Origin: Pontibacillus chungwhensis
GTDB taxonomy: Bacteria > Bacillota > Bacilli > Bacillales > BH030062
NCBI RefSeq assembly: GCF_030166655.1
Contig: NZ_CP126446.1
Location: forward strand, 930,001-994,000
Length of the DNA: 64,000 bases
Direction: 5' to 3'
The notes beneath the pieces were generated by a model. That model had not been told where the DNA came from. It saw nothing but the letters and a program-made list of their open reading frames with translations, and searched no databases. Positions 1-64,000 of this stretch are shown here, piece by piece (the first letter of the stretch is position 1; the number at the start of each line of letters is the position of its first letter). Both the position numbers and the translations under genes were made by a program.

Positions 1-1419
1 ATGGTCGATCGGTTTAACAATGGGGATACTTCGAATGATTACAATGTAGACCCAAAAGACCCCAAAGCCTATCAAGGTGGGGATCTTGAAGGAATTATTG
101 AGAAGCTTGATTACATTAAAGATTTAGGTTTTACATCGATTTGGATTACACCGATTATGGAAAACGAACCAAAGGGCTATCACGGCTACTGGATTAGCGA
201 TTTTAAGAAAGTAGACGAGCATTTTGGAACGATGGAAGATGCGAAGAAATTAGTAGAAGAAGCTCATAAGCGGGATATGAAAGTGGTCTTTGATTTTGTA
301 GTGAACCACACAGGCTATCAACATGAGTGGCTCACGGATCCGTCGAAAGAGGATTGGTTCCATGAAGAGTCTCGCATGGTCGGAAGTTCACAGGACCAGC
401 TTGAGAATTCCTGGCTTTCAGGTCTTCCGGATTTAAATACGGAAAACCCGGAAGTAAAAGAATACTTATTTGATGCAGCTGAATATTGGATAGAAGAAAC
501 AGGAGTAGACGGCTTTCGTTTAGATACCGTCAAGCACGTGCCAAAAGACTTCTGGAAGGAGTTTAGTGAGCACGTCAAAAGCATTGATCCTGATTTCTTC
601 TTAATGGGTGAAGTGTGGAGCGAGGATCCACGCTATATTGCCGGTTATGAAGAAGTAGGCATTGATTCGTTCGTTGACTATCCATTTTTTGAAACCGCTA
701 CCCAAATCTTTAAAGAGCCGGGTCAATCGGTATCTGAACTCGGAAATGTGTGGCAGCGGAATTTAGCGTTCTATGAAAACCCTCACTCGCTCGGAACGTT
801 CATGGATAACCATGACAACAAGCGTTTTACAAGACTTGCGAATGAGGCGAAGCAAAACCCGATTACACGCTGGAAGCTCGCTCTTACGTACATGTATTCA
901 GCTCCAGGTATGCCGATTGTCTATTACGGGTCTGAAATTCCATTAGATGGAGGAGATGATCCAGATAATCGTCGCATGATGAATTTCAAAGCTGGAGACG
1001 AAGAATTAAAGCAACATATGGAGCAACTCGCTGCGATTCGGAAGGAGTTTCCGGTACTGACCCAAGGGGATTTTGAGCAAGTCATTGATGAAGGTGCCTT
1101 TGGCGTATTCAAACGAACCTATGAAGATCAAACGGCGTATGTGGCCATTAATAATAGTAAAGAAACGAAATCAGCTGTACTCGGCGAAGTCGTTGAAGGA
1201 CAGCAGCTCAGAGGGCTGATTTACGATTCGATCGTACGAGATAATGGTAGCGGAGAGTATGAAATTGGACTTGACCGTGAAACGGCGGATGTCTATATAG
1301 TCGAAGAAGATACAGGGCTCAACTGGATTTTCTTTGGAGTACTCGCTCTTGTTATGGGAGGCTTTATAGCATTTGTTGTTCTTACTAGCCGTAAGAACAA
1401 GAAAACTCAATCAGAGTAA
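1..1419 (+). CDS. Alpha-amylase family (GH13) enzyme, membrane-anchored, 5' partial
   Basis: Retaining alpha-glucan hydrolase, probably acting on maltodextrin or starch outside the membrane. The visible 472 residues carry the GH13 regions in order: DFVVNHTG (about 98-105), GFRLDTVKH with the nucleophile Asp175, MGEVW with acid/base Glu204, and FMDNHDNKR with the stabilising Asp272. A hydrophobic segment at about 443-463 followed by RKNKK looks like a C-terminal membrane anchor, so the catalytic domain should face outward. The open reading frame begins at base 1 inside the first conserved strand (MVDRFNNGD, normally preceded by residues such as YQI), so the true start and any signal peptide lie upstream of the window. 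It is followed 21 bp later by the alpha-glucosidase, probably in one operon. Amylase, neopullulanase-like and glucosidase subfamilies cannot be separated by eye. Confidence 0.9.
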   Translation: MVDRFNNGDTSNDYNVDPKDPKAYQGGDLEGIIEKLDYIKDLGFTSIWITPIMENEPKGYHGYWISDFKKVDEHFGTMEDAKKLVEEAHKRDMKVVFDFVVNHTGYQHEWLTDPSKEDWFHEESRMVGSSQDQLENSWLSGLPDLNTENPEVKEYLFDAAEYWIEETGVDGFRLDTVKHVPKDFWKEFSEHVKSIDPDFFLMGEVWSEDPRYIAGYEEVGIDSFVDYPFFETATQIFKEPGQSVSELGNVWQRNLAFYENPHSLGTFMDNHDNKRFTRLANEAKQNPITRWKLALTYMYSAPGMPIVYYGSEIPLDGGDDPDNRRMMNFKAGDEELKQHMEQLAAIRKEFPVLTQGDFEQVIDEGAFGVFKRTYEDQTAYVAINNSKETKSAVLGEVVEGQQLRGLIYDSIVRDNGSGEYEIGLDRETADVYIVEEDTGLNWIFFGVLALVMGGFIAFVVLTSRKNKKTQSE

Positions 1420-1440
1420 TGGTAGAAAGGAGGGAATGGA

Positions 1441-3810
1441 ATGCTTGAAGATACAAGTTTCGCCATACATCCTGGGCAGAATCTGGCAACAGAACATGCG
1501 TTGTATCAGGATGTTGGAAGTATTACATCCATTCAGAGAAGGAATGGTGGGGTGACGTTCACGTGTGAAAGGGCTTATGTTCATCTTCAATTCTATCGCT
1601 CGGATATTATCCGAGTTGTGATGGACAGAGCGGGGCTACCGGAGCTTAATTCGACTCCGGCCGTGGTTGCTCACCCTGAGGAAGTCGATTTTACGGTGGA
1701 AGAAACGGAAGACAGGGTTCAAATCACTTCGGATCGGCTTGTAGCATCTGTTGAGAAGAAATCATTTCGATTATCGGTATTCACTCCCGACGGACAAGAG
1801 CTTGTAGGGGAAGGCAATCGAGGCATTGGTTTTAAGGAGACAGGTGAAGTGATTTGCTTTAAGAAAATGGAACCTGAAGATCGTTTTTACGGATTCGGGG
1901 AGAAATCCGGTTTCTTGGATAAGCGCGGAGAATCGTTGACGATGTGGAATACAGATGTCTATGCTCCTCACAACCCGGAAACAGATCCTTTGTATCAATC
2001 CATTCCTTACTTTATGGCATTACGAAACGGACGGGCTTACGGGATTTATTTTGATAATCCTTCAAAGACCACCTTTGATTTAAAAACAGAAAAAGAAACG
2101 TACTCCTTTAAAGGAGAGAGCGGAAAGCTTGATTATTACGTCTTGGCCGGAGCAGAGCCTAAAGACGTAATTGAACAATACACGCACATTACAGGGAGAA
2201 TGCCGATGCCACCAAAGTGGGCTATTGGCTACCACCAATCCCGCTACAGTTACGAGAGTGAAGAAGAGGTACGCGCATTAGCGAAGACGTTTAAGGAAAA
2301 AGAAATCCCACTAGATGTCATTTATCTTGATATTCATTACATGAACGAGTACCGTGTTTTCACCTTTGACCAAGATCGCTTCCCGAATCCAAAGAAGCTG
2401 GTAGAAGATCTGAAAGAAGATGGCATCCGCATCGTTCCCATTGTCGATCCAGGCGTAAAGAAGGATCCGGAGTATGACACCTATAAAAATGGTGTGTGGA
2501 ATGATCACTTCTGCAAATATCTTGAAGGAGACCTTTATTTCGGTGATGTTTGGCCAGGGGTCAGCGCCTTTCCTGATTTCACAGATGGACGTACCAGAAG
2601 ATGGTGGGGGAATTTACATCAATTTTATACAGACCTTGGCATAGAAGGCATTTGGAACGATATGAATGAACCGGCTGTATTCAATGAAACAAAAACAATG
2701 GATACAGACGTCATCCATAAACATGACGGTGATCCGAAAACGCATCGTCAGTTACACAACTTGTACGGTCTTCTGATGGGGAAAGCAACCTATGAGGGGC
2801 TTGAAAGGAATTTGGATGGGAAACGTCCATTTCTGTTAACAAGAGCTGGGTTTGCGGGAGTTCAGAGATATGCTTCTGTTTGGACAGGGGATAACCGGAG
2901 CTTCTGGGAACACTTGCAGATGTCCTTGCCGATGTGTATGAATCTTGGTTTGTCAGGAGTGGCATTCACAGGACCGGATGTGGGTGGATTCGCCCATGAT
3001 ACAAATGGGGAATTACTGACTCGCTGGACGCAAGTAGGAGCGTTTACTCCTTATTTCCGTAACCATTCAGCAATTGGAACCCTGTATCAAGAACCATGGC
3101 AATTTGGTGAGGAATATGAAACGATTATAAAACGGTATATTCAGTTGCGATATGAGTGGCTTCCACAGCTTTATTCATTATTCTATGAAGCTCATACCTC
3201 GGGTCTCCCGATTATGAGGCCTCTCATGCTAGAATATCCTAGTGATCCGAAAACCTATGGCCTATACGATCAGTTCATGATTGGTGACAATACGTTAGTG
3301 GCGCCTATTATGCAGCCAGAAGTCACAGATCGAGCTGTTTACTTACCAGGAGGAGAGTGGGTTGATTACTTCGGAGGTACGGTTTACGAAGGAGGCACAA
3401 CTCATCTTGTGCATGCTGAGCTTGATACGTTGCCGCTTTTTGTGAAGAGAGGGACCGTCATTGCTAAACGTCCATCCGGAAAGCGTGCGAAGGAAGAACA
3501 ACAAGAATTAGAGCTTCATGCTTATGCGCATACAAAAGGCAACTATGAAACGATCGTTTACGATGATGATGGGGAGACAACCAAGTATCGTAGGGGTGAA
3601 GCCATGAAGCTTGGAATATCCATAGAGTGTCAAGAAGATCAAGTAGCCATATCCATCAAGAATGAATTGGAATGGTCATTACCATATAAGAAGTGTTCCT
3701 TTGTCCTCCATGGTTTAGAAGATCATCAGAAAGTGCGGATAAATGGAGAGGTACAATCAGGAGTTTGGACCGAGCAGGGTTTGAAAGTAGACGTTACGAC
3801 AGAATCCTGA
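1441..3810 (+). CDS. GH31 alpha-glucosidase
   Basis: Intracellular exo-acting alpha-glucosidase releasing glucose from maltose or isomaltose-type oligosaccharides. At 789 residues it has the usual GH31 size and order: N-terminal beta-sandwich, TIM barrel, C-terminal beta domains. The nucleophile motif WNDMNEP places Asp407 at the active site, and WTGDNRSFW supplies the acid/base Asp484. There is no signal peptide. A GAAAGGAGGGAATGG ribosome site sits just before the ATG. It lies between the amylase and the LacI-type regulator, all on one strand with gaps of 15-21 bp, which fits a maltodextrin operon. Exact linkage preference cannot be read from the sequence. Confidence 0.93.
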   Translation: MLEDTSFAIHPGQNLATEHALYQDVGSITSIQRRNGGVTFTCERAYVHLQFYRSDIIRVVMDRAGLPELNSTPAVVAHPEEVDFTVEETEDRVQITSDRLVASVEKKSFRLSVFTPDGQELVGEGNRGIGFKETGEVICFKKMEPEDRFYGFGEKSGFLDKRGESLTMWNTDVYAPHNPETDPLYQSIPYFMALRNGRAYGIYFDNPSKTTFDLKTEKETYSFKGESGKLDYYVLAGAEPKDVIEQYTHITGRMPMPPKWAIGYHQSRYSYESEEEVRALAKTFKEKEIPLDVIYLDIHYMNEYRVFTFDQDRFPNPKKLVEDLKEDGIRIVPIVDPGVKKDPEYDTYKNGVWNDHFCKYLEGDLYFGDVWPGVSAFPDFTDGRTRRWWGNLHQFYTDLGIEGIWNDMNEPAVFNETKTMDTDVIHKHDGDPKTHRQLHNLYGLLMGKATYEGLERNLDGKRPFLLTRAGFAGVQRYASVWTGDNRSFWEHLQMSLPMCMNLGLSGVAFTGPDVGGFAHDTNGELLTRWTQVGAFTPYFRNHSAIGTLYQEPWQFGEEYETIIKRYIQLRYEWLPQLYSLFYEAHTSGLPIMRPLMLEYPSDPKTYGLYDQFMIGDNTLVAPIMQPEVTDRAVYLPGGEWVDYFGGTVYEGGTTHLVHAELDTLPLFVKRGTVIAKRPSGKRAKEEQQELELHAYAHTKGNYETIVYDDDGETTKYRRGEAMKLGISIECQEDQVAISIKNELEWSLPYKKCSFVLHGLEDHQKVRINGEVQSGVWTEQGLKVDVTTES

Positions 3811-3834
3811 ATCGATGTTAAGAAGGTGAGAATA

Positions 3835-4878
3835 ATGGGAATTACAATAAAAGACGTAGCAAAAGCAGCGAATGTTGCTCCTTCTACTGTTTCAAGAGTC
3901 ATAGCCGATCACCCTAGAATCAGCATGGATACGAAGAAGCGGGTAAGGAGAGCCATGAAAGACTTAGGGTATCACCCGAATGTAAACGCAAGAAGTTTAG
4001 CCAATAAATCTACACAAGCGCTTGGCATTGTGATGAAGTCATCGGCCGATAAAGCACTTCAAAACCCGTTCTTTCCTGAAGTATTACGAGGAATTAGTTC
4101 AGTCGCTCATGAACTGGATTATTCTTTATATATCTCGACGGGTGAAACGGAAGATGAAGTGTATGAAGGTGTTCAGCGTATGGTTTATGGAAATCGTGTA
4201 GACGGCATTATTTTGCTCTATTCAAGAGTAAATGACAACGTGATTAACTTCTTACTTGAGAAAGATTTTCCGTTTGTTCTTGTCGGGAAACCGTGTGAAC
4301 ACATTGACCGCATTACGCATGTCGATAACGATAATGTGAATGCATCTATTGATATTACGAATGAATTGATTAACCAGGGCCACGAACGAATTGCGTTTAT
4401 CGGAGGGGACACAGACTTAGTCGTCACACAAGATCGTATGCGTGGCTACGAGATGGCGTTAGAGAAAGCGGGTCTTCCACTCCGGGATGAGTACCAGATT
4501 CACAAGGAGTTCTTAAAGTCTGGTGGCCGTGAAGCTGTTCATCAGTTGTTTAAGCTTGATGAACCTCCTACAGGTGTCGTTATTGTCGATGACCTAATGA
4601 GTATCGGGGTAGTCACAATGCTTGAAGAGAATGGGATCAGAGTCCCTGATGATGTATCCATCGTAAGCTTTAACAATCTTTATATCTCAGAGATTACAAG
4701 GCCTTCTCTGACCACAGTCGATATCCAGATTTATAACTTAGGAAATCAAGCAGCCAAATGTCTCATTGAAAAAGTAAACAATCAAGATGAGCCAGCTAAG
4801 CGGATTATCGTACCTTATCAAGTGATTCGTCGCCAATCCAGTCAACATGTAAATGTGAACGGAGCTTCTACCTCATAG
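3835..4878 (+). CDS. LacI/GalR-family transcriptional regulator (MalR-like)
   Basis: DNA-binding sugar-responsive repressor. The first 55 residues form the LacI helix-turn-helix (ITIKDVAKAANVAPSTVSRV, then a hinge with the conserved NVNARSLA), followed by a periplasmic-binding-like effector domain. I chose the ATG at 3835 over the in-frame GTG at 3826 because that GTG is part of the AAGGTGAG ribosome site; this gives 347 residues. It lies inside the maltose gene cluster between the alpha-glucosidase and maltose phosphorylase genes, so it probably controls this cluster in response to a maltose-derived ligand. The operator was not identified, because the operon start lies outside the window. 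Confidence 0.92.
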   Translation: MGITIKDVAKAANVAPSTVSRVIADHPRISMDTKKRVRRAMKDLGYHPNVNARSLANKSTQALGIVMKSSADKALQNPFFPEVLRGISSVAHELDYSLYISTGETEDEVYEGVQRMVYGNRVDGIILLYSRVNDNVINFLLEKDFPFVLVGKPCEHIDRITHVDNDNVNASIDITNELINQGHERIAFIGGDTDLVVTQDRMRGYEMALEKAGLPLRDEYQIHKEFLKSGGREAVHQLFKLDEPPTGVVIVDDLMSIGVVTMLEENGIRVPDDVSIVSFNNLYISEITRPSLTTVDIQIYNLGNQAAKCLIEKVNNQDEPAKRIIVPYQVIRRQSSQHVNVNGASTS

Positions 4879-4943
4879 AGATCTAGAGAGCGTTATAAGA
4901 AATGCGGTTCCACATACTTTTAGAAGGGCAGAGGTGAGCCATT

Positions 4944-7232
4944 ATGAAACGTATCATTGAAGTAGATCCATGGAAAGTCGTTGAAACAAGTCTCCATCCA
5001 GAAGACAATCGTCTGGCCGAAAGCTTAATGAGTATTGGGAACGGTCACATGGGGATGCGTGGCAATTTTGAAGAAACCTATACGGGAGAAACCCATGAAG
5101 GGACGTATATCGGAGGTGTCTATTACCCTGATAAAACCCGCGTAGGGTGGTGGAAAAATGGATACCCTGAATATTTCGCTAAAGTCTTAAATGCTCCAAA
5201 CGTAACAGGGCTTCGAGTAGTTGTTCAAAATGAAGAGCTTGATTTACACACATGGAACGTGATGGAGTTCAAGAGGGAACTCGATATGCGACACGGCCTT
5301 TTGCGTCGATCGTTCACAGCTGAAAATGGGAATGGAGAGCATGTGCAAGTCGACGCGACACGGTTCTTCTCCATTGCTCAGCCAGAGCTTATAGCCATTC
5401 AATATGAGGTAACGCCTATTAACTTTAGTGGGACAATCTCATTCCAGCCCTTCTTAAACGGGGATGTGCGAAACGAAGATGCGAACTATGATGAAGACTT
5501 TTGGGAGCCAGTCCATCATGAGGTTTCTGAACAAGCGGGTGTGTTAACGATGAAAACCCGTAAGACAGAATTTGAAGTCTCAGCCGCTATGCGAACAGCG
5601 GTAGAGGGAGCGGACGACGTATCCATTCAGGCTATGGATGACCAGGAGGAATACATTGATAATGTCATGGATGTAGCCGTTACAGAAGGGCAACCGGTGA
5701 CGTTCTATAAATACGTAGCGATTACCCAAAGCAGGGATTACGATTCTAAAGAACTCGCAGAGAAAGCTCAGGCCTTTGCAACAGAAGCGTTTGAAAAAGG
5801 GTATGACAAGTTGCTCCAAGAACACCAGGGAGCCTGGGAAAAGCGCTGGAAAAAGGCTGACGTAACAGTAGGCGGTGACGAAGAGGCGCAGCAAGGCATT
5901 CGCTACAACATCTTCCAACTGTATAACACGTATACAGGAGATGACCCTCGTTTAAATATCGGCCCGAAAGGATTCACAGGGGAAAAGTATGGTGGAAGCA
6001 CCTATTGGGATACAGAGGCCTATTGCTTGCCTTTCTATTTAGGCACAGCGGACCCGGCGATTGCTCGTAATCTTTTAATCTATCGTTATAACCACTTAGA
6101 TCAGGCACGGGCGAATGCACGTAAGCTTGGTTTAGAGGGAGCGCTTTATCCGATGGTCACGATGAACGGGGAAGAGTCTCACAATGAGTGGGAGATCACG
6201 TTTGAAGAGATCCATCGTAATGGAGCGATTGCTCATGCGATCTGGAATTATACGAACTATACCGGCGACACGGCTTACCTATCTGATTATGGGTTTGAAG
6301 TTCTAGCTGAGCTCAGCCGCTTTTGGGCAAGTCGTGTGAATTATAACCCTCGTAAAGACCGCTATATGATTCTTGGCGTGACGGGGCCAAATGAATATGA
6401 GAACAATGTAAACAATAACTGGTATACAAACCGTATTGCAGCGTGGACGCTTGAGTATACGCTAGGTGTAGCGTTATTCATTGAACGACAAGGTGGCACG
6501 CGCTACAATGAGCTGTTTGATCAGTTAGGTTTATCCTCTAATGAACTCGATCGATGGAAAGAGATCATTTCGAAAATGTATTATCCTTATGATGAAGAAA
6601 CGGGAGTCTACCTGCAACAAGATGGGTTCCTTGATAAAGAAATCATGCCTGTTGGAGATCTTGAGGAGAAGCACCTGCCGTTGAATCAAAACTGGTCCTG
6701 GGACCGCATTCTTCGCTCTTGCTTCATTAAGCAGGCAGATGTGCTTCAAGGAATGTACTTCTTAAATCATAAGTTCACGAAAGAAGAGAAGAAGCGTAAT
6801 TATAATTTCTATGAACCGATGACGGTGCATGAGTCCAGTCTTTCCCCTTGTGTACACTCGATCCTGGCAGCAGAACTCGGGTACGAGGAGAAAGCATATG
6901 AAATGTATGTACGCACCGCACGCTTAGATCTTGATAACTATAATAATGATACAGAAGACGGCCTTCACATTACGAGTATGGCCGGCTCCTGGTTATCCAT
7001 TGTACACGGCTTCGCCGGAATGCGCGTAGTAGATGGAACCCTTCACTTTAATCCAATGATTCCAGAAGAGTGGAAGGACTATTCATTCAAGATCAACTTC
7101 CGCGGTCATCTTCTGAAGATTACGGTAAACCAGGATGAAACGACGATCGAACAAGAGGAAGGAACACCTCTAGAGCTCGTCCTAAATGAAGAAACACGTA
7201 CCATCGAATCACCTGAAATGGCTACCCCCTAA
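4944..7232 (+). CDS. GH65 maltose phosphorylase
   Basis: Cytoplasmic inverting phosphorylase converting maltose plus phosphate into beta-glucose-1-phosphate and glucose. The 762-residue length is typical of GH65. The general-acid motif GPNEYENNVNNNWYTN is the form I associate with maltose rather than trehalose or kojibiose phosphorylases; the catalytic acid is Glu484. A C-terminal beta-sandwich includes HFNPMIPEEW. The ribosome site AGGTGAG lies 6 bp before the ATG. It is the last gene of the maltose cluster and is followed by a strong terminator. A separate beta-phosphoglucomutase gene, often a neighbour of this enzyme, is not present here. Confidence 0.9.
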   Translation: MKRIIEVDPWKVVETSLHPEDNRLAESLMSIGNGHMGMRGNFEETYTGETHEGTYIGGVYYPDKTRVGWWKNGYPEYFAKVLNAPNVTGLRVVVQNEELDLHTWNVMEFKRELDMRHGLLRRSFTAENGNGEHVQVDATRFFSIAQPELIAIQYEVTPINFSGTISFQPFLNGDVRNEDANYDEDFWEPVHHEVSEQAGVLTMKTRKTEFEVSAAMRTAVEGADDVSIQAMDDQEEYIDNVMDVAVTEGQPVTFYKYVAITQSRDYDSKELAEKAQAFATEAFEKGYDKLLQEHQGAWEKRWKKADVTVGGDEEAQQGIRYNIFQLYNTYTGDDPRLNIGPKGFTGEKYGGSTYWDTEAYCLPFYLGTADPAIARNLLIYRYNHLDQARANARKLGLEGALYPMVTMNGEESHNEWEITFEEIHRNGAIAHAIWNYTNYTGDTAYLSDYGFEVLAELSRFWASRVNYNPRKDRYMILGVTGPNEYENNVNNNWYTNRIAAWTLEYTLGVALFIERQGGTRYNELFDQLGLSSNELDRWKEIISKMYYPYDEETGVYLQQDGFLDKEIMPVGDLEEKHLPLNQNWSWDRILRSCFIKQADVLQGMYFLNHKFTKEEKKRNYNFYEPMTVHESSLSPCVHSILAAELGYEEKAYEMYVRTARLDLDNYNNDTEDGLHITSMAGSWLSIVHGFAGMRVVDGTLHFNPMIPEEWKDYSFKINFRGHLLKITVNQDETTIEQEEGTPLELVLNEETRTIESPEMATP

Positions 7233-7247
7233 ATTCATTATAGATGC

Positions 7248-7280
7248 AAAAGCCCCCTCTTAACTGAGGGGGCTTTTGTG
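7248..7280 (+). terminator. Intrinsic terminator after maltose phosphorylase
   Basis: Stem AAAAGCCCCCTC paired with GAGGGGGCTTTT around a short TTAACT loop, with a short T run. It ends the maltose cluster. Confidence 0.85.
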
Positions 7281-7310
7281 TGTTTTTGGGGGGAGTGTGA
7301 GGAGGAGGGG

Positions 7311-7590
7311 CGGCTCAAGTAGAGGGGGAAGGGCTCAAGCGTGAGGAGGTCGGCTCAAGTTGAGGGGGAAGGGCTCAAGTAGAGGGGGAAGGGCTCAAGC
7401 GCGAGGAAAGCGGCTCAAGTTGAGGGAGATTGACTCAAGCGTGAGGATAGTGGCTCAAAATATGGAAAAAGTGACTCAGGAGGTAAAATTAACAGCTCAA
7501 GTTGATAGAAAACGGCTCAACGTCAAAATCACTGGCTCAAATCCCCGGAAATTGGCTCAAGTCTAATCAAAAGCAACTCAAGTTCAGAGC
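7311..7590. repeat. 20-21 bp tandem array, about 14 units with GGCTCAAG core
   Basis: Fourteen degenerate units repeat with steps of 20 bp (occasionally 21) across positions 7311-7590. Each has a GGCTCAAG core followed by a purine-rich half such as TAGAGGGGGAA or CGTGAGGA. Many units also contain a tiny inverted repeat (CTCA-AGCG-TGAG, CTC-AAGTA-GAG). The first seven units are nearly identical and later ones drift towards A-rich sequence. The array fills the space between a terminator and the convergent SDR gene. A 68-codon open frame crosses it but has no ribosome site and only reflects the repeat. Function unknown. Confidence 0.85.
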
Positions 7591-7599
7591 AGGATCCTA

Positions 7600-7738
7600 G
7601 GCTTTACTGCGGTAGAAAAGTAAAGCGTGTCAGACACCCTGAGACCCGTTAAAGCACGAAAGGGTGTCAGACACTCTGCAACTCGTTAAAGCACGAAAGG
7701 GTGTCTGACACACTGTAGCTCTTTAATCTAATAAAGGA
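7600..7738. repeat. 37-bp-period palindrome array, copy A (three palindromes)
   Basis: Palindromes GTGTCAGACAC (7627-7637), GTGTCAGACAC (7664-7674) and GTGTCTGACAC (7701-7711) are spaced exactly 37 bp apart. The 26-bp spacers share a CGTTAAAGCACGAAAGG-type end. A final degenerate spacer runs up to the stop codon of the SDR gene. The same unit with the same period occurs at 9086, 19776 and 63926. Confidence 0.9.
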
Positions 7739-8614
7739 TTACCCATTGACGATGGTGCCGCCGTTTACGTGTATCATTTGTCCGCTTACATAGGCTGCGT
7801 CTTGACTAGCTAAATAAACATAAGCCGGTGCTACTTCTTTCGGTTGGCCAGCTCGCTTCATCGGTGTATTAGAACCGAATTGAGATACTTTTTGTGCATC
7901 GAAGGAAGCGGGAATGAGTGGTGTCCAAATTGGACCTGGCGCCACGCCGTTTACGCGAATGCCTTTACTGACGAGTTGTTCAGATAAGGATCGAGTAAAG
8001 GCTGTAATCGCACCCTTTGTGGCGGAGTAATCGACTAAGTCTTTTGATCCTTGATACGCCGTGATGGAAGAGGTATTGATGATGGTACTTCCTGGTTTCA
8101 TATGGGGGAGAGCTGCTCTTGTCATATGAAAATATCCAAATACGTTTGTGCGGAACGTTTTCTCTAATTGTTCAGATGTAATGTCTTCAAAGTTTTGCTG
8201 AGGATGTTGCTCAGCAGCATTATTGACTAGAATATCAATCCCATTAAACGTTTGCATGATTTCATTTACAGCAGTTTGGCAAAAAGACTCGTTCCCAAGG
8301 TCCCCTCCAATTAACAGGCACCTTTTCCCTTCACGTTCCACGATCGCTTTCGTATCATCGGCATCTTGCTTCTCATTCAAGAAAATAATGGCTACATCTG
8401 CGCCTTCTTTTGCGTAGTGGACAGCGACCGCACGACCGATTCCGCTATCTCCGCCTGTGATGACAGCGACTTTTCCGTTTAACTTTCCACTTGGTTTATA
8501 GGAAGGGTCAATAAATTCTGGTAGTGGGTTCATCTCATACTCGTACCCTGGTTGTTGGTTTTGATGTTGCGGGGGCTGGTTTTGTGATTGTTGGTTCTGT
8601 TGTTGTCCTGACAT
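7739..8614 (-). CDS. SDR-family NAD(P)-dependent oxidoreductase (YdaD/YhxD-like)
   Basis: Short-chain dehydrogenase of the general-stress type found in Bacillus; substrate unknown. It has a Gln-rich N-terminal tail of about 25 residues, then the Rossmann motif VITGGDSGIGRA at about 51-62, the NNAAEQHP segment, and the catalytic triad region TSSITAYQ plus YSATK. The C-terminus ends VNGGTIVNG, usual for the family. I took the ATG at 8614 (291 residues), which stands 7 bp after a TAGGAGG site, rather than the TTG at 8620. It is monocistronic, and its 3' end abuts a palindrome array. Confidence 0.9.
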   Translation of the reverse strand: MSGQQQNQQSQNQPPQHQNQQPGYEYEMNPLPEFIDPSYKPSGKLNGKVAVITGGDSGIGRAVAVHYAKEGADVAIIFLNEKQDADDTKAIVEREGKRCLLIGGDLGNESFCQTAVNEIMQTFNGIDILVNNAAEQHPQQNFEDITSEQLEKTFRTNVFGYFHMTRAALPHMKPGSTIINTSSITAYQGSKDLVDYSATKGAITAFTRSLSEQLVSKGIRVNGVAPGPIWTPLIPASFDAQKVSQFGSNTPMKRAGQPKEVAPAYVYLASQDAAYVSGQMIHVNGGTIVNG

Positions 8615-8732
8615 GATCAATGCCTCCTAAATTCTTTTCTCTTATCATGTCCGAGAGTTGGGAAATGAATGAAAGGGTGATGGAGAAAAGAGGTGGAAGT
8701 ATGTGGAGGGAGGTATGAAAGCGCATATAAAA

Positions 8733-8760
8733 AACCGATGCAAAAAGCATCGGTTAGACC
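8733..8760 (-). terminator. Terminator of the YppF-like gene
   Basis: AACCGATGC and GCATCGGTT pair around a five-base loop, with a T run on the minus strand. It overlaps the last codons of the gene at 8754-8948. Confidence 0.8.
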
Positions 8761-8948
8761 GTTTCGACTTCATTGTGAGAGGATGTAGCACCTTCTTCGT
8801 GTAAGTGTTGAAATAACTGACGATACGTATGACAATCAAGATCTCCATTTACATACAAGCGTTGACAATAGTCTAGTAACTCATTGGGTGAATCGGGTTG
8901 TTGGTTGAACTCCTTAACGTAGGATTGAAGCAGTTCTTCCAGGTGCAT
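8754..8948 (-). CDS. YppF-like small protein
   Basis: A 64-residue soluble protein with a helical pattern: HLEELLQSYVKEF, then NELLDYCQRLYVNGDLD and YRQLFQHLHEEGA. The central NELLDY...YV.G.L...YR arrangement resembles B. subtilis YppF, a family of unknown function; this is recognition by eye only. The start at 8948 is chosen because GAGGAGG lies 9 bp upstream, while the ATG at 8954 is too close. It is a single gene with its own terminator. Confidence 0.6.
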   Translation of the reverse strand: MHLEELLQSYVKEFNQQPDSPNELLDYCQRLYVNGDLDCHTYRQLFQHLHEEGATSSHNEVETV

Positions 8949-9072
8949 AATCATATTCCTCCTCATGGATTGTTACAGTATATGGTAACATACATAAAAG
9001 AAGATGGAAGAGGTTTAAAGAAAGTATCAATATTCAGAAAAGTACAAACTACTACAGTCACTTTATTACAAT

Positions 9073-9133
9073 AAAGAACAGAAGCGTGTCTGGCACGCTT
9101 CTGTTCTTTAGAGTGTGAAAGGGTGTCAGACAC
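9073..9133. repeat. 37-bp palindrome array, copy B (left part, split by IS)
   Basis: A 16-bp perfect stem AAAGAACAGAAGCGTG (9073-9088) pairs with 9094-9109 and contains the first palindrome GTGTCTGGCAC (9086-9096). The second palindrome GTGTCAGACAC (9123-9133) begins exactly 37 bp later and is where the IS element entered. The array resumes at 10404. Confidence 0.85.
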
Positions 9134-9177
9134 ACGGGTGTTGATTAACCAAATTATGTAAATTAAATTAGACAAAA

Positions 9178-9238
9178 AAAGCCACTCACTTTAAAATGTT
9201 TCTTACCACAGAAAACAAACAAAAAGTGAGTGACTTTA
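9178..9238 (+). promoter_or_regulatory. Hairpin covering the transposase start region
   Basis: CACTCACTTT (9183-9192) pairs perfectly with AAAGTGAGTG (9223-9232), and four further pairs extend it towards the ATG at 9240. The right arm contains the only plausible ribosome site (AGTGAGTG), so read-through transcripts would present it in a closed form. This is a design known from other ISs that limits transposase translation. No expression data. Confidence 0.6.
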
Positions 9239-9239
9239 T

Positions 9240-10388
9240 ATGAACAAAATTAACACACCTATTCAAATTCTACAATCTATAATTCCTTCCAAAACCTTAG
9301 AGGAGCGGTTAGCTCAAGATTATAATTTTGAGGAAAAAGCCAGGAAATTTTCCGCGATAGACCTTCTTCATTTCTATTTAGAAGCCGGCGTGAAGCGTTG
9401 GACTGGGTATCGTGAAGGATCCGAAACGCTAGTGGAACAGGGAGATTTTGAATCCCTGAATCACTCCACGATCTCTAAAAAAGCCCAAGAAGTCCCCTAT
9501 GAATTCTTTAGAGATTTATTTCAAGAATTGCTTCAGCGATTAACAACATCCCAAAAGAAAAAATTCTTAAAAGACTATTCTCTGTTCGCGATCGACTCAA
9601 CAACGATTACCTTCAGACACCAAACTAGGAGCTGGGCGAAATATCGAAAACATCTCTATGCGATTAAACTCCATACAGAATTTAATATCGATCAAAAAAT
9701 GCCCACCCATGTCTTCGATACCACAGGAAAAGATAGTGATATCATGATGGCACCTTTGATCTTCTTACATAAGGATTTTCCAGCTATTCGAGTCGCTGAT
9801 CGAGCCTACGGAGCTAAGGATCTTTTGGATCAACTGAGCTCAGAGGAAAAGCCGTTTGTCATTCGTCTCAAAGCCGGGATCAAACACGACGTTCAAAGTC
9901 ACAATGAATTTGACTTTAATGAAGAGTGGTCTGTCGTAGCCGATTATAACGCCTTTTTAGGCGCAAAGAATACGCAAACTACGTACACCTATCGAATCGT
10001 TACGGTTCCAAGCGAAACGGGTGAACCGATCTATTTAGCTACAAATGTAATGAAGTTAAAGGCTGAAAAGATTTCAGAAGTCTATAAAATGCGCTGGGAA
10101 ATTGAACTATTCTTTCGGTGGATCAAACAAAACTTAGACATTCCAAACCCGTTTGGAATGTCTAAGAACAAAGTTTTAAGTCAAGTATATGCGACGTTAA
10201 TCGCTTACCTGTTATTACGTTCCACCTTTAATGAAACGCAGCCTAAGTGGTCAACTTATACCAAACTTTCCTTCAAGGAATTCACTCGAAAATTTATCAA
10301 AAGCACCCTTCCAATAGAAGTTGGTATCGAAATTGGGCTGCTTCTCAAAAATTGGCGAAGTGTATCCAATTCAACTGGTAAAATATAG
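9240..10388 (+). CDS. IS4-family DDE transposase
   Basis: Transposase of 382 residues. The DDE catalytic residues are visible: Asp119 in FAIDSTT, Asp187 in VADRAYG, and the IS4 YREK signature at Tyr282, Arg285, Glu289 and Lys296 (YKMRWEIELFFRWIK). No frameshift or stop interrupts it, so the element may be active. Its coding sequence fills the element almost to the right inverted repeat. Subgroup not assigned; the size and 10-11 bp duplication are compatible with the IS231-type branch. Confidence 0.93.
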   Translation: MNKINTPIQILQSIIPSKTLEERLAQDYNFEEKARKFSAIDLLHFYLEAGVKRWTGYREGSETLVEQGDFESLNHSTISKKAQEVPYEFFRDLFQELLQRLTTSQKKKFLKDYSLFAIDSTTITFRHQTRSWAKYRKHLYAIKLHTEFNIDQKMPTHVFDTTGKDSDIMMAPLIFLHKDFPAIRVADRAYGAKDLLDQLSSEEKPFVIRLKAGIKHDVQSHNEFDFNEEWSVVADYNAFLGAKNTQTTYTYRIVTVPSETGEPIYLATNVMKLKAEKISEVYKMRWEIELFFRWIKQNLDIPNPFGMSKNKVLSQVYATLIAYLLLRSTFNETQPKWSTYTKLSFKEFTRKFIKSTLPIEVGIEIGLLLKNWRSVSNSTGKI

Positions 10389-10403
10389 CTAATCAACACC
10401 CGT

Positions 10404-10451
10404 ATGTCAGACACGCTTCTTTACTGTGGTGTGATGAAGCGTGCTGATCTG
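10404..10451. repeat. 37-bp palindrome array, copy B (right part)
   Basis: Continuation after the IS: (A)TGTCAGACAC at 10404-10414, a 26-bp spacer, then a decayed third palindrome GTGCTGATCTG at 10441-10451, again exactly 37 bp on. Removing the IS and one target copy rebuilds a normal array. Confidence 0.8.
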
Positions 10452-10453
10452 GT

Positions 10454-10594
10454 TTAGATTTTGGTGTTTTTGGTTTTGGCTCTTTGTTGAAGTTCTGTTT
10501 TCGGCTGCTGGTCAGCTTTGTCTTCTGTGAAGCCTTGTGGGTTAATGTTCGCCCCGCCAGCTTTGCCGCGATTGTTGTTTTTTCGTTTACTCAT
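10454..10594 (-). CDS. sspL: Small acid-soluble spore protein SspL
   Basis: A 46-residue protein beginning MSKRKNNNRGKAGGANINPQ and ending with PKTELQQRAKTKNTKI. The PQG...DPKTELEERAKKSNTK layout of B. subtilis SspL is recognisable, so this is a minor acid-soluble spore protein expected in the forespore. The start is supported by a GTGGAGGTGG ribosome site 8 bp upstream. It is monocistronic and shows that the host is a spore former. Confidence 0.82.
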   Translation of the reverse strand: MSKRKNNNRGKAGGANINPQGFTEDKADQQPKTELQQRAKTKNTKI

Positions 10595-10636
10595 GGTTTC
10601 CACCTCCACGTATAGGATGTGAAGGTGGTACGTATC

Positions 10637-12313
10637 TTATGCTTCTTTGGTTTGGAGCTTTGTAGGTTGATCGTTCTTCCAAACAGAGTAGGTGAGGTAG
10701 CCGCCTTCAAGGTTTCTTACCGTAAATCCATGCTGTTGCAGTAGCTTCGTTGCGACATACCCTCTGAGACCTGCCTGGCAATAGACCGTAATGGGTTCAT
10801 CTTGAGGCAGTTCAACCAAACGATCTCTCAGTTCATCTAATGGGATGTTTATCGAACCGTCAATGGCACCCTTATTAAATTCTTTAGGTGTACGCGCATC
10901 TAAAATGTGGCCGCCGCTTTCTGCAATACGATCGATCTCATGCCAGTGAACGATGTCGACTTCTCCTTCAACAACATTTGAAGCAACATATCCCAATAAG
11001 TTAACGGGATCTTTTGCAGAAGAGTAAGGAGGAGCATAGGCCAGTTCGAGATCAGGTAAATCTAGAACGGTTAATCCGCCTTTGATCGCTGTCGCTAGAA
11101 CATCAATGCGCTTATCTGCCCTTTCTTTTCCAATGATTTGAGCTCCGTAAATGGTGCCAAGAGCAGGGTGGAACAAAAGCTTCATGGCAAGAGGTGTGGC
11201 ATTTGGATAGTAGCCAGCGTGAGATCCCGGATGGATATGAACAGCTTCATAAGAAAGTCCCATCGCTTTTAGCTGTTTTTCGTTTTTACCTGTGGCCGCA
11301 ACGGTAAGATCAAACACCTTGGCAATCGATGTACCTAGCGTACCGCTGTATCGTACGTTTTTTCCATAAATATGATCAGCGACAAGGCGTCCTTGACGGT
11401 TAGCTGGCCATGCAAGAGGGATCATCGTTGGTTGACCAAATTGATAATCCTTTACTTGGACAGCGTCTCCAACGGCATAGATAGCAGGATCGTTCGTTTT
11501 CATCTGTTCATCTACTATAATTCCGCCACGCTCATTCGTTTCAAGTCCAGCCATCGTGGCTAATGTATTCTCAGGCGTAACGCCAATAGAGAGCGCCACA
11601 AAGTCCGTTTCAATGGAATTACCACTTTCAAGAACAACTTGTGTTCCTTGGTGTTCGAAAGCTTTCACACCATCATTTAAATGGAGTGTAACCCCTTTAT
11701 GTTTCAATTCTTTATGAACGATAGCCGCCATTTCGGGGTCAATTGGCGCCATTACTTGTGGAGATTTCTCAACAAGCGTTACATCAAGTCCCCGATCAAC
11801 CAGGTTCTCCGCTAGTTCTAGCCCGATAAACCCACCACCTATAATGGTCGCGTGCTTAGGCTGTTGTTCTTCTAAGAATGAATAGATCTTATCTGTATCT
11901 GGTATATTTCGTAATGTAAAATAGTTGGTCTCTGCAAGTCCTGGTATAGGGGGAACAATTGGTTTGGACCCCGGAGAGAGGATGAGTGTATCGTAGCTCT
12001 CTTCGTATTCGTCTCCTGTTGGATGATGACGAACGGTCACGGTTTTCTCATTACGGTTTATGCGTACAACTTCCGTTAATGTACGGATGTCTAAATCAAA
12101 ACGAGACTTCATTCCCTCAACCGTCTGAACAAGCAATTTGCTACGGTCTGTAATTGTACCACCAATATAGTAAGGCAAACCGCAATTGGCGTAAGAAATA
12201 TAAGCTCCACGTTCAAACATGACGATCTGGCTGTGTTCATCTAAACGACGAAGGCGAGCGGCAGCTGTTGCGCCACCTGCGACACCACCGACAATGATTA
12301 TTTTACGGTTCAT
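10637..12313 (-). CDS. CoA-disulfide reductase fused to a rhodanese domain
   Basis: FAD- and NAD(P)H-dependent reductase of CoA-disulfide or related persulfides. The 558 residues comprise an N-terminal FAD Rossmann fold (IIIVGGVAGGATAAARLRRL), the single redox Cys44 in the SYANCGLPYY motif typical of CoA-disulfide reductases, a central NAD-binding fold (IIGGGFIGLELA), a dimerisation domain, and a C-terminal rhodanese domain with active Cys512 in VYCQAGLRGY. This fusion (CoADR-RHD) is associated with thiol homeostasis and sulfane-sulfur handling. It appears to be a single transcription unit. The ribosome site AGAGGATG precedes the ATG. Confidence 0.93.
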   Translation of the reverse strand: MNRKIIIVGGVAGGATAAARLRRLDEHSQIVMFERGAYISYANCGLPYYIGGTITDRSKLLVQTVEGMKSRFDLDIRTLTEVVRINRNEKTVTVRHHPTGDEYEESYDTLILSPGSKPIVPPIPGLAETNYFTLRNIPDTDKIYSFLEEQQPKHATIIGGGFIGLELAENLVDRGLDVTLVEKSPQVMAPIDPEMAAIVHKELKHKGVTLHLNDGVKAFEHQGTQVVLESGNSIETDFVALSIGVTPENTLATMAGLETNERGGIIVDEQMKTNDPAIYAVGDAVQVKDYQFGQPTMIPLAWPANRQGRLVADHIYGKNVRYSGTLGTSIAKVFDLTVAATGKNEKQLKAMGLSYEAVHIHPGSHAGYYPNATPLAMKLLFHPALGTIYGAQIIGKERADKRIDVLATAIKGGLTVLDLPDLELAYAPPYSSAKDPVNLLGYVASNVVEGEVDIVHWHEIDRIAESGGHILDARTPKEFNKGAIDGSINIPLDELRDRLVELPQDEPITVYCQAGLRGYVATKLLQQHGFTVRNLEGGYLTYSVWKNDQPTKLQTKEA

Positions 12314-12442
12314 AATGGAATCATCCTCTCTTTTATACCCTCACCCGTATTTTATGCTTAAATAAATCGAAAGTAAATACGATTTCAAGGGAGTATGTGA
12401 CAATTTAGAGGACAATAAGACTCAGTCTAAAAAGTGACATAA

Positions 12443-12475
12443 AAAAGCTCCGAGATCTACATCCCGGAGCTTCGT
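12443..12475 (-). terminator. Terminator of the beta-propeller gene
   Basis: On the minus strand AAGCTCCG pairs with CGGAGCTT, followed by six T, 6 bp after the stop codon at 12481. Confidence 0.85.
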
Positions 12476-12480
12476 TCTCG

Positions 12481-14658
12481 TTATTCATTTATTGGCGGAG
12501 CAGGGAAAGAGATGGTTTTTCCTTCATCCATTGTTGTTAAATCAACGGTCTTCATTCCCTCAGCAGAAAGGGTGAATAAAGTATTGTCGATTGAAACCAT
12601 ACGAGTAATGCGAGACTCAAAGCGTCGTTCTGGTGTTTGATTCTCCTCGTTTGTCACCGTTGTTTGAAGTTCAAAGCCGTTCTCAGGTGTAATCTTATAC
12701 AAATAGGCTCCCTGATATTTGTGCTCGTAATCTTCTGATACCTCTATAGGGAGGCCGTATAAATCTTTCTCAGGATGAAGATAGAGGGCTTTATGGTCAT
12801 GGCTAACAGTCGTATGACTTCCTCTTCCGCCTATAGTCGTCACGTCTTTTTCAATCGGGTTCGAAACGTCGCTGACATCAAATAAAGAAAGCTTAACCCC
12901 TTTTTGAACGACTCGTTCTCTGCCATTATCCGTGACAACTTCTGTGTCTTGACCAATTCCGATTAAGTGGTCATCGCCGAGAGGATGGAGGTAATCACTA
13001 AAGCCTGGAATCTTTAACTCTCCAAGGACTTCCGGTTCAATAGGCTCTTTAAGATCGATGACAAAAAGCGGGTCCACTTGTTCAAACGTAACCATATAGG
13101 CTCGTTCTTGCATAAACCGAACGCTGTAGATTCGTTCGCCTTTTGCTAGACCTTCGAGTTTGCCAATCGGGGTCATGGATAAGTCGAATGTGTACATATT
13201 GTTGAATGACGGCAACTCATCATTCCAAAACTGCCCTGTTGTAGTGGCTACTCGGAAAGAATCACCCCGTTCATCCATCGCGAACTGATTGATGAGATGA
13301 CCCGGAACTTCAGCTTCTCCGCTGTACGTGACGTCTCCGCCGTTAACTGCGAATTGATAAATCTTTGTACTTTGTTCACGCTCTTCAGGAAGGGAAGAGG
13401 AAGCTGCTCTAAAGAACGGCTCAACCCTGTAATTCATCGATCGTGCTGCGATATAGAGATTGTCTTTTGACATATAAACCGTGTCCCCGGCCCCGAGGTA
13501 CGTTTTTACATGGGCAGGCTCACTGTTGTCCGTCACATTAAAGCTTGTCATCGTAAGGAAGGAAGTGTCTTTACTTCCTGGTAACTGGTGCATGTTGGCG
13601 TAGGGGATCGGCTGAAATTCTTCGCTTACAGCGGAATCCATGTAGAGTGGTCGAACCTCTTTATCTTGTTGTTCTTTCTCTTCCAAATGGTAGAAGGAGG
13701 CGTACTTGTTGGTTAACAGATACATCTGTCCTTCAACCATGCGGGAAGTTAAATAGCTCCCCTCGACGGATAGCTCGCGTACCTTTTCAGGTGATGCGTG
13801 ATCAGACACATCATAGACGCGCACAGCGACTTGACTACTGAAGTTAGGCATAATCATAGACTTGGCGGCTGTAGCCTCATCCTCGCCAACCTGTCGCTCT
13901 CGGGGCTGGTGTTTATAGCCCATGACAACGAGTTTGTTTTCATGAAGGAATAATTGATTCGGAATAAAGTTCTTTTCTTCAATTCTAGTGACCACTTGGG
14001 CTTCGTCGGCTGGTGTGCCCTTGGCAATGACAATGTCTTGATTCCTGGCATAATAAATGTATGTTCCGTCGTTCTTCACAAGGTCAGCTTCATCTACTCC
14101 GTTAACCTGAACGTTGGTTTTAGAAGAGGTGCTAGCGGATTCCGATGAAGCACTGTCGGCGGTTGCGTTTTCAGCTTGTTCTAGCTGGAATCGATTATCT
14201 GTCTTATTTTCTTCTTGGAGTTTCTTTAAAAGCGCCTCTAATTCTTCTTTTGAGCCGATGGCTGGCAGGTCTTTAGAGGTTGTAAAAGAGTACGTAAAGT
14301 CTTTTGACATTTCCACATCTCGGACAGAAGTGACTCCTTTTGAAATGGTAAGGACATAGTCTTCGTTCACCTCGTATCCCTCTTTCGGTGCGTAGATGCT
14401 TACAGATTCTCCATCCTCACTTACCTTAAATGTAACAGGGACGGTTTCTCCTGTTTTCTTCTTTTTTACCTGAACGGTCTGATCTGTGAAACTGTCTTTC
14501 TTCATTTCCTTTGAAAAGGTAATCGTCCAGTCTTTGTGGACCGGCACAATCTCGTTTTCTTCCTTTACTTCTGCTGAAACGCCCCAGTTGGTTACCCCAT
14601 ACACGATAACAAACAGAGCGGCTACAAAAGCAATGGCTGCGATTAGGACCCGTTTCAT
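12481..14658 (-). CDS. Secreted/anchored beta-propeller domain protein
   Basis: An N-terminal hydrophobic segment at about residues 2-26 (a signal anchor or signal peptide without a lipobox) is followed by an Ig-like region resembling SbsA-type domains (KDWTITFSKEMKKDSF) and a large C-terminal region with repeated beta-strand blades, of the family annotated as beta-propeller domain-containing protein (C-terminal beta-propeller). The TSSKTNVQVNGVDEADLVKNDG segment is the part I recognise from that family. Function unknown; it is probably extracellular. I chose the ATG at 14658 (725 residues), since the upstream GTG at 14667 overlaps the AAAGGGTGA ribosome site. Confidence 0.85.
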   Translation of the reverse strand: MKRVLIAAIAFVAALFVIVYGVTNWGVSAEVKEENEIVPVHKDWTITFSKEMKKDSFTDQTVQVKKKKTGETVPVTFKVSEDGESVSIYAPKEGYEVNEDYVLTISKGVTSVRDVEMSKDFTYSFTTSKDLPAIGSKEELEALLKKLQEENKTDNRFQLEQAENATADSASSESASTSSKTNVQVNGVDEADLVKNDGTYIYYARNQDIVIAKGTPADEAQVVTRIEEKNFIPNQLFLHENKLVVMGYKHQPRERQVGEDEATAAKSMIMPNFSSQVAVRVYDVSDHASPEKVRELSVEGSYLTSRMVEGQMYLLTNKYASFYHLEEKEQQDKEVRPLYMDSAVSEEFQPIPYANMHQLPGSKDTSFLTMTSFNVTDNSEPAHVKTYLGAGDTVYMSKDNLYIAARSMNYRVEPFFRAASSSLPEEREQSTKIYQFAVNGGDVTYSGEAEVPGHLINQFAMDERGDSFRVATTTGQFWNDELPSFNNMYTFDLSMTPIGKLEGLAKGERIYSVRFMQERAYMVTFEQVDPLFVIDLKEPIEPEVLGELKIPGFSDYLHPLGDDHLIGIGQDTEVVTDNGRERVVQKGVKLSLFDVSDVSNPIEKDVTTIGGRGSHTTVSHDHKALYLHPEKDLYGLPIEVSEDYEHKYQGAYLYKITPENGFELQTTVTNEENQTPERRFESRITRMVSIDNTLFTLSAEGMKTVDLTTMDEGKTISFPAPPINE

Positions 14659-14739
14659 TTCAGTCACCCTTTCATCTTGGTTTACAGTATGAGTCGACTC
14701 TTAGTGGAAAAAGTTTCAGGAAAAAGACAATCCATTATA

Positions 14740-14776
14740 GAAAAATGCCTGAGGGGGTTACCTCAGGCATTGTAGA
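14740..14776. terminator. Hairpin CCTGAGG/CCTCAGG
   Basis: AATGCCTGAGG pairs with CCTCAGGCATT around GGGTTA, with A-rich sequence on its left giving a T tract on the minus strand. It lies upstream of the beta-propeller gene and probably ends minus-strand transcription from the DUF3941 gene. Confidence 0.6.
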
Positions 14777-14806
14777 GATGATCATATAACCTTGTACAAA
14801 AGCAGA

Positions 14807-15012
14807 GCGCCGGTTCAGTCCAGTCTATATGGGGCTAAGCGGGGGCTTGGGCTTTTGTTTACGTCCAGCTCCAGCCCCCAGCCCCTAGTAGACTTCCCTC
14901 ACCTCTGGTCGATAAGTCAACATCGATTCGCCTTTGGCTCATCGTGTTTCCTTTATCTCGCGCCGGTTCAGTCCAGTCTATACGGGGGTAAACGGGGGCT
15001 TACGCTTTTGTT
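14807..15012. repeat. About 153-bp dispersed-type repeat, one full and one partial copy in tandem
   Basis: GCGCCGGTTCAGTCCAGTCT occurs at 14807 and again at 14960, a step of 153 bp. Each time it is followed by a TAT(A/C)(C/T)GGGG...CGGGGGCTT..GCTTTTGTT end. The full copy begins CGTCCAGCTCCAGCCCCCAG at about 14862 and ends at 15012. Its C-rich left end is partly complementary to its G-rich right end. It resembles intergenic repeats I have seen in other Bacillaceae, but no search was run. A 132-codon open frame across it is a by-product. Confidence 0.75.
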
Positions 15013-15148
15013 ATTTATGATCCGTTTTCTTCGAGAATTGGCGTTCGCCGTTTTGGCGGGCTGCTTCTCTTTGTTCGTTTTTATGTGCTCGTTTTGCGTT
15101 GTTATCAAGGGGTTTTTTGTTGTTGTCCCCGGTATTTCTTGTTGCCAT
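15011..15148 (-). CDS. DUF3941 family small protein
   Basis: A 45-residue, highly charged protein: MATRNTGDNNKKPLDNN, then AKRAHKNEQREAARQNGER and a QFSKKTDHK end. The DNN..KR..KN..RE..RQ.G...YSKKTDH pattern matches the Bacillales family annotated as DUF3941, function unknown. The ribosome site AAAGAGGTG lies about 9 bp before the ATG. The stop codon touches the right end of the 153-bp repeat. Confidence 0.75.
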   Translation of the reverse strand: MATRNTGDNNKKPLDNNAKRAHKNEQREAARQNGERQFSKKTDHK

Positions 15149-15211
15149 AGTCAGACACCTCTTTCTCTAATGATCAGAATGCATCATTAGATTGTGTGAA
15201 AAGAGGGTAGA

Positions 15212-16075
15212 TTATTTATAAGGTGCATTTAAGAAAAATAATGCAATGGTTCCAGGTCCGGCATGGGCGCCTACGGATGCGCCAACCTGGTGGATATGAA
15301 TTTCTTTTGTGCCAAATTGGTCTCGGATCATGTCAGCTAACTTTTCAGCTCGTTCGAGGTCATCTCCGTGGCTGATGGCGATTGGTTGATCCGATAGGTC
15401 TACGCCTCTTTCTTCCATCACTTCGGTCATTCGTTTCAGTACTTTTTTGGCACCGCGAATTTTCTCAAGTGGAATCAATTGGCCGTTCTCAACATGGAGG
15501 AGGGGTTTAATCTTTAGCATGGTGCCAAAGAATGCCGCGGCTTTACTAATACGGCCTCCTCGTTTTAAGTATTCTAAGTCATCAACGGTGAAGATGTGTT
15601 CCATATGTTGAAGGTGGTAAGTAGAGAGCTCTGTAATTTCATCTAGGGACTTTCCTTCTTTCGCTAATTGCACGGCTCGTAGCACAACGAGTCCGTGACC
15701 AAGCGAGGCGCAGTGGGTATCCACAACGTTCAGGTTAAAGTCAGGGTAGTCATCTTGTACTTCCTGTTGCATCATCTTAGCCGTTTGATAGGTTCCGGAA
15801 AGTTCTGATGAGAAGGCGAGATATAAACAGTCCTGTCCCTCTTTGGCAAGGTTTTCGAACAGTTCCTTGAAACTCTGCGGTGAGACTTGAGATGTTTTAG
15901 GTGCTTTGCCATTTCTCATTGCGTCATACACTTCTTTAGGTTGGATGGTTTCGCCATCTTTATAATCTTGATCGTCTAAGTGAACGGTTAAAGAAAGACG
16001 CTTAATTCCATACTCGTCCATAACAGAAGCAGGCAAATCACATGCCGAATCGGCTATAATTTGTACAGTCATCAT
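15212..16075 (-). CDS. DegV family fatty-acid-binding protein (YitS-like)
   Basis: DegV proteins bind a fatty acid and serve fatty-acid kinase systems as the carrier partner of FakA. The protein starts TVQIIADSACDLP, with the family's D-S-x-x-D-L-P motif. SPQSFKELFE and LAFSSELSGTYQTAK supply the T-S-Q-(P/S) and SGT ligand-binding segments, and the C-terminus has GAHAGPGTIALFF. Either ATG, 16075 or 16072, fits the AAGGG site; the GTG at 16081 is too close. It is divergent from yitT, the same order as yitS-yitT in B. subtilis. Confidence 0.92.
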   Translation of the reverse strand: MMTVQIIADSACDLPASVMDEYGIKRLSLTVHLDDQDYKDGETIQPKEVYDAMRNGKAPKTSQVSPQSFKELFENLAKEGQDCLYLAFSSELSGTYQTAKMMQQEVQDDYPDFNLNVVDTHCASLGHGLVVLRAVQLAKEGKSLDEITELSTYHLQHMEHIFTVDDLEYLKRGGRISKAAAFFGTMLKIKPLLHVENGQLIPLEKIRGAKKVLKRMTEVMEERGVDLSDQPIAISHGDDLERAEKLADMIRDQFGTKEIHIHQVGASVGAHAGPGTIALFFLNAPYK

Positions 16076-16276
16076 TTTCACCCTTTTCTATAATAAATCT
16101 TAGAAGACCGTGGTCCTATTGTCATAAGTGTAATCGCAGGAAAGAAGATAGTCAAAGCATTTAGAAAAAAGTGGTTTAAACGATAGGGGTTCTATGATAT
16201 ATAGAAAAGAGGGGAGTTTGAAATAGTTTTCATCCTCATACTAAACAGAATAAAGATCGTAGATTAGGAGGGCGTT

Positions 16277-17122
16277 ATGTTTTTTCTAGAAATAAAACGA
16301 ATATTAATTGTGGTAATTAGTGCTGTTTTAAATGCTATTTCCCTAAACTTTTTCCTTATTAAAGCGAATGTTTACGCAAGTGGATTTACAGGGGTAGCAC
16401 AGCTTCTCTCAAGCGTTATGCAGGATTACGTAGGATTTGGTATTACGACTGGTGTGTTACTCTTTATTTTAAACATTCCGGTAATTATTTTAGGTTGGTA
16501 CAAAGTGGGAAAAGGGTTTACAATTTATAGTATCATCTCTGTTGTGTTTACCACCTTCTTCCTCGAAGTGATTCCTGTTAAACAACTTTCAACAGATATT
16601 CTCTTAAACTCCGTATTTGGTGGAGTGATCGGGGCGTTAGGTGTAGGCCTCACATTGAAGTGGGGTGCTTCTACAGGTGGTATGGATATCGTGGCGATGG
16701 TATTGTCTCGCATTAAAGATCGACCAATTGGGACTTATTTCTTTATTTTAAATGGATTGATTATCATCTTAGCCGGTTTATTGTATGATGAAGAAAAGGC
16801 CCTTTATACGATTGTGACGCTTTACGTCTCAACGCGTGTGATTGATGCTGTCCATACTCGTCATGAGAAGTTAACCGCTATGATCATTACGACTGAAGCA
16901 GAGGCTTTACAACGAGCGATCCATTCCAAAATGGTACGAGGGATTACAACGGTACCTGCACGTGGTGCTTTTACAAATCAGGAAAAGGACATGCTCATCA
17001 TGGTCATAACGCGTTATGAATTATACGATCTCGAACATACGATTAAAGACGTTGATCCGAATGCATTTACAAACATCGTCCAAACCACTGGAATTTTCGG
17101 GTTCTTCCGACGTGGTGACTAA
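16277..17122 (+). CDS. yitT: YitT family membrane protein
   Basis: A 281-residue protein with five or six hydrophobic helices in the first 190 residues and a cytosolic DUF2179 domain at the end (LTAMIITTEAEALQRAIHSK, then VDPNAFTNIVQTTGIFGFF). The family is widespread in Bacillales and is suspected to be a transporter; its substrate is unknown. The AGGAGGGCGTT ribosome site is strong. It is divergent from the degV-type gene and followed by the BsuPI/Gmad2 lipoprotein. Confidence 0.92.
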   Translation: MFFLEIKRILIVVISAVLNAISLNFFLIKANVYASGFTGVAQLLSSVMQDYVGFGITTGVLLFILNIPVIILGWYKVGKGFTIYSIISVVFTTFFLEVIPVKQLSTDILLNSVFGGVIGALGVGLTLKWGASTGGMDIVAMVLSRIKDRPIGTYFFILNGLIIILAGLLYDEEKALYTIVTLYVSTRVIDAVHTRHEKLTAMIITTEAEALQRAIHSKMVRGITTVPARGAFTNQEKDMLIMVITRYELYDLEHTIKDVDPNAFTNIVQTTGIFGFFRRGD

Positions 17123-17194
17123 AAAGTGAAACGAATTTGATGGATCCATCGACTAATTAACAGGGTGAATTTATTAGAAAGGGATGTGACAAGC

Positions 17195-18109
17195 ATGAAA
17201 AAACTTCTTGTAATTGTCATGGCAATGCTTCTGATTGCCGCAGGCTGTGCCAGCTTAAATGAATCGAAAGCGAAAGACGCTGAGGACACTGAGACCGTGA
17301 CGGGTGATGAAACAAAAGAAGAATCACCAGATACGGAAGCCTCTGAAGAAACGGAAGACGAAACAAGTGAGCAAACAAATGAAGATAAGAAAGAACAAGT
17401 AGACCTTCAAACTCTTTTAGAAAAAGTAGATATGACGGCTACAGTAAACCCAGAAATTGAGCAAGTAGCTTTTGATTTTGCGTTGAAAAACGGTAATGAC
17501 AAAGCGATTAACCTTGATTTTTCTTCTGGTCAACAATATGAGATTCTTGTAAAGAATGAAAACGGAGAAGAAGTATACCGTTACTCAAAAGGAAAATCGT
17601 TCACAGAAGCTATGGTGAATGAAGAGATTAAGCCTGGGAAAGAACTAGCGTTTAAATCCGAATGGAATTATAAAGTGGACGGGAAACGCGTTCAACCAGG
17701 GAATTATACAGCGGAAATTACAGTTATGCCTATGAAGCTGAATGGCCAAACAATTGAAGCGAAGCCATTCCAAGTAGAAAAATCGTTTGAAATCCCTTCA
17801 GAAGATCAAGTTTTCCGTAATGTGAAAGTAGAAGGGGAGAACGGTCAATATACAGTAACAGGTGAAGCGCGCGTGTTTGAAGGAAGCTTTATGTATAACG
17901 TAGAGGATGGACACAGAGTGTTAGTTCCGGACACAGCTGTTCAAACGAGCCAGGGCGCACCGAATTGGGGCGAATTTGAATTCACTGTAGAGATCTCTAA
18001 GGACAATCTTCCATCAAATGGTACATTAACGCTTATGATGTATGAAGTGAGTGCGAAAGATGGATCTGTAACGAATCAGAAATTTGTTAAACTCGAAACA
18101 TTTAAATAA
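17195..18109 (+). CDS. Lipoprotein with BsuPI and Gmad2 domains
   Basis: A signal peptide with lipobox LIAAGC (Cys about residue 19 from the ATG at 17195) is followed by a Glu/Thr-rich acidic linker. Next comes a BsuPI-type inhibitor domain at about 85-205 (NLDFSSGQQYEILVKN, then EVYRYSKGKSFT) and a Gmad2 immunoglobulin-like domain at about 210-304 (FRNVKVEGENGQYTVTGEAR ... GTLTLMMYEVSAKDGS). BsuPI relatives include the intracellular proteinase inhibitor; Gmad2 is found in spore-germination and surface proteins. Its role is probably extracellular, with an unknown target. The longer frame starting at 17165 lacks a ribosome site. Confidence 0.87.
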   Translation: MKKLLVIVMAMLLIAAGCASLNESKAKDAEDTETVTGDETKEESPDTEASEETEDETSEQTNEDKKEQVDLQTLLEKVDMTATVNPEIEQVAFDFALKNGNDKAINLDFSSGQQYEILVKNENGEEVYRYSKGKSFTEAMVNEEIKPGKELAFKSEWNYKVDGKRVQPGNYTAEITVMPMKLNGQTIEAKPFQVEKSFEIPSEDQVFRNVKVEGENGQYTVTGEARVFEGSFMYNVEDGHRVLVPDTAVQTSQGAPNWGEFEFTVEISKDNLPSNGTLTLMMYEVSAKDGSVTNQKFVKLETFK

Positions 18110-18114
18110 GAAGT

Positions 18115-18153
18115 AAAAAAAGGCTTGTCCCGAGGGACAGCCTTTTTTTTTGT
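18115..18153 (+). terminator. Terminator after the lipoprotein gene
   Basis: AGGCTTGTCCC pairs with GGGACAGCCT, followed by eight T. It sits between convergent genes and may serve both. Confidence 0.88.
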
Positions 18154-18164
18154 TCAGTCAGGAA

Positions 18165-18428
18165 TTAAAATCCGTGACCTTCAATTGTATCGATGACTTG
18201 TTGTTTTAGTTCATCCCATGAAGCGTCGTTTTTCTTGTTAACGGTGATAAAGTTCTGGAAGCCAAATACATTATCTACACCGTTCAGCGCCATAAGATCA
18301 TTCAAAATGGCATGTTCGCTCGTTTGACCGGGCATAACTGATACGCTTCCATTCCCGTCAAAAATCATACGGTCACTGTCAAATTTAACAGCATTAGGGT
18401 TCGGCGTTTCTTTTGCCTGTACACTCAT
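18165..18428 (-). CDS. NifU N-terminal-domain protein (Fe-S scaffold-like)
   Basis: An 87-residue stand-alone NifU_N/Nfu N-terminal-like domain: AKETPNPNAVKFDSDR near the start, then GVDNVFGFQNFITVNKK. The PNPN.(V/L)KF signature is characteristic of this fold, which is linked with iron-sulfur cluster assembly. It lacks the CxxC cluster-binding domain of full Nfu, so the scaffold role is uncertain. A perfect AGGAGG lies 8 bp before the ATG at 18428. Single gene. Confidence 0.82.
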   Translation of the reverse strand: MSVQAKETPNPNAVKFDSDRMIFDGNGSVSVMPGQTSEHAILNDLMALNGVDNVFGFQNFITVNKKNDASWDELKQQVIDTIEGHGF

Positions 18429-18657
18429 CCGGAATACCTCCTCAGTATAAGATCCATCATTATAGTAGCACGAAAGAGGAAGTTCGCACAAAAAGAAGGG
18501 CTATTTGTCATGGAACGCTCACATGAACTAGAGAGAGACGAGGAAGAATTTGCTAAAATAAAGACAGATGGATGGGCTTATTCAGCCGATTAAGAGAGGT
18601 AGAAAGGGTATAGTCCTCATATACTAAACGTATTGGATTCTTATAGGGAAGCGGGGG

Positions 18658-19098
18658 ATGGACATGATTAAAAAGGGACTCTGGATCGGAACAGCAACGG
18701 GCTTTCTCTTAGGGTTGATCCTGTGGATCTTTGAATACACGACAGGTAAAAGGGTGTATACATTACTTTTAAATGTGGATTTTATACCAGTTATGGGCTC
18801 GATTGATTGGCCGATTTATATGGAATGGTTGTTTCATCTGATCATTGCCTGGTCCATTGCGATTGTGTATGTAGCTTGGGTTAAGTACCAAACGGATGGA
18901 AGAGCAAGTTCAAGGTGGGCTACGGCCCTTGTGTTAACAGCTTTTGCAGCGTTAACGTACTTTCCGCTAACAGACCTCGCGATAAAAGAGACCCCGGCAT
19001 TTGATGATCTTGCTGCTATTTCATATTGGCTTATTGCTCATCTTGCTTTTGGTGTGGCACTTGTTAAACTAGATGAGTGGACAAATCGTAAAAAGTAG
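18658..19098 (+). CDS. Predicted membrane protein, YagU-like
   Basis: A 146-residue protein with four hydrophobic helices (about 8-24, 55-77, 90-108 and 122-138). The FDDLAAISYWLIAHLAFG segment suggests the YagU/DUF1440 type, an inner-membrane family of unknown function; the assignment is tentative. The second ATG at 18664 is also possible, since the G-rich ribosome site is very near the first. It is followed 8 bp later by another membrane-protein gene, likely co-transcribed. Confidence 0.7.
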   Translation: MDMIKKGLWIGTATGFLLGLILWIFEYTTGKRVYTLLLNVDFIPVMGSIDWPIYMEWLFHLIIAWSIAIVYVAWVKYQTDGRASSRWATALVLTAFAALTYFPLTDLAIKETPAFDDLAAISYWLIAHLAFGVALVKLDEWTNRKK

Positions 19099-19106
19099 GT
19101 GCAGCA

Positions 19107-19748
19107 GTGAATCAAAAGAATATCGTAGTTTGGGATTTAATCTGTTATATTGTGTTTCCTTTAGTCGTTTGGAACTTTATCAGAGATGACATCGGGGATT
19201 ATTATGCGATGCTCTTGTCCTCTGTTCCGGGTATAGTCTATACGATCATCCGGTTTAAAGCGGTTAAAAAGGTCCAATTCTTCGGCATTTTCATGCTTGC
19301 AAACTTAGTCGTTGGGACGTTGTTCGACGTGCTAGCTGGCTCCGCCCTGCAACTATTATGGAATAGGGTTTACTTCGCTTTGTTAGGCGGAGGTATATTC
19401 TTAGGAAGTATGTTCATTCGAAAGCCGATTGCTCTATATTTAATGCTTGATGTGATGGAAATGCAAGGACAGAACCGGAAGGCGTTAAGAGCAAAGTTTA
19501 TGCAGAAGAAAGTGTTCTTTGTCTTTCAGCTTATTACGTTTGTATTTGTCTTCCGTGAACTCGTCTTCGCGGGTTGGAAGGCCTGGCTCATCGGCCAATA
19601 CGGTGTCGAAGCGTTCGACCAGGCGATCGTCATCAGGCAAGTTATGAGTTGGGTATTAACCGGTGTAACCGTCATCGGCTACGTATACGTCTTCAAACTT
19701 CTACAGATGACACCACCCACAAACGACAACACCAAATACTCTACCTAA
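19107..19748 (+). CDS. VC0807-family membrane protein
   Basis: A 213-residue protein with six hydrophobic helices. It contains the segments LPGIVYTI-like SSVPGIVYTIIR, NRVYFALLGGGIFLGSMF and RKPIALYLML, typical of proteins annotated as VC0807 family, function unknown. GTG start after AGTAGGTG. It is probably in an operon with the preceding membrane gene. Confidence 0.7.
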   Translation: MNQKNIVVWDLICYIVFPLVVWNFIRDDIGDYYAMLLSSVPGIVYTIIRFKAVKKVQFFGIFMLANLVVGTLFDVLAGSALQLLWNRVYFALLGGGIFLGSMFIRKPIALYLMLDVMEMQGQNRKALRAKFMQKKVFFVFQLITFVFVFRELVFAGWKAWLIGQYGVEAFDQAIVIRQVMSWVLTGVTVIGYVYVFKLLQMTPPTNDNTKYST

Positions 19749-19749
19749 C

Positions 19750-19848
19750 GATGTTTTACTTTAACGCGATAAAAGGTGTCTGACACGCGTCTTTGCTTTA
19801 GAGCAGTAAAGGGTGTCAGACACCGTTTCTCTCTTTAAAGCACGAAAG
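19750..19848. repeat. 37-bp-period palindrome array, copy C
   Basis: GTGTCTGACAC (19776-19786) and GTGTCAGACAC (19813-19823) begin 37 bp apart. The spacer contains CTTTAGAGCAGTAAAGG, itself an inverted repeat CTTTA/TAAAG. It lies between the VC0807-type gene and a terminator. Confidence 0.88.
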
Positions 19849-19885
19849 AGCCTGCCTTCTGATTAAGAGGGCAGGCTTTTTTGAG
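19849..19885. terminator. Bidirectional-looking terminator
   Basis: AGCCTGCCTTCT pairs with AGAGGGCAGGCT, then TTTTTT. It separates the convergent membrane-protein gene and the DUF3813 gene. Confidence 0.85.
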
Positions 19886-19890
19886 CTGTG

Positions 19891-20085
19891 TTATTTTAAT
19901 CCTTGGTGACGCTCGAGTTCTGATTCGAGCTGCTGAAGTTGAGCTTGTTCTTCTTGGGAAGCGTTAGCGCGAGCTGAGTTAATACAGTTCTTCGCTGTTT
20001 GGATATTTTTCTCCCTCGCTTCACCATTGCGGTTAGTGATATTAGATACGGCACTTTTTGCTTGCTGGAATAAGTTATTCTGCAT
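19891..20085 (-). CDS. DUF3813 family protein
   Basis: A 64-residue helical protein with MQNNLFQQAKSAVSNITNR at the start, then KNCINSARANASQEEQAQLQ. This matches the Bacillales DUF3813 family, function unknown, which often adjoins the Cof-type phosphatase gene as here. Its ATG overlaps the upstream gene's stop as TAATG, with the AGGAGG site inside that gene, indicating translational coupling. Confidence 0.78.
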   Translation of the reverse strand: MQNNLFQQAKSAVSNITNRNGEAREKNIQTAKNCINSARANASQEEQAQLQQLESELERHQGLK

Positions 20086-20237
20086 TACGAAAGACCTCCT
20101 ATAGAGTTATGATCGTCTTCTTCACCTGTGCGTTCTACATCGGCAAAAGTTTGCTTATATGGAAAACGCTCATCGTGCTTCTTGACAGAATCTCTTCCTT
20201 GCTGAACAAATCGTTTCGATTTACTTTTCTTGCTCAC
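20085..20237 (-). CDS. Small hydrophilic protein, unknown
   Basis: A 50-residue charged protein beginning SKKSKSKRFVQQGRDSVKK and ending DDHNSIGGLS; no membrane segment and no motif that I recognise. The GTG start at 20237 is supported by GAGGTG 7 bp upstream. Its stop overlaps the DUF3813 start (TAATG). It lies downstream of a strong terminator that follows the yitU-type gene, so the pair has its own promoter. Confidence 0.65.
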   Translation of the reverse strand: MSKKSKSKRFVQQGRDSVKKHDERFPYKQTFADVERTGEEDDHNSIGGLS

Positions 20238-20256
20238 ACTTATCACCTCGTGGATT

Positions 20257-20296
20257 AAAAAAAGCTCGAACACAACGTGTTGCTGTGTTCAAGCTT
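20257..20296 (-). terminator. Terminator of the YitU-type gene
   Basis: AAGCTTGAACACAGCA pairs with the TGTGTTCGAGCTT arm, and seven T follow on the minus strand. Confidence 0.85.
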
Positions 20297-20349
20297 AGTA
20301 TGAGCAAATGCATCTCTTCAATGTATTGAAAAATATGGAGATCTTGTTT

Positions 20350-21159
20350 TTAAGTGAGCTTTAAATACTGCTCTAAAAAGACAGCAATTCCATCTTGCTC
20401 ATTAGAAGTCGTGACCTCATTTGATACATCCTTCAGTTCGCTAATAGCATTATCCATCGCGACTCCGACCCCAGCAAACTCAAGCATCTCAAGATCATTG
20501 TCTTCATCACCAAATGCGATAACACGTTCCTTAGGAATGTGGTAGTAGTGAGCGATCTTGTTCAAACCTACCGCTTTATTTAAACCAGCGCGTACAATCT
20601 CGATCACGTGCCAAGGAGCTCCCCATTTGCGGTGCTCAATCATCGTGGCATGCTTCTCGTCTAAGTGTTCGCGGATGTGTTTAACTTGTTCTACATTTGG
20701 ATGGATCAAGATAGAAGTTGGATCTTCATTAAGGTGATTCTTAATACTTCCTATCGTAATAGGTGTATCTGTCGTATGAAAAATATCAAGAATTTCCTGA
20801 TCATATTGATCTAAGTATACCTCGTCCCGAACTTCAGCCAGAATGTTGCGGACGCCGATTTCGTGACACGTATGTATAATTTCGCGAGCCGTTCGGATGG
20901 ACATCGGTGAATGAATTGAATCCCAATTATGATTTAAAGGATGGTGAATTAAAGCACCATTAAAGTTCACCATAGGCGTGTCGAGGTCCATTTCATTGTA
21001 GTAATCAATACTAGCTCTGTGTGGACGACCGGTTGCGATGCATACAATATGACCAGCCTCTCGAGCCTTATGAATCGCTTGTTTATTGCGTTCGCTAATT
21101 GTTTTCTGATCGCTTAGCAGTGTTCCATCTAAGTCTAAAGCGATTAAATGTTTTTCCAT
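20350..21159 (-). CDS. Cof-type HAD phosphatase (YitU-like)
   Basis: HAD-superfamily phosphatase, class IIB, probably acting on sugar phosphates or flavin/pyridoxal precursors. LIALDLDGTLL provides the two catalytic Asp of motif I, CIATGRP is motif II, and GDEDNDLEML is the metal-binding motif IV; a Lys (NKAVGLNK) gives motif III. The ATG at 21159 lies 8 bp after AGGTGG. It is divergent from the YitV-type esterase, as in the B. subtilis yit region. Confidence 0.9.
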   Translation of the reverse strand: MEKHLIALDLDGTLLSDQKTISERNKQAIHKAREAGHIVCIATGRPHRASIDYYNEMDLDTPMVNFNGALIHHPLNHNWDSIHSPMSIRTAREIIHTCHEIGVRNILAEVRDEVYLDQYDQEILDIFHTTDTPITIGSIKNHLNEDPTSILIHPNVEQVKHIREHLDEKHATMIEHRKWGAPWHVIEIVRAGLNKAVGLNKIAHYYHIPKERVIAFGDEDNDLEMLEFAGVGVAMDNAISELKDVSNEVTTSNEQDGIAVFLEQYLKLT

Positions 21160-21337
21160 TGCCTTCACCACCTCATTTGAATTTAAGTGTATATCTTGAT
21201 TCTATCATCTGTAAAGAACTATAGGGTCGTTTTTCTTTTCTTTCAAAAAGGAAAGTGTTACGATGTACCATATAAATTAGTAAATTACGGAAAGAATTCA
21301 ATACATATTTTTATGCACAAAGGAAGGGAATAACATC

Positions 21338-22102
21338 GTGATTGGCATTTACAGAGAAAGATTTGAACACATACCTGCACTAGTCGTTGTTGATTCTGAG
21401 AAAGAAAACCAGCCATTACCTGTTGTGACGTATATCCACGGGATAACGAGTCGTAAAGAGCAGAACCTTTCATTCGCTTACTTCTTGGCTGAGAAAGGAT
21501 TTCGTGTTGTACTTCCGGACTGTATGTTACACGGAGAAAGAGATGAAGGGCTGAATAACCAGCAAATTTCTTATCGATTATGGGAAGTCGTTGCAAAGAA
21601 CCTGAAAGAGCTTCCGATCATTAAAGATGCACTTGATGAGAAAGGTCTAATATTAGATGGCCGTTTCGGACTTGCTGGTACGAGTATGGGAGGCATTACG
21701 ACAAGTGCTGCCCTTACGCAGTATAGCTGGATTAAAGTTGCCGCAGTATTAATGGGATCCCCACAACCTGTTCGATTCGCTGAGGAACAAGTAGCGACGT
21801 TGAAGGAAATGAATGTGGACTTACCGTTATCAGAAGAGGAGCAACAGAAGCTCATTCGAGATCTTTCCTCTATTGACTTAAGTAAACAAATCGATAAACT
21901 ATATGGACGCCCGCTATTTTTCTGGCACGGAGAAGACGACCGCGTTGTTCCATTTGATCATTCCTACAGCTTTTATAATGATGCCATTGCCCATTATAAG
22001 AACCCTGAGAATATTCGCTTCCGCAGGGAAATCGGTCGCGACCATAAAGTTTCAATCTATGCGATTTCAGAAACGGTGAACTGGTTCGACATGCATCTAT
22101 AA
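21338..22102 (+). CDS. Alpha/beta-hydrolase esterase (YitV-like)
   Basis: A 254-residue cytosolic hydrolase. It has an oxyanion-forming HG segment (TYIHGITSRK), a nucleophile elbow GTSMGG, an Asp in WHGEDDRVVP, and His in GRDHKVS near the end. These fit the prolyl-oligopeptidase/dienelactone-type fold of YitV. Substrate unknown. GTG start after AAGGGAA. It is followed 71 bp later by yitW, probably in one unit. Confidence 0.87.
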   Translation: MIGIYRERFEHIPALVVVDSEKENQPLPVVTYIHGITSRKEQNLSFAYFLAEKGFRVVLPDCMLHGERDEGLNNQQISYRLWEVVAKNLKELPIIKDALDEKGLILDGRFGLAGTSMGGITTSAALTQYSWIKVAAVLMGSPQPVRFAEEQVATLKEMNVDLPLSEEEQQKLIRDLSSIDLSKQIDKLYGRPLFFWHGEDDRVVPFDHSYSFYNDAIAHYKNPENIRFRREIGRDHKVSIYAISETVNWFDMHL

Positions 22103-22173
22103 GCATGCTGTTTTAAAATGAGCGGATTTTCGTTATAATGAGAAAAGATTAGAAGAAAGGGGAACGAGTATTC

Positions 22174-22485
22174 ATGGATCAGACTATGCACGATAACATG
22201 ATGGGTGCACTTGAGAATGTAATCGACCCCGAGCTTGGCATTGATATTGTCAATCTTGGTTTAGTATATGGCGTTGATATTGACGATGAAGGCGTTGGAC
22301 AAGTTACGATGACGCTAACAGCAATGGGGTGCCCACTTGCTGGCACGATTGAAGCTGACGTAAAACGCGTATTAGCCGATCTTCCAGAACTAAAAGACGT
22401 AAACGTTAATATTGTATGGAATCCACCGTGGACGAAAGATAAGATGTCCCGTTACGCAAAAATTGCGTTAGGCATTCCGGATTGA
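22174..22485 (+). CDS. yitW: MIP18/DUF59 family protein (YitW, SufT-like)
   Basis: A 103-residue protein of the MIP18 family involved in iron-sulfur protein maturation. Family signatures: ENVIDPELGIDIVNLGL, TLTAMGCPLA with the conserved Cys, and WNPPWTKDKMS. AAAGGGGAACG ribosome site. It keeps the order yitU-yitV-yitW. Confidence 0.92.
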   Translation: MDQTMHDNMMGALENVIDPELGIDIVNLGLVYGVDIDDEGVGQVTMTLTAMGCPLAGTIEADVKRVLADLPELKDVNVNIVWNPPWTKDKMSRYAKIALGIPD

Positions 22486-22497
22486 TTTCTAGAAAAG

Positions 22498-22530
22498 AAC
22501 CTTTTGCTGTCTTAGCAAAAGGTTTTTTTT
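22498..22530 (+). terminator. Terminator after yitW
   Basis: AACCTTTTGCT pairs with AGCAAAAGGTT, followed by eight T. Confidence 0.9.
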
Positions 22531-22767
22531 GGTATAAGCTAAGCTGAGATATTTTGTTGTGAAGGGGCCGTTACGTTTGATGAGTGGTTGGGCTTGCTCG
22601 GGGACAACTCGCTTTCCTGCGGGGAGCTGGGAAGCCTCCTCAGACGGCAAGCCGTCTTCCGGGGTCTCCCCTAGGCTCCTCACCCCGTGGGAGTCTCGCA
22701 GTCCCCGAGCAAGCCCTGGCATTATGAGGTGAACGGCCCGACTGGATTCAATTAGCAAGCTTATACC
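22531..22767. repeat. Long-hairpin repeat element, copy 1
   Basis: Nested complementary arms: GGTATAAGCT (22531-22540) with 22758-22767, GGGCCGTT (22565-22572) with 22732-22739, and GGGCTTGCTCGGGGAC (22590-22605) with 22701-22716. Conserved interior ACTCGCTTTCCTGCGGGG ... GGGAGTCTCGCA. The inner arms span 127 bp. It lies between convergent yitW and the moaD-like gene. Confidence 0.9.
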
Positions 22768-22796
22768 TCCCAGGTGGTAGGTAGCCGTCCAACTAT

Positions 22797-22838
22797 CAAA
22801 AAAAGCTCTCCCTCTAATTAAGAGGGAGAGCTTTTCTT
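22797..22838 (-). terminator. Terminator of the MoaD-like gene
   Basis: AAAAGCTCTCCCTCT and its complement (22821-22835) form a 15-bp stem, with a T run on the minus strand. Confidence 0.9.
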
Positions 22839-22841
22839 ACA

Positions 22842-23069
22842 TTACGATTGTGGGGGAATAAAGGCAACGGTATCGCCGTCGCTTAGTTCCGTATCCATAT
22901 CTTTGTATTCATCATTCACAGTAACTTGAGCATGATCTAAATCAAGCACGTTATAGTTCTCTTTTAATGTGGATTTAACATGAGCAACCGTTTGGCCACC
23001 TGCTTCCATTTCTACACTTTCACGACCTGCTGCTTCTTGGAATTGAGCTAGTAGTAATACTTTAACCAC
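22842..23069 (-). CDS. MoaD/ThiS-like ubiquitin-fold protein lacking the terminal Gly-Gly
   Basis: A 75-residue beta-grasp protein: MVKVLLLAQFQEAAGRE, then QVTVNDEYKDMDTELSDGDT and AFIPPQS at the end. This is the layout of molybdopterin-synthase small subunits (MoaD). Normal MoaD and ThiS end in Gly-Gly, the residue pair that is adenylated and thiocarboxylated. Here the reading frame stops right after PPQS and no other frame supplies Gly-Gly. No moa or thi genes are nearby. The function may therefore be non-canonical. Confidence 0.78.
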   Translation of the reverse strand: MVKVLLLAQFQEAAGRESVEMEAGGQTVAHVKSTLKENYNVLDLDHAQVTVNDEYKDMDTELSDGDTVAFIPPQS

Positions 23070-23297
23070 GTTTAAGTCCTCCTTGAAAGGGAGATGAATT
23101 CTCCACTAATTTTTTAGGAACTGCTTTGATTGTGTATACTCTCATCACTTTTAAGTGAAAGTATGGCTTACAACGATATGTACCACTTTATCCCATTCTA
23201 TAAACGTGCAAGAGCAAGAAACGCAGTCTGTAATTTGAAATGATCTTCACTAAAAGTACGGGAAGGTCTTAATTTTTTTCGCTCAGATATGGCAACG

Positions 23298-23473
23298 TTT
23301 TTGTTTAACCCTAACATAGTAGAGGTGGTCCTTTGAAAATGCGAGACTCCCGCGGAAAGACGGGCTTCAGAGATCCCGCAGGGAGTGAAACGAATGAGGA
23401 AGCTCTGGAGTTCGTCCGCAGGAAAGCGAGTGTTTTCAAAGGACCACCTTCCTCTCACTAAAGCAAACAAAAA
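23298..23473. repeat. Long-hairpin repeat element, copy 2
   Basis: Perfect 17-bp arms AGGTGGTCCTTTGAAAA (23323-23339) and their complement at 23433-23449, again spanning 127 bp. Outer TTTTTGTTT (23298-23306) pairs with 23465-23473. The interior has the family ends TGCGAGACTCC and GGAAAGCGAGTG, in reverse orientation relative to copy 1. Confidence 0.9.
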
Positions 23474-23507
23474 GGTTATACCTTTTATAAGCAAAACCCC
23501 AAAATTA

Positions 23508-23545
23508 AAAACGGTGAAACCAAGAATCTTGATTTCACCGTTCCA
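23508..23545 (-). terminator. Terminator of the lmo0937-type gene
   Basis: AACGGTGAAA pairs with TTTCACCGTT; a T-rich tail follows on the minus strand. Confidence 0.8.
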
Positions 23546-23555
23546 TATATGTTCG

Positions 23556-23699
23556 TTAAGGTTTTCGGCCTTTGATTAATCTGTAAACTAATAAGACCAG
23601 GGCGACAACTAACAGAATATGAATAATACCGCCAGCGATTTTAAAGATGACGCCGAATAACCAGAATAGTAATAAGATAAGTAATATGGTCCAAAGCAT
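23556..23699 (-). CDS. lmo0937-family membrane peptide
   Basis: A 47-residue protein, almost entirely hydrophobic: MLWTILLILLLFWLFGVIFK, then a GG break and a second helix ending YRLIKGRKP. This matches the short lmo0937/DUF5670 membrane family, function unknown. GGAGGGATGACAC ribosome site before the ATG. Single gene with its own terminator. Confidence 0.8.
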   Translation of the reverse strand: MLWTILLILLLFWLFGVIFKIAGGIIHILLVVALVLLVYRLIKGRKP

Positions 23700-23795
23700 G
23701 TGTCATCCCTCCTTTTGTTTGTAATTTGCCCCGAAATCCTTTATTTCAAACACATCCTGTTTACTTCAGTGACACCTCTTAGCTGATCCCTATAC

Positions 23796-23880
23796 AAAAA
23801 AAGACACCATCTTGAAATTTACTTTCAAGATGGTGTCTCTTTTAGGGGCCTATCAAAAACCGTTAGGGGGGTAACGGGTA
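23796..23880 (-). ncRNA. Candidate Fur-regulated C-rich small RNA (FsrA-like)
   Basis: Reading the minus strand away from the Fur box: CCGTTA-CCCCCC-TAACGG forms a hairpin presenting a C6 loop. A single-stranded TTTTTGATAGGCCCCTAAAA follows with a second C-run. Then a 15-bp terminator stem (GACACCATCTTGAAA, 23803-23817, with 23823-23837) is followed by seven T. There is no open frame. About 80 nt, C-rich loops and Fur control are the features known for B. subtilis FsrA. A convincing -10/-35 pair was not found, so the start is uncertain. Confidence 0.62.
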
Positions 23881-23881
23881 A

Positions 23882-23896
23882 TGATAATCATTATCA
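23882..23896. promoter_or_regulatory. Fur box (perfect 7-1-7)
   Basis: TGATAATCATTATCA is identical to the Bacillus 7-1-7 Fur consensus on all 15 positions. It lies 370 bp from any annotated start on the plus strand and directly before the C-rich hairpin on the minus strand. Confidence 0.9.
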
Positions 23897-24004
23897 ATGA
23901 GAATTGTTTTCAGTATATCGTTAAATGAGTAGACCGTCAACTCTTACTTTGATTTTGTGTTAAGAATAGGGAATGAAGATCATCTCTTAACAGAGACATA
24001 AAAA

Positions 24005-24062
24005 AGCAGCTACGGTAAGGGGGGAACTTTGAAGGTTGCCCACCCAACACGTAACTGCTTGT
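24005..24062 (-). terminator. Terminator of uppP
   Basis: On the minus strand AAGCAGTTACG pairs with CGTAGCTGCTT around a long loop, then TTTTTT. It starts a few bases after the uppP stop. Confidence 0.75.
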
Positions 24063-24069
24063 TCGTTTC

Positions 24070-24891
24070 TTATAAGAATAAAATCGCGAGCGCTCCGACA
24101 ATAAAGCAATAAAATGCGAAATATTTCAGGTTATTGTTCTTCATCACATTAATAAACCACTTCAGAGCGAAGTAAGAAGCCAGGATCGAACCTAAGAAAG
24201 CCAGAACATAAGGGATATAAAGGTCAGAAGGAGTGTTCATAATAGCTTCCCCCTTTAAGATCACTGTTCCAAGACTGACAGGTATATAAAGTAAAAAGGA
24301 AAAGCGAAGGGCTGTTGTTTGCTTCAACCCAAGAAGCATGGCTGCGACTACCGTTGCACCGGATCGGCTGATCCCTGGGATTAGGGCAACAGATTGGGCT
24401 AGTCCAATAATGAGCGCGTCTTTAAACGTCATATCGCCGTCGCCGCGGCTTCCTTTAAGATTGCGGATCACCCAAAGCGCAATTCCGGTGACGATGAGCG
24501 TGATTCCAACAGTGCTCGCTTGTTCACCGAAAGTGCTTTCAATTGCATCTCCGTATAAAACGCCAATAACGCCCGCTGGGATGGTTCCAATCAATAAATA
24601 AATAATAAAGCGAAAATCTCGAATGGTTTCTTCGTCTCGTTTCTTTTGAAACAAGAAACCAATTCCGCTTGCAATCAAACGTGCCAGGTCATTTCGATAC
24701 ACGATAAAGACAGCAAGTAAAGACCCGAAATTAACAAGAACTTCAAACGTTAACCCTTTTTCACCAATGATATTAAATAAATCTTTCACCATAATCAGGT
24801 GTCCGCTTGAAGAAATAGGGATGGGTTCCGTGAATCCTTGGAATACTCCTAAAAATAAATATTGAATAAGCGTCCATAATTGATCGAGCAT
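24070..24891 (-). CDS. uppP: Undecaprenyl-diphosphatase (UppP/BacA)
   Basis: Integral membrane phosphatase recycling undecaprenyl pyrophosphate for wall synthesis, and giving bacitracin tolerance. Eight or so hydrophobic helices. The family motifs are visible: GFTEPIPISSSGHLIM near residues 18-35 and the PGISRSGATV motif at about 165-175. I prefer the ATG at 24891 (273 residues), 9 bp after GGGAGG; the ATG at 24897 is closer. Monocistronic. Confidence 0.93.
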   Translation of the reverse strand: MLDQLWTLIQYLFLGVFQGFTEPIPISSSGHLIMVKDLFNIIGEKGLTFEVLVNFGSLLAVFIVYRNDLARLIASGIGFLFQKKRDEETIRDFRFIIYLLIGTIPAGVIGVLYGDAIESTFGEQASTVGITLIVTGIALWVIRNLKGSRGDGDMTFKDALIIGLAQSVALIPGISRSGATVVAAMLLGLKQTTALRFSFLLYIPVSLGTVILKGEAIMNTPSDLYIPYVLAFLGSILASYFALKWFINVMKNNNLKYFAFYCFIVGALAILFL

Positions 24892-24989
24892 GTTCATAAT
24901 CCTCCCTAAAGGAAATACATAAATCTATTCTCGTCCTTCACACTTTTTATGTGGGTGAATATCCTACTTGTAAAGAGGAGGTGGCCCGG

Positions 24990-25364
24990 GTGAAGAAGCG
25001 AAGTAAGAAGAATCCATCCACGAATTATCACCATATGTATTCATTATGCAATCAACATATGAATCAATATGTCCTGGCGGAATTGGTGGATGGCCAGAAT
25101 ATTGATGGAATTGTCACGGGTGTAGATGGCGATTATGCCTATTTAGCTGTTCCATTAACAGGCAATGAACAGCAGGAAAGAGATGGTTCACCACAACCTA
25201 TGACAGATCGAGACCAGCGACAATATGGTTATGCCTCGCCTTATGGGGGCGGTTACGGGACTGGCGCACCATATGGATATGGATACACGCCGCCTCCGAG
25301 ATTTAGTCGACTGATTCTTCCTCTTGCAGGTCTTGTTGCGATTAGTTCGCTGCCGTGGTATTAG
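24990..25364 (+). CDS. Hypothetical protein with Gly/Tyr/Pro-rich segment
   Basis: A 124-residue protein, not recognised. A basic start (VKKRSKKNPSTNYHHMYSLC) is followed by a compact beta-like region (LVDGQNIDGIVTGVDGDYAY) resembling a small Sm/SH3-like barrel. Next is a low-complexity stretch of Tyr, Gly and Pro (about residues 85-110), and a hydrophobic end LILPLAGLVAISSLPWY. The GTG at 24990 follows AGAGGAGGTG at good spacing. The composition recalls spore-coat or surface proteins, but nothing proves it. Confidence 0.6.
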   Translation: MKKRSKKNPSTNYHHMYSLCNQHMNQYVLAELVDGQNIDGIVTGVDGDYAYLAVPLTGNEQQERDGSPQPMTDRDQRQYGYASPYGGGYGTGAPYGYGYTPPPRFSRLILPLAGLVAISSLPWY

Positions 25365-25426
25365 ATGTATAAAACCTCACCTCTGTGCCAAACTATCCAT
25401 ATCACTCGTGTAAAGGAGTTAAGCAC

Positions 25427-25606
25427 ATGGGACAAAGACATCAATTTAAACACGGTGACAAAGCACCGAATAACGGAATATATGTAGAAATTGGAGAAAC
25501 CGGTAGCATGGTGAAAGAACCTAAGCAGGTTCATTTAAACGCTGGTGACAAATTCCCTTCAAATTCGAACCAGGACCGAGTTTGGGCTCCTAAACGTAAA
25601 CCGTAA
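25427..25606 (+). CDS. yjzC: YjzC family protein
   Basis: A 59-residue protein beginning MGQRHQFKHGDKAPNNGIY, with VEIGETGSMVKEPKQVHLNAGDKFP internally. It matches B. subtilis YjzC, function unknown. AAAGGAGTT ribosome site. It faces yjzD across a shared terminator and opens the conserved yjzC-yjbQ block. Confidence 0.88.
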   Translation: MGQRHQFKHGDKAPNNGIYVEIGETGSMVKEPKQVHLNAGDKFPSNSNQDRVWAPKRKP

Positions 25607-25616
25607 ATTAAACGTG

Positions 25617-25648
25617 AAAAATCCCCCTTCCTTATCTGGGAAGGAGGA
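25617..25648. terminator. Terminator between yjzC and yjzD
   Basis: AATCCCCCTTCC pairs with GGAAGGAGGATT; T and A runs on opposite sides suit convergent genes. Confidence 0.88.
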
Positions 25649-25654
25649 TTTTTT

Positions 25655-25831
25655 TTATTCCTTATCTTCGGCTAATGCACCTTCACCTAAAAGGACAACG
25701 GCAACGGTGAATCCAATTGTAAGGACAATGGCTTGAGTCATGTTAAAAGCTAGTCCATCCATACTGTTAACAACGTATACTGTCATACAGCTTAATAGGA
25801 ATGACCAAATAATAGACCAAATTAAACGCAT
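25655..25831 (-). CDS. yjzD: YjzD family (DUF2929) membrane protein
   Basis: A 58-residue protein with two hydrophobic helices: MRLIWSIIWSFLLSCMTVYV, then FNMTQAIVLTIGFTVAVVLL. The RLIW.IIWSFLL start is characteristic of YjzD/DUF2929, function unknown. The ATG at 25831 is set by GAGGTG upstream. Position next to yjzC supports the call. Confidence 0.85.
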   Translation of the reverse strand: MRLIWSIIWSFLLSCMTVYVVNSMDGLAFNMTQAIVLTIGFTVAVVLLGEGALAEDKE

Positions 25832-26006
25832 GTTCTTCACCTCAACTTTGACATTCTGATTTTAGTTTATCAAACGTTTCCAATAAAATAAATATAAAAC
25901 GCAATCTTCCTGAAAGAACTTGTAAAATAAGGCATCTAACTATACAAAATTCAATCCAATACATACATTATAGTGGATATGACCCTGAAATAAAGGATGA
26001 GAACAC

Positions 26007-26750
26007 ATGCAAAATGCAATTACGCGTTCTTTCCAATTAGACCGAGAAAACTGTTTACTGCACATTCCGGAACAACCAAATGGATATTTAATACTGTATT
26101 TAGGGGATGCGGGACATTACGTGGAGGAAGATCGTTCTTTTTGGGAAGAACACAGGGGAAGATCGACCCTGCTGCAAGCGTTAGTCGATCAAGGATACAC
26201 TTTATATACGAGCGAACTTTATGGCAATCACTGGGGAAGTGATGCTGCTATCGATTTATTAAACCGCGTTTATCATCATGTGGTAAGGCAAGAAATTGTA
26301 AACCCTTATATCCACGTGGTAGCAGAAGGAATGGGAGCTTTAGCCGCATTGCGTTGGCATGAGCAACAAGAAATCCCGGTCCGCTCCTTCGTCCTTGTGA
26401 CGCCTTGTTTAAATATAAAAGCCATGTACGACGAAGAACGGAAAAACCAGCTCTATTTTAAACGGTTAACAAAGGAAATGGCTAAAGCTTATTCGTGCAC
26501 AGAACTTGAGGTGGATCAGTTTATGACAGAGCGGATTCCGGAGGTTCAAGCTCCTGTCCTCCTTTTTCACGATATGGCAAACCCTCATTACACCGTTCAT
26601 GAACATTCCAGAAGACTTGAGGAGAAACAGGAAGAGGTTTCAGCACCTTTTGAATTAAAGTTGGCCATCCAACCGTTCTTCCCCCGAATTAACCATACAC
26701 TCATTAAATTTATGAAACAATACGAGAAGAGCATCTCAAACCCATATTAA
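26007..26750 (+). CDS. yjaU: YjaU-like alpha/beta-hydrolase
   Basis: A 247-residue alpha/beta-hydrolase-like protein. HVVAEGMGALAALRW occupies the nucleophile-elbow position but reads AEGMGA, lacking the Ser of GxSxG, so catalysis is doubtful. DMANPHYTVHEHS and RINHT are at the usual acid and His places. Position between yjzD and yjaV identifies it with B. subtilis yjaU. AAAGGATGAG ribosome site. Likely co-transcribed with yjaV. Confidence 0.72.
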   Translation: MQNAITRSFQLDRENCLLHIPEQPNGYLILYLGDAGHYVEEDRSFWEEHRGRSTLLQALVDQGYTLYTSELYGNHWGSDAAIDLLNRVYHHVVRQEIVNPYIHVVAEGMGALAALRWHEQQEIPVRSFVLVTPCLNIKAMYDEERKNQLYFKRLTKEMAKAYSCTELEVDQFMTERIPEVQAPVLLFHDMANPHYTVHEHSRRLEEKQEEVSAPFELKLAIQPFFPRINHTLIKFMKQYEKSISNPY

Positions 26751-26802
26751 AGTGATATGAACCATTCCCCTTCTCATAGAATGTAGAAGGGGAGGGAACG
26801 AC

Positions 26803-27390
26803 ATGGCATATCTACTATCGGGATGTTTTCATTGGATCGGGTATCACTTAACAGAAGCTCTGCTAAATGAAGGTGAAACAGTGATTGGAGTGGATTCTGA
26901 CTGGAATGAGCAAAAAGAGTGGCTCTCCCTCTATGTAGGGAGAAATGCCTCATTCCATCTTTTAGACTCTGTCGGTGATGTGAAAGACTCTATGCTGGAT
27001 GAAGATCTGGTTGTTGTTCACATAGGCGGTGAAAAGGAGATAAAAGATCCCAAGATTCCGATTACATTTGAATGGATCATTGAGGTGGGTAAAAAGAACC
27101 ATGAGGAGCACCCGGTTCTTTATGCCAAGGAAGTATACGGCCCATGGATGCCTCATCCTGTAAAACCAACCTCTGCTGAGGCTCTTTACGTAGATGATTT
27201 CATAAGAGGTATTCTAGAGGTTATCGAACAGGGAGAAAAGAAAGACTTTGTTGAAATCCTCCCCTCTTCACAAGGGGGATCTGGTGGTCAAGGGGCCAGC
27301 TGGTTTGTAGAGGAAACGATGAATCAAAAAGAAGGATGGCAGCGTGTTTTAACGCATCAGGAGCAATTCCCGAATTACTACAAGTTGTAG
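26803..27390 (+). CDS. yjaV: YjaV-like protein (reduced nucleotide-binding fold)
   Basis: A 195-residue protein. The start AYLLSGCFHWIGYHLTEALL imitates the TGxxGxxG start of extended SDR/epimerase folds, followed by an acidic ribose-binding-like VIGVDSD. KEVYGPWM and a DDFIRGILEVIE helix also recall epimerases, but the catalytic YxxxK is not evident and the protein is short. Probably a non-enzymatic relative. Synteny equals yjaV, upstream of med. Confidence 0.72.
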   Translation: MAYLLSGCFHWIGYHLTEALLNEGETVIGVDSDWNEQKEWLSLYVGRNASFHLLDSVGDVKDSMLDEDLVVVHIGGEKEIKDPKIPITFEWIIEVGKKNHEEHPVLYAKEVYGPWMPHPVKPTSAEALYVDDFIRGILEVIEQGEKKDFVEILPSSQGGSGGQGASWFVEETMNQKEGWQRVLTHQEQFPNYYKL

Positions 27391-27498
27391 CATCCTCATG
27401 AACTTTAGAGGGCAATCATTTACGGATCTAGGTATTAACGGTACAATGTGACTAGATATGTACTTTAATGGGATAAAGACGTAAATGAGGTGCTCGAA

Positions 27499-28476
27499 GT
27501 GAAGATGCGATCGTTGATCTTTATGGGTATCCTTCTCCTTGCACTTACGGGATGTACCGAGACATTTGGGCAAGGGAAGGTCCAAAAGGTTGGAATGTTA
27601 GTAGAAAGTACAGTGCACGATCAGGCCTGGGGGCAAAAAGGGTATGAAGGGCTTTTGCAAATAAAAGAAGAGCTCAGTGTAGATGTGTACTTTAAAGAAG
27701 ACGTGAAAACTCAATTAGAGACTCAGCAAGCGATTGAAGCGTTTGCTGATAAAGGGGTCAATTTAATATTTGGACACGGAAGCCGGTACGGGCAATACTT
27801 TCAGGAGTTACAAAAGGAGTACCCGGATATTCGTTTTGTGTACTTTAACGGAAGTATTAAAGGCGAGAATATAACAAGCCTTAATTTTAACGCTCATGCC
27901 ATGGGGTTCTTTGGCGGGATGCTTTCAGCGGAAATGACCGAGTCTAATCAAGTAGGGGTCATCGCTGCTTTTGAGTGGCAGCCAGAGATTGAAGGGTTCT
28001 ACGAAGGCGTCAATTATGTGAACCCTGAGGCTGAAGTTAACATTCAATACGTGAATAGCTGGGACAACAAGGATCGTGCTCTTCAATTTTATAACCAAAT
28101 GAGGCAGTCAGGTGTGGATGTGTTCTACCCGGCCGGGGATGGCTTTAGCGTACCTGTGATTGAAGAGGCCAAGTCAACCAATACGAATGCGATCGGATAT
28201 GTATCAGATCAATTAAGTATTGGTGCTTCTACAGTATTAACGAGTACCGTACAGCACGTGGACAAGCTCTATGTCTTAGCGGCTAAGAAATACAATATAG
28301 GTGAGTTGCCTGAGGGAACATTGAACTTTGATTTCCAGGAAGGCGTGATTACTCTTGGGGAGTTCGGTGAAAAGGTACCGGAGAATGTCAGGAATCAGAT
28401 CACATCTGCTGTTGAGGAATATAAAGAATCAGGGCAATTGCCAAATGAAAGAGAAACAACTGAAAATGAATCGTAA
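27499..28476 (+). CDS. med: Med-like BMP-family lipoprotein, positive regulator of comK
   Basis: Med is a membrane-attached BMP/substrate-binding-like protein that promotes comK expression in B. subtilis. The GTG start at 27499 follows GAGGTG and gives MKMRSLIFMGILLLALTGC, with lipobox LTGC at residue 19. The body has the BMP family features: VGMLVESTVHDQAWGQKGYEG, NLIFGHGSRYGQY, and a ligand-pocket Asp region PAGDGFSVP. comZ, which follows med in B. subtilis, is not present; a reversed small gene occupies that place. Confidence 0.87.
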   Translation: MKMRSLIFMGILLLALTGCTETFGQGKVQKVGMLVESTVHDQAWGQKGYEGLLQIKEELSVDVYFKEDVKTQLETQQAIEAFADKGVNLIFGHGSRYGQYFQELQKEYPDIRFVYFNGSIKGENITSLNFNAHAMGFFGGMLSAEMTESNQVGVIAAFEWQPEIEGFYEGVNYVNPEAEVNIQYVNSWDNKDRALQFYNQMRQSGVDVFYPAGDGFSVPVIEEAKSTNTNAIGYVSDQLSIGASTVLTSTVQHVDKLYVLAAKKYNIGELPEGTLNFDFQEGVITLGEFGEKVPENVRNQITSAVEEYKESGQLPNERETTENES

Positions 28477-28536
28477 AAAAGCTATCCTACATAAGGAATG
28501 GGGAAGACCTCTCCTTATGTAAATAGCTTTTTTTGT
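28476..28536. terminator. Terminator between med and the following reversed gene
   Basis: AAAGCTAT plus TACATAAGGA pair with TCCTTATGTA plus ATAGCTTT, then a T run; A-rich on the opposite side, so it can act both ways. Confidence 0.85.
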
Positions 28537-28538
28537 TG

Positions 28539-28748
28539 TTATTTGGTTTTCTTGAATAAAGCGGATAGTTCTTTGATATAGGGCGAAAGCTGTCGATAGG
28601 TTTCCATCAGGGTCTCCGTTGTATCGATCAAGTCGAAAGATGAATCTGTTTCTTTATTGGAGTCAACTTCTTCTGACTTATTCGGCTCTCGCCTGCCGAA
28701 TAAGAATGACTCAAAATCTCTAGGTTGATTCGTTGATTTCTCCGACAT
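28539..28748 (-). CDS. Small protein, unknown
   Basis: A 69-residue acidic protein: RDFESFLFGRREPNK near the N-terminus, a Ser/Asp/Glu-rich middle, and a helical end ETLMETYRQLSPYIKELSAL. A GGAGGTGATT site before the ATG makes it a real gene. I do not recognise the family. It is expressed opposite to med and fabH. Confidence 0.65.
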   Translation of the reverse strand: MSEKSTNQPRDFESFLFGRREPNKSEEVDSNKETDSSFDLIDTTETLMETYRQLSPYIKELSALFKKTK

Positions 28749-28833
28749 AGGTCAATCACCTCCTTACCCATAAGATATGGAGGTGGGCTTTGTTTTGGGA
28801 GGGCTTCTGTCTAAATGTGACGAGGAGTTCTGC

Positions 28834-28862
28834 TTGCATGTCATCTTTAGATGTCTTATTAT
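28834..28862 (+). promoter_or_regulatory. SigA-type promoter of fabH-fabF
   Basis: TTGCAT (28834-28839), 17-bp spacer, TATTAT (28857-28862), five matches of six in the -10. Confidence 0.75.
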
Positions 28863-28878
28863 TAGTACCAAGTCATAA
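28862..28878. promoter_or_regulatory. FapR operator candidate
   Basis: TTAGTACCAAGTCATAA matches the FapR consensus TTAGTACCTGGTACTAA at 13 of 17 positions, with an intact left half. It overlaps the -10 edge and start of the fabH promoter, where FapR would block transcription until malonyl-CoA rises. Confidence 0.7.
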
Positions 28879-28915
28879 GAATAGATATTATTACTACCTT
28901 TAAGGGGATGAATAT

Positions 28916-29857
28916 ATGAAGAGTGCAGGTATTTTAGGGATTGGACACTACGTCCCTGAGCGCGTACTAACCAACTTTGATATGGAAAAAATCGTCGATA
29001 CGACTGACGAATGGATTCGCACTCGTACCGGTATTGAAGAACGTCGCATTGCTTCTGATGATATGGATACATCGGACCTTGCGTACGAAGCAGCTGTGAA
29101 CGCTTTAGAAGATGCTAATGTCAAAGCAGAAGATCTTGATATGATCCTAATTGCTACTGTAACAGGAGAGACGTTATTTCCTTCAGTAGGGAACCGCCTG
29201 CAAAAGCGTTTAGGCGCTACAAACGCAGCATCAATGGACTTAGCAGCAGCTTGCGCTGGCTTTATGTATGGCATGATCAGCGCCCAGCAGTTCATTCAAA
29301 CGGGAGCTTATAAGAACATCCTTATTGTAGGTGTTGAGAAGCTATCTAAGATCACAGACTGGGAAGACCGAAATACATGTGTCTTATTCGGTGATGGTGC
29401 AGGTGCAGCTGTAATGGGACCTGTTAGTGAAGGAAAAGGTATCCTTTCCTTTGAATTAGGTTCAGATGGGGCTGGAGCGCCATTCCTTTATCAGAACCAG
29501 GGTGAGTTCTTGCAAATGAATGGACGAGAAGTCTTCAAGTTTGCGGTTCGCCAAATGCCTGAATCTTCTATGAAGGTTCTTGAGAAAGCGGGACTTACGA
29601 AAGAAGAAGTTGATTTCTTAGTTCCACACCAGGCGAACATACGGATTATGGAAGCAGCTCGCCAACGTTTAGAAATTCCTGAAGAGAAAATGGCGACCTC
29701 TGTGAAGCGATATGGAAATACTTCCTCAGCTTCCATCCCAATTGCCTTATCAGAAAACGTAAAAAACGGTAAAATAAAAGATAACGATGTAGTTGTACTT
29801 GTCGGATTTGGTGGCGGCCTGACATGGGGCGCTGTAGCACTAAGATACGGAGTTTAA
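28916..29857 (+). CDS. fabH: 3-oxoacyl-ACP synthase III (FabH)
   Basis: Initiates fatty-acid synthesis by condensing a branched acyl-CoA with malonyl-ACP. 313 residues. Catalytic Cys113 in [13 protein letters not shown], His in [10 protein letters not shown], and Asn in [11 protein letters not shown]. Weak but acceptable AAGGGGATG site. fabF follows 18 bp later, forming the fabH-fabF operon of B. subtilis (fabHA-fabF) with a FapR-type operator upstream. Confidence 0.96.
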
Positions 29858-29875
29858 TTCAAGGAGGACATGTTT

Positions 29876-31117
29876 ATGGATTCAAGACGAGTTGTCATTA
29901 CAGGGATGGGATCAGTATCCCCTCTTGGAAATGATGTAGAAACGATGTGGAATAATATTGTCGAAGGGAATTCGGGTATTGCCCCTATTACAAAAGTAGA
30001 CCCAAGTGAATTTAATGCAAATGTTGCTGGGGAGCTAAAAGACTTCGAACCAGGTAATTTCTTTGACAAGAAAGAAGCAAAACGGATGGACCCATTCACA
30101 CAGTATGCGTTAGCAGCTTCCCTAATGGCCGTAAAAGACGCAGGATTAGACATCAACGAAGATATCGCACATCGGACAGGTGTATGGATCGGCTCTGGTA
30201 TTGGTGGGATGACCACATACGATGAACAGTTCCGTAAGTATATGGACAAGGGTGCTCGCCGCGTAAGTCCATTTTTCGTTCCTATGTTAATTCCAGATAT
30301 GGCAGCTGGCCAGGTTTCCATCGCAACGGGAGCCAAAGGAATTAATTCTTGTACGGTTACAGCTTGTGCATCTGGTGCCAATTCTATTGGAGATGCCTTT
30401 AAAGTCATCCAGCGTGGTGATGCTGATTATATGATCGCAGGTGGAGCGGAAGCCCCTCTTACACCAATGTCATTCGCTGGTTTCTCTTCCATGAAAGCTT
30501 TATCCCCAGTGGAAGACCCAACGAAAGCCAGCCGTCCGTTTGATAAAGAACGTTCTGGCTTTGTTATGGGTGAAGGTTCAGGTATCCTTGTTATGGAAAC
30601 GTTGGAATCTGCGAAGAAACGTGGAGCTAAGATCTACGCTGAAATCGTTGGTTATGGATCTACAGGAGATGCTCACCACATTACAGCACCTGCTCCAAAT
30701 GGAGAAGGCGCATCTCGTGCGATGAAGCAGGCAATTGAGGATGCAGGTCTTACACCTGATTCCATTGATTATGTTAATGCCCATGGTACGGGGACGGCTT
30801 TAAACGATAAATTCGAAACGGAAGCTGTAAAAGCTGTATTCGGAGACCACGCTTACAAATTAGCGATGAGCTCAACGAAGTCTATGACCGGTCACCTTCT
30901 AGGTGCGGCAGGAGCAGTTGAAGCAGTAATTTCGATTAAGAGTATTCTGAATAACATTCTGCCTCCTACGACGAATTATGAGAACGAAGATCCAGATTGT
31001 GATCTAGACATCGTGCCAAACGAAGCGCGCGAGCGTGAAGTGAACACGGTCTTAAGTAATTCACTAGGCTTTGGTGGTCATAACGCAACATTAATCTTTA
31101 AACAATATCAAGACTAA
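29876..31117 (+). CDS. fabF: 3-oxoacyl-ACP synthase II (FabF)
   Basis: Elongation condensing enzyme of type II fatty-acid synthesis. With the ATG at 29876 (9 bp after AAGGAGG) the protein is 413 residues, the usual FabF length; the ATG at 29870 is too close to the site. Cys164 in [11 protein letters not shown], and the His residues in NAHGTGT and [10 protein letters not shown], make the Cys-His-His triad. Second gene of the fab operon. Confidence 0.96.
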
Positions 31118-31120
31118 TAA

Positions 31121-31161
31121 AAAGCCTGTCATCCTATTAATAGGGTGACAGGCTTTTTTTA
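31121..31161. terminator. Terminator after fabF
   Basis: AAAGCCTGTCATCCTA pairs with TAGGGTGACAGGCTTT, then further T; shared with the convergent LCP gene. Confidence 0.9.
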
Positions 31162-31170
31162 TGCTTTATG

Positions 31171-32217
31171 CTAGGAAGGTTCTTCGTTATCTTCCTTCTC
31201 TGCGGTTTGCGTAGTAGCATCCTCTGCATTGAAGAATTGCTGAATCGTTTCTTGTGTTTGCTGTTCATTATGGCCTAGTACTTCGGCTCCGGCTTGAGTG
31301 GTCATTGGCCACCATTCGCCATCAGCAGGAATACGAGCCGTTTCGATATTTTCAGGTGTATCCATTAAGAATCGGCGTCCATAATTAAATACAATCTCAT
31401 TCGTAGACATACTCGTGTTAACGTATTGCGTTAAAGCTCCAACGGTTTTAGGTAACTTTGTGATACTTGTGACCGACACAAGCTTTTCCTTTAACGCCGA
31501 GATGACTTTCTGTTGACGTAACACACGGTTAAAGTCACCCTTTGCATCGTGTCTGAAACGGGCATATCCTAAAAGTTCTTCACCATTAAGCTTCTGTACC
31601 CCGGGCTGAAGGTTGATGTTCACCGTTCCAGCATTATCCTGGTAGTACATGCGCTTTTCTACATCAATTTCAATTCCCTCTGGTGCCACAATATCTACAA
31701 TCTCTTTAAAGCCGTTAAAGTTCACGACCGCGTATTCATCGATGTGAAGTCCAAAGTTCTTCTCAATCGTTTCTGTTAGTAAAGGAACCCCGCCATCTGA
31801 ATAAGAGGCATTAATGCGGTTGTATCCTTTTCCTGGGATATCCACCCATAAGTCACGCATAATGGATGCAAGTTTCACTGTACCCTTCCCAGTGTCATAC
31901 TGAGCTACCATAATGGTATCAGTACGTGCGGGTTCCCCGTTTCCTCTTGAGTCACTTCCTACAAGGAGAACATTCACTTTTTCATCTTTTTGATTTTCCT
32001 CGATGTTTTCAAGTTGATCACGGTCTTCGAATGCTTGTTTTGTTTTATCAGCTTCTTTTTTATCAAACCCTCCGCCAGCTTCACTTTGTCCAGCCATGAA
32101 CTGGGAAGAAATATAGGCAACCATACTAAAGAAAAGTGCCGCTACGATGAAGGCTAGAAATCTTCTTCTGCGTTTTTTCTTTTTGCGTCTTCTTATAATT
32201 CGACGTGTTTCTGCCAT
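31171..32217 (-). CDS. LytR-CpsA-Psr (LCP) family glycopolymer ligase
   Basis: LCP proteins transfer undecaprenyl-linked wall teichoic acid or other glycopolymers to peptidoglycan. A highly basic cytosolic tail (about residues 5-20, RRKKKKRRRR) precedes one transmembrane helix (21-42) and the LCP domain: VLLVGSDSRGNGEPARTDT, ASIMRDLWVDIPG, and GYARFRHDAKGDFNRVLRQQ with the pyrophosphate-binding Arg residues. The end is acidic. The ATG at 32217 follows GAGGAGG. It is inserted between fabF and yjbA. Confidence 0.92.
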   Translation of the reverse strand: MAETRRIIRRRKKKKRRRRFLAFIVAALFFSMVAYISSQFMAGQSEAGGGFDKKEADKTKQAFEDRDQLENIEENQKDEKVNVLLVGSDSRGNGEPARTDTIMVAQYDTGKGTVKLASIMRDLWVDIPGKGYNRINASYSDGGVPLLTETIEKNFGLHIDEYAVVNFNGFKEIVDIVAPEGIEIDVEKRMYYQDNAGTVNINLQPGVQKLNGEELLGYARFRHDAKGDFNRVLRQQKVISALKEKLVSVTSITKLPKTVGALTQYVNTSMSTNEIVFNYGRRFLMDTPENIETARIPADGEWWPMTTQAGAEVLGHNEQQTQETIQQFFNAEDATTQTAEKEDNEEPS

Positions 32218-32389
32218 CCTCGTACCTCCTCTCCAAAAAACCACTTATTTATTAATGTACTCTTTCTTTAATGTGAAGTAAAGAGCGTATTTTATGCCAC
32301 ATTATTCGACAGACCGTATTGGAATGAGGGGGTAGGTCCATGCATACAATAGATAGAAAAAGGTGGGGACGAGCTGTGGAGGGGATGGA

Positions 32390-32599
32390 ATGGTTCCGCT
32401 ATTTTTGTTTTTAGTTGGGTTCGGATTTGCTGTGTCGGGTGGAGTGACGATCATCGCTTATTTAAACTTTTTGCCTGCAGGATTCAGTTGGATGGACTAT
32501 ATGATGTTTATAAAAGAACGGCCAGAATGCTATCTTCTTCCTTTTGGAATTCTCTTTATTACAATCGCTGTCTATTTGTTCCCTCAAGATTCTTGCTAA
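32390..32599 (+). CDS. Small two-helix membrane protein, unknown
   Basis: A 69-residue protein with two hydrophobic helices (about 2-27 and 47-63) around SWMDYMMFIKERPECY. GGAGGGG lies 5 bp before the ATG at 32390. No family recognised; it lies upstream of yjbA on the same strand. Confidence 0.65.
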   Translation: MVPLFLFLVGFGFAVSGGVTIIAYLNFLPAGFSWMDYMMFIKERPECYLLPFGILFITIAVYLFPQDSC

Positions 32600-32685
32600 A
32601 TGTTGGGTTTTTTTCGAATAAAACGGTTGTGCTTGGTTCATACTGATTTCTACAGAAGAAAACGTTTAAAAAGTGAGGGTTTCGT

Positions 32686-33438
32686 ATGCTATATCTACAC
32701 GATGTATGGGTCAATTGGTTTGAAGGTGAAGAGAATGGGTATAACGTTTGTCCATTCCATGAATGGCGTAAAGAAGACGGAATCGAGCTCCTGGACCAGG
32801 TACCACTGTTGTATGTACATCAAGCACTATACCACTATATAGAAAACGACCTCCAAGACCTACCTCAAGATCTACTAGATGCGGTATATAAGCGGGCGTA
32901 CCTACGGAAGAATCAAGAGCGTATCTCTATTGAATATGCATTTGTTGTAACAGATGGGTCCTCTGTACTCGCTGTCGACACAATGGGGTACAACCTCCCT
33001 GTTCGTAAAAGCAGACTGATTCCACGTCAAGAGCGCCTTGTCTATGACATGATTGATCAACAAAAGCCAGAGTCTTATAACTTTGCCTGTAATGACGACA
33101 AAGAGTACCACATTCTTTCTCCGCACCCTGTTACGATGGTGGGGCTAACGCGTAAAGAACGTCAACTTAAGCAACTGTTAATGATGGCACTTGATCAATT
33201 ACAAACAACACAAAACATATCTGAAGTTCGCTACTGGCTAACTGAATGGGATCCAGGCCAGTATAGCGCGATGCACAACCTGAGTTTCGATCAAACATGG
33301 CAACTCCTTTACAACGGTCTCAGTGAAGGATGGTCTAAGAATCACGAAGAGCTTTGTCATAAGCTTGTTAAAGGACAACCATTCTTTGAAAAGCTGTGGG
33401 AACTCGAACAGAATCAAGAAGTGAATAAAGGTGTATAA
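32686..33438 (+). CDS. yjbA: YjbA-like protein (DUF3603)
   Basis: A 250-residue soluble protein that begins [20 protein letters not shown], typical of the UPF0736/YjbA family, with [18 protein letters not shown] and a helical C-terminus. Function unknown; conserved beside trpS in Bacillaceae, as here. AAGTGAGGG ribosome site. Confidence 0.85.
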
Positions 33439-33498
33439 CCTATGATCCGTTCCTTTTAGGGGGAGCGGATTTTTCTTGTGGAGAAGGAGGCTGAGGCT

Positions 33499-33729
33499 TG
33501 AGAGCGGTGGGGCATGGCTAGAAAGTGGATTGGGACCACGAGAAAGCGAGTGGAGACGGCGAGAAAGCGGACTATGACGTCGAAAAAGCAAGCGGCGTCG
33601 ACTAGAAAACGGACTGTGATGTCTAGAAAGCGAGCGGCGACGTCGAGAAACCAGCTTGTGACGTCGAGAAAATGAGCCGGCACGTCAAGACCAGCGAACT
33701 GACGTCTAGAATGATCCACTGAGCCATAT
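33499..33729. repeat. 21-bp tandem array, about 10 units with (T/G)AGAAA core
   Basis: AGAAA cores begin at 33520, 33541, 33562, 33583, 33604, 33625, 33646, 33667, 33688 and 33708: nine steps of which eight are exactly 21 bp. The unit is roughly CGTCGAGAAAGCGAGNGGNGA, often containing GACGTC and TCTAGA. It lies between the convergent genes yjbA and trpS. Because 21 is a multiple of three, minus-strand frames read a seven-residue FLDV-type repeat, but no ribosome site supports translation. Confidence 0.85.
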
Positions 33730-33751
33730 AAAGACAAGCTGCACTCATATA

Positions 33752-33784
33752 TAAAAGAGGGCTCACCGAAAGAGAGCCCTCATC
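33752..33784 (-). terminator. Terminator of trpS
   Basis: GAGGGCTC pairs with GAGCCCTC, followed by TTTTAT on the minus strand. Confidence 0.8.
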
Positions 33785-33789
33785 CATTC

Positions 33790-34797
<1,008 letters not shown>

Positions 34798-34821
34798 TCA
34801 CCTCAGTTAATTTTTTCTGAC

Positions 34822-35075
34822 AATAAAAAAGGTCCATTCGTCTACGTCTGAAACGTAGGGACGAATGAACCGTGGTGCCACCCTAATTATCCTAAAGGGG
34901 ATTCCTTTAAGATCACTTAACCTGTTATCGCCAGGAGTACGGTGTTTCATACTATTCGTTCTGAAACACAGCCAGAAAGTCCACTTCCAATTCACCGTGC
35001 TGCCTGTTCTCACCATTGCAGGCTCTCTGTATGCAGAGGGGAAATTGTACTCTCTTTCTCATCGCTTCATATACA
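34822..35075 (-). promoter_or_regulatory. T-box leader of trpS
   Basis: Contains the T-box sequence AGGGTGGCACCACGG (34870-34884, minus strand). A terminator follows immediately: stem over 34831-34871 (GGTTCATTCGTC ... GACGAATGGACC), then TTTTTT. An AGTA-type segment GAGAGTACAA lies near 35047 at the base of stem I. A TGG lies in the candidate specifier loop (AATTGGAAGTGG, near 34985), agreeing with tryptophan. Antitermination occurs on binding uncharged tRNA. Confidence 0.93.
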
Positions 35076-35085
35076 TTGTGTAAAA

Positions 35086-35114
35086 ATTATAGTTAAAAAT
35101 CATCCGAAATGCAA
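35086..35114 (-). promoter_or_regulatory. Promoter of the trpS leader
   Basis: On the minus strand TTGCAT (35114-35109), 17-bp spacer, TATAAT (35091-35086). Confidence 0.85.
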
Positions 35115-35130
35115 GTAGCACTAGAAAAAG

Positions 35131-35454
35131 TTAATAATAGATCACCAACGAAACGACCATCACCGCTGCTAAAAGCACCCCTTGAAAAAGAACGGCTCGA
35201 ATCATGATGTCAGATAGAGGGGTGGAAGAGGACGCTTTCGTCTGATCTTGCTCTTTATGGAAAAGGCTTATGAATAATCGGCCCCGCACGAGAATAAGAA
35301 TGGTTCCAACAACAATATAGAAAAAAGAGATGTAAAACAAAACATTAATCAGTTGGAACAAGTTTCGTTCAGGGGCAAAGAAGCCCCAGATAATTAGCGT
35401 AAGCACCACGTTAAAAGCTAGCAAGAACCATTTCCTTTGAATGAGTGAAGTCAT
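35131..35454 (-). CDS. DUF3899-type membrane protein
   Basis: A 107-residue protein with three hydrophobic helices (about 8-26, 35-58 and 85-105). The order is that of DUF3899 proteins found near trpS in Bacillaceae; function unknown. The ATG at 35454 fits AAAGGATG, while the ATG at 35463 touches the ribosome site. Confidence 0.65.
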   Translation of the reverse strand: MTSLIQRKWFLLAFNVVLTLIIWGFFAPERNLFQLINVLFYISFFYIVVGTILILVRGRLFISLFHKEQDQTKASSSTPLSDIMIRAVLFQGVLLAAVMVVSLVIYY

Positions 35455-35588
35455 GTGAATCATCCTTTATAAGATCGTAAGGGTAGTATACCATGACCAG
35501 AAAAAGGTTGAATAAACAAAAGTTAGGTTTTGCGAACTAAAAAAATGGGAATATTTTCATTGCTATTACTGAATTGGAGGGAAGTTTC

Positions 35589-35681
35589 ATGTCAGAAAAG
35601 GAAAATTTTAAAAAAGGCTCCCAAAAGATGCTAGTTCTCTTTTATAATAGGGATAACTACACATATAGGAGTCGATGTTGA
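35589..35681 (+). CDS. Possible 30-residue upstream peptide coupled to the GH-like gene
   Basis: GGAGGG lies 7 bp before an ATG at 35589 that opens 30 codons (start MSEKENFKKGSQKMLVLFYN) ending in TGA, which overlaps the next ATG as TGATG. The geometry is that of translational coupling. Against it: a TATAAT at 35643-35648 inside the frame may be the promoter of the downstream gene. Confidence 0.35.
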   Translation: MSEKENFKKGSQKMLVLFYNRDNYTYRSRC

Positions 35682-36895
35682 TGGAGAACAAACAACTTAA
35701 GATTTTATCCCTCATTGGAATTCTCCTGCTAAGTTTTATTTCCCCGTCTTTAGCGCATGCAGAAGGTGAAGAGGAAAGTGGACAAAAAGCACAATTCCAT
35801 ACTGAGCGAAAAATGGCCAAGAAAACGTTAGACCTACCAGACAGAGTCCCGCGCTTTGTATATGATTCAGGATTAGACTTTACATACCCAGATGCCGTAC
35901 GCGGCGTTTACGTAACAGGGCCAAGTGCTGGTGGAAGTCGTTTTGAGAAATTAGTAAATCTGATTCAAACGACTGATTTAAACAGTATGGTAATTGATAT
36001 TAAGGAAGACGCCGGTATCATTACTTACCAACCAGAAGAGGGCACTCCATACGAAGATGTAGGGACCAATTACATTAAAGACCCACGCAAATTATTGGAA
36101 ACATTAGAGAAAGAAGAGATCTATCCAATTGCTCGTATTGTTGTTTTCAAAGATTCAAAGTTAGCGGAAAAACGCCCTGACTTATCATTCACAGAAAACG
36201 GGAAAGTTTGGAAGAATGGAAAAGGCGAAGCGTTTGTGAGTCCGTTCCAAAAGGAAGTATGGAAATATAACGTAGAGTTAGCAAAGAAAGCAGCAGAAAT
36301 GGGCTTTCAGGAAATACAGTTTGACTATGTTCGTTTCCCGGAAGGATTTGAACGAAGAGACGATATTCTCTCCTATGATGAAGGAGACTATGCTGACTTT
36401 GAAGGAGACAATGTACAGAAGCGTGTAACAGCTGTTACAGACTTTGTAGAGTATGCTCGTTCTGAATTAAGCAACTATGATGTAGACGTGTCAGTGGATA
36501 TCTTCGGATATTCCGCTACCATTCCGGAAGCGCCAGGTATTGGTCAGAACTTCTCTAAAATCGCATCAAATGTGGATGTTATTTCATCCATGATCTATCC
36601 TTCGCACTGGACATCTTACTTCGGCATCCCGTTCCCGGATAAAGAGCCGTATAAGCTTGTATCAGAATATGCGAAAGTTGAAAATGAAGTACTTGGGAAA
36701 CTCGAAGACCCACCAACATCCAGACCTTGGATCCAAGACTTCGAAGCACCATGGCTATACAGTGGCCCAACGAAACAGTACGGGAAAGCTGAAGTGGAAG
36801 CGCAAATCCGTGCTTTAAATGAGAATGGCATTAACGAGTTCCTTCTATGGAATGCAGGGAATTCCTACACAGAAAACGTAGACTATACGCCATAA
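35681..36895 (+). CDS. Secreted putative glycoside hydrolase (DUF4015)
   Basis: A signal peptide (LKILSLIGILLLSFISPSLAHA, cleavage about residue 27) precedes a TIM-barrel-like domain of the family annotated as putative glycoside hydrolase DUF4015. Segments: RGVYVTGPSAGGSRFEKLV, NSMVIDIKEDAGI, ARIVVFKDSKLAEKRPD, FQEIQFDYVRFPEGF with probable acidic active-site residues, and SSMIYPSHW. Probably exported or cell-wall located; substrate unknown. The ATG at 35681 is preferred (9 bp after AGGAG). 404 residues. Confidence 0.87.
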   Translation: MENKQLKILSLIGILLLSFISPSLAHAEGEEESGQKAQFHTERKMAKKTLDLPDRVPRFVYDSGLDFTYPDAVRGVYVTGPSAGGSRFEKLVNLIQTTDLNSMVIDIKEDAGIITYQPEEGTPYEDVGTNYIKDPRKLLETLEKEEIYPIARIVVFKDSKLAEKRPDLSFTENGKVWKNGKGEAFVSPFQKEVWKYNVELAKKAAEMGFQEIQFDYVRFPEGFERRDDILSYDEGDYADFEGDNVQKRVTAVTDFVEYARSELSNYDVDVSVDIFGYSATIPEAPGIGQNFSKIASNVDVISSMIYPSHWTSYFGIPFPDKEPYKLVSEYAKVENEVLGKLEDPPTSRPWIQDFEAPWLYSGPTKQYGKAEVEAQIRALNENGINEFLLWNAGNSYTENVDYTP

Positions 36896-36897
36896 AC

Positions 36898-36935
36898 GAG
36901 AAAGTGACTCAGATAATCTGAGTCACTTTCTTTAG
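36898..36935 (+). terminator. Terminator after the GH-like gene
   Basis: AGAAAGTGACTCAGAT pairs with ATCTGAGTCACTTTCT, then TT. Confidence 0.88.
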
Positions 36936-37086
36936 TTTTTATTCATGTTGGTTGAAATAAAAGGGGTTGATTTTATATAAATCCACTTACTAAAAAAGGA
37001 AATGGCAAGGGGATGAAGAAGAAAGTGTTAGGACAAAATGGGTTTTATGGTAAATAAAAGAAGGGTGCGCAAAGGGAGAATGCTCG

Positions 37087-37123
37087 ATTCGCATAATTTT
37101 TTGCGAATTTCGAAATCGCAAAA
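37087..37123. promoter_or_regulatory. Palindromic operator-like region upstream of the Lrp-type gene
   Basis: TTTTGCGA (37099-37106) is perfectly complementary to TCGCAAAA (37116-37123) around ATTTCGAAA, nearly a 24-bp palindrome. A further ATTCGCA at 37087-37093 pairs with TGCGAAT at 37102-37108. Repeated TTCGCA/TGCGAA half-sites about 95 bp upstream of the promoter suit an Lrp/AsnC regulator, perhaps autoregulation. Confidence 0.5.
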
Positions 37124-37140
37124 TTCTACATATGTCGACA

Positions 37141-37155
37141 TTGGTAGCGCTTTCA
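37141..37155. promoter_or_regulatory. CcpA cre-like site
   Basis: TTGGTAGCGCTTTCA fits the cre consensus WTGNAANCGNWNNCW except one base, and stands about 40 bp upstream of the -35 at 37193. Confidence 0.5.
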
Positions 37156-37192
37156 ATAAACAGTTAGGGAGGCGAAAGGATCAAAAATTCTG

Positions 37193-37222
37193 TTGAAACT
37201 ATCTGAAAAATGTGTGTATAAT
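37193..37222 (+). promoter_or_regulatory. Promoter of the Lrp-type gene
   Basis: TTGAAA (37193-37198), 18-bp spacer, TATAAT (37217-37222). Confidence 0.75.
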
Positions 37223-37288
37223 GAAAACAGTCAATTTTGTTAACAAATCGTAAACAAATTGTTAACTTCTTACGTAAATCGCAGGGGA

Positions 37289-37765
37289 ATGATCGGATTG
37301 CTTAAACTAGACCAAACAGATTTGCGAATTTTGCAATCGTTGCAAGCAGACGGCCGTAGACCATACACAGAGATTGCGAAGCAATACGGGATTAGCGAGG
37401 GGAAGGTTCGATTTCGAATTAACCGTATGATGGAAAGTGGAGTATTTGAATTCGTCATTCACGCTAACCCGAGTAAGATTGGTCTTCATGTACAAGCAAT
37501 CATAGGAATTGTGACCAAGGTTGGTTACAGAGACAAGGTGGCAATGGAATTATCAAATTGTAAAGAGGTACGATTCGTCGGTGCTTTCGCTGGAAAGTAT
37601 GAAATTATGATCCAAGCCTATTTTTCTAGCAATGAAAGACTTATAGAATTCACAGATTTATATTTGTCAAAGGTAGAAGGAATTGAAGCTACAGACGTAT
37701 TTCTGGAGTTAAAAGACTATAAGGATTCGTTCTCATACATAGATCTGGCGGATGAGCAGCTATAA
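37289..37765 (+). CDS. Lrp/AsnC-family transcriptional regulator
   Basis: Winged helix-turn-helix at the N-terminus (LDQTDLRILQSLQADGRRPY, then YGISEGKVRFRINRM) and a RAM ligand-sensing domain (VQAIIGIVTKVGYRD, VRFVGAFAGKYEIMI). 158 residues from the ATG at 37289. That ATG is close to AGGGGA, so the TTG at 37298 (MLKLDQTD) is an equal alternative with better spacing. It lies immediately upstream of oppABCDF and may sense amino acids and control peptide uptake; this is inferred from position only. Confidence 0.87.
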   Translation: MIGLLKLDQTDLRILQSLQADGRRPYTEIAKQYGISEGKVRFRINRMMESGVFEFVIHANPSKIGLHVQAIIGIVTKVGYRDKVAMELSNCKEVRFVGAFAGKYEIMIQAYFSSNERLIEFTDLYLSKVEGIEATDVFLELKDYKDSFSYIDLADEQL

Positions 37766-37937
37766 TTTTTTCATAATTTGAATTGTCAGAACATTGCTTC
37801 TTGTCACTTGATTGTGAATGTGAGAAAACGGCCACAATTAGAAATTTAAGGAGGTGGTTCTTCAACTGCGGATCCGACCCAGCGGATCGAAATATCTGGA
37901 CATTGAAATTTAAAACGCAATAGGGGGAGAAAAACAC

Positions 37938-39656
37938 ATGAAGAAAAAGCTATTTTTATTTAGTATTTTGCTTGTCTTCTCAGTAATCCTTGCAGCTTGT
38001 TCCGGCGGCGATGATTCATCTTCTGATGATAGTTCAAACGATGATCAGGCACAAGAAGACAACTCTGGCGATAGCAATGATAATCAAGACGAAGGCAGCG
38101 GTGAAATGGCGGATGAGCAAGTATTCACTGCAAACATTTCATCTGAGCCATTCTCTTTAAACCCAGGTCTAGCGAACGACTCTACATCTGGTAACGTACT
38201 ACTTCAATCATTTGAAGGTTTAACTCGTATGGACAAGAACGGTGAACCACAACCGGCAATGGCTTCTGACATTCAAGTATCTGATGATCAGAAAACATAC
38301 ACATTCACAATCCGTGAAGATGCAAAATGGTCAAATGGTGACCCTGTTACAGCACAAGACTTCGAATATGCTTGGAAATGGGCACTAGATCCAAATAACC
38401 AATCTCAATATGCATATCAGTTATACCCAATTAAAGGTGCTGAAGACTTCAACTCAGGTAACCCTGACACAGATGATCTTGACGCGCTTAAAGACGCTGT
38501 AGCGATTACAGCTGAAGATGATCAAACACTTAAAGTTGAGTTAAATAACCCAACTCCATATTTCCTACAGCTAACAGCGTTCTATACTTACTTCCCAGTA
38601 AACCAAGAAATTGCTGAAGCTAACCCAGAATGGTATGCAGATGCTGGTGAAAACTACGTATCTAACGGACCATTCAAAATGACTGAATGGGGTCATAACG
38701 AGAAAATCGTTCTTGAGAAGAACGATCAGTATTGGGACAAAGATAATGTAAACCTTGAGAAAATTGAGTTCGCTATGATTAACGACCAAAACTCAAGTCT
38801 AAGCAGTTTCCAAAATGGTGAATTTGACTGGACAGGTTCTCCGTTCAACTCTCTTCCACCAGAAGCGATTCCTTCACTTAAAGATGAAGGCACTCTAAAC
38901 ATTGAACCAATTGCTGGTACTTACTGGTATAAGTTCAACACAGAGAAAGAACCATTTAACAACGTAAACATCCGTAAAGCATTTGCTTACGCGATTGACC
39001 GTGCAGGAATTGTTAAGAGTATTACAAAAGGTGAAGAAATCCCAGCAATGGCTGCGGTACCACCGACAATGTTCGAAAGCAACGAAGAAGGTTACTTTGA
39101 TGCTTTAAACGTTGAGAAAGCGAAAGAGCACCTTGAAAAAGGTCTTGAAGAGCTAGGTTACGATAGTGTTGAAGACCTACCTACTATCGAACTTTCTTAT
39201 AACACTCAAGAAACACACGCGAAGATTGCTCAAGCAATCCAAGACATGTGGAAGAAAAATCTTGGTATTGATGTAACGCTTAACAACAACGAGTGGGCGG
39301 TTTACATTGAAACGCTTCACCAAGGTAACTACCAGATCGGACGTATGGGTTGGTTAGGTGACTTTAACGATCCAATCAACTTCCTTGAGCTTTACAAAGA
39401 AAAAGGCGGTAACAACGATACTCGCTGGCACAGTGAAGAGTACGCTTCACTTCTAGAAGACTCTCAAACAGAGACTGATTCTGACAAGCGTCTAGAAATG
39501 CTTAAAGAAGCTGAAGGTATCCTAATGGATGAAATGCCAATCGCACCTATTTACTTCTACACGAACAAATGGGTACAAGATGAGAATCTTAAAGACGTAA
39601 TGATGTCTGGTCTTGGCGATGTTCAGCTTAAATGGGCTTACTTTGAAGCAGAGTAA
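37938..39656 (+). CDS. oppA: Oligopeptide ABC transporter substrate-binding lipoprotein OppA
   Basis: Captures peptides outside the membrane for OppBCDF. Signal peptide with lipobox ILAACS (Cys about 21), a strongly acidic Ser/Asp linker of about 35 residues, then the SBP_bac_5 fold (NGEPQPAMASDIQVSDDQKT, WKWALDPNNQSQYAY, IRKAFAYAIDRAGIV). 572 residues. The long acidic linker is common in halotolerant relatives. The ribosome site AGGGGGAG is strong. Confidence 0.95.
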   Translation: MKKKLFLFSILLVFSVILAACSGGDDSSSDDSSNDDQAQEDNSGDSNDNQDEGSGEMADEQVFTANISSEPFSLNPGLANDSTSGNVLLQSFEGLTRMDKNGEPQPAMASDIQVSDDQKTYTFTIREDAKWSNGDPVTAQDFEYAWKWALDPNNQSQYAYQLYPIKGAEDFNSGNPDTDDLDALKDAVAITAEDDQTLKVELNNPTPYFLQLTAFYTYFPVNQEIAEANPEWYADAGENYVSNGPFKMTEWGHNEKIVLEKNDQYWDKDNVNLEKIEFAMINDQNSSLSSFQNGEFDWTGSPFNSLPPEAIPSLKDEGTLNIEPIAGTYWYKFNTEKEPFNNVNIRKAFAYAIDRAGIVKSITKGEEIPAMAAVPPTMFESNEEGYFDALNVEKAKEHLEKGLEELGYDSVEDLPTIELSYNTQETHAKIAQAIQDMWKKNLGIDVTLNNNEWAVYIETLHQGNYQIGRMGWLGDFNDPINFLELYKEKGGNNDTRWHSEEYASLLEDSQTETDSDKRLEMLKEAEGILMDEMPIAPIYFYTNKWVQDENLKDVMMSGLGDVQLKWAYFEAE

Positions 39657-39674
39657 GAGTTAGCAAGACTTCTT

Positions 39675-39712
39675 AAGGTATATGAGGGTGCTCCCTCATA
39701 TACCTTCTCTTC
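39675..39712 (+). terminator. Stem-loop between oppA and oppB
   Basis: AAGGTATATGAGGG pairs perfectly (14 bp) with CCCTCATATACCTT around TGCT. Only a broken T tract follows (CTCTTCTTAATA). It probably acts as a partial terminator or mRNA 3' stabiliser that gives more OppA than the permeases. Confidence 0.7.
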
Positions 39713-39753
39713 TTAATAAGAAGGTTATGTAATATTTTGGAGGTGTATCCAAC

Positions 39754-40689
39754 TTGTTAAAGTATATCGGCAAACGGCTTCTGTACATGGTGCTTACCCT
39801 TTGGGTTATTGTTACTGTCACGTTCTTCTTAATGCGTGCCGCACCAGGTTCTCCGTTTACATCTGAGAAAGACCTGCCAGATGCCATTAAAAAGAACTTA
39901 GAGGCGTATTATGGATTAGATAAATCCGTATTTGGTCAGTATTTAGATTACTTAGTATCGGTAATTAATTGGGACTTCGGGCCATCATTTAAATATAAAG
40001 CCCAATCCGTTAACGACTTAATTAATAGTGGTTTCCCTGTTTCATTTGCGTTAGGGATGGAAGCGATCTTCTTAGCGCTTGGTTTAGGTGTTTTACTAGG
40101 TGCAATTGCTGCACTTCGACACAATAAATGGCAAGACTACTCAGCGATGGTGCTTGCGGTACTAGGAATCTCGGTACCAAGCTTTGTTATGGCATCTTTC
40201 CTGCAGTACGTGTTCGCTATTAAACTAGGTATTTTACCAGTTGCTCGGTGGGAATCATTCTCTCACACGATCTTACCAGCTTTAGCATTGGCCTCGACGC
40301 CGATGGCCTTTATAGCTCGCTTAACGCGTTCTAGTATGCTTGAGGTATTAAGCAATGATTACATTAAGACAGCCAAGTCAAAAGGGCTGAACTCTACTGA
40401 AATTACGGTGCGACATACGATACGAAATGCGATGATGCCTGTTGTATCTTATATGGGACCTTTAATTTCAGCGATTCTGACAGGAAGTTTTGTAATTGAG
40501 AAGATATTTGGTGTTCCGGGACTAGGAATGCACTTTGTAACAAGTATTCAAAACCGAGATTATTCCGTAATTATGGGAGTCACTGTATTCTTTAGTGTTC
40601 TTCTGCTTGTATCGATCCTTCTTGTCGATATTGCGTACAGCTTAATAGACCCACGCATCAAATTAGCGGATGATAAGAAGGGAGAGTAA
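39754..40689 (+). CDS. oppB: Oligopeptide ABC transporter permease OppB
   Basis: Inner-membrane permease of the peptide importer, 311 residues and six helices. N-terminal [20 protein letters not shown] is typical of OppB, and the EAA loop appears in [12 protein letters not shown]. It starts with TTG, supported by GGAGGTG 8 bp upstream; no ATG lies at the conserved N-terminus. Confidence 0.95.
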
Positions 40690-40692
40690 CGG

Positions 40693-41616
40693 ATGCAACA
40701 ACAACACATACCAAAAGAAATGTTTGAGCAAGTTGGTGGAGATACTTCTGATTCTGAAAAGATATCGCGTCCCAGTATTTCGTTTTGGAAAGATGTCTGG
40801 ATGCGATTTAAGAAAAATAGATTAGCACTTACGGGGATTATCTTAATAGTGATCTTAGCGATTATGTCCATTGTAGGACCGATGCTCACTCCTTATGATT
40901 ACCGTACGACGGATTTAATTAACTCAAACCTGGCTCCTTCAGCGAACCACTGGTTTGGTACAGATGACCTTGGGCGTGATATTTTCACACGTGTATGGAA
41001 AGGTGCTCAAATTTCCCTATTCATTGGTCTTGCAGCAGCAGTCATTGACCTATTTATTGGAGTAATTTGGGGTGGACTTAGTGGTTATATTGGTGGTCGC
41101 ACAGATGAGTACATGATGCGTTTTGCTGATATCCTATGGGCCGTACCTTACCTTCTTATGGTTATTCTTTTAATGGTAGTACTTGGTCAAGGATTAGGAA
41201 CGATGATTTTGGCGATGACCATTACAGGTTGGATTAACATGGCACGTATTGTGCGTGGTCAGGTATTACAGTTAAAGAGTCAGGAATATGTGATGGCAGC
41301 CCAAACGCTTGGAGCGAAGACGAGCCGAATCATGTTCAGACACTTAATTCCAAACGCAATGGGTCCAATCTTGATTACGATGACGTTAACAGTACCAAAC
41401 GCAATCTTTACAGAGGCTTTCCTAAGCTACTTAGGTCTAGGTGTACAACAGCCTTTAGCAAGTTGGGGAACAATGGCCAGTGAGGGTCTTCCTGCACTGC
41501 AGTACTACCCATGGCGCTTATTCTTCCCAGCCTTATTTATCTGTTTAACGATCTTTGCATTTAACGTAATCGGGGATGGCATGCGAGATGCGCTTGACCC
41601 AAGACTTCGTAAGTAG
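40693..41616 (+). CDS. oppC: Oligopeptide ABC transporter permease OppC
   Basis: Second permease, 307 residues, with an N-terminal cytosolic tail followed by six helices. APSANHWFGTDDLGRDIFTR is the classic OppC segment and SQEYVMAAQTLGAKTSRIMF the EAA loop contacting the ATPases. It starts 3 bp after the oppB stop region, with GGGAGAG as ribosome site. Confidence 0.95.
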   Translation: MQQQHIPKEMFEQVGGDTSDSEKISRPSISFWKDVWMRFKKNRLALTGIILIVILAIMSIVGPMLTPYDYRTTDLINSNLAPSANHWFGTDDLGRDIFTRVWKGAQISLFIGLAAAVIDLFIGVIWGGLSGYIGGRTDEYMMRFADILWAVPYLLMVILLMVVLGQGLGTMILAMTITGWINMARIVRGQVLQLKSQEYVMAAQTLGAKTSRIMFRHLIPNAMGPILITMTLTVPNAIFTEAFLSYLGLGVQQPLASWGTMASEGLPALQYYPWRLFFPALFICLTIFAFNVIGDGMRDALDPRLRK

Positions 41617-41633
41617 AAGGGGTGAACTAATCA

Positions 41634-42677
41634 ATGGATAATATCCTAGAAGTAAACGATCTGAAAGTTTCATTTAATACGTTCGCAGGCGAAGTCCAAG
41701 CGGTCCGTGGTGTAAACTTTCATGTGAAAAAAGGGGAGACTCTTGCAATTGTAGGGGAATCTGGTTCCGGTAAGAGTGTAACCACCCAGGCAATTATGCG
41801 CTTGATCCCAATGCCACCAGGTGAAATCAAAGGTGGAGAAATAAATTTTGAAGGTACGGATCTTGTTCAGAAGACAGACCGACAAATGGAAAAAATCCGC
41901 GGTAAAGATATTGCGATGATTTTCCAGGATCCAATGACTTCCTTGAACCCAACGATGAGAATCGGTCGACAAATCATGGAAAGCATGATTAAGCACCGTA
42001 AAATCTCAAAGACAGATGCGAAAAAGCGTGCGATTGAACTGTTAGACCTTGTTGGGATCCCAAGACCTGAACAACGTGTTGATCAGTATCCACACGAATT
42101 CTCAGGTGGTATGAGACAGCGTGCAATGATTGCAGTTGCTCTTGCTTCTGATCCGAAATTATTAATTGCCGATGAACCGACAACAGCCCTGGACGTTACA
42201 ATTCAGGCTCAGATCCTAGAATTGCTGAAAGACATCCAGAAGAAGACGAATACATCGATCATCTTCATTACGCACGACCTCGGAGTTGTAGCGAATGTTG
42301 CCGACCGCGTATCGGTCATGTACGGTGGTAAAATCGTAGAGACAGGAACGGTTGATGAAGTCTTCTACAATCCGAAACATCCGTATACATGGGGACTACT
42401 AGCATCCATGCCAAGCTTAGATGCGGAAGACGGAGAGTTGCAGGCGATCCCTGGTTCACCTCCTGATTTAACAAACCCGCCTAAAGGGGATGCATTCGCA
42501 GCAAGAAACAGCTATGCGATGAAGATTGATTTTGAACAAGAACCTCCAATGTTTAAAGTGAGTGATACACACTATGCGGCAACGTGGCTCCTGCATGAAG
42601 ATGCTCCTGCAGTTGAACCTCCAACAGTCGTACAAAGACGTATCGAGCATTTCAAGGAAAAGGCTGGTGAACGATAA
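41634..42677 (+). CDS. oppD: Oligopeptide ABC transporter ATPase OppD
   Basis: ATP-binding subunit, 347 residues. Walker A GESGSGKS, ABC signature EFSGGMRQR, Walker B LLIADEPTTALD, and H-loop ITHDLGVVA. The C-terminal oligopeptide-transporter extension (GLLASMPSLD, AIPGSPPDL) is present. The canonical four-Cys Fe-S cluster motif of many OppD proteins is not seen in this extension. The stop codon overlaps the oppF start. Confidence 0.95.
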   Translation: MDNILEVNDLKVSFNTFAGEVQAVRGVNFHVKKGETLAIVGESGSGKSVTTQAIMRLIPMPPGEIKGGEINFEGTDLVQKTDRQMEKIRGKDIAMIFQDPMTSLNPTMRIGRQIMESMIKHRKISKTDAKKRAIELLDLVGIPRPEQRVDQYPHEFSGGMRQRAMIAVALASDPKLLIADEPTTALDVTIQAQILELLKDIQKKTNTSIIFITHDLGVVANVADRVSVMYGGKIVETGTVDEVFYNPKHPYTWGLLASMPSLDAEDGELQAIPGSPPDLTNPPKGDAFAARNSYAMKIDFEQEPPMFKVSDTHYAATWLLHEDAPAVEPPTVVQRRIEHFKEKAGER

Positions 42678-43624
42678 TGGCCGAAAACCAAGAAGTACTA
42701 GTTGATATTAAAAACCTGAAGCAACACTTCGGAAAAGGGCAAAACAAAGTAAAGGCTGTAGATGGTCTTACATTCCAAATTTACCGTGGGGAGACGATGG
42801 GACTTGTAGGGGAATCCGGTTGCGGAAAATCTACTACAGGAAGAACCATTATTCGTCTCTATGACGCGACAGATGGTCAAGTTATCTTCAACGGTGAAGA
42901 TGTTCATGGTAAGAAATCTAAGGCAGAAATGAAGAAATTTAATCGGAAAATGCAAATGATTTTCCAAGATCCATATGCCTCTTTAAATCCGCGTATGACG
43001 GTTTCAGATATTATTGCTGAAGGCGTGGATATTCACGGACTTGCTAAGACGAAAACAGCGCGTATGGAACGAGTTTATGAACTTCTTGAAACAGTGGGTC
43101 TAAACCGTGAGCACGCGAACCGTTATCCACACGAGTTCTCAGGAGGTCAACGTCAACGTATTGGAATTGCCCGTGCATTGGCTGTAGATCCTGAATTTAT
43201 CATCGCCGATGAGCCGATTTCAGCTCTTGACGTGTCGATTCAGGCTCAGGTTGTAAATCTACTGAAAGAATTGCAGGAAGAGAAAAACCTAACGTACCTT
43301 TTCATTGCACACGATTTATCCATGGTGAAATACATCAGTGACCGCATTGGTGTAATGTATTTTGGTAAGCTTGTAGAAGTCGCTGACAGTGAAGACTTAT
43401 ACAAAAATGCTTTCCATCCTTACACGAAATCGCTAATGTCCGCTATTCCTCACCCAGATCCAGATTATGAGCGTAACCGCAAGCGTGTTACGTATGATGT
43501 GGAAGAGCATCGTAGAGAAATGGATGGCGAGGAACCAGAATGGCGTGAAGTTAGTCCAGGTCACTGGGTATCTTGTACGCAAAAAGAATATGAATCCTAT
43601 AAACAGCAACTTCAAACACAGTAG
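42677..43624 (+). CDS. oppF: Oligopeptide ABC transporter ATPase OppF
   Basis: Partner ATPase, 315 residues: Walker A GESGCGKS, signature EFSGGQRQR, Walker B FIIADEPISALD, and H-loop IAHDLSMV. ATG overlaps the oppD stop (TAATGG), indicating translational coupling. Last gene of the opp operon; a terminator follows. Confidence 0.95.
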   Translation: MAENQEVLVDIKNLKQHFGKGQNKVKAVDGLTFQIYRGETMGLVGESGCGKSTTGRTIIRLYDATDGQVIFNGEDVHGKKSKAEMKKFNRKMQMIFQDPYASLNPRMTVSDIIAEGVDIHGLAKTKTARMERVYELLETVGLNREHANRYPHEFSGGQRQRIGIARALAVDPEFIIADEPISALDVSIQAQVVNLLKELQEEKNLTYLFIAHDLSMVKYISDRIGVMYFGKLVEVADSEDLYKNAFHPYTKSLMSAIPHPDPDYERNRKRVTYDVEEHRREMDGEEPEWREVSPGHWVSCTQKEYESYKQQLQTQ

Positions 43625-43629
43625 TTGGG

Positions 43630-43662
43630 AAGCTCATCTTTAGAAAAGATGGGCTTTTTTTG
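43630..43662 (+). terminator. Terminator of the opp operon
   Basis: AGCTCATCTTT pairs with AAGATGGGCT (one mismatch), followed by seven T. From there to 43957 the sequence is AT-rich with no gene. Confidence 0.85.
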
Positions 43663-43957
43663 TGCGTATGGCGTCATTCTCTTCCATAAATTCTTTTGCC
43701 GCTTACCACATTAAAGCGCCAAAAAAAGAAAATCGACATCCGTTAGTCTAACGAATATCGCGCGAATAAAATCCAACAATTCAAAATTATTAGAAAGTTT
43801 TTTCGTTTGAGCATTATATTATCACAAAATTCTAACAAAATAAAGCGAATTTCCTATCTTTTTAAGCGAAAAAATTACTTCATACATGATTGTGAAGTGA
43901 AGTTTTATACTAAAGAGCATAGGGAATGAAATTAAATAGGGTTCGGACGAGTTAAAT

Positions 43958-43986
43958 TTAACAAAATGGAGAAAATTCGTTATAAT
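43958..43986 (+). promoter_or_regulatory. Promoter of yjbC (yjbC-spx unit)
   Basis: TTAACA (43958-43963), 17-bp spacer, perfect TATAAT (43981-43986). Confidence 0.82.
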
Positions 43987-44016
43987 ATAAGAGACTACAA
44001 AATAAGGAGTAGATCA

Positions 44017-44610
44017 ATGAATTGGTATGAAAAGCTTAATAAGTATTTTCCTATCGAAGAAATGAAGTCAAGAGAACACATGGAAAGGCTTCTGAAGGAA
44101 CAAGGTGATGTATACAAGAAGGATGAGAGCGATGAGCACGTCTTAATGTATGCTGAGTTTGACACTTTTATCTTTATTGATTATGTCTGGGTTTCTGCGA
44201 AAACACGCGGAAAAGGAACTGGACATAAATTAATCCAGAAGCTTAAAGAGAAAGGTAAACCGATCATCCTTGAGGTTGAACCGGTCGATTATGAAGACAC
44301 TGACACCGAAAAACGCCTCCGTTTTTATCAAAAAGAAGGATTCGAACACGCAAATTCCATCGGTTACGCTCGTCGTTCCCTTGCGACAAATGAGTTGAAC
44401 GAAATGGAAATCCTCTTCTGGTCCCCTGAGCACGAATCCGAAGCTTCCATCTATGACAAAATGAAACAAATGTATGAAAGAATTCACACGTATAAAGATA
44501 AAGAGCTGTATGGGAAGTCGTATCAGCCTGTAGATGAAGTGTTGACGCTTGATGAAGATCGAGATATGGACAACATTCTTGACGCATTGAAAAAGCCTGA
44601 AAACGCTTAA
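44017..44610 (+). CDS. yjbC: YjbC-like GNAT acetyltransferase
   Basis: A 198-residue protein with a GNAT core: FIFIDYVWVSAKTRGKGTGH carries the acetyl-CoA R/Q-x-x-G-x-G/A loop (RGKGTG), and FYQKEGFEHA the C-terminal motif. Substrate unknown. The ATG at 44017 follows AATAAGGAG and replaces a longer frame from 43966. Upstream of spx, as in B. subtilis where yjbC and spx form an operon; here a terminator-like hairpin separates them. Confidence 0.88.
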   Translation: MNWYEKLNKYFPIEEMKSREHMERLLKEQGDVYKKDESDEHVLMYAEFDTFIFIDYVWVSAKTRGKGTGHKLIQKLKEKGKPIILEVEPVDYEDTDTEKRLRFYQKEGFEHANSIGYARRSLATNELNEMEILFWSPEHESEASIYDKMKQMYERIHTYKDKELYGKSYQPVDEVLTLDEDRDMDNILDALKKPENA

Positions 44611-44625
44611 TCTAAACGAAAAACA

Positions 44626-44663
44626 GCAAGCAGAGTAGGATTGGATCTGCTTGCTTATTTTTT
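44626..44663 (+). terminator. Terminator after yjbC
   Basis: AGCAAGCAGA pairs with TCTGCTTGCT, followed by TATTTTTTTT. The 330 bp between this and spx are AT-rich; a spx promoter must lie there, but I could not select one. Confidence 0.83.
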
Positions 44664-44998
44664 TTAGTTTTTGAAGTTTTTACTAACATGAAGGATTGAT
44701 TGAGACCTCTGAGCCCCTACTTCCACTAAACGAGTTTACTTTTTTAACTTTTTTATAACTTTTTGAAACTTTTCTTGCTGTGAAACGTTTAATAATACTA
44801 CGAAGGTGGAATATCCATTGTATATCAGAAGACATTCTAAAAGCTTTGTGGTAACATAAAAACATTTTCTATAGCATCTATCCAATTTCAAACAATTGTA
44901 GTATACTTATTCTAGGATACTTATTTAAACTAATTTTAATTTAATAAACGATTAAAAGTACTTTTTTCGTAATAAATTCATTGAGGAGTGAAGCTTGT

Positions 44999-45394
44999 AT
45001 GGTAACACTTTATACTTCTCCAAGTTGTACATCATGTCGGAAAGCGAAAGCATGGTTAGAGGAGCATGAAATTCCGTTTCAAGAACGTAACATTTTCTCA
45101 GAACCTTTGACAATTGACGAGATAAAAGAAGTATTACGAATGACAGAAGATGGTACGGATGAAATTATCTCAACCCGATCGAAAGTCTTCCAAAAGATGA
45201 ATGTGGACCTTGATCAGCTTCCGATGAAAGAGCTGTTCGATATGATCGCACAACATCCTGGACTACTTAGAAGACCTATTATTGTGGATGAAAAACGCCT
45301 TCAGGTCGGTTACAATGAAGATGAAATCCGTCGTTTCCTTCCAAGAAAAGTACGTACATTCCAATTACAAGAAGCCCAGCGCTTAGTGAATTAA
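44999..45394 (+). CDS. spx: Spx redox-responsive RNA polymerase regulator
   Basis: ArsC-like protein that binds the RNA polymerase alpha C-terminal domain and controls the disulfide-stress regulon. 131 residues starting [17 protein letters not shown], with the redox CxxC at Cys10 and Cys13, and [20 protein letters not shown] near the C-terminus. The ATG at 44999 follows TGAGGAG. Its ClpXP adaptor gene yjbH is in the same window, as is mecA. Confidence 0.97.
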
Positions 45395-45397
45395 ATA

Positions 45398-45440
45398 AAA
45401 ACCTGCAATCCTCTGTAAAAAGGGCTGCAGGTTTTTTTGT
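45398..45440. terminator. Terminator after spx
   Basis: AAACCTGCA pairs with TGCAGGTTT around an internal loop, then TTTT; shared with the convergent terC-type gene. Confidence 0.8.
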
Positions 45441-45463
45441 ACATACTTTTATACACGCGTTCT

Positions 45464-46129
45464 TTAAGAAGGACGACTCTTTAGAGTGTTGTACCAAAAG
45501 CCTGTTCCTAAAACAATGATGATTGTAGCAGGAGGAATGATCCAATGGAAAAATGGGAAGTCGCTGTAGAAGTACTGTAACGTTGCTTCCCCGAGAATCA
45601 TCTCGGCTGCTGTGTAGGCAAGAACTGCTGCTCCTATGTAAATTAGGAAAGGGAATTTTTCCATTAATCGAAGGATTAACTTACTGCCCCAAATAATAAT
45701 GGGAACAGAAATAAGCAGCCCAAAAACAACGAGGTAAACTTCTCCTCTGGCAGCTCCTGCGATGGCTAATACATTATCAAATCCCATAACTAGGTCAGCG
45801 AAGACAATGGTTTTGACAGCTGCCATCAGGCTTGTGTGAGCCTGAATTTCAGGCCCGTCTTCTTGGTCGGTGATCAAGGTCATAGCAATATAAACTAGGA
45901 GTACTCCACCGACAAATTGTAAGAACGGGATTTGCAGTAAAAAGACGGCAATTCCTGTCATTAGAATTCGTAATCCTACCGCGAGGCCTGTACCAAGTAA
46001 AATAGCTTTATTGCGTTGACTCATCGGTAAATTTCGGCTTGCAAGGGCAATGACAATCGCATTGTCTCCCCCGAGCACTAAGTCAATTCCAACAATAATG
46101 AGAATAGATTGAATGATCTCAAAATCCAC
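45464..46129 (-). CDS. yjbE: TerC-family membrane protein (YjbE-like)
   Basis: A 221-residue protein with seven hydrophobic helices. GIDLVLGGDNAIVIALASR and DLVMGFDNVLAIAGA hold the paired acidic DN motifs of TerC proteins, which are implicated in manganese export and metalation of secreted proteins. The GTG at 46129 stands 7 bp after GGGAGG, better than the ATG at 46156. Synteny equals B. subtilis yjbE next to spx. No manganese riboswitch recognised upstream. Confidence 0.88.
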   Translation of the reverse strand: MDFEIIQSILIIVGIDLVLGGDNAIVIALASRNLPMSQRNKAILLGTGLAVGLRILMTGIAVFLLQIPFLQFVGGVLLVYIAMTLITDQEDGPEIQAHTSLMAAVKTIVFADLVMGFDNVLAIAGAARGEVYLVVFGLLISVPIIIWGSKLILRLMEKFPFLIYIGAAVLAYTAAEMILGEATLQYFYSDFPFFHWIIPPATIIIVLGTGFWYNTLKSRPS

Positions 46130-46448
46130 AAAAAAACCTCCCAGTTCTAGTGACAAAGCCGCCTAAATAAGCTACAATGTTAAATTAACTAACCCTCTAG
46201 TTATACGTATATGTACAACCATGGGAGATCATGATTAAGGATCATGTAGGTCATTCGTTTGTTTTTACTTTTTTGAGCAATTCTGTTTTCAATTAGCAGG
46301 GTAGTATCATAAAATGGTATTACACGTAGAAAGAGCACATCAAATGGTTGAGAATAGTCATATGAGGGTAAGGTAAAGTAATAGCAATATTGAAAGGGTG
46401 AAGTTTTCCCTTCCACCTTTAACTAATCAACAGAAGGGAGCGAGTTCC

Positions 46449-47138
46449 ATGGAAATCGAACGCATTAATGAAAATACAGTAAAGTTCTATGTTTCCTACA
46501 TTGATATTGAAGATCGAGGTTTTGACCGCGAAGAGATTTGGTACAATAGAGATAGAAGTGAACAGCTCTTCTGGCAAATGATGGACGAAGTAAACGATGA
46601 AGCAGACTTTAATATAGACGGTCCGTTGTGGATTCAAGTACAGGCTATGGATAAAGGCCTAGAAATTGTTGTAACGAAAGCGCAAGTTTCTAAAGATGGC
46701 CATAAGCTTGAATTACCAACAGAGGACGGTAAAACATTAGATATGCCTGTGGATGAGAAGCTTGAATCACTTCTAGATCAAGAAATGAATTCAAATCAAG
46801 AAGGTGAGCAGGACGGAGAGGACGAAGCAGTAGAGTCCGATAATCTATCCTTTGTCATTGGATTCCGCGATTTTGAAGATGTAATCCAATTAAGCCATTA
46901 CTTCTTGAATGCACAATATGTAGAAGACCAATTGTATCACTTTGAAGGCTCGTATTATCTATACGTTCAATTTGCCGATGGGCAGTTAAGTGACGAATCT
47001 CAAGAGAATATTCTGAGTCAACTACTCGAATTTGGCCATGAATCGCCACTTACGGTTCATCGCCTAGAAGAATACGGTAAAACGATCTTCGGTGAAAATG
47101 CGTTAGAACATATCAGTAGTTACTTCCCGGCAGAGTAA
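46449..47138 (+). CDS. mecA: MecA adaptor protein
   Basis: Adaptor for ClpCP that delivers ComK and ComS-type substrates and also restrains Spx-dependent transcription. 229 residues. The N-terminal substrate domain begins MEIERINENTVKFYVSYIDI and includes FDREEIWYNRDRSEQLFWQM; an acidic linker (about 110-135) precedes the ClpC-binding domain FVIGFRDFEDVIQLSHYF. The ATG at 46449 follows AAGGGAG; the longer frame is not supported. Confidence 0.95.
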   Translation: MEIERINENTVKFYVSYIDIEDRGFDREEIWYNRDRSEQLFWQMMDEVNDEADFNIDGPLWIQVQAMDKGLEIVVTKAQVSKDGHKLELPTEDGKTLDMPVDEKLESLLDQEMNSNQEGEQDGEDEAVESDNLSFVIGFRDFEDVIQLSHYFLNAQYVEDQLYHFEGSYYLYVQFADGQLSDESQENILSQLLEFGHESPLTVHRLEEYGKTIFGENALEHISSYFPAE

Positions 47139-47143
47139 ACGAT

Positions 47144-47178
47144 GAGCGGCACCTTTCCATAAGGAGCCGCTCTTTTAT
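47144..47178 (+). terminator. Terminator after mecA
   Basis: GAGCGGC and GCCGCTC pair around an internal AAGG/CCTT stem, then TTTTA. Confidence 0.8.
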
Positions 47179-47306
47179 ACGTTCTATAGGATGAAGGAGC
47201 ATTCTTTCGCCGAAAATAAAAGAAAGAACCTCATCTTACCTACATATATTGAAACAAAGGTAGTAAGGGCAGAAGGGATACTAGTTGGAGAAAGGAATCG
47301 AAGCGT

Positions 47307-48818
47307 ATGTTCAAACGGATTCAGGTTCTCGTATTTATGGGGATATTAATCGGAGTATTTTATGTAACGAAAGAATTGTGGCAAGGATGGCTCATCGGAG
47401 CCGTTTCCATTCTATTTACGATTTCAGCTATATTTATTGGTTTATTGATTTTCTTTGAGAATCGACATCCGACACAGACGCTGACGTGGCTCCTTGTGCT
47501 TGCAGCGTTGCCTATTGTCGGTTTCTTCTTTTACATCTTATTTGGACAGAACTATCGAAAGAAGAAAATGTTCCGTAAAAAGGGTGCATTGGATGAAGAA
47601 GCCTTTCGGAAAATTGAAGGCGAAAGCGACATCATGCCTTATCAAGTGGAACAGATGGGTGACCACCAAAAGATGCTGGTCCGCCTGGCGCAACGCCTTG
47701 GTCATTCTCCGATCACGTTTAGGACCGAGACCAAGGTATTAACAAATGGGGATGAGACATTTGATGCAATCCTTGAAGAATTGAAAAAAGCCACTCATCA
47801 CATCCATATTGAATATTATATTGTGCGTCATGATCATATTGGGAATGAGATTAAGCAAATTTTAATGGATAAAGCACGAAGTGGAGTGAAAGTTCGATTT
47901 CTTTACGACGCTGTCGGGAGCTGGAAACTTTCTAGTCAGTATAAAGAAGAGTTGAAGGAAGCGGGCGTTGAAATGAAGCCATTTCTCCCTGTAAAACTTC
48001 CCTTTTTAAATAATAAAATTAACTTTCGAAATCACAGGAAGATTATTGTAGTAGATGGAAATACAGCGTTTGTCGGTGGATTAAATATTGGGGATGAATA
48101 CCTCGGACGTCATGAGTATTACGGATTCTGGAGAGACACGCACCTGTATGTTCAGGGAGAATCTGTCCGAAGCTTGCAATTGATTTTTCTGCAGGATTGG
48201 TACTATATGACAGATGAAACGCTCCTTACCAATGAGTATTTATCGCCTCAACTTGTCGAGCGCGAAAACCTAGGCGGAGTTCAGATGATTGCTAGTGGGC
48301 CAGATAACGAGTGGGAAGTGATTAAGCACGTTTTCTTTTCCATGATTGTCTCAGCGAAGCATTCCATTTGGATCGCTTCTCCGTACTTTATACCGGATGA
48401 AGATATACTGACAGCGCTAAAAGCTGCATCGTTAAGCGGGATCGATGTGAAGATTCTAATGCCAAGCCGTCCGGATAAGCGGATTGTCTTTCATGCCTCC
48501 CGTTCCTATTTCCCTGAACTTCTAGAAGCAGGTGTAAACATCTACGAGTACCATAAAGGGTTTATGCACAGCAAAATTATGATTATTGATCAGGAACTCG
48601 CTTCGATTGGAACATCCAATATGGATATGAGAAGTTTCCACTTAAATTTCGAAGTGAACGCCTTCTTGTACAGAACCAAGAGTACTAAAACATTAGTGGA
48701 TGATTACGAGCGGGATCTCCATTCATCGAATCAAATTATCTTAGAAGATTTCCGTAAGCGCGCACTTATGAAACGCTTCATGGAATCCACAGCCCGCCTC
48801 CTATCCCCGCTCTTATAA
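47307..48818 (+). CDS. cls: Cardiolipin synthase
   Basis: Phospholipase D-superfamily enzyme joining two phosphatidylglycerols into cardiolipin. 503 residues: two N-terminal helices (about 5-50), linker, then two HKD motifs at His243 (HRKIIVVDG) and His421 (HSKIMIIDQ). A C-terminal RLLSPLL end is typical. GGAGAAAGG ribosome site. It stands between mecA and coiA. Confidence 0.95.
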   Translation: MFKRIQVLVFMGILIGVFYVTKELWQGWLIGAVSILFTISAIFIGLLIFFENRHPTQTLTWLLVLAALPIVGFFFYILFGQNYRKKKMFRKKGALDEEAFRKIEGESDIMPYQVEQMGDHQKMLVRLAQRLGHSPITFRTETKVLTNGDETFDAILEELKKATHHIHIEYYIVRHDHIGNEIKQILMDKARSGVKVRFLYDAVGSWKLSSQYKEELKEAGVEMKPFLPVKLPFLNNKINFRNHRKIIVVDGNTAFVGGLNIGDEYLGRHEYYGFWRDTHLYVQGESVRSLQLIFLQDWYYMTDETLLTNEYLSPQLVERENLGGVQMIASGPDNEWEVIKHVFFSMIVSAKHSIWIASPYFIPDEDILTALKAASLSGIDVKILMPSRPDKRIVFHASRSYFPELLEAGVNIYEYHKGFMHSKIMIIDQELASIGTSNMDMRSFHLNFEVNAFLYRTKSTKTLVDDYERDLHSSNQIILEDFRKRALMKRFMESTARLLSPLL

Positions 48819-48820
48819 GC

Positions 48821-48858
48821 AAAGCCCTGACCTGCGACGTAGGATCAGGGCTTTTTTG
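48821..48858 (+). terminator. Terminator after cls
   Basis: AAAGCCCTGA pairs with TCAGGGCTTT, then further T. Confidence 0.87.
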
Positions 48859-48880
48859 TTTGTAAGGGTGGGGAAGGAGA

Positions 48881-49054
48881 GGTCCGTTGCCAGAAAAGAG
48901 AAGGGGCTTGCTCGGGGACAACTCGCTTTCCTGCGGGGAGCTGGGAAGCCTCCTCGTTCGCTATCGCTCTCTGTGGGGTCTCCCCTAGGCTCTTAACCCC
49001 GCGGGAGTCTCGCAGTCCCCGATCAAGCCCTGGAGTTTAGTAGTTGAACGGACC
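48881..49054. repeat. Long-hairpin repeat element, copy 3
   Basis: GGTCCGTT (48881-48888) pairs with 49047-49054. GGGCTTGCTCGGGGAC (48904-48919) pairs with 49015-49030 with one mismatch; the span is again 127 bp. Same orientation and interior as copy 1. Confidence 0.9.
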
Positions 49055-49126
49055 GCATTTCATTGCTCTCTAGAATTCAACCTTCCCCTAAAAGGGCGTG
49101 TTTCCGTTAATATTAATATTGAAAAG

Positions 49127-49160
49127 AAGGGTCTGGGAACTGCGAGACTCCCGTGGGCTG
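49127..49160. repeat. Long-hairpin repeat element, truncated copy 4
   Basis: Only one end remains: AAGGGTCTGGGAAC followed by TGCGAGACTCCCGTGGG; no complementary arm is found downstream. Lies before coiA. Confidence 0.7.
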
Positions 49161-49287
49161 AAGAGACAGTCTATTTCCTGGGTGGAGGATCTAAAGCTGC
49201 CTTACTTGCATGATAATGGTTAACGGCTTCTTTTGAAAAAGAAGGAATATCAGAAGGGGTGGAGAATAGGTATGGTGGAGGTGATGT

Positions 49288-50457
49288 ATGTTAAAAGCAA
49301 TCACAAAAGATGGCATCGCTCATGTATTAGCACGATACACAAAGGAGGAGATTTATGAATTAAGAAGACAACCCTTTTATTGTCCAGCCTGTTCTGAAGA
49401 AGTCACCCTGAAAGCTGGTTCTAAAGTTATTCCTCATTACGCACACAAGCCACATGGAACGTGCCGTATGCAAGAGGTTGGGGAAGGGGCTTATCATGAA
49501 GCAGGAAAATGGCAGTTATACGAATGGCTGCGGCGGCAAGGGTACCATGTAGAGTTAGAAGCTTATTTGCCTTCGATCCAACAGCGGCCTGATTTGTTGC
49601 TAACCATTCGGGAAAAGCGTGTCGCTATTGAGTACCAGTGTTGTCGTATTTCCCCGGAAATGATCAAATTGCGCACGGAAGGTTATAGATCAGCAGGGAT
49701 TATCCCTTTATGGATTTTAGGTGGAAATCGCCTGAAGCGCGCTCATACCAATATGCTTTCTCTTACTTCGTTTGAAAAACTCTTCTTGCAGCAATTTAAA
49801 GCCACTCCTCATCCCATGCTCTTGTTTTATTGTTCTTCCACCCATCAGTTCGCCCGTTTTTATCGCCCTTTGTTACTCACCAATCGTAAGTCGCTTGGGA
49901 AACTTTCGTTCTTTCCGTCCACCTCATGTAGTTTAACTTCTCTTTTATCTCCTCATCAGACTGTCTCACCTTCTTATGTCTTTCAATCCTGGTTAAAGGA
50001 AAAAAGGCGGTTTAGAAAGCAAGTACCAAGAAAAATGAACAAAAGCTCAGATTTTTCTTGGAGACAATGGCTTTATCTCCGACGCTTGCATCCAAGTACT
50101 CTTTCAGCTCTAATCCATTTGCCCGTCCCGTTCTCCTACGTATATGAACTTCCTCCCTATCAATGGCAGGCCAAAATCCTGATGGACGAAATTCACCCCC
50201 AGCCTACGGGGGAACCTTTCTCATTACCTGTCTATCCCTTCAGCAAAACGACGTGTACCGATCTACCATTGCTACCTGATACTCAAAAACCAATCGAGCT
50301 TTACACAAACCTTCTATGTGAGATTGGAATTCTGAAGAAATTAGAAACCGGTAAGTATGTGAAGCTCATAGATCTCCCTATGCCCACAACTGTTCACGAA
50401 GCGATCGAACAGGACGAATGGGTATTAAAAGAACTTCTGAATCGTTCCCTGCTATAA
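49288..50457 (+). CDS. coiA: CoiA competence protein
   Basis: Nuclease-like protein needed for processing incoming DNA in transformation. 389 residues. The N-terminus has FYCPACSEEVTLKAGSKVIPHYAH (a likely zinc or His-Cys element), followed by a PD-(D/E)xK-like core: QQRPDLLLTI and RVAIEYQCC. The C-terminal half is poorly conserved. GGAGGTGATGT ribosome site. Upstream of pepF, as in B. subtilis. Confidence 0.92.
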   Translation: MLKAITKDGIAHVLARYTKEEIYELRRQPFYCPACSEEVTLKAGSKVIPHYAHKPHGTCRMQEVGEGAYHEAGKWQLYEWLRRQGYHVELEAYLPSIQQRPDLLLTIREKRVAIEYQCCRISPEMIKLRTEGYRSAGIIPLWILGGNRLKRAHTNMLSLTSFEKLFLQQFKATPHPMLLFYCSSTHQFARFYRPLLLTNRKSLGKLSFFPSTSCSLTSLLSPHQTVSPSYVFQSWLKEKRRFRKQVPRKMNKSSDFSWRQWLYLRRLHPSTLSALIHLPVPFSYVYELPPYQWQAKILMDEIHPQPTGEPFSLPVYPFSKTTCTDLPLLPDTQKPIELYTNLLCEIGILKKLETGKYVKLIDLPMPTTVHEAIEQDEWVLKELLNRSLL

Positions 50458-50496
50458 ATCATCATCCCCCCTTAGTTGAAACCAAGGGGGGATGAA
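50458..50496 (+). terminator. Hairpin after coiA
   Basis: ATCATCCCCCCTT pairs with AAGGGGGGATGA; the T tract after it is weak. Confidence 0.65.
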
Positions 50497-50607
50497 AGAT
50501 TGGTTTTCAGGAAGTCCCATTGTGCGCGGCAATATCTTAGCATGATTGCATGGCTTTCGGGTATAATGGTACTAGGAAAATAATAATTTTTCTGACATTT
50601 CGGAAGG

Positions 50608-50626
50608 TTTTTCGGGACCCGAAAAA
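50608..50626. promoter_or_regulatory. Perfect palindrome in the pepF leader
   Basis: TTTTTCGGG, central A, CCCGAAAAA: 9-bp arms, 38 bp before the pepF start and about 45 bp after a TATAAT at 50560-50566. It could be an operator or a short mRNA hairpin; no matching regulator known to me. Confidence 0.4.
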
Positions 50627-50663
50627 GAAATGTAATAGAAGAAGAAATGAAGGAGGAATTCCA

Positions 50664-52469
50664 TTGGCTAAAGAACTACCAAAACGAGACGAAATTCCAG
50701 AGGAACGAACCTGGAGACTCGAAGATATATTTTCAACCGATGAAGCTTGGAATGAAGAATTTGAGGCAGTTAAGCAGTTAACTCCTAAAATCAAAGAGTA
50801 TAAAGGTAAATTACACGAATCTGCAGATACGTTATATGATCTTCTGAAATTACAAGATGAAGTGGCGAATCGTGTAGGGAAGCTATTTACATATGCGCAC
50901 ATGCGTTATGATCAGGACACGACGAATTCTCACTATCAAGATATGAACACGAGAGCAGAAAGTTTACTGACTCAAGTGGGTAGTGCGATGAGTTATATTG
51001 ACCCAGAGATTCTTGCGATGGAAGAAGGAACAGTGGAGAAGTTCCTTAGTGAAAAAGAAGAGCTTAAGTTGTATGAGCATGCACTAAATGAAATTACACG
51101 TGCGCGCCCTCATACTCTTTCTGAGAAAGAAGAAGAACTTCTGGCTCAAGCTTCTGAGGTGATGTCGAATCCTCAACAAACGTTTGGCATGTTAAATAAT
51201 GCTGACCTTACTTTCCCGACGCTTACAGATGAGGATGGAAATGAAGTCGACCTTACTCATGGTCGTTACATTCGTTTCTTAAAATCTAAGGATCGTTCTG
51301 TCCGTAAGCAGGCGTTTGAAGCGATGTATGACACCTACGGGAACTTCAAGAATACGTTCTCCTCAACATTAAGTGGAGTAGTGAAGAAGCATAATTTCAG
51401 TGCGAATGTACGTAATTATGATTCCGCACGTCAGGCTGCGCTAGATTCTAATAACATCCCTGAAAAGGTATATGACAACCTTGTAGAAGCAGTGAACGAC
51501 CGTCTTCCTGCTTTACATCGTTATGTAGAGCTACGCAAAGAGATTTTAGATTTAGAAGATGTTCATATGTACGATCTTTATGCTGACCTTGTGCAGGACG
51601 TAGATATGGATATTCCTTACGAAGAAGCCCAAGAGACGGTACTAAAAGGACTGGCGCCGTTAGGGGAAGAGTATACGGACATTATCCAAGAAGGGTACAA
51701 AAATCGCTGGATTGATGTGGATGAGAACAAAGGAAAGCGTAGTGGCGCTTATTCATCCGGTACCTATGGAACAAACCCGTATATCCTAATGAACTGGCAG
51801 AATAACTTAAATAACTTGTTTACACTCGCGCATGAATTAGGCCACTCGATGCATAGTTACTATACAACGAGTACTCAACCTTACCGTTATGGAAATTACT
51901 CGATTTTCGTGGCTGAGGTAGCTTCTACTGCAAATGAAGCTTTATTAAATGATTACTTGCTACAGAATACAACAGACGAAAAGCGGAAACTCTATTTGCT
52001 TAACCACTTCCTCGAAGGATTCCGTGGTACGGTCTTCCGTCAGACACAGTTCGCTGAATTTGAGCATGATATTCATGTACGTGCGCAGAACGGAGAAGCA
52101 TTAACTGCTGATCGTTTAACAGAACTATACCATGACTTAAATGAGAAATACTTTGGAAAGAATGTAGTTGTAGACGACGACATCGGTCTTGAGTGGGCCC
52201 GTATCCCTCACTTCTACTACAACTACTACGTATATCAATACGCAACAGGATACTCTGCCGCTACAGCATTAGCTTCTCAGATCTTAAAAGAAGGAGAACC
52301 AGCCGTTGATCGCTTTAAAGGATTCCTAAAAGCCGGTAGCAGCGACTTCCCGATTGAAGTTCTGAAGCAAGCAGGGGTAGATATGACTTCTAAAGAACCA
52401 ATAGAAGCAGCTCTTGATGTCTTTGAAGAAAAACTTGCAGAATTTGAGAAGTTAATCAAGCAAAAATAA
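50664..52469 (+). CDS. pepF: Oligoendopeptidase F
   Basis: M3-family zinc oligopeptidase cutting peptides of roughly 7-17 residues, a partner for peptides brought in by Opp. With the TTG at 50664 (preceded by AGGAGGAATTCCA) the protein is 601 residues, the usual length; upstream codons in the same frame are untranslated leader. Zinc motif HELGH at 390-394 in LAHELGHSMHSYY, with the downstream Glu in EVASTANEALL. Confidence 0.95.
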   Translation: MAKELPKRDEIPEERTWRLEDIFSTDEAWNEEFEAVKQLTPKIKEYKGKLHESADTLYDLLKLQDEVANRVGKLFTYAHMRYDQDTTNSHYQDMNTRAESLLTQVGSAMSYIDPEILAMEEGTVEKFLSEKEELKLYEHALNEITRARPHTLSEKEEELLAQASEVMSNPQQTFGMLNNADLTFPTLTDEDGNEVDLTHGRYIRFLKSKDRSVRKQAFEAMYDTYGNFKNTFSSTLSGVVKKHNFSANVRNYDSARQAALDSNNIPEKVYDNLVEAVNDRLPALHRYVELRKEILDLEDVHMYDLYADLVQDVDMDIPYEEAQETVLKGLAPLGEEYTDIIQEGYKNRWIDVDENKGKRSGAYSSGTYGTNPYILMNWQNNLNNLFTLAHELGHSMHSYYTTSTQPYRYGNYSIFVAEVASTANEALLNDYLLQNTTDEKRKLYLLNHFLEGFRGTVFRQTQFAEFEHDIHVRAQNGEALTADRLTELYHDLNEKYFGKNVVVDDDIGLEWARIPHFYYNYYVYQYATGYSAATALASQILKEGEPAVDRFKGFLKAGSSDFPIEVLKQAGVDMTSKEPIEAALDVFEEKLAEFEKLIKQK

Positions 52470-52471
52470 TA

Positions 52472-52506
52472 AAAAGCGACTCCTTCAAAGGAGTCGCTTT
52501 TTTGTG
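52472..52506 (+). terminator. Terminator after pepF
   Basis: AAAAGCGACTCCTT pairs with AGGAGTCGCTTTT, then TT. Confidence 0.9.
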
Positions 52507-52587
52507 TATTTCTAATAAAAGTAAAAAAATGATTCAGTTTGCTTTTGAAAGAGCAAGGTGGTAGATCGGGGGTGTAGGTTCAGCTTG

Positions 52588-52760
52588 GGTCCGTTACGAT
52601 AAGAGTGCTTGGGCTGTCTGGAGGACCACTCGCTTTCCTGCGGGGAGCTGGGGAGCCTCCTCAATCGCTACGCGCTTTCCGGGGTCTCCCCTAGGCTCCT
52701 TACCCCGCGGGAGTCTCGCAGTCCTCCAGACAGCCCCTCCCTTAGAAGGGTTAACGGACT
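52588..52760. repeat. Long-hairpin repeat element, copy 5
   Basis: GGTCCGTT (52588-52595) pairs with 52753-52760 (one G-T wobble). GGGCTGTCTGGAGGAC (52611-52626) pairs perfectly with 52721-52736, span 126 bp. Compared with copies 1 and 3 this inner arm differs at four positions, all compensated on the other side. Confidence 0.92.
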
Positions 52761-52825
52761 TGTTCATCGGCTTAATGCGCTCCCATTTCTCATACATGGT
52801 ACGTACCGTTTCTCCTCAATGGGCA

Positions 52826-52978
52826 AAGGTGGTCCTGGAAATTGCGAGACTCCTGAGGGAGAGAGAGCTTAATATATAAAAGCGGAAGTTCGACTAAGAC
52901 CGTCACGTCCTGTGACAACGTCGAACGACCCCACGTCGTGTGGGGCCTAGGAAAGCGAGTGATTTCCAGGACCGCCTT
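52826..52978. repeat. Long-hairpin repeat element, copy 6 (atypical centre)
   Basis: AAGGTGGTCCTGGAAAT (52826-52842) pairs with 52962-52978 with one wobble. Ends TGCGAGACTCC and GGAAAGCGAGTG are kept, but the span is 153 bp and the centre is replaced by AT-rich sequence plus a CCCCAC..GTGGGG hairpin. It lies 66 bp from copy 5 in opposite orientation. Confidence 0.85.
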
Positions 52979-53014
52979 ACTCCCAATTAGCGGTAACGGA
53001 AACGTTCTCTTACC

Positions 53015-53188
53015 TTATTTAAACCCTCTAAACGAGCGGCGGTGGGTGAAGCTGAATATGGTGAAGTATAGGGCGATGAACAAGAGAGGCATCGAAATGA
53101 AAATCGGAACGAGGCGCATGAGCCCTAATAAATTAAAACCAAAAGCGAGTAAGGTCACAACGATCCAAAATAAAGGAAATACATTCAT
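53015..53188 (-). CDS. Small two-helix membrane protein, unknown
   Basis: A 57-residue protein: MNVFPLFWIVVTLLAFGFNL, a short charged turn (LMRLVP), a second hydrophobic helix, and a basic end THRRSFRGFK. GGAGGTGCACCC precedes the ATG, so translation is likely. No family recognised. It is divergent from RoxS and close to repeat copy 6. Confidence 0.68.
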   Translation of the reverse strand: MNVFPLFWIVVTLLAFGFNLLGLMRLVPIFISMPLLFIALYFTIFSFTHRRSFRGFK

Positions 53189-53295
53189 GGGTGCACCTCC
53201 AGACTTGTATTATTCTAGTCTATGTAAAGAATGTCCCATACTTTCCAACCAATAGGTGATAGATGTGACGTTTTTGTGAAGGTGATGAAAAAATA

Positions 53296-53344
53296 TTGAT
53301 ATCGACAGGGATTCTTGTTATATTTATCTGTGAAAAGGATCACA
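53296..53344 (+). promoter_or_regulatory. RoxS promoter with Rex-like operator
   Basis: TTGATA (53296-53301), 17-bp spacer, TATATT (53319-53324). TGTGAAAAGGATCACA (53329-53344) lies over the start point and fits the Rex form TGTGAA-N4-TTCACA with one mismatch; Fnr or another Crp-type protein is an alternative reader. Confidence 0.78.
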
Positions 53345-53452
53345 TACCAAACAATAACCCCTTTGTTTGATCGTGAGACTTTCTCCCATCCCCCTTTGTC
53401 TTAAAGATAAAGACATAGATTAAAGCCAGGCTGACCCCGCCTGGCTTTTTAT
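53331..53452 (+). ncRNA. roxS: RoxS (RsaE) trans-acting small RNA
   Basis: About 120 nt without an open frame. It has the two family segments that I recognise from RsaE/RoxS: AACCCCTTTGTTTGA, whose TTTGTTTG folds back on CAAACA to show a CCCC loop, and TTTCTCCCATCCCCCTTTGT, the unpaired C-rich region that pairs with ribosome sites. It ends in a terminator (AAAGCCAGGC with GCCTGGCTTT, 53422-53448). Position between pepF and yjbH is the location known for RsaE in Staphylococcus. Role: down-regulation of central-metabolism mRNAs under respiratory or redox change. Confidence 0.9.
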
Positions 53453-53456
53453 TTTT
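53422..53456 (+). terminator. Terminator of RoxS
   Basis: AAAGCCAGGC, TGACCCC loop, GCCTGGCTTT, then TTATTTTT. Confidence 0.9.
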
Positions 53457-53530
53457 ACTTAAATGGAAATAAATGATTGGAATGGATATTTATATAGTTA
53501 AATATTTTAATAAAATATAAAGGTACAAAA

Positions 53531-53566
53531 AAGGCCCCATCTTTTCGATTGAAAGATGGGGCCTTC
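53531..53566 (-). terminator. Terminator of yjbH
   Basis: AAGGCCCCATCTTT stem, with six T on the minus strand. Confidence 0.88.
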
Positions 53567-53570
53567 GTGT

Positions 53571-54464
53571 TTAGGTCACATAGCGCCAAAACGTTCCGTA
53601 TTTTACAGGGTGCTTTTCGACTTTTTGTTTCAGTTGGAGTTTCTTCATCTCGCATTCGGTTTTCGATTCGCTCCAGTCGAAAACCACGGAAATTTCCTGG
53701 GTACCGACGAAGCGGTAATATTCTAAGAACTCCTCAAGTGATGGTTTTATGGCTGCTTGAGGTTCTTTCTGCATCATTTCTTGAAGGACGTTTACATAGA
53801 CGTTATACGGGTAAAGCCCAGTAATCTTAATGCCTTCTTCTTCCTCTTGCTGGTTGAAAAGGACAATGGCCGGAATTTCTTCGACCTCCATCTCACGTGT
53901 GAGCTTAAGGTCACATTGGAGTGCGCGTTTAGCAGAGTCAGAATGAAGGTCTTCTTTGAATTCCTCAACATCAAGGTTACTCTCTTTTGCACAGCGGAGT
54001 AAAACTTCTTCGTTAGAAATGTTTTGTTTATTTAGGAATAAGTTTTCTTGTATTTTGCGTAAGAAACGCATGCCTGCTTTCTTTCCTTGAAGTTCAGCAG
54101 CTTTAATGGATAAAGCGGCCATCCAAGGGGAGGAGACAGGGTTTTCGAACCATAAATCACCGTCGCAGCTCATCCCAGTTCTAGACGCGACCTTTTCCCA
54201 TACTTTTGCCAGGTCTTCAGGTTTTTGAAAGGCTTCTGCATTCAGGGAGGTTAGTTTTCCACTGATAATAGGTCGAATGGTAAAGTATCTCCCGTATTCA
54301 AGCGTAAGTTTTTTCAGAAATGGCTCTAAAGACCAGCATTGAGGGCATAAAGGATCTATAAATACATAGATCTCAACAGGCTTCTTTAAAAGGTCGACAA
54401 AACCATACTGGGATTGTGATGTTTGGTTCATGTTGTTGTGTTCCCCAGTTGCCTTAAAACTCAC
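53571..54464 (-). CDS. yjbH: ClpXP adaptor YjbH/SpxH
   Basis: DsbA/FrnE-like adaptor that presents Spx to ClpXP. 297 residues with [20 protein letters not shown] (thioredoxin-type CPQC near residue 40) and a helical middle typical of this family. The GTG at 54464 is preferred over the internal ATG at 54431: it is 7 bp after AAAGGAG and overlaps the yjbI stop as GTGA, which means translational coupling. Its target gene spx is also in this window. Confidence 0.92.
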
Positions 54465-54865
54465 GTCGATTCTCCTTTCCCGTGTTCTGGAGTATTCATC
54501 ATATGATGAGCTGTATGCGTTAATCGTTCAAAGATTGCACTTCTGTAAGGTTCTTCGATCTCAGCTTCTTCTAGCGCACCATTCATACAATACAACCACG
54601 CATCTTTTCGTGTTGGTGTAATTTCAAAAGGCAGGTGGCGGGCTCTTAGCATAGGGTGCCCGTGTTCTTCTGTATAGTATGCAGGTCCACCGAGAAACTG
54701 GGTTAGAAATTGTTTTTGTTTACGAATCGTTTCTGTTAAATCATTTGGAAATATGGGCTGTAAGTTCGGATGCTCGGCAACCCTGCTGTAAAAGGATTCT
54801 ACAAGTTGGTTAATAGCAGCAGGACCACCTATGGCCTCATAAAGCGTACCTGGGTAATCATTCAT
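54461..54865 (-). CDS. yjbI: Truncated hemoglobin YjbI
   Basis: Group II truncated globin, 134 residues. [20 protein letters not shown] is the A/B-helix start, and [20 protein letters not shown] carries the distal and proximal region with a haem-binding His, followed by the Trp of DAWLYCM. Oxygen or peroxide-related role; operon partner of yjbH, as in other Bacillales. Confidence 0.93.
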
Positions 54866-54917
54866 AAGAATGCCTCATTTACTTGTATTTTAGTGGACGT
54901 TCCCCACTTTTATAGAG

Positions 54918-54960
54918 AAGGCGATTTGCCCTTTAGGAAGGGAGGAATCGCCTCTTTGTT
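54918..54960. terminator. Terminator between yjbI and yjbK regions
   Basis: GGCGATTTGCCCTTT pairs with AAGGGAGGAATCGCC, followed by TCTTTGTTT on plus; A/T-rich on both sides. Confidence 0.6.
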
Positions 54961-55006
54961 TGATTTTATTGTAGCAACGGGTTGTTTAAACAATCAACAA
55001 ATCTGT

Positions 55007-55579
55007 TTATAGTAGAGATTGGAAAAAACGTTGAATTTTGTTAGGAGTGTCTCGTGATGGGATGTTGTGCTGTTGTAAAAGCTGCTCAAATATTTCTTTA
55101 CCGTGATTCGCTTCCTTTGCTTCAAGCTCTAATTCATAATCGGTGACGTTGTTGTAATGGCTGCGGTCGAGCACAACAAGTGTATCCTTGTACTCTTTTT
55201 CCATGCGTTCTGTTGTAAGAGCACCCTTAAAGCTTAAGTTTGAAAATGGAATGCCGAGTGCTGCTAGCTGATTCTCGATATTTGGAGCGGTAACAGGTGC
55301 TTCATTCATCCACTGATACGCTTCTTCTTCAGTCAGGGTATCATGCGTTTCGAGGAGGCCGTCAACATGTGGTTCTTTTAAAGTGGCCGTCCATGTATCA
55401 CCTTTTTTGCGAATGCGAAGGGCTGCAAGCTTATCTCTCAGATCAAATTGATCCGTTTCAAAGTAGTAATTGGTTTGAGTGAAGCGATCTTCAGTTGAAA
55501 AGGCTAAAGCACTTACGAGAGCTTCATATTCCTCTTCTTTAAGCAAATTTTTAAATTCGATTTCGATTTCTTGTGACAT
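55007..55579 (-). CDS. yjbK: CYTH domain protein YjbK
   Basis: CYTH/triphosphate-tunnel phosphohydrolase, 190 residues. The ExExK signature is in EIEIEFKNLL at residues 4-13; RIRKKGDTWTATLK and the alternating charged strands (YELELEAKEA) line the tunnel. It hydrolyses triphosphates or inorganic polyphosphate; substrate not determinable. GAGGAATTTGT ribosome site. Divergent from yjbM. Confidence 0.92.
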   Translation of the reverse strand: MSQEIEIEFKNLLKEEEYEALVSALAFSTEDRFTQTNYYFETDQFDLRDKLAALRIRKKGDTWTATLKEPHVDGLLETHDTLTEEEAYQWMNEAPVTAPNIENQLAALGIPFSNLSFKGALTTERMEKEYKDTLVVLDRSHYNNVTDYELELEAKEANHGKEIFEQLLQQHNIPSRDTPNKIQRFFQSLL

Positions 55580-55742
55580 ACAAATTCCTCCAATATTGCG
55601 GCTTATTTGCCATTTCTATTATTGATGAATGGGATAAAGATTGCAAATATTAATCATGAAATCATTTATGATACAATAGAGCACAGGCCAATATCGTGTC
55701 CTATTTACATAAACGATGATTGGATAAAAGGTGGTGCAAGAA

Positions 55743-56381
55743 TTGAATTGGGAAACGTTTTTAGCCCCGTACAGACAAGCAGTTGACGAGCTAAAGGTAA
55801 AATTAAAGGGAATGAGGGCACAGTATGAGTATGGTGCGATGCATTCTCCGATTGAGTTCGTCACAGGTAGGGTAAAACCTATTACTAGCATCCTTGATAA
55901 AACGCGAAAAAAGGATATTCCATATGCGAATCTCGAAGACGAAATTCAGGATATAGCCGGTATTCGTGTCGTTTGCCAGTTTGTAGATGATATTTACACG
56001 GTTGTGAATATGATTAGAAAACGAAATGACTTCGATATTTTAGAGGAAAAAGACTATATTACGAAGAAAAAAGAGAGTGGTTACAGATCGTATCATATTA
56101 TTATTGAGTACCCTGTTGAAACCATCGAAGGGGAAAAGAAGCTCCTTGCAGAGATTCAGATCCGTACATTGGCTATGAATTTTTGGGCTACAAATGAGCA
56201 TTCGTTAAACTATAAATATAGTGGTCAAATTCCAGCAGAAGTAAAGAGTCGTCTAAAAAACGCTTCTGAAGCCGCATTTCGATTAGATGAAGAAATGTCA
56301 AAAATAAAAAGCGAGATCCAGGAAGCGCAGGCGATCTTCCGCCAGAAGCACGATCAAAATGATAACGATGATGATTCCTAA
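55743..56381 (+). CDS. yjbM: Small alarmone (p)ppGpp synthetase YjbM (SasB/RelQ)
   Basis: Transfers pyrophosphate from ATP to GDP/GTP without a hydrolase domain. 212 residues from the TTG at 55743 (7 bp after AAGGTGG), which gives MNWETFLAPYRQAVDELKVK, close to the known family start; the GTG codons at 55731 and 55734 overlap the ribosome site. SGYRSYHIII and EIQIRTLAMNFWA are catalytic segments. Followed by nadF. Confidence 0.94.
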   Translation: MNWETFLAPYRQAVDELKVKLKGMRAQYEYGAMHSPIEFVTGRVKPITSILDKTRKKDIPYANLEDEIQDIAGIRVVCQFVDDIYTVVNMIRKRNDFDILEEKDYITKKKESGYRSYHIIIEYPVETIEGEKKLLAEIQIRTLAMNFWATNEHSLNYKYSGQIPAEVKSRLKNASEAAFRLDEEMSKIKSEIQEAQAIFRQKHDQNDNDDDS

Positions 56382-56402
56382 TTTTAAAGGGGGAGAACTC
56401 AA

Positions 56403-57203
56403 GTGAAATTTGCGATTTTGTCAAAAGGGGACAGTGCCTCTGACGAATTTCTGTCCAAAATGAAAAATTACTTAACAGAATTTAACCTTGAATTGGATCA
56501 TGATGAGCCAGATCTTGTCATTTCGATTGGAGGAGACGGTACATTGCTCGAGGCTTTCCATACATATATCCATCGCCTTGAGGAAACAGCATTTATTGGG
56601 GTACACACCGGTCACCTTGGATTCTATGCGGACTGGATGCCGAAGGAACTAGAGAAGTTGATCATCGAAATTGCCAGAACTCCGTTCCAGGTTGTTGAGT
56701 ATCCGCTACTTGAGATCATCATCCGACCAAAAGGCGATCAGCCAGAAGATAAGTACCTCGCATTAAACGAATGTTCTGTGAAAACAGCAGAAGGTTCAGT
56801 AGTGCTTGATGTGGAGATTAAGGGAGAGCATTTTGAGACCTTCCGAGGAGACGGCCTTTGCATCTCGACTCCATCTGGAAGTACAGCGTATAATAAAGCG
56901 CTTGGGGGAGCGATTATTCATCCTTCGCTTGAAGCGATCCAGATTGCTGAAATGGCCTCCATTAATAACCGCGTCTTCCGTACGATTGGCTCTCCGCTAA
57001 TCTTACCGAAGCATCATACGGCAATGCTGAAGCCTCAAAATGATAAGAGCTTTATGATTACCCTTGACCATATTACACGGAAGTATTCGGATGTGAAATC
57101 CATTCAGTGCCGTGTAGCTAAAGAGAAAGTCCGGTTTGCTCGCTTCCGTCCCTTCCCGTTCTGGAAACGCGTCCATGACTCCTTTATAGCAGACGAACGA
57201 TAA
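56403..57203 (+). CDS. nadF: NAD kinase
   Basis: Phosphorylates NAD to NADP. 266 residues. [11 protein letters not shown] holds the GGDGT motif with the catalytic Asp, and [15 protein letters not shown] the NAD-binding loop. GTG start after AAAGGGGGAG. Operon yjbM-nadF-yjbO as in B. subtilis, with gaps of 12-21 bp. Confidence 0.96.
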
Positions 57204-57215
57204 GGGGGCTCGGCA

Positions 57216-58091
57216 ATGAAGTATATAGTTGACCAGCAGCACGACGGAATGCTCGTACGCGATTATTTATATCACGTACGAGCATTTTCTCGTCGTATGA
57301 TTAAAGTCATTAAATATGACGAAGGCATTCTTTTAAATAACTCCGCTGTTACAGTCCGGGCGAGAGTGAGGGCAGGGGATGAGCTGTTCATTCAATTCCC
57401 TCCTGAAGAGCGAGGCCCACACCTGGCTCCTGTTCATAAACCGATCTCGATCTTGTATGAAGATGAAGATGTTGTAGTCCTAAATAAACCAGCTGCTCTT
57501 GCCACAATCCCATCTGTTCATCATTTGAATGATACGTTAGCAAACAGACTGATGGCGTATTACGATGACCATCAGATTCCATTTACATTCCATGTTGTAA
57601 CACGTCTCGACCGTGATACCTCGGGCATTGTGCTTGTAGCGAAGAATAGGTTTGTGCATTCTCTCTTAGCTAAAGTACAAGAAGAAGGAGCGGTAAGAAG
57701 GACTTATCATGCAATTGTCGAAGGCCACCTAGACGAGGGCAAGGGGACAATTGATGCTTCCATTGACAGAGCGCCAGGCTCCATTATTGAAAGGTGTGTA
57801 ACGGATACCGGGAAACGGGCCATTACCCATTATGAAGTAGTAAAAAAGCAGCGTGACACAACATTGGTAAAAGTCCGCTTAGAGACAGGACGAACCCACC
57901 AAATCCGTGTCCATTTTGATTACATTGGTCATTCGTTGCGTGGTGATCCGTTATATAATGGCGTGAACGTGGGAATAGAGCGACATGCATTGCATTGTAG
58001 CTCTATTCAGTTTCCATTACCCTCGACCGGTGAAGAGGTGTGTATAGAGGCCCCTTTACCACCAGATATGGAATCCTTAATAAAGGTTTGA
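57216..58091 (+). CDS. yjbO: RluA-family pseudouridine synthase YjbO
   Basis: Modifies uridines in rRNA or tRNA. 291 residues: an S4-like N-terminus (RRMIKVIKYDEGILLNNSAV) and the RluA catalytic motif RLDRDTSGIVLVAK with catalytic Asp. TGRTHQIRVHF and GDPLYN are further family motifs. Target site not known. Last gene of the yjbM operon. Confidence 0.93.
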   Translation: MKYIVDQQHDGMLVRDYLYHVRAFSRRMIKVIKYDEGILLNNSAVTVRARVRAGDELFIQFPPEERGPHLAPVHKPISILYEDEDVVVLNKPAALATIPSVHHLNDTLANRLMAYYDDHQIPFTFHVVTRLDRDTSGIVLVAKNRFVHSLLAKVQEEGAVRRTYHAIVEGHLDEGKGTIDASIDRAPGSIIERCVTDTGKRAITHYEVVKKQRDTTLVKVRLETGRTHQIRVHFDYIGHSLRGDPLYNGVNVGIERHALHCSSIQFPLPSTGEEVCIEAPLPPDMESLIKV

Positions 58092-58114
58092 GCCTTAGTG
58101 CTCAAACCTTTATT
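58083..58114. terminator. Shared terminator of yjbO and prpE
   Basis: AAAGGTTTGAGC pairs with GCTCAAACCTTT around CTTAGT; convergent genes on both sides. Confidence 0.85.
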
Positions 58115-58865
58115 AATCATCAAAGGAACGGAATTTCTCAGGGACTTCAGGCTGTTTAGAGGGAACGCTTCTAATCTCTTCTTCAGGTAAACGGAAACAC
58201 GTCAAAGCTCCCCCAAACACACAACCGGTATCGATATTCACCGTCTTATGTTTGAACCGAGGTTCTCTGACAGGTGTATGCCCATATACAATCCACTGTC
58301 CCCCTTCATAATCAGCGGCCCAGTCTCGTCTAACGGGCATCCCATTTTCATCAAACTCTCCAGTAACGTCACCATATAAAACAAAAGTACGCACCTTTTT
58401 ATTCTGAAACGATTTCCCAATCATATCCTCACGAATCCCCGCATGAGCAATCACCACATTCGCCTCAGGATCTTCAAGATACAATGGCGACTCCTCATAA
58501 AGCGTAATAAACTGATCTTTAACGATTCTTTGTTCATCCTTCGAAAGAGCTTCATACTCAGCCACAGTCGTTTCCAACCCATGCTTATGCTTCACAGGAT
58601 TCCCCTTAAAAAAGCGGTACAACTTATTGCAGTGATTTCCCGGGACATATTTCGCCATTTTCTCCACTACCACCATCCGATACACAAGCCGAATTACATC
58701 AAGAGAAGCAGGCCCTCTGTCCGTAAGATCCCCGACAAAAACAGGAATCCGACCCTCAGGGTGACGAGGAACCTTGCCCGTGGTGGAATAACCTAGTTTA
58801 GTAAATAATTCAATCAGTTCATCATAACAACCATGCACATCACCTATGCAATCTAGTTTTTTCAT
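58113..58865 (-). CDS. prpE: PrpE-like metallophosphatase / diadenosine tetraphosphatase
   Basis: PPP-family phosphatase, 250 residues. Metal motifs in order: [24 protein letters not shown], then a later His in IAHAGI and [10 protein letters not shown]. subtilis PrpE hydrolyses Ap4A asymmetrically and affects spore germination; the same role is inferred. AGGAGGACC ribosome site. Confidence 0.92.
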
Positions 58866-58945
58866 GTATGGTCCTCCTTGATTTTGCTTTTTTGTAATTG
58901 TTTTTATGAATTTGTGTTTTTGCTTTACCTAACTCATAAGAGGTG

Positions 58946-59117
58946 GGGCGTTCGTAAGAATATGGCAAGGGGTGTCTGGGGAACGGGGAGACTCCTGCAG
59001 GAGAAAGAGGTCGACGAGACCCCGGAGCGAACGAAGTGAGGGAGGAGGCTCGACAGCTCGCCTGCGGAAAGCGAGTCGTTCCCCAGACACCCCTTAGCAC
59101 TCATTAATGCAACGCCC
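58946..59117. repeat. Long-hairpin repeat element, copy 7
   Basis: AAGGGGTGTCTGGGGAAC (58967-58984) pairs perfectly over 18 bp with 59078-59095, span 129 bp. Outer GGGCGTT (58946-58952) pairs with 59111-59117. Arms differ from every other copy yet stay complementary. Located between rodA and prpE, both on minus. Confidence 0.92.
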
Positions 59118-59130
59118 TTCCACTATTACC

Positions 59131-59170
59131 AAAAAAGGTGGAACGCTAATTTAGCGTTTCCACCTTTTTT
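59131..59170 (-). terminator. Terminator of the RodA/FtsW gene
   Basis: AAAAAAGGTGGAAACGCTAA pairs with TTAGCGTT plus CCACCTTTTTT on the minus strand. Confidence 0.88.
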
Positions 59171-60344
59171 ACGAATCAAACATATACGTTTTCGTCCGGG
59201 ACCGAACATTAAGCACAAGACCAATCGCCAGCATGTAGGTAATCAAGGAACTACCACCGTAACTGATAAACGGAAGCGGCAACCCTGTAATCGGCAGAAG
59301 CTGAATCGACATGCCGATGTTTTGGAAGATCTGGAACGTAAACATTCCAATCAGCCCAACAGTCAGGTAACTACCGAACGGTTCATTGCTCTCAAGCGCT
59401 GTTGTAATCATACGGTAAATTAATAGGAAGAAAAGCGTAACGACAACACTAGATCCTATAAAACCAAATTGTTCAGCAATAGCGGTAAAGATCATATCCG
59501 TATGGCGTTCTGGGATATAGACTTGCATCTCAGAAATCCCTTTCCCCATTAACTGACCTGATCCGATCGCCATCATCGCACGGACGAGCTGGTAGCCGTA
59601 ATCTTCATATTCTTCAGGCTGTAGCCAGCCGTAGAAGCGTCCAGTTACGTGACCGAAGTCGGATTCCACGAGTAACTTTTCCATCGCAACGGGGAAAAAT
59701 TGAAAGAGGCCAACAAGGACAAGAGCGACCATACTAATAATCCCAACAATGCTTAAAAGGATGCGCCAGCGGATTCCTGAGACCAGAATAAGGGCGGCTG
59801 TGATCGCCGATAACACAAGGAACGTCCCTAAGTCAGGCTGCTTGGCAATTAAGGCCATTGGAGGCAGAGCGACGCCGACGATTTTGACAAGAAGCCATAG
59901 ATCGTATTTCACGCTCCGGTCTGTTGGGCGCTTCTCGTTGTGCCGGACAATCAGGTGACTTTGCAAAATGATGAGAAACACTTTCATAAATTCACCAGGT
60001 TGGATCGTTTTGCCGGCGATCATAAACCAGCTCCTGGCCCCGTTGTTCTCATAAACAAGGCCTGGGGGAATATTTAATTCCACCATTAATAACATAAGCA
60101 CCCCAAAGCCGTATAAAACCCAGGCAAATTGTCGGAAACGGTCATAATCAAATAGCATAACCACACAGATTACAATGGTTCCAAGTGCATACCATTGAAG
60201 CTGTTGGGTAAAGAAATTGACGTAGTCATACTTAGCAGGAAGCGTCGGCTGGATGGTGTAGAGCGTAAAGCAACTAACAGCAGCGATCGCGATTAAAATC
60301 ATGATGAGTGAAAAGTCTATCTTAAGACCTTGATTGTTGTTCAT
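59169..60344 (-). CDS. RodA/FtsW (SEDS) peptidoglycan polymerase
   Basis: SEDS-family glycosyltransferase working with a class B penicillin-binding protein. 391 residues, ten hydrophobic helices. KQPDLGTFLVL holds the conserved Asp of the catalytic loop region, GKGISEMQVYIPERHTDMIF is the RodA-type extracellular loop, and ISYGGSSLITY is near the C-terminus. The loop favours RodA over FtsW or SpoVE. Ribosome site GAAAGGGATCC is moderate. Single gene. Confidence 0.9.
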   Translation of the reverse strand: MNNNQGLKIDFSLIMILIAIAAVSCFTLYTIQPTLPAKYDYVNFFTQQLQWYALGTIVICVVMLFDYDRFRQFAWVLYGFGVLMLLMVELNIPPGLVYENNGARSWFMIAGKTIQPGEFMKVFLIILQSHLIVRHNEKRPTDRSVKYDLWLLVKIVGVALPPMALIAKQPDLGTFLVLSAITAALILVSGIRWRILLSIVGIISMVALVLVGLFQFFPVAMEKLLVESDFGHVTGRFYGWLQPEEYEDYGYQLVRAMMAIGSGQLMGKGISEMQVYIPERHTDMIFTAIAEQFGFIGSSVVVTLFFLLIYRMITTALESNEPFGSYLTVGLIGMFTFQIFQNIGMSIQLLPITGLPLPFISYGGSSLITYMLAIGLVLNVRSRTKTYMFDS

Positions 60345-60603
60345 GGAGGATCCCTTTCTTCTATTCCATAGATTCCGAATTAATATATGTACCCATTAGA
60401 AAGTTTACACTATTCTGCGCTTTTTTTTAAGAACTTCTTCCATTGGATGGGTTTCCTTCTTAATGAGGATGCTAAGGGAAGATTGACAAATGAAGGTGTG
60501 GACCTTACGATAAAACGGTCAAATGACTAGGTATTGTGGAAAAGTCTGTACAACATAAACCATTGAACCACTTCTGGTTAAACGGCGAAAAGGAGGGTTA
60601 TCC

Positions 60604-61977
60604 ATGGAATATCTTGAAGACCATGAACGACGTGAACTATGGGACAACATTCAAGATGCATTATTTAACGACCAAATTGACCAATTCCGAGCTGAATTTT
60701 TAGAAATTCACCCTTACGACCAGGCAAAAATCTTTGAAGAGCAAACGCAAGATGTACGGATGCAGATCTATACGTATCTATCTCCTGAAGAGATTGCTGA
60801 AGTCATGGAGCATATTGATGTGGATGATATTGAAGAATACTTCACAGAGATGGACCCACGCTTCGCCGCTCAAATCTTAGCTGAGATCTCTACGGATGAT
60901 GCAGCAGATATCTTAAATGAGCTGGATAAAAACCAAGTAGCGAGCTTCCTGACGATCATGGATAAGGAATCAGCTGCGGATATTAAAGAACTCCTGTATT
61001 ATGAAGAGAAAACGGCTGGTAGTATCATGACGACTGAATTCGTTGTGGTAAGAGCCAATCAAACGGTACGCGAAGCGATGCTTCATCTGAAAAAAGAAGC
61101 TCCCGACGCTGAGACCATTTATTATGTATTCGTTATAGATGAAGACAAGCATTTAGTTGGAGTTATATCCTTAAGAGACCTTATTATAGCAGAAGAAGAT
61201 TGGTATATTTCTGAAGTTATGAGTGACCGAGTCGTGTCGGTGCAAGTCGGAGAGGACCAGGAAGATGTGGCTCAACTTATGCGCGACTATGACTTCTTGG
61301 CCCTTCCGGTTGTAGATTTTCAAGATCATATGCTAGGCATTATTACAGTCGATGACGTCATGGACGTTATGGAAGAAGAAGCAAGCGATGACTACTCGAA
61401 GCTTGCCGGTGTATCTGACTTGGATCGACCAGATGAGAATGCATTCGCGGCCGCTAAGAAAAGGTTACCATGGCTTGTCATCTTATTATTCTTAGGGATG
61501 ATGACCGCAAGCCTGATCGGCCGATTTGAAGAGACCTTAAATCAAGTAGCCATATTAGCGGTCTTCATTCCGCTTATTGCCGGTATGGCAGGTAATACAG
61601 GAACACAGGCATTGGCTGTTGCTGTTCGAGGACTTGCAACGGGCGAACATGAGAAAGAAGGAATCATTAAGCTCGTCTTCAGGGAAGCTGGAACAGGTTT
61701 GATCACCGGTCTTACGTGCGGTGTCCTTGTTACGTTTATCGTGTATTTCTGGCAAGGTGATTTCTATCTCGGGTTACTCGTTGGCATTTCGATTATGTCG
61801 ACTCTCATTGTCGCAACGCTTGCGGGTGCATTAGTTCCATTACTCATGCACAAGTTAAACGTCGACCCTGCTGTAGCTTCGGGTCCATTTATTACGACGA
61901 TTAACGATATTATATCAATCTTAATCTATTTCGGTATGGCAACAACGTTTCTACGTTTACATTTATTGATTTCTTAG
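60604..61977 (+). CDS. mgtE: MgtE-family magnesium transporter
   Basis: Mg-gated channel/transporter, 457 residues: cytosolic MgtE N-domain (about 25-130, EHIDVDDIEEYFTEMDPRF), two CBS domains (about 135-255), connecting helix, then five helices including the pore segment PLIAGMAGNTGTQALAVAVR. AAGGAGGG ribosome site. No M-box riboswitch could be recognised in the 260 bp upstream. Followed 20 bp later by yjbQ, probably one operon. Confidence 0.94.
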   Translation: MEYLEDHERRELWDNIQDALFNDQIDQFRAEFLEIHPYDQAKIFEEQTQDVRMQIYTYLSPEEIAEVMEHIDVDDIEEYFTEMDPRFAAQILAEISTDDAADILNELDKNQVASFLTIMDKESAADIKELLYYEEKTAGSIMTTEFVVVRANQTVREAMLHLKKEAPDAETIYYVFVIDEDKHLVGVISLRDLIIAEEDWYISEVMSDRVVSVQVGEDQEDVAQLMRDYDFLALPVVDFQDHMLGIITVDDVMDVMEEEASDDYSKLAGVSDLDRPDENAFAAAKKRLPWLVILLFLGMMTASLIGRFEETLNQVAILAVFIPLIAGMAGNTGTQALAVAVRGLATGEHEKEGIIKLVFREAGTGLITGLTCGVLVTFIVYFWQGDFYLGLLVGISIMSTLIVATLAGALVPLLMHKLNVDPAVASGPFITTINDIISILIYFGMATTFLRLHLLIS

Positions 61978-61997
61978 TAGCAAAGGAGGGCGAGTGA

Positions 61998-63857
61998 ATG
62001 GAGCACGGTTCTGCATCTCTTACTTCGCTTGTGATCGTTGTCATCGCAGCATTCCTGACGCCCATCATCCTTCATCGTTTTCGTTTAAAGGCCATCCCTG
62101 TTGTGGTGGCGGAAATCATCGTTGGACTGATTATAGGTCAGAGTGGCTTTGACTTAGTTAATGAAGGTATGTGGCTTGAGACCTTGTCCACATTAGGATT
62201 TATCTTCCTTATGTTCCTTAGTGGACTAGAGATTGATTTCTCCGCCTTCGCAGGAAAGAAGAAAAAAGAAACCCTCCCTGGGGGTGGAGAAGCGCCGAAT
62301 ACACTCGTTGTAGCTTCAAGCATGTTCTTATTCATTCTTGTGCTCTCACTCGGCCTCTCCTATTTATTTGTGTTAGCAGGATTTATCGATAATGTCTTTC
62401 TAATGACATTAATCATTTCAACGATTTCATTAGGCGTTGTCGTTCCAACATTAAAAGATGCGCAAATGCTCCGCAGTAATATTGGCCAGATCGTGTTACT
62501 CGTTACGGTTATAGCAGACTTATCAACGATGATTCTGCTCGCTGTCTTTGTATCGATCTATGGCGGGGAAGATAGTTCGAGCATGTGGCTTCTGCTCATT
62601 TTATTTGGAGCAGGGGTTGCGATTTACTTTATTGGGAAGTACTTTCAGAATCGCTCCTTTGTTGAGACGATGTCGAAAGGGACGATCCAAATTGATACTC
62701 GTGCTGTGTTTACGATCATTCTCATCCTCGTTGGAATTTCAGAAACGGTAGGGGCTGAGAATATTCTTGGCGCCTTCTTAGCCGGGGTAGTTGTTGCTTT
62801 ATTATCTCCGAATCAGGAAATGGTGAAGCGGCTTGATAGCTTTGGATATGGCTTCTTGATCCCGATCTTCTTTGTAATGGTCGGTGTCGGCATCAATATT
62901 CCGAAGCTGTTCCAGGATCCGAAAATTCTGCTCCTTATGCCGCTCTTATTCATTGCCCTTGTGATTGCGAAAATGATTCCAGCGCTGATCTTACGGAAAT
63001 GGTACTCATGGAAGGAGGTCTTTGCCACAGGCTCGATCCTGACGGCGAAGCTTTCTCTTGTGATTGCTGCTGCTACGATCGGTGAAAAGATGGGGCTTAT
63101 AAGCACAAGAATGGAAGGTGCGCTCATCCTTGTTTCGGTTGTTTCCTGTCTTGTAGCGCCGGTGATCTTTAAGAAGCTTTACTCTCACGGCGAAGAAACA
63201 GAGCATGTTCAACAGGTGGCCTTTATTGGGTCAAACCGTATGACGCTTCCGGTTGTCCGTGAACTTGATCCGAAACTTTACGAAACGCATCTCTATCACA
63301 CGAAAGTGGACAAGATTGACGATAAAGTCAGTCGCTCCTGCTTTGAGATTAACGAAGTGGAAGAATATGATGCAAAACTGCTAGAAGAGCTCGGTGTGTT
63401 CAACGTGGATCTTCTCGTTGCCTCCATTGGCGATGAGCAGTTAAATGCAGAGATTGCTCTTTATGCAAAAGAACAAGGAGTTGAACGTGTCATTGCACGT
63501 GCTGAATCTCCTGAGTTAGATCAGAAACTTCGCGAAAATGGTGTAGAAGTCTTCTCGGTCTTCTTATCATCGAAGGCCCTCTTAAAAGCACTTATTATCG
63601 CACCAAACGTTGTCGATATCTTAACGAACCAGGAAAGCTATCTGTATCAGATTGAAATGAACAATGAGGACTACGATGGCATGTACATTCGAAACTTCCC
63701 GTTTACTGGGGATGTGATCATGGTACGCATATTCCGTGATAACGAATCCATCATTCCACACGGGGATACCGAATTGAAAATCGGTGACCAACTCGTTGTA
63801 ACAGGTTCTTCTGAATATGTTGAAGAATTACGATTCGATTTAGAATTCTGCGAATAA
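61998..63857 (+). CDS. yjbQ: CPA2-type cation/proton antiporter with RCK domains (YjbQ)
   Basis: A 619-residue protein with about twelve helices (1-390) of the Kef/CPA2 transporter fold, then a TrkA-N (RCK) domain (about 405-520) and a TrkA-C domain (about 535-619). Probably K+ or Na+/H+ antiport. The nucleotide-binding start reads FIGSNRMTLPVV instead of the usual GxGxxG, so NAD(H) binding may be lost or altered. Ribosome site AAAGGAGG. Shares a unit with mgtE. Confidence 0.92.
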   Translation: MEHGSASLTSLVIVVIAAFLTPIILHRFRLKAIPVVVAEIIVGLIIGQSGFDLVNEGMWLETLSTLGFIFLMFLSGLEIDFSAFAGKKKKETLPGGGEAPNTLVVASSMFLFILVLSLGLSYLFVLAGFIDNVFLMTLIISTISLGVVVPTLKDAQMLRSNIGQIVLLVTVIADLSTMILLAVFVSIYGGEDSSSMWLLLILFGAGVAIYFIGKYFQNRSFVETMSKGTIQIDTRAVFTIILILVGISETVGAENILGAFLAGVVVALLSPNQEMVKRLDSFGYGFLIPIFFVMVGVGINIPKLFQDPKILLLMPLLFIALVIAKMIPALILRKWYSWKEVFATGSILTAKLSLVIAAATIGEKMGLISTRMEGALILVSVVSCLVAPVIFKKLYSHGEETEHVQQVAFIGSNRMTLPVVRELDPKLYETHLYHTKVDKIDDKVSRSCFEINEVEEYDAKLLEELGVFNVDLLVASIGDEQLNAEIALYAKEQGVERVIARAESPELDQKLRENGVEVFSVFLSSKALLKALIIAPNVVDILTNQESYLYQIEMNNEDYDGMYIRNFPFTGDVIMVRIFRDNESIIPHGDTELKIGDQLVVTGSSEYVEELRFDLEFCE

Positions 63858-63863
63858 CTGAAC

Positions 63864-63902
63864 CAAAAAAGCTTCGATCCAACAAGGATCGAAGCTTTTT
63901 CT
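63864..63902 (+). terminator. Terminator after yjbQ
   Basis: AAAAAGCTTCGATCC pairs with GGATCGAAGCTTTTT. Confidence 0.9.
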
Positions 63903-63904
63903 AT

Positions 63905-64000
63905 AGCGCTTTAAAGCAGAGGAGGGTGTCTGACACCCTTTATTCCTTTAGCGAACGAGTGGGTGTCAGACACGCTTTAGTTCGATGAAGTAATTGAGGA
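63905..64000. repeat. 37-bp-period palindrome array, copy D (runs to window end)
   Basis: GTGTCTGACAC (63926-63936) and GTGTCAGACAC (63963-63973) are exactly 37 bp apart, with flanking 26-bp spacers carrying CTTTA. A further palindrome would be expected just past base 64000. Confidence 0.87.

What the first reader, a model, noticed from the sequence alone, without database searches (positions are those of the whole stretch)
22531..59117. Dispersed long-hairpin element with covarying terminal arms
Six complete copies (22531-22767, 23298-23473, 48881-49054, 52588-52760, 52826-52978, 58946-59117) share interior ends ACTCGCTTTCC and GGAGTCTCGCA. Their terminal arms differ between copies: GGGCTTGCTCGGGGAC, AGGTGGTCCTTTGAAAA, GGGCTGTCTGGAGGAC, AAGGTGGTCCTGGAAAT, AAGGGGTGTCTGGGGAAC. 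Within each copy the opposite arm is complementary over 16-18 bp, so changes are compensated. A second, outer arm (GGGCCGTT, GGTCCGTT, GGGCGTT) covaries too. The distance across the arms is 126-129 bp in five copies. Compensation means the fold is either selected (RNA or cruciform) or renewed by a copying mechanism that rewrites one arm from the other. Similar repeats occur in Bacillaceae intergenic DNA, but I know of no explanation for the arm covariation.
Basis: partly seen in the sequence, partly recalled or inferred. Interest (0 to 1): 0.78.

Follow-up and report, generated by a model that had tools for sequence, protein, structure and literature searches.

The report
Mobile DNA hairpins with matched arms
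The repeats are worn copies of a small mobile DNA element of spore-forming bacteria that folds into one or two long hairpins; the hairpin arms differ between copies yet usually match each other, and the evidence points to DNA-level copying and turnover more than to a conserved RNA.

Summary
All six copies are present; five carry both quoted ends (58946-59117 ends GGAGTCTCCCC). The 11-base end occurs 141 times in this genome. In 151 two-ended copies from three congeneric genomes, 146 have at least 14 of 16 arm pairs, with 41 different perfect arms. Covariation survives a phylogeny-aware null at eight arm pairs.

New: the family is a MITE. Better-preserved copies have terminal repeats GGCTNTGTTAAA and 8-bp target duplications (16 of 22; shifted control 2 of 616). 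The same ends border full-length IS1595-family transposase genes in related genomes. One insertion is absent from a sister species, and no arms pre-exist there. The six window copies have lost these ends. Copies often stand as convergent hairpin pairs with unlike arms, and interiors occur inside other arm types.

Arms show no G.U excess (G.U 17, A.C 29), unlike terminators (22:9), so an RNA selected on one strand does not explain them; an inner stem differs (22:2). Orthologous copies mostly decay in place (4 one-sided changes, 1 compensated; small sample), so matching is probably renewed when copies move or are replaced. That step is inferred. RAYT is not supported.

The parts
22531..22767 (+). 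Hairpin copy 1 (arm type A): outermost arm 22531-22540/22758-22767, outer arm from 22564 / to 22739, inner arm 22590-22605/22701-22716, shared ends 22607-22617 and 22690-22700
   Evidence: inner arm 16/16 Watson-Crick
23298..23475 (-). Hairpin copy 2 (arm type BC): inner arm 23323-23339/23433-23449, shared ends 23340-23350 and 23421-23431, outer arm TTTTTGTTT/AAACAAAAA
   Evidence: 16/16
48881..49054 (+). Hairpin copy 3 (type A): outer arm GGTCCGTT/AACGGACC, inner arm 48904-48919/49015-49030, one mismatch
   Evidence: starts shortly after a terminator-like hairpin and T-run behind the upstream gene (sequence)
49141..49288 (-). Truncated partner copy: end motif at 49141-49151 and remnants; the far limit is only the start of the next gene
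52588..52761 (+). Hairpin copy 4 (type A): inner arm 52611-52626/52721-52736; first half of a convergent pair
   Evidence: 16/16
52803..53007 (-). Hairpin copy 5 (type BC, one mismatch): inner arm 52826-52842/52962-52978; second half of the pair; carries an insert
52878..52944 (+). Bacillaceae-1 (RF01690) module inside copy 5
   Evidence: 68 bits against a gathering score of 35
58945..59117 (-). Hairpin copy 6 (type D): outer arm GGGGCGTT/AACGCCC, inner arm 58967-58984/59078-59095; right-hand end motif GGAGTCTCCCC
   Evidence: 16/16

Best explanation
The six repeats are old, end-eroded copies of a MITE (small non-autonomous transposon) whose terminal repeats and 8-bp target duplications match an IS1595-family insertion sequence. 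Between the ends it holds one hairpin (elements of about 185 bp in several other genera) or, in this genus, often two convergent hairpins with unlike arms. The internal loops are conserved across Bacillales; the arms vary but match. Two processes explain the covariation. (1) Seen in the sequences: copies are found with the interior of one type inside the arms of another, both arms staying together, and whole copies are replaced at the same site. (2) Inferred: new matched arms arise at the DNA level; a change in one arm is written into the other by template switching or hairpin repair when the hairpin is copied, or only hairpin-competent copies spread. Settled copies then decay.
For: Terminal repeats GGCTNTGTTAAA..TGTTGATT bound 22 core-containing stretches in held loci; 16 of 22 have an 8-bp direct repeat with at most 1 mismatch, against 2 of 616 at shifted offsets. 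The same ends with perfect 8-bp duplications border IS1595-family genes: Pontibacillus sp. ALD_SL1 plasmid (ATTCGAAA; NF033547 7e-62, PF12762 2e-13) and two copies in G006. This genome has a 359-codon IS1595 frame with the right end and TTATAAAT on both sides, left end eroded in my reading. One G005 composite is flanked by AATTGTTT/ATTTGTTT where G006 has an empty site without arms. Arm and interior types disagree in 18 of 147 classified copies (automatic typing). Of 22 loci with typed copies in both G005 and G006, 9 differ in arm class or order, 3 differ by a missing hairpin, 10 agree (my count; examples). Inner arms: G.U 17, A.C 29 in 175 of 226 copies that reach the score; outer arms 11:11; terminator control 22:9. 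For 111 of 148 copies the nearest non-identical arm differs at one pair: 54 double, 57 single changes. In place: 7 orthologous hairpins, 112 pair columns, 4 single and 1 double change (C.G to G.C, block D 85157).
Against: Rewriting of one arm from the other was not observed; only 7 in-place hairpins could be compared, chosen for similarity, and one of the 5 changes is compensated. Absence of a G.U excess does not exclude selection acting on both strands (cruciform, or both transcripts). The inner stem has G.U 22 to A.C 2 (14 to 2 as distinct events, 16 of 22 at one stem-edge position), which could mean RNA-level tolerance. On the opposite strand the arm counts read G.U 29, A.C 17 (p 0.10). In the wider Bacillales set only 27 of 60 copies reach the strong-pairing score (1 of 60 re-paired). 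G005 has many copies but no PF12762 match. No terminal repeat lies within 450 bp of any window copy. Conserved loops across an order suggest a function that this explanation does not name.
Confidence: 0.6

Rival explanations
1. The hairpin is selected as a structured RNA or as a two-strand DNA/RNA fold: for example a 3'-end element or bidirectional terminator read from both sides, so that pairing must hold on both strands. Arms drift but are compensated by selection.
For: Covariation beyond a phylogenetic null; conserved loops GCTTTCC, GAGCCTCCTC, GGGGTCTC, GGAGTC in many genera while arms differ (the scan pattern itself asked for two of these motifs); terminator-like sites reading toward the element upstream in 42 of 148 copies against 15 reading away, so copies tend to sit behind genes in sense orientation; G.U 22 to A.C 2 in the inner stem; one compensated change in place.
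Against: No G.U excess in inner arms (17 against 29) or outer arms (11 against 11) where terminators of the genus genomes show 22 to 9. A position behind terminators would mean little transcription, but transcription was not measured and a terminator was called upstream of only 42 of 148 copies. Content at orthologous sites is often replaced or partly deleted. No Rfam family covers the hairpin in the window or in 7 relatives' loci.
Confidence: 0.25
2. No special process: a few ancestral arm types spread as matched pairs and were shuffled with interiors by homologous exchange; remaining differences are ordinary decay.
For: Arms fall into classes A, BC and D; arm and interior types disagree in 18 of 147 classified copies; composites at different loci share whole blocks.
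Against: 41 distinct perfect arms in 89 perfect copies, and 54 double against 57 single one-column differences between nearest arms; quite different matched arms in other genera (27 of 60 strongly paired).
Confidence: 0.12
3. REP-like repeats moved by a RAYT (Y1) transposase.
For: Y1 genes exist in 8 of 8 genus genomes, most of them RAYT-like in length. G002 and G003, which lack the exact end motif, do carry about 121 cores each, so presence of Y1 genes there is no argument against.
Against: The three RAYT-like loci read (L155, L156, L159) are flanked by short GTGCCAGGCACCC-type repeats, not these hairpins. Terminal repeats with 8-bp target duplications are not expected of that mechanism (recalled).
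Confidence: 0.03

Closest known systems
IS1595 family insertion sequences and their MITEs
   Same: Family described as usually flanked by 8-bp duplications, related Merlin elements with 5'-GG ends (passages of PMC8101967); the same end sequence as IS1595-family elements in Pontibacillus sp. ALD_SL1 and G006.
   Different: No transposase gene; most of the interior is one or two long hairpins with conserved loops and varying matched arms.
ERIC, Bcr1, RUP and other palindromic intergenic repeats
   Same: Intergenic imperfect palindromes in tens to hundreds of copies (recalled; ERIC, Bcr1, RUP, Bhal-1 and Efa-1 are named in passages of PMC2267715).
   Different: Those are known by a consensus sequence (recalled); here arms have no consensus between types. 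Sequences of Bcr1 and Bhal-1 were not compared.
Quasipalindrome correction by template switching
   Same: Makes imperfect inverted repeats perfect in bacteria, and is proposed to explain compensatory changes in RNA stems (listing and abstract starts; passages of PMC8794818).
   Different: I saw no report of it acting on a mobile-element family; here internal loops stay unsymmetric while arms are perfect.
Bacillaceae-1 RNA (RF01690)
   Same: One window copy and L099 carry it inside the hairpin.
   Different: A 67-base insert module, mostly found elsewhere: 4 of 30 RF01690 loci read lay near this core by a loose test, plus the window copy.

Membership tests
MITE of the IS1595 family | Terminal inverted repeats shared with an autonomous IS1595-family element | tested here: met
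   GGCTCTGTTAAAGTT..TGTTGAT-type ends printed for MITE copies L083, L088, L041 and IS locus L360 and for IS loci L362, L363
MITE of the IS1595 family | 8-bp target site duplication | tested here: met
   16 of 22 TIR-bounded elements; control 2 of 616
MITE of the IS1595 family | Insertion polymorphism with an empty site | tested here: met
   One clean case, block D 165756: G005 filled, G006 empty; a second (36422) has only a 5-bp repeat
MITE of the IS1595 family | Terminal repeats at the six window copies themselves | tested here: not met
   No match to GGCTCTGTTAAA with at most 2 mismatches within 450 bp of any copy. Membership of these copies rests on the shared core and arms and on copies with ends and duplications in the same genome (L083; L088)
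MITE of the IS1595 family | Mobilised in trans by the IS1595 transposase | not testable with these tools
   Needs a transposition assay
REP/RAYT system | Repeat associated with its RAYT gene | tested here: not met
   Three RAYT-like loci read carry another, short repeat
Structured non-coding RNA | Covarying stems | tested here: met
   8 inner-arm pairs at E<=0.05
Structured non-coding RNA | G.U pairs favoured over A.C on the RNA strand | tested here: inconclusive
   Not met in inner arms (17 against 29) and outer arms (11 against 11), while terminators show 22 against 9; but the inner stem shows 22 against 2, mostly at one edge position
Structured non-coding RNA | Match to a described RNA family | tested here: not met
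   No Rfam hit to the hairpin in the window or 7 other loci; only the Bacillaceae-1 insert
bcr1 / Bhal-1 repeats | Sequence identity with those families | not tested
   Only names, sizes and copy numbers were seen

The most novel reading that the evidence does not exclude
An order-wide MITE family whose hairpin arms are rewritten from each other whenever a copy is made (hairpin template switching or repair), so that it shows RNA-like covariation without any RNA function, and whose two-hairpin form keeps unlike arms because two like ones would form one long unstable palindrome.
Probability: 0.3. Interest if true: 0.75.

Novelty: new variant of a known kind. Interest (0 to 1): 0.52.

Why it matters
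Compensated changes in stems are the standard evidence that an RNA fold is functional. Here a transposon family shows strong compensation, with about 60 to 130 cores in each of five congeneric genomes, no one-strand G.U excess in the arms, and mostly one-sided changes once settled. It offers hundreds of natural replicates to test whether DNA copying alone can produce RNA-like covariation. It also ties a common intergenic hairpin of Bacillales, not described in the papers that my searches reached, to the IS1595 family, and shows that the Rfam family Bacillaceae-1 is a dispersed multi-copy module in this genus.

Tried and rejected
RAYT as driver: set aside for the reasons given. ISL3 family (8-bp duplications, recalled): PF01610 has no match in G000; G006 has a frame with stops and G004 a sub-threshold match; replaced by IS1595 after the end matched (29 bases, 93%, E 0.01) beside an annotated IS1595 element. 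IS6: no such end sequence in the passages read. Arms as a pre-existing target hairpin into which a core inserts: rejected by the empty site and by terminal repeats lying outside the arms. Plasmid or phage carriage: no match at E 1e-5 for one 211-bp copy. Looking for the sequence in print by short motifs gave no paper on such a repeat among the rows listed (30 of 290; 20 of 28). Other searches listed no paper that by title or abstract start describes this family; the library lacks most subscription journals. Infernal models and R-scape were not run; the covariation test is my own script with 60 null replicates, and recombination between copies breaks its tree assumption. ORF calls on short loci were too rough for statistics. 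The unlike-pair count (38 of 45) and the arm/interior table use automatic typing with some errors (for example one BC-like arm filed under A), and pairs are not independent because composites are copied as units.
Full report
OBSERVATION. The six copies, their ends and their arms are in the window as described. Four pair perfectly, two have one mismatch. One copy (58946-59117) has a different right end, GGAGTCTCCCC. A seventh, truncated copy starts at 49141. The end motif ACTCGCTTTCC occurs 141 times in the 4.17-Mb genome and the pattern read backwards never. The 100 places that were listed were fetched.

SIZE OF THE COVARIATION. In held DNA of three congeneric genomes (G000 = this one, G005, G006) I found 151 copies with both ends: 89 have 16/16 Watson-Crick inner-arm pairs, 46 have 15, 11 have 14, 5 fewer. 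Copies that had lost one end were not counted. There are 41 distinct perfect arms. For 111 of 148 copies the nearest non-identical arm of the same class differs at one pair, and 54 of those are double and 57 single changes. Re-pairing arms at random within a genome destroys the match (73 of 73 to 13 of 73 in this genome). A null that re-places the same substitutions on the tree leaves eight inner-arm pairs, one outer-arm pair, one inner-stem pair and one tip pair at E<=0.05; ten other significant column pairs are not base pairs of the hairpin and probably reflect linked modules (123 of 151 copies, 60 replicates).

ANATOMY. From outside in: terminal repeat GGCTCTGTTAAAGTT..; short end hairpins; an inverted GACTCGAAGCTGAGA box; outer arm; loop; inner arm; conserved loop GCTTTCC/GGAGTC; inner stem; GAGCCTCCTC..tip..GGGGTCTC. 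In this genus two hairpins often stand head to head; of 45 such pairs found, 38 join a BC-type and an A- or D-type hairpin (automatic typing). Inserts occur, among them the Rfam Bacillaceae-1 module. Arms differ completely between genera; 27 of 60 scored copies reach the strong-pairing score against 1 of 60 re-paired, so more than half of that set pairs weakly or shortly by this measure. Core counts in the genus are G000 62, G002 121, G003 121, G005 131, G006 106, G007 9, G001 1, G004 0. By arms (L210, L249) and transposase (L360) the window's genus is probably Pontibacillus; this is inference.

WHAT MOVES IT. In held loci 22 core-containing stretches are bounded by GGCTNTGTTAAA-type terminal repeats; 16 of 22 are flanked by an 8-bp direct repeat with at most one mismatch, against 2 of 616 shifted comparisons. 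In this genome L083 has both, L088 has both by the looser scan, and L096 has the ends but 2 mismatches in the repeat. A plasmid search with that end gave a weak match (29 bases, 93%, E 0.01) starting 81 bases before an annotated IS1595-family transposase of Pontibacillus sp. ALD_SL1; its two ends match and are flanked by ATTCGAAA on both sides. The protein matches NF033547 at 7e-62 and PF12762 at 2e-13. PF12762 is over cut-off in 2 of 8 genus genomes: G006 twice, with the same ends and perfect 8-bp repeats, and this genome once at 1179339, with a 359-codon open frame, the right end and TTATAAAT on both sides, its left end eroded in my reading. G005, rich in copies, has none. IS1595 elements are described as usually flanked by 8-bp duplications (passages of PMC8101967). 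No terminal repeat lies within 450 bp of any window copy; they are decayed copies of the family. One insertion (block D, 165756) is present in G005 and absent in G006, whose site has no arm or hairpin.

TURNOVER. Aligned blocks of G005 and G006 are 84-95% identical. Of 22 loci with typed copies in both, 9 differ in arm class or order, 3 lack one hairpin on one side, 10 agree (my count from the table). At one site the pair is in opposite order between the same flanks and its arms differ. The same site behind one gene holds different hairpins in G000, G002, G003, G005 and G006. Arm and interior types disagree in 18 of 147 classified copies, for example 10 BC-arm copies with D interiors and 3 A-arm copies with C interiors. 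If exchange points lie in the loops shared on both sides, arms stay matched.

RNA OR DNA. If one strand's RNA were selected, G.U pairs should exceed A.C on that strand. Inner arms of 175 of 226 copies have G.U 17, A.C 29 (p 0.10); outer arms 11 and 11; 114 terminator-like hairpins of the genus genomes scored in the same way have 22 and 9 (p 0.03). This argues against one-strand RNA selection of the arms but not against two-strand selection. The inner stem goes the other way, 22 to 2, with 16 of 22 at one stem-edge position, so RNA-level pairing there is open. Upstream terminators reading toward the element were called for 42 of 148 copies against 15 reading away; downstream 11 and 9: copies tend to lie behind terminators in sense orientation. 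Transcription was not measured.

IN PLACE OR AT COPYING. Seven hairpins kept at the same site in G005 and G006 (chosen for at most 6 arm differences and shared 9-mers) give 112 inner-arm pair columns with 4 one-sided changes and 1 compensated change (sequences). The sample is small, but settled copies seem mostly to lose pairing while the population is nearly perfect. The simplest reading is that pairing is renewed, or demanded, when copies are made. Template switching that perfects imperfect inverted repeats is known (abstract starts; passages of PMC8794818), but here it is an inference.

VERDICT. A new, unusually structured MITE family of the IS1595 kind. Firm: transposon nature of the family, covariation, mixed arm/interior copies, turnover. 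Inferred: the rewriting step, trans-mobilisation by IS1595, and avoidance of like-armed pairs because of palindrome instability. Not explained: why the internal loops are so conserved.

Noticed in passing
52878-52944 (+); genus genomes: Rfam Bacillaceae-1 (RF01690) matches 23 to 143 times per genome in 7 of 8 genus genomes (only part of the candidates were scored), sometimes in tandem and in other repeat contexts: a dispersed module rather than a single sRNA gene.
   Followed up: partly
53330-53451 (+): RsaE/RoxS-like sRNA, 75.5 bits against a gathering score of 79; by eye the same motif stands between the same genes in G005, G006, G007, G001 and G004.
   Followed up: no
34854-35071 (-): T-box leader, 118 bits.
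   Followed up: no
G000:C1 whole chromosome: Among the 100 listed copies (of 141), one lies between 1.65 and 2.65 Mb and none before 0.30 Mb; the family may avoid the terminus region.
   Followed up: no
L012, L021, L069, several G005/G006 loci: A second recurrent insert (GTGCAAGCGTGGTGCCTAGGACCGTACGG...) replaces part of the hairpin interior in several copies.
   Followed up: no
L155, L156, L159: RAYT-like genes flanked by short GTGCCAGGCACCC-type repeats: a probable separate REP/RAYT system.
   Followed up: no
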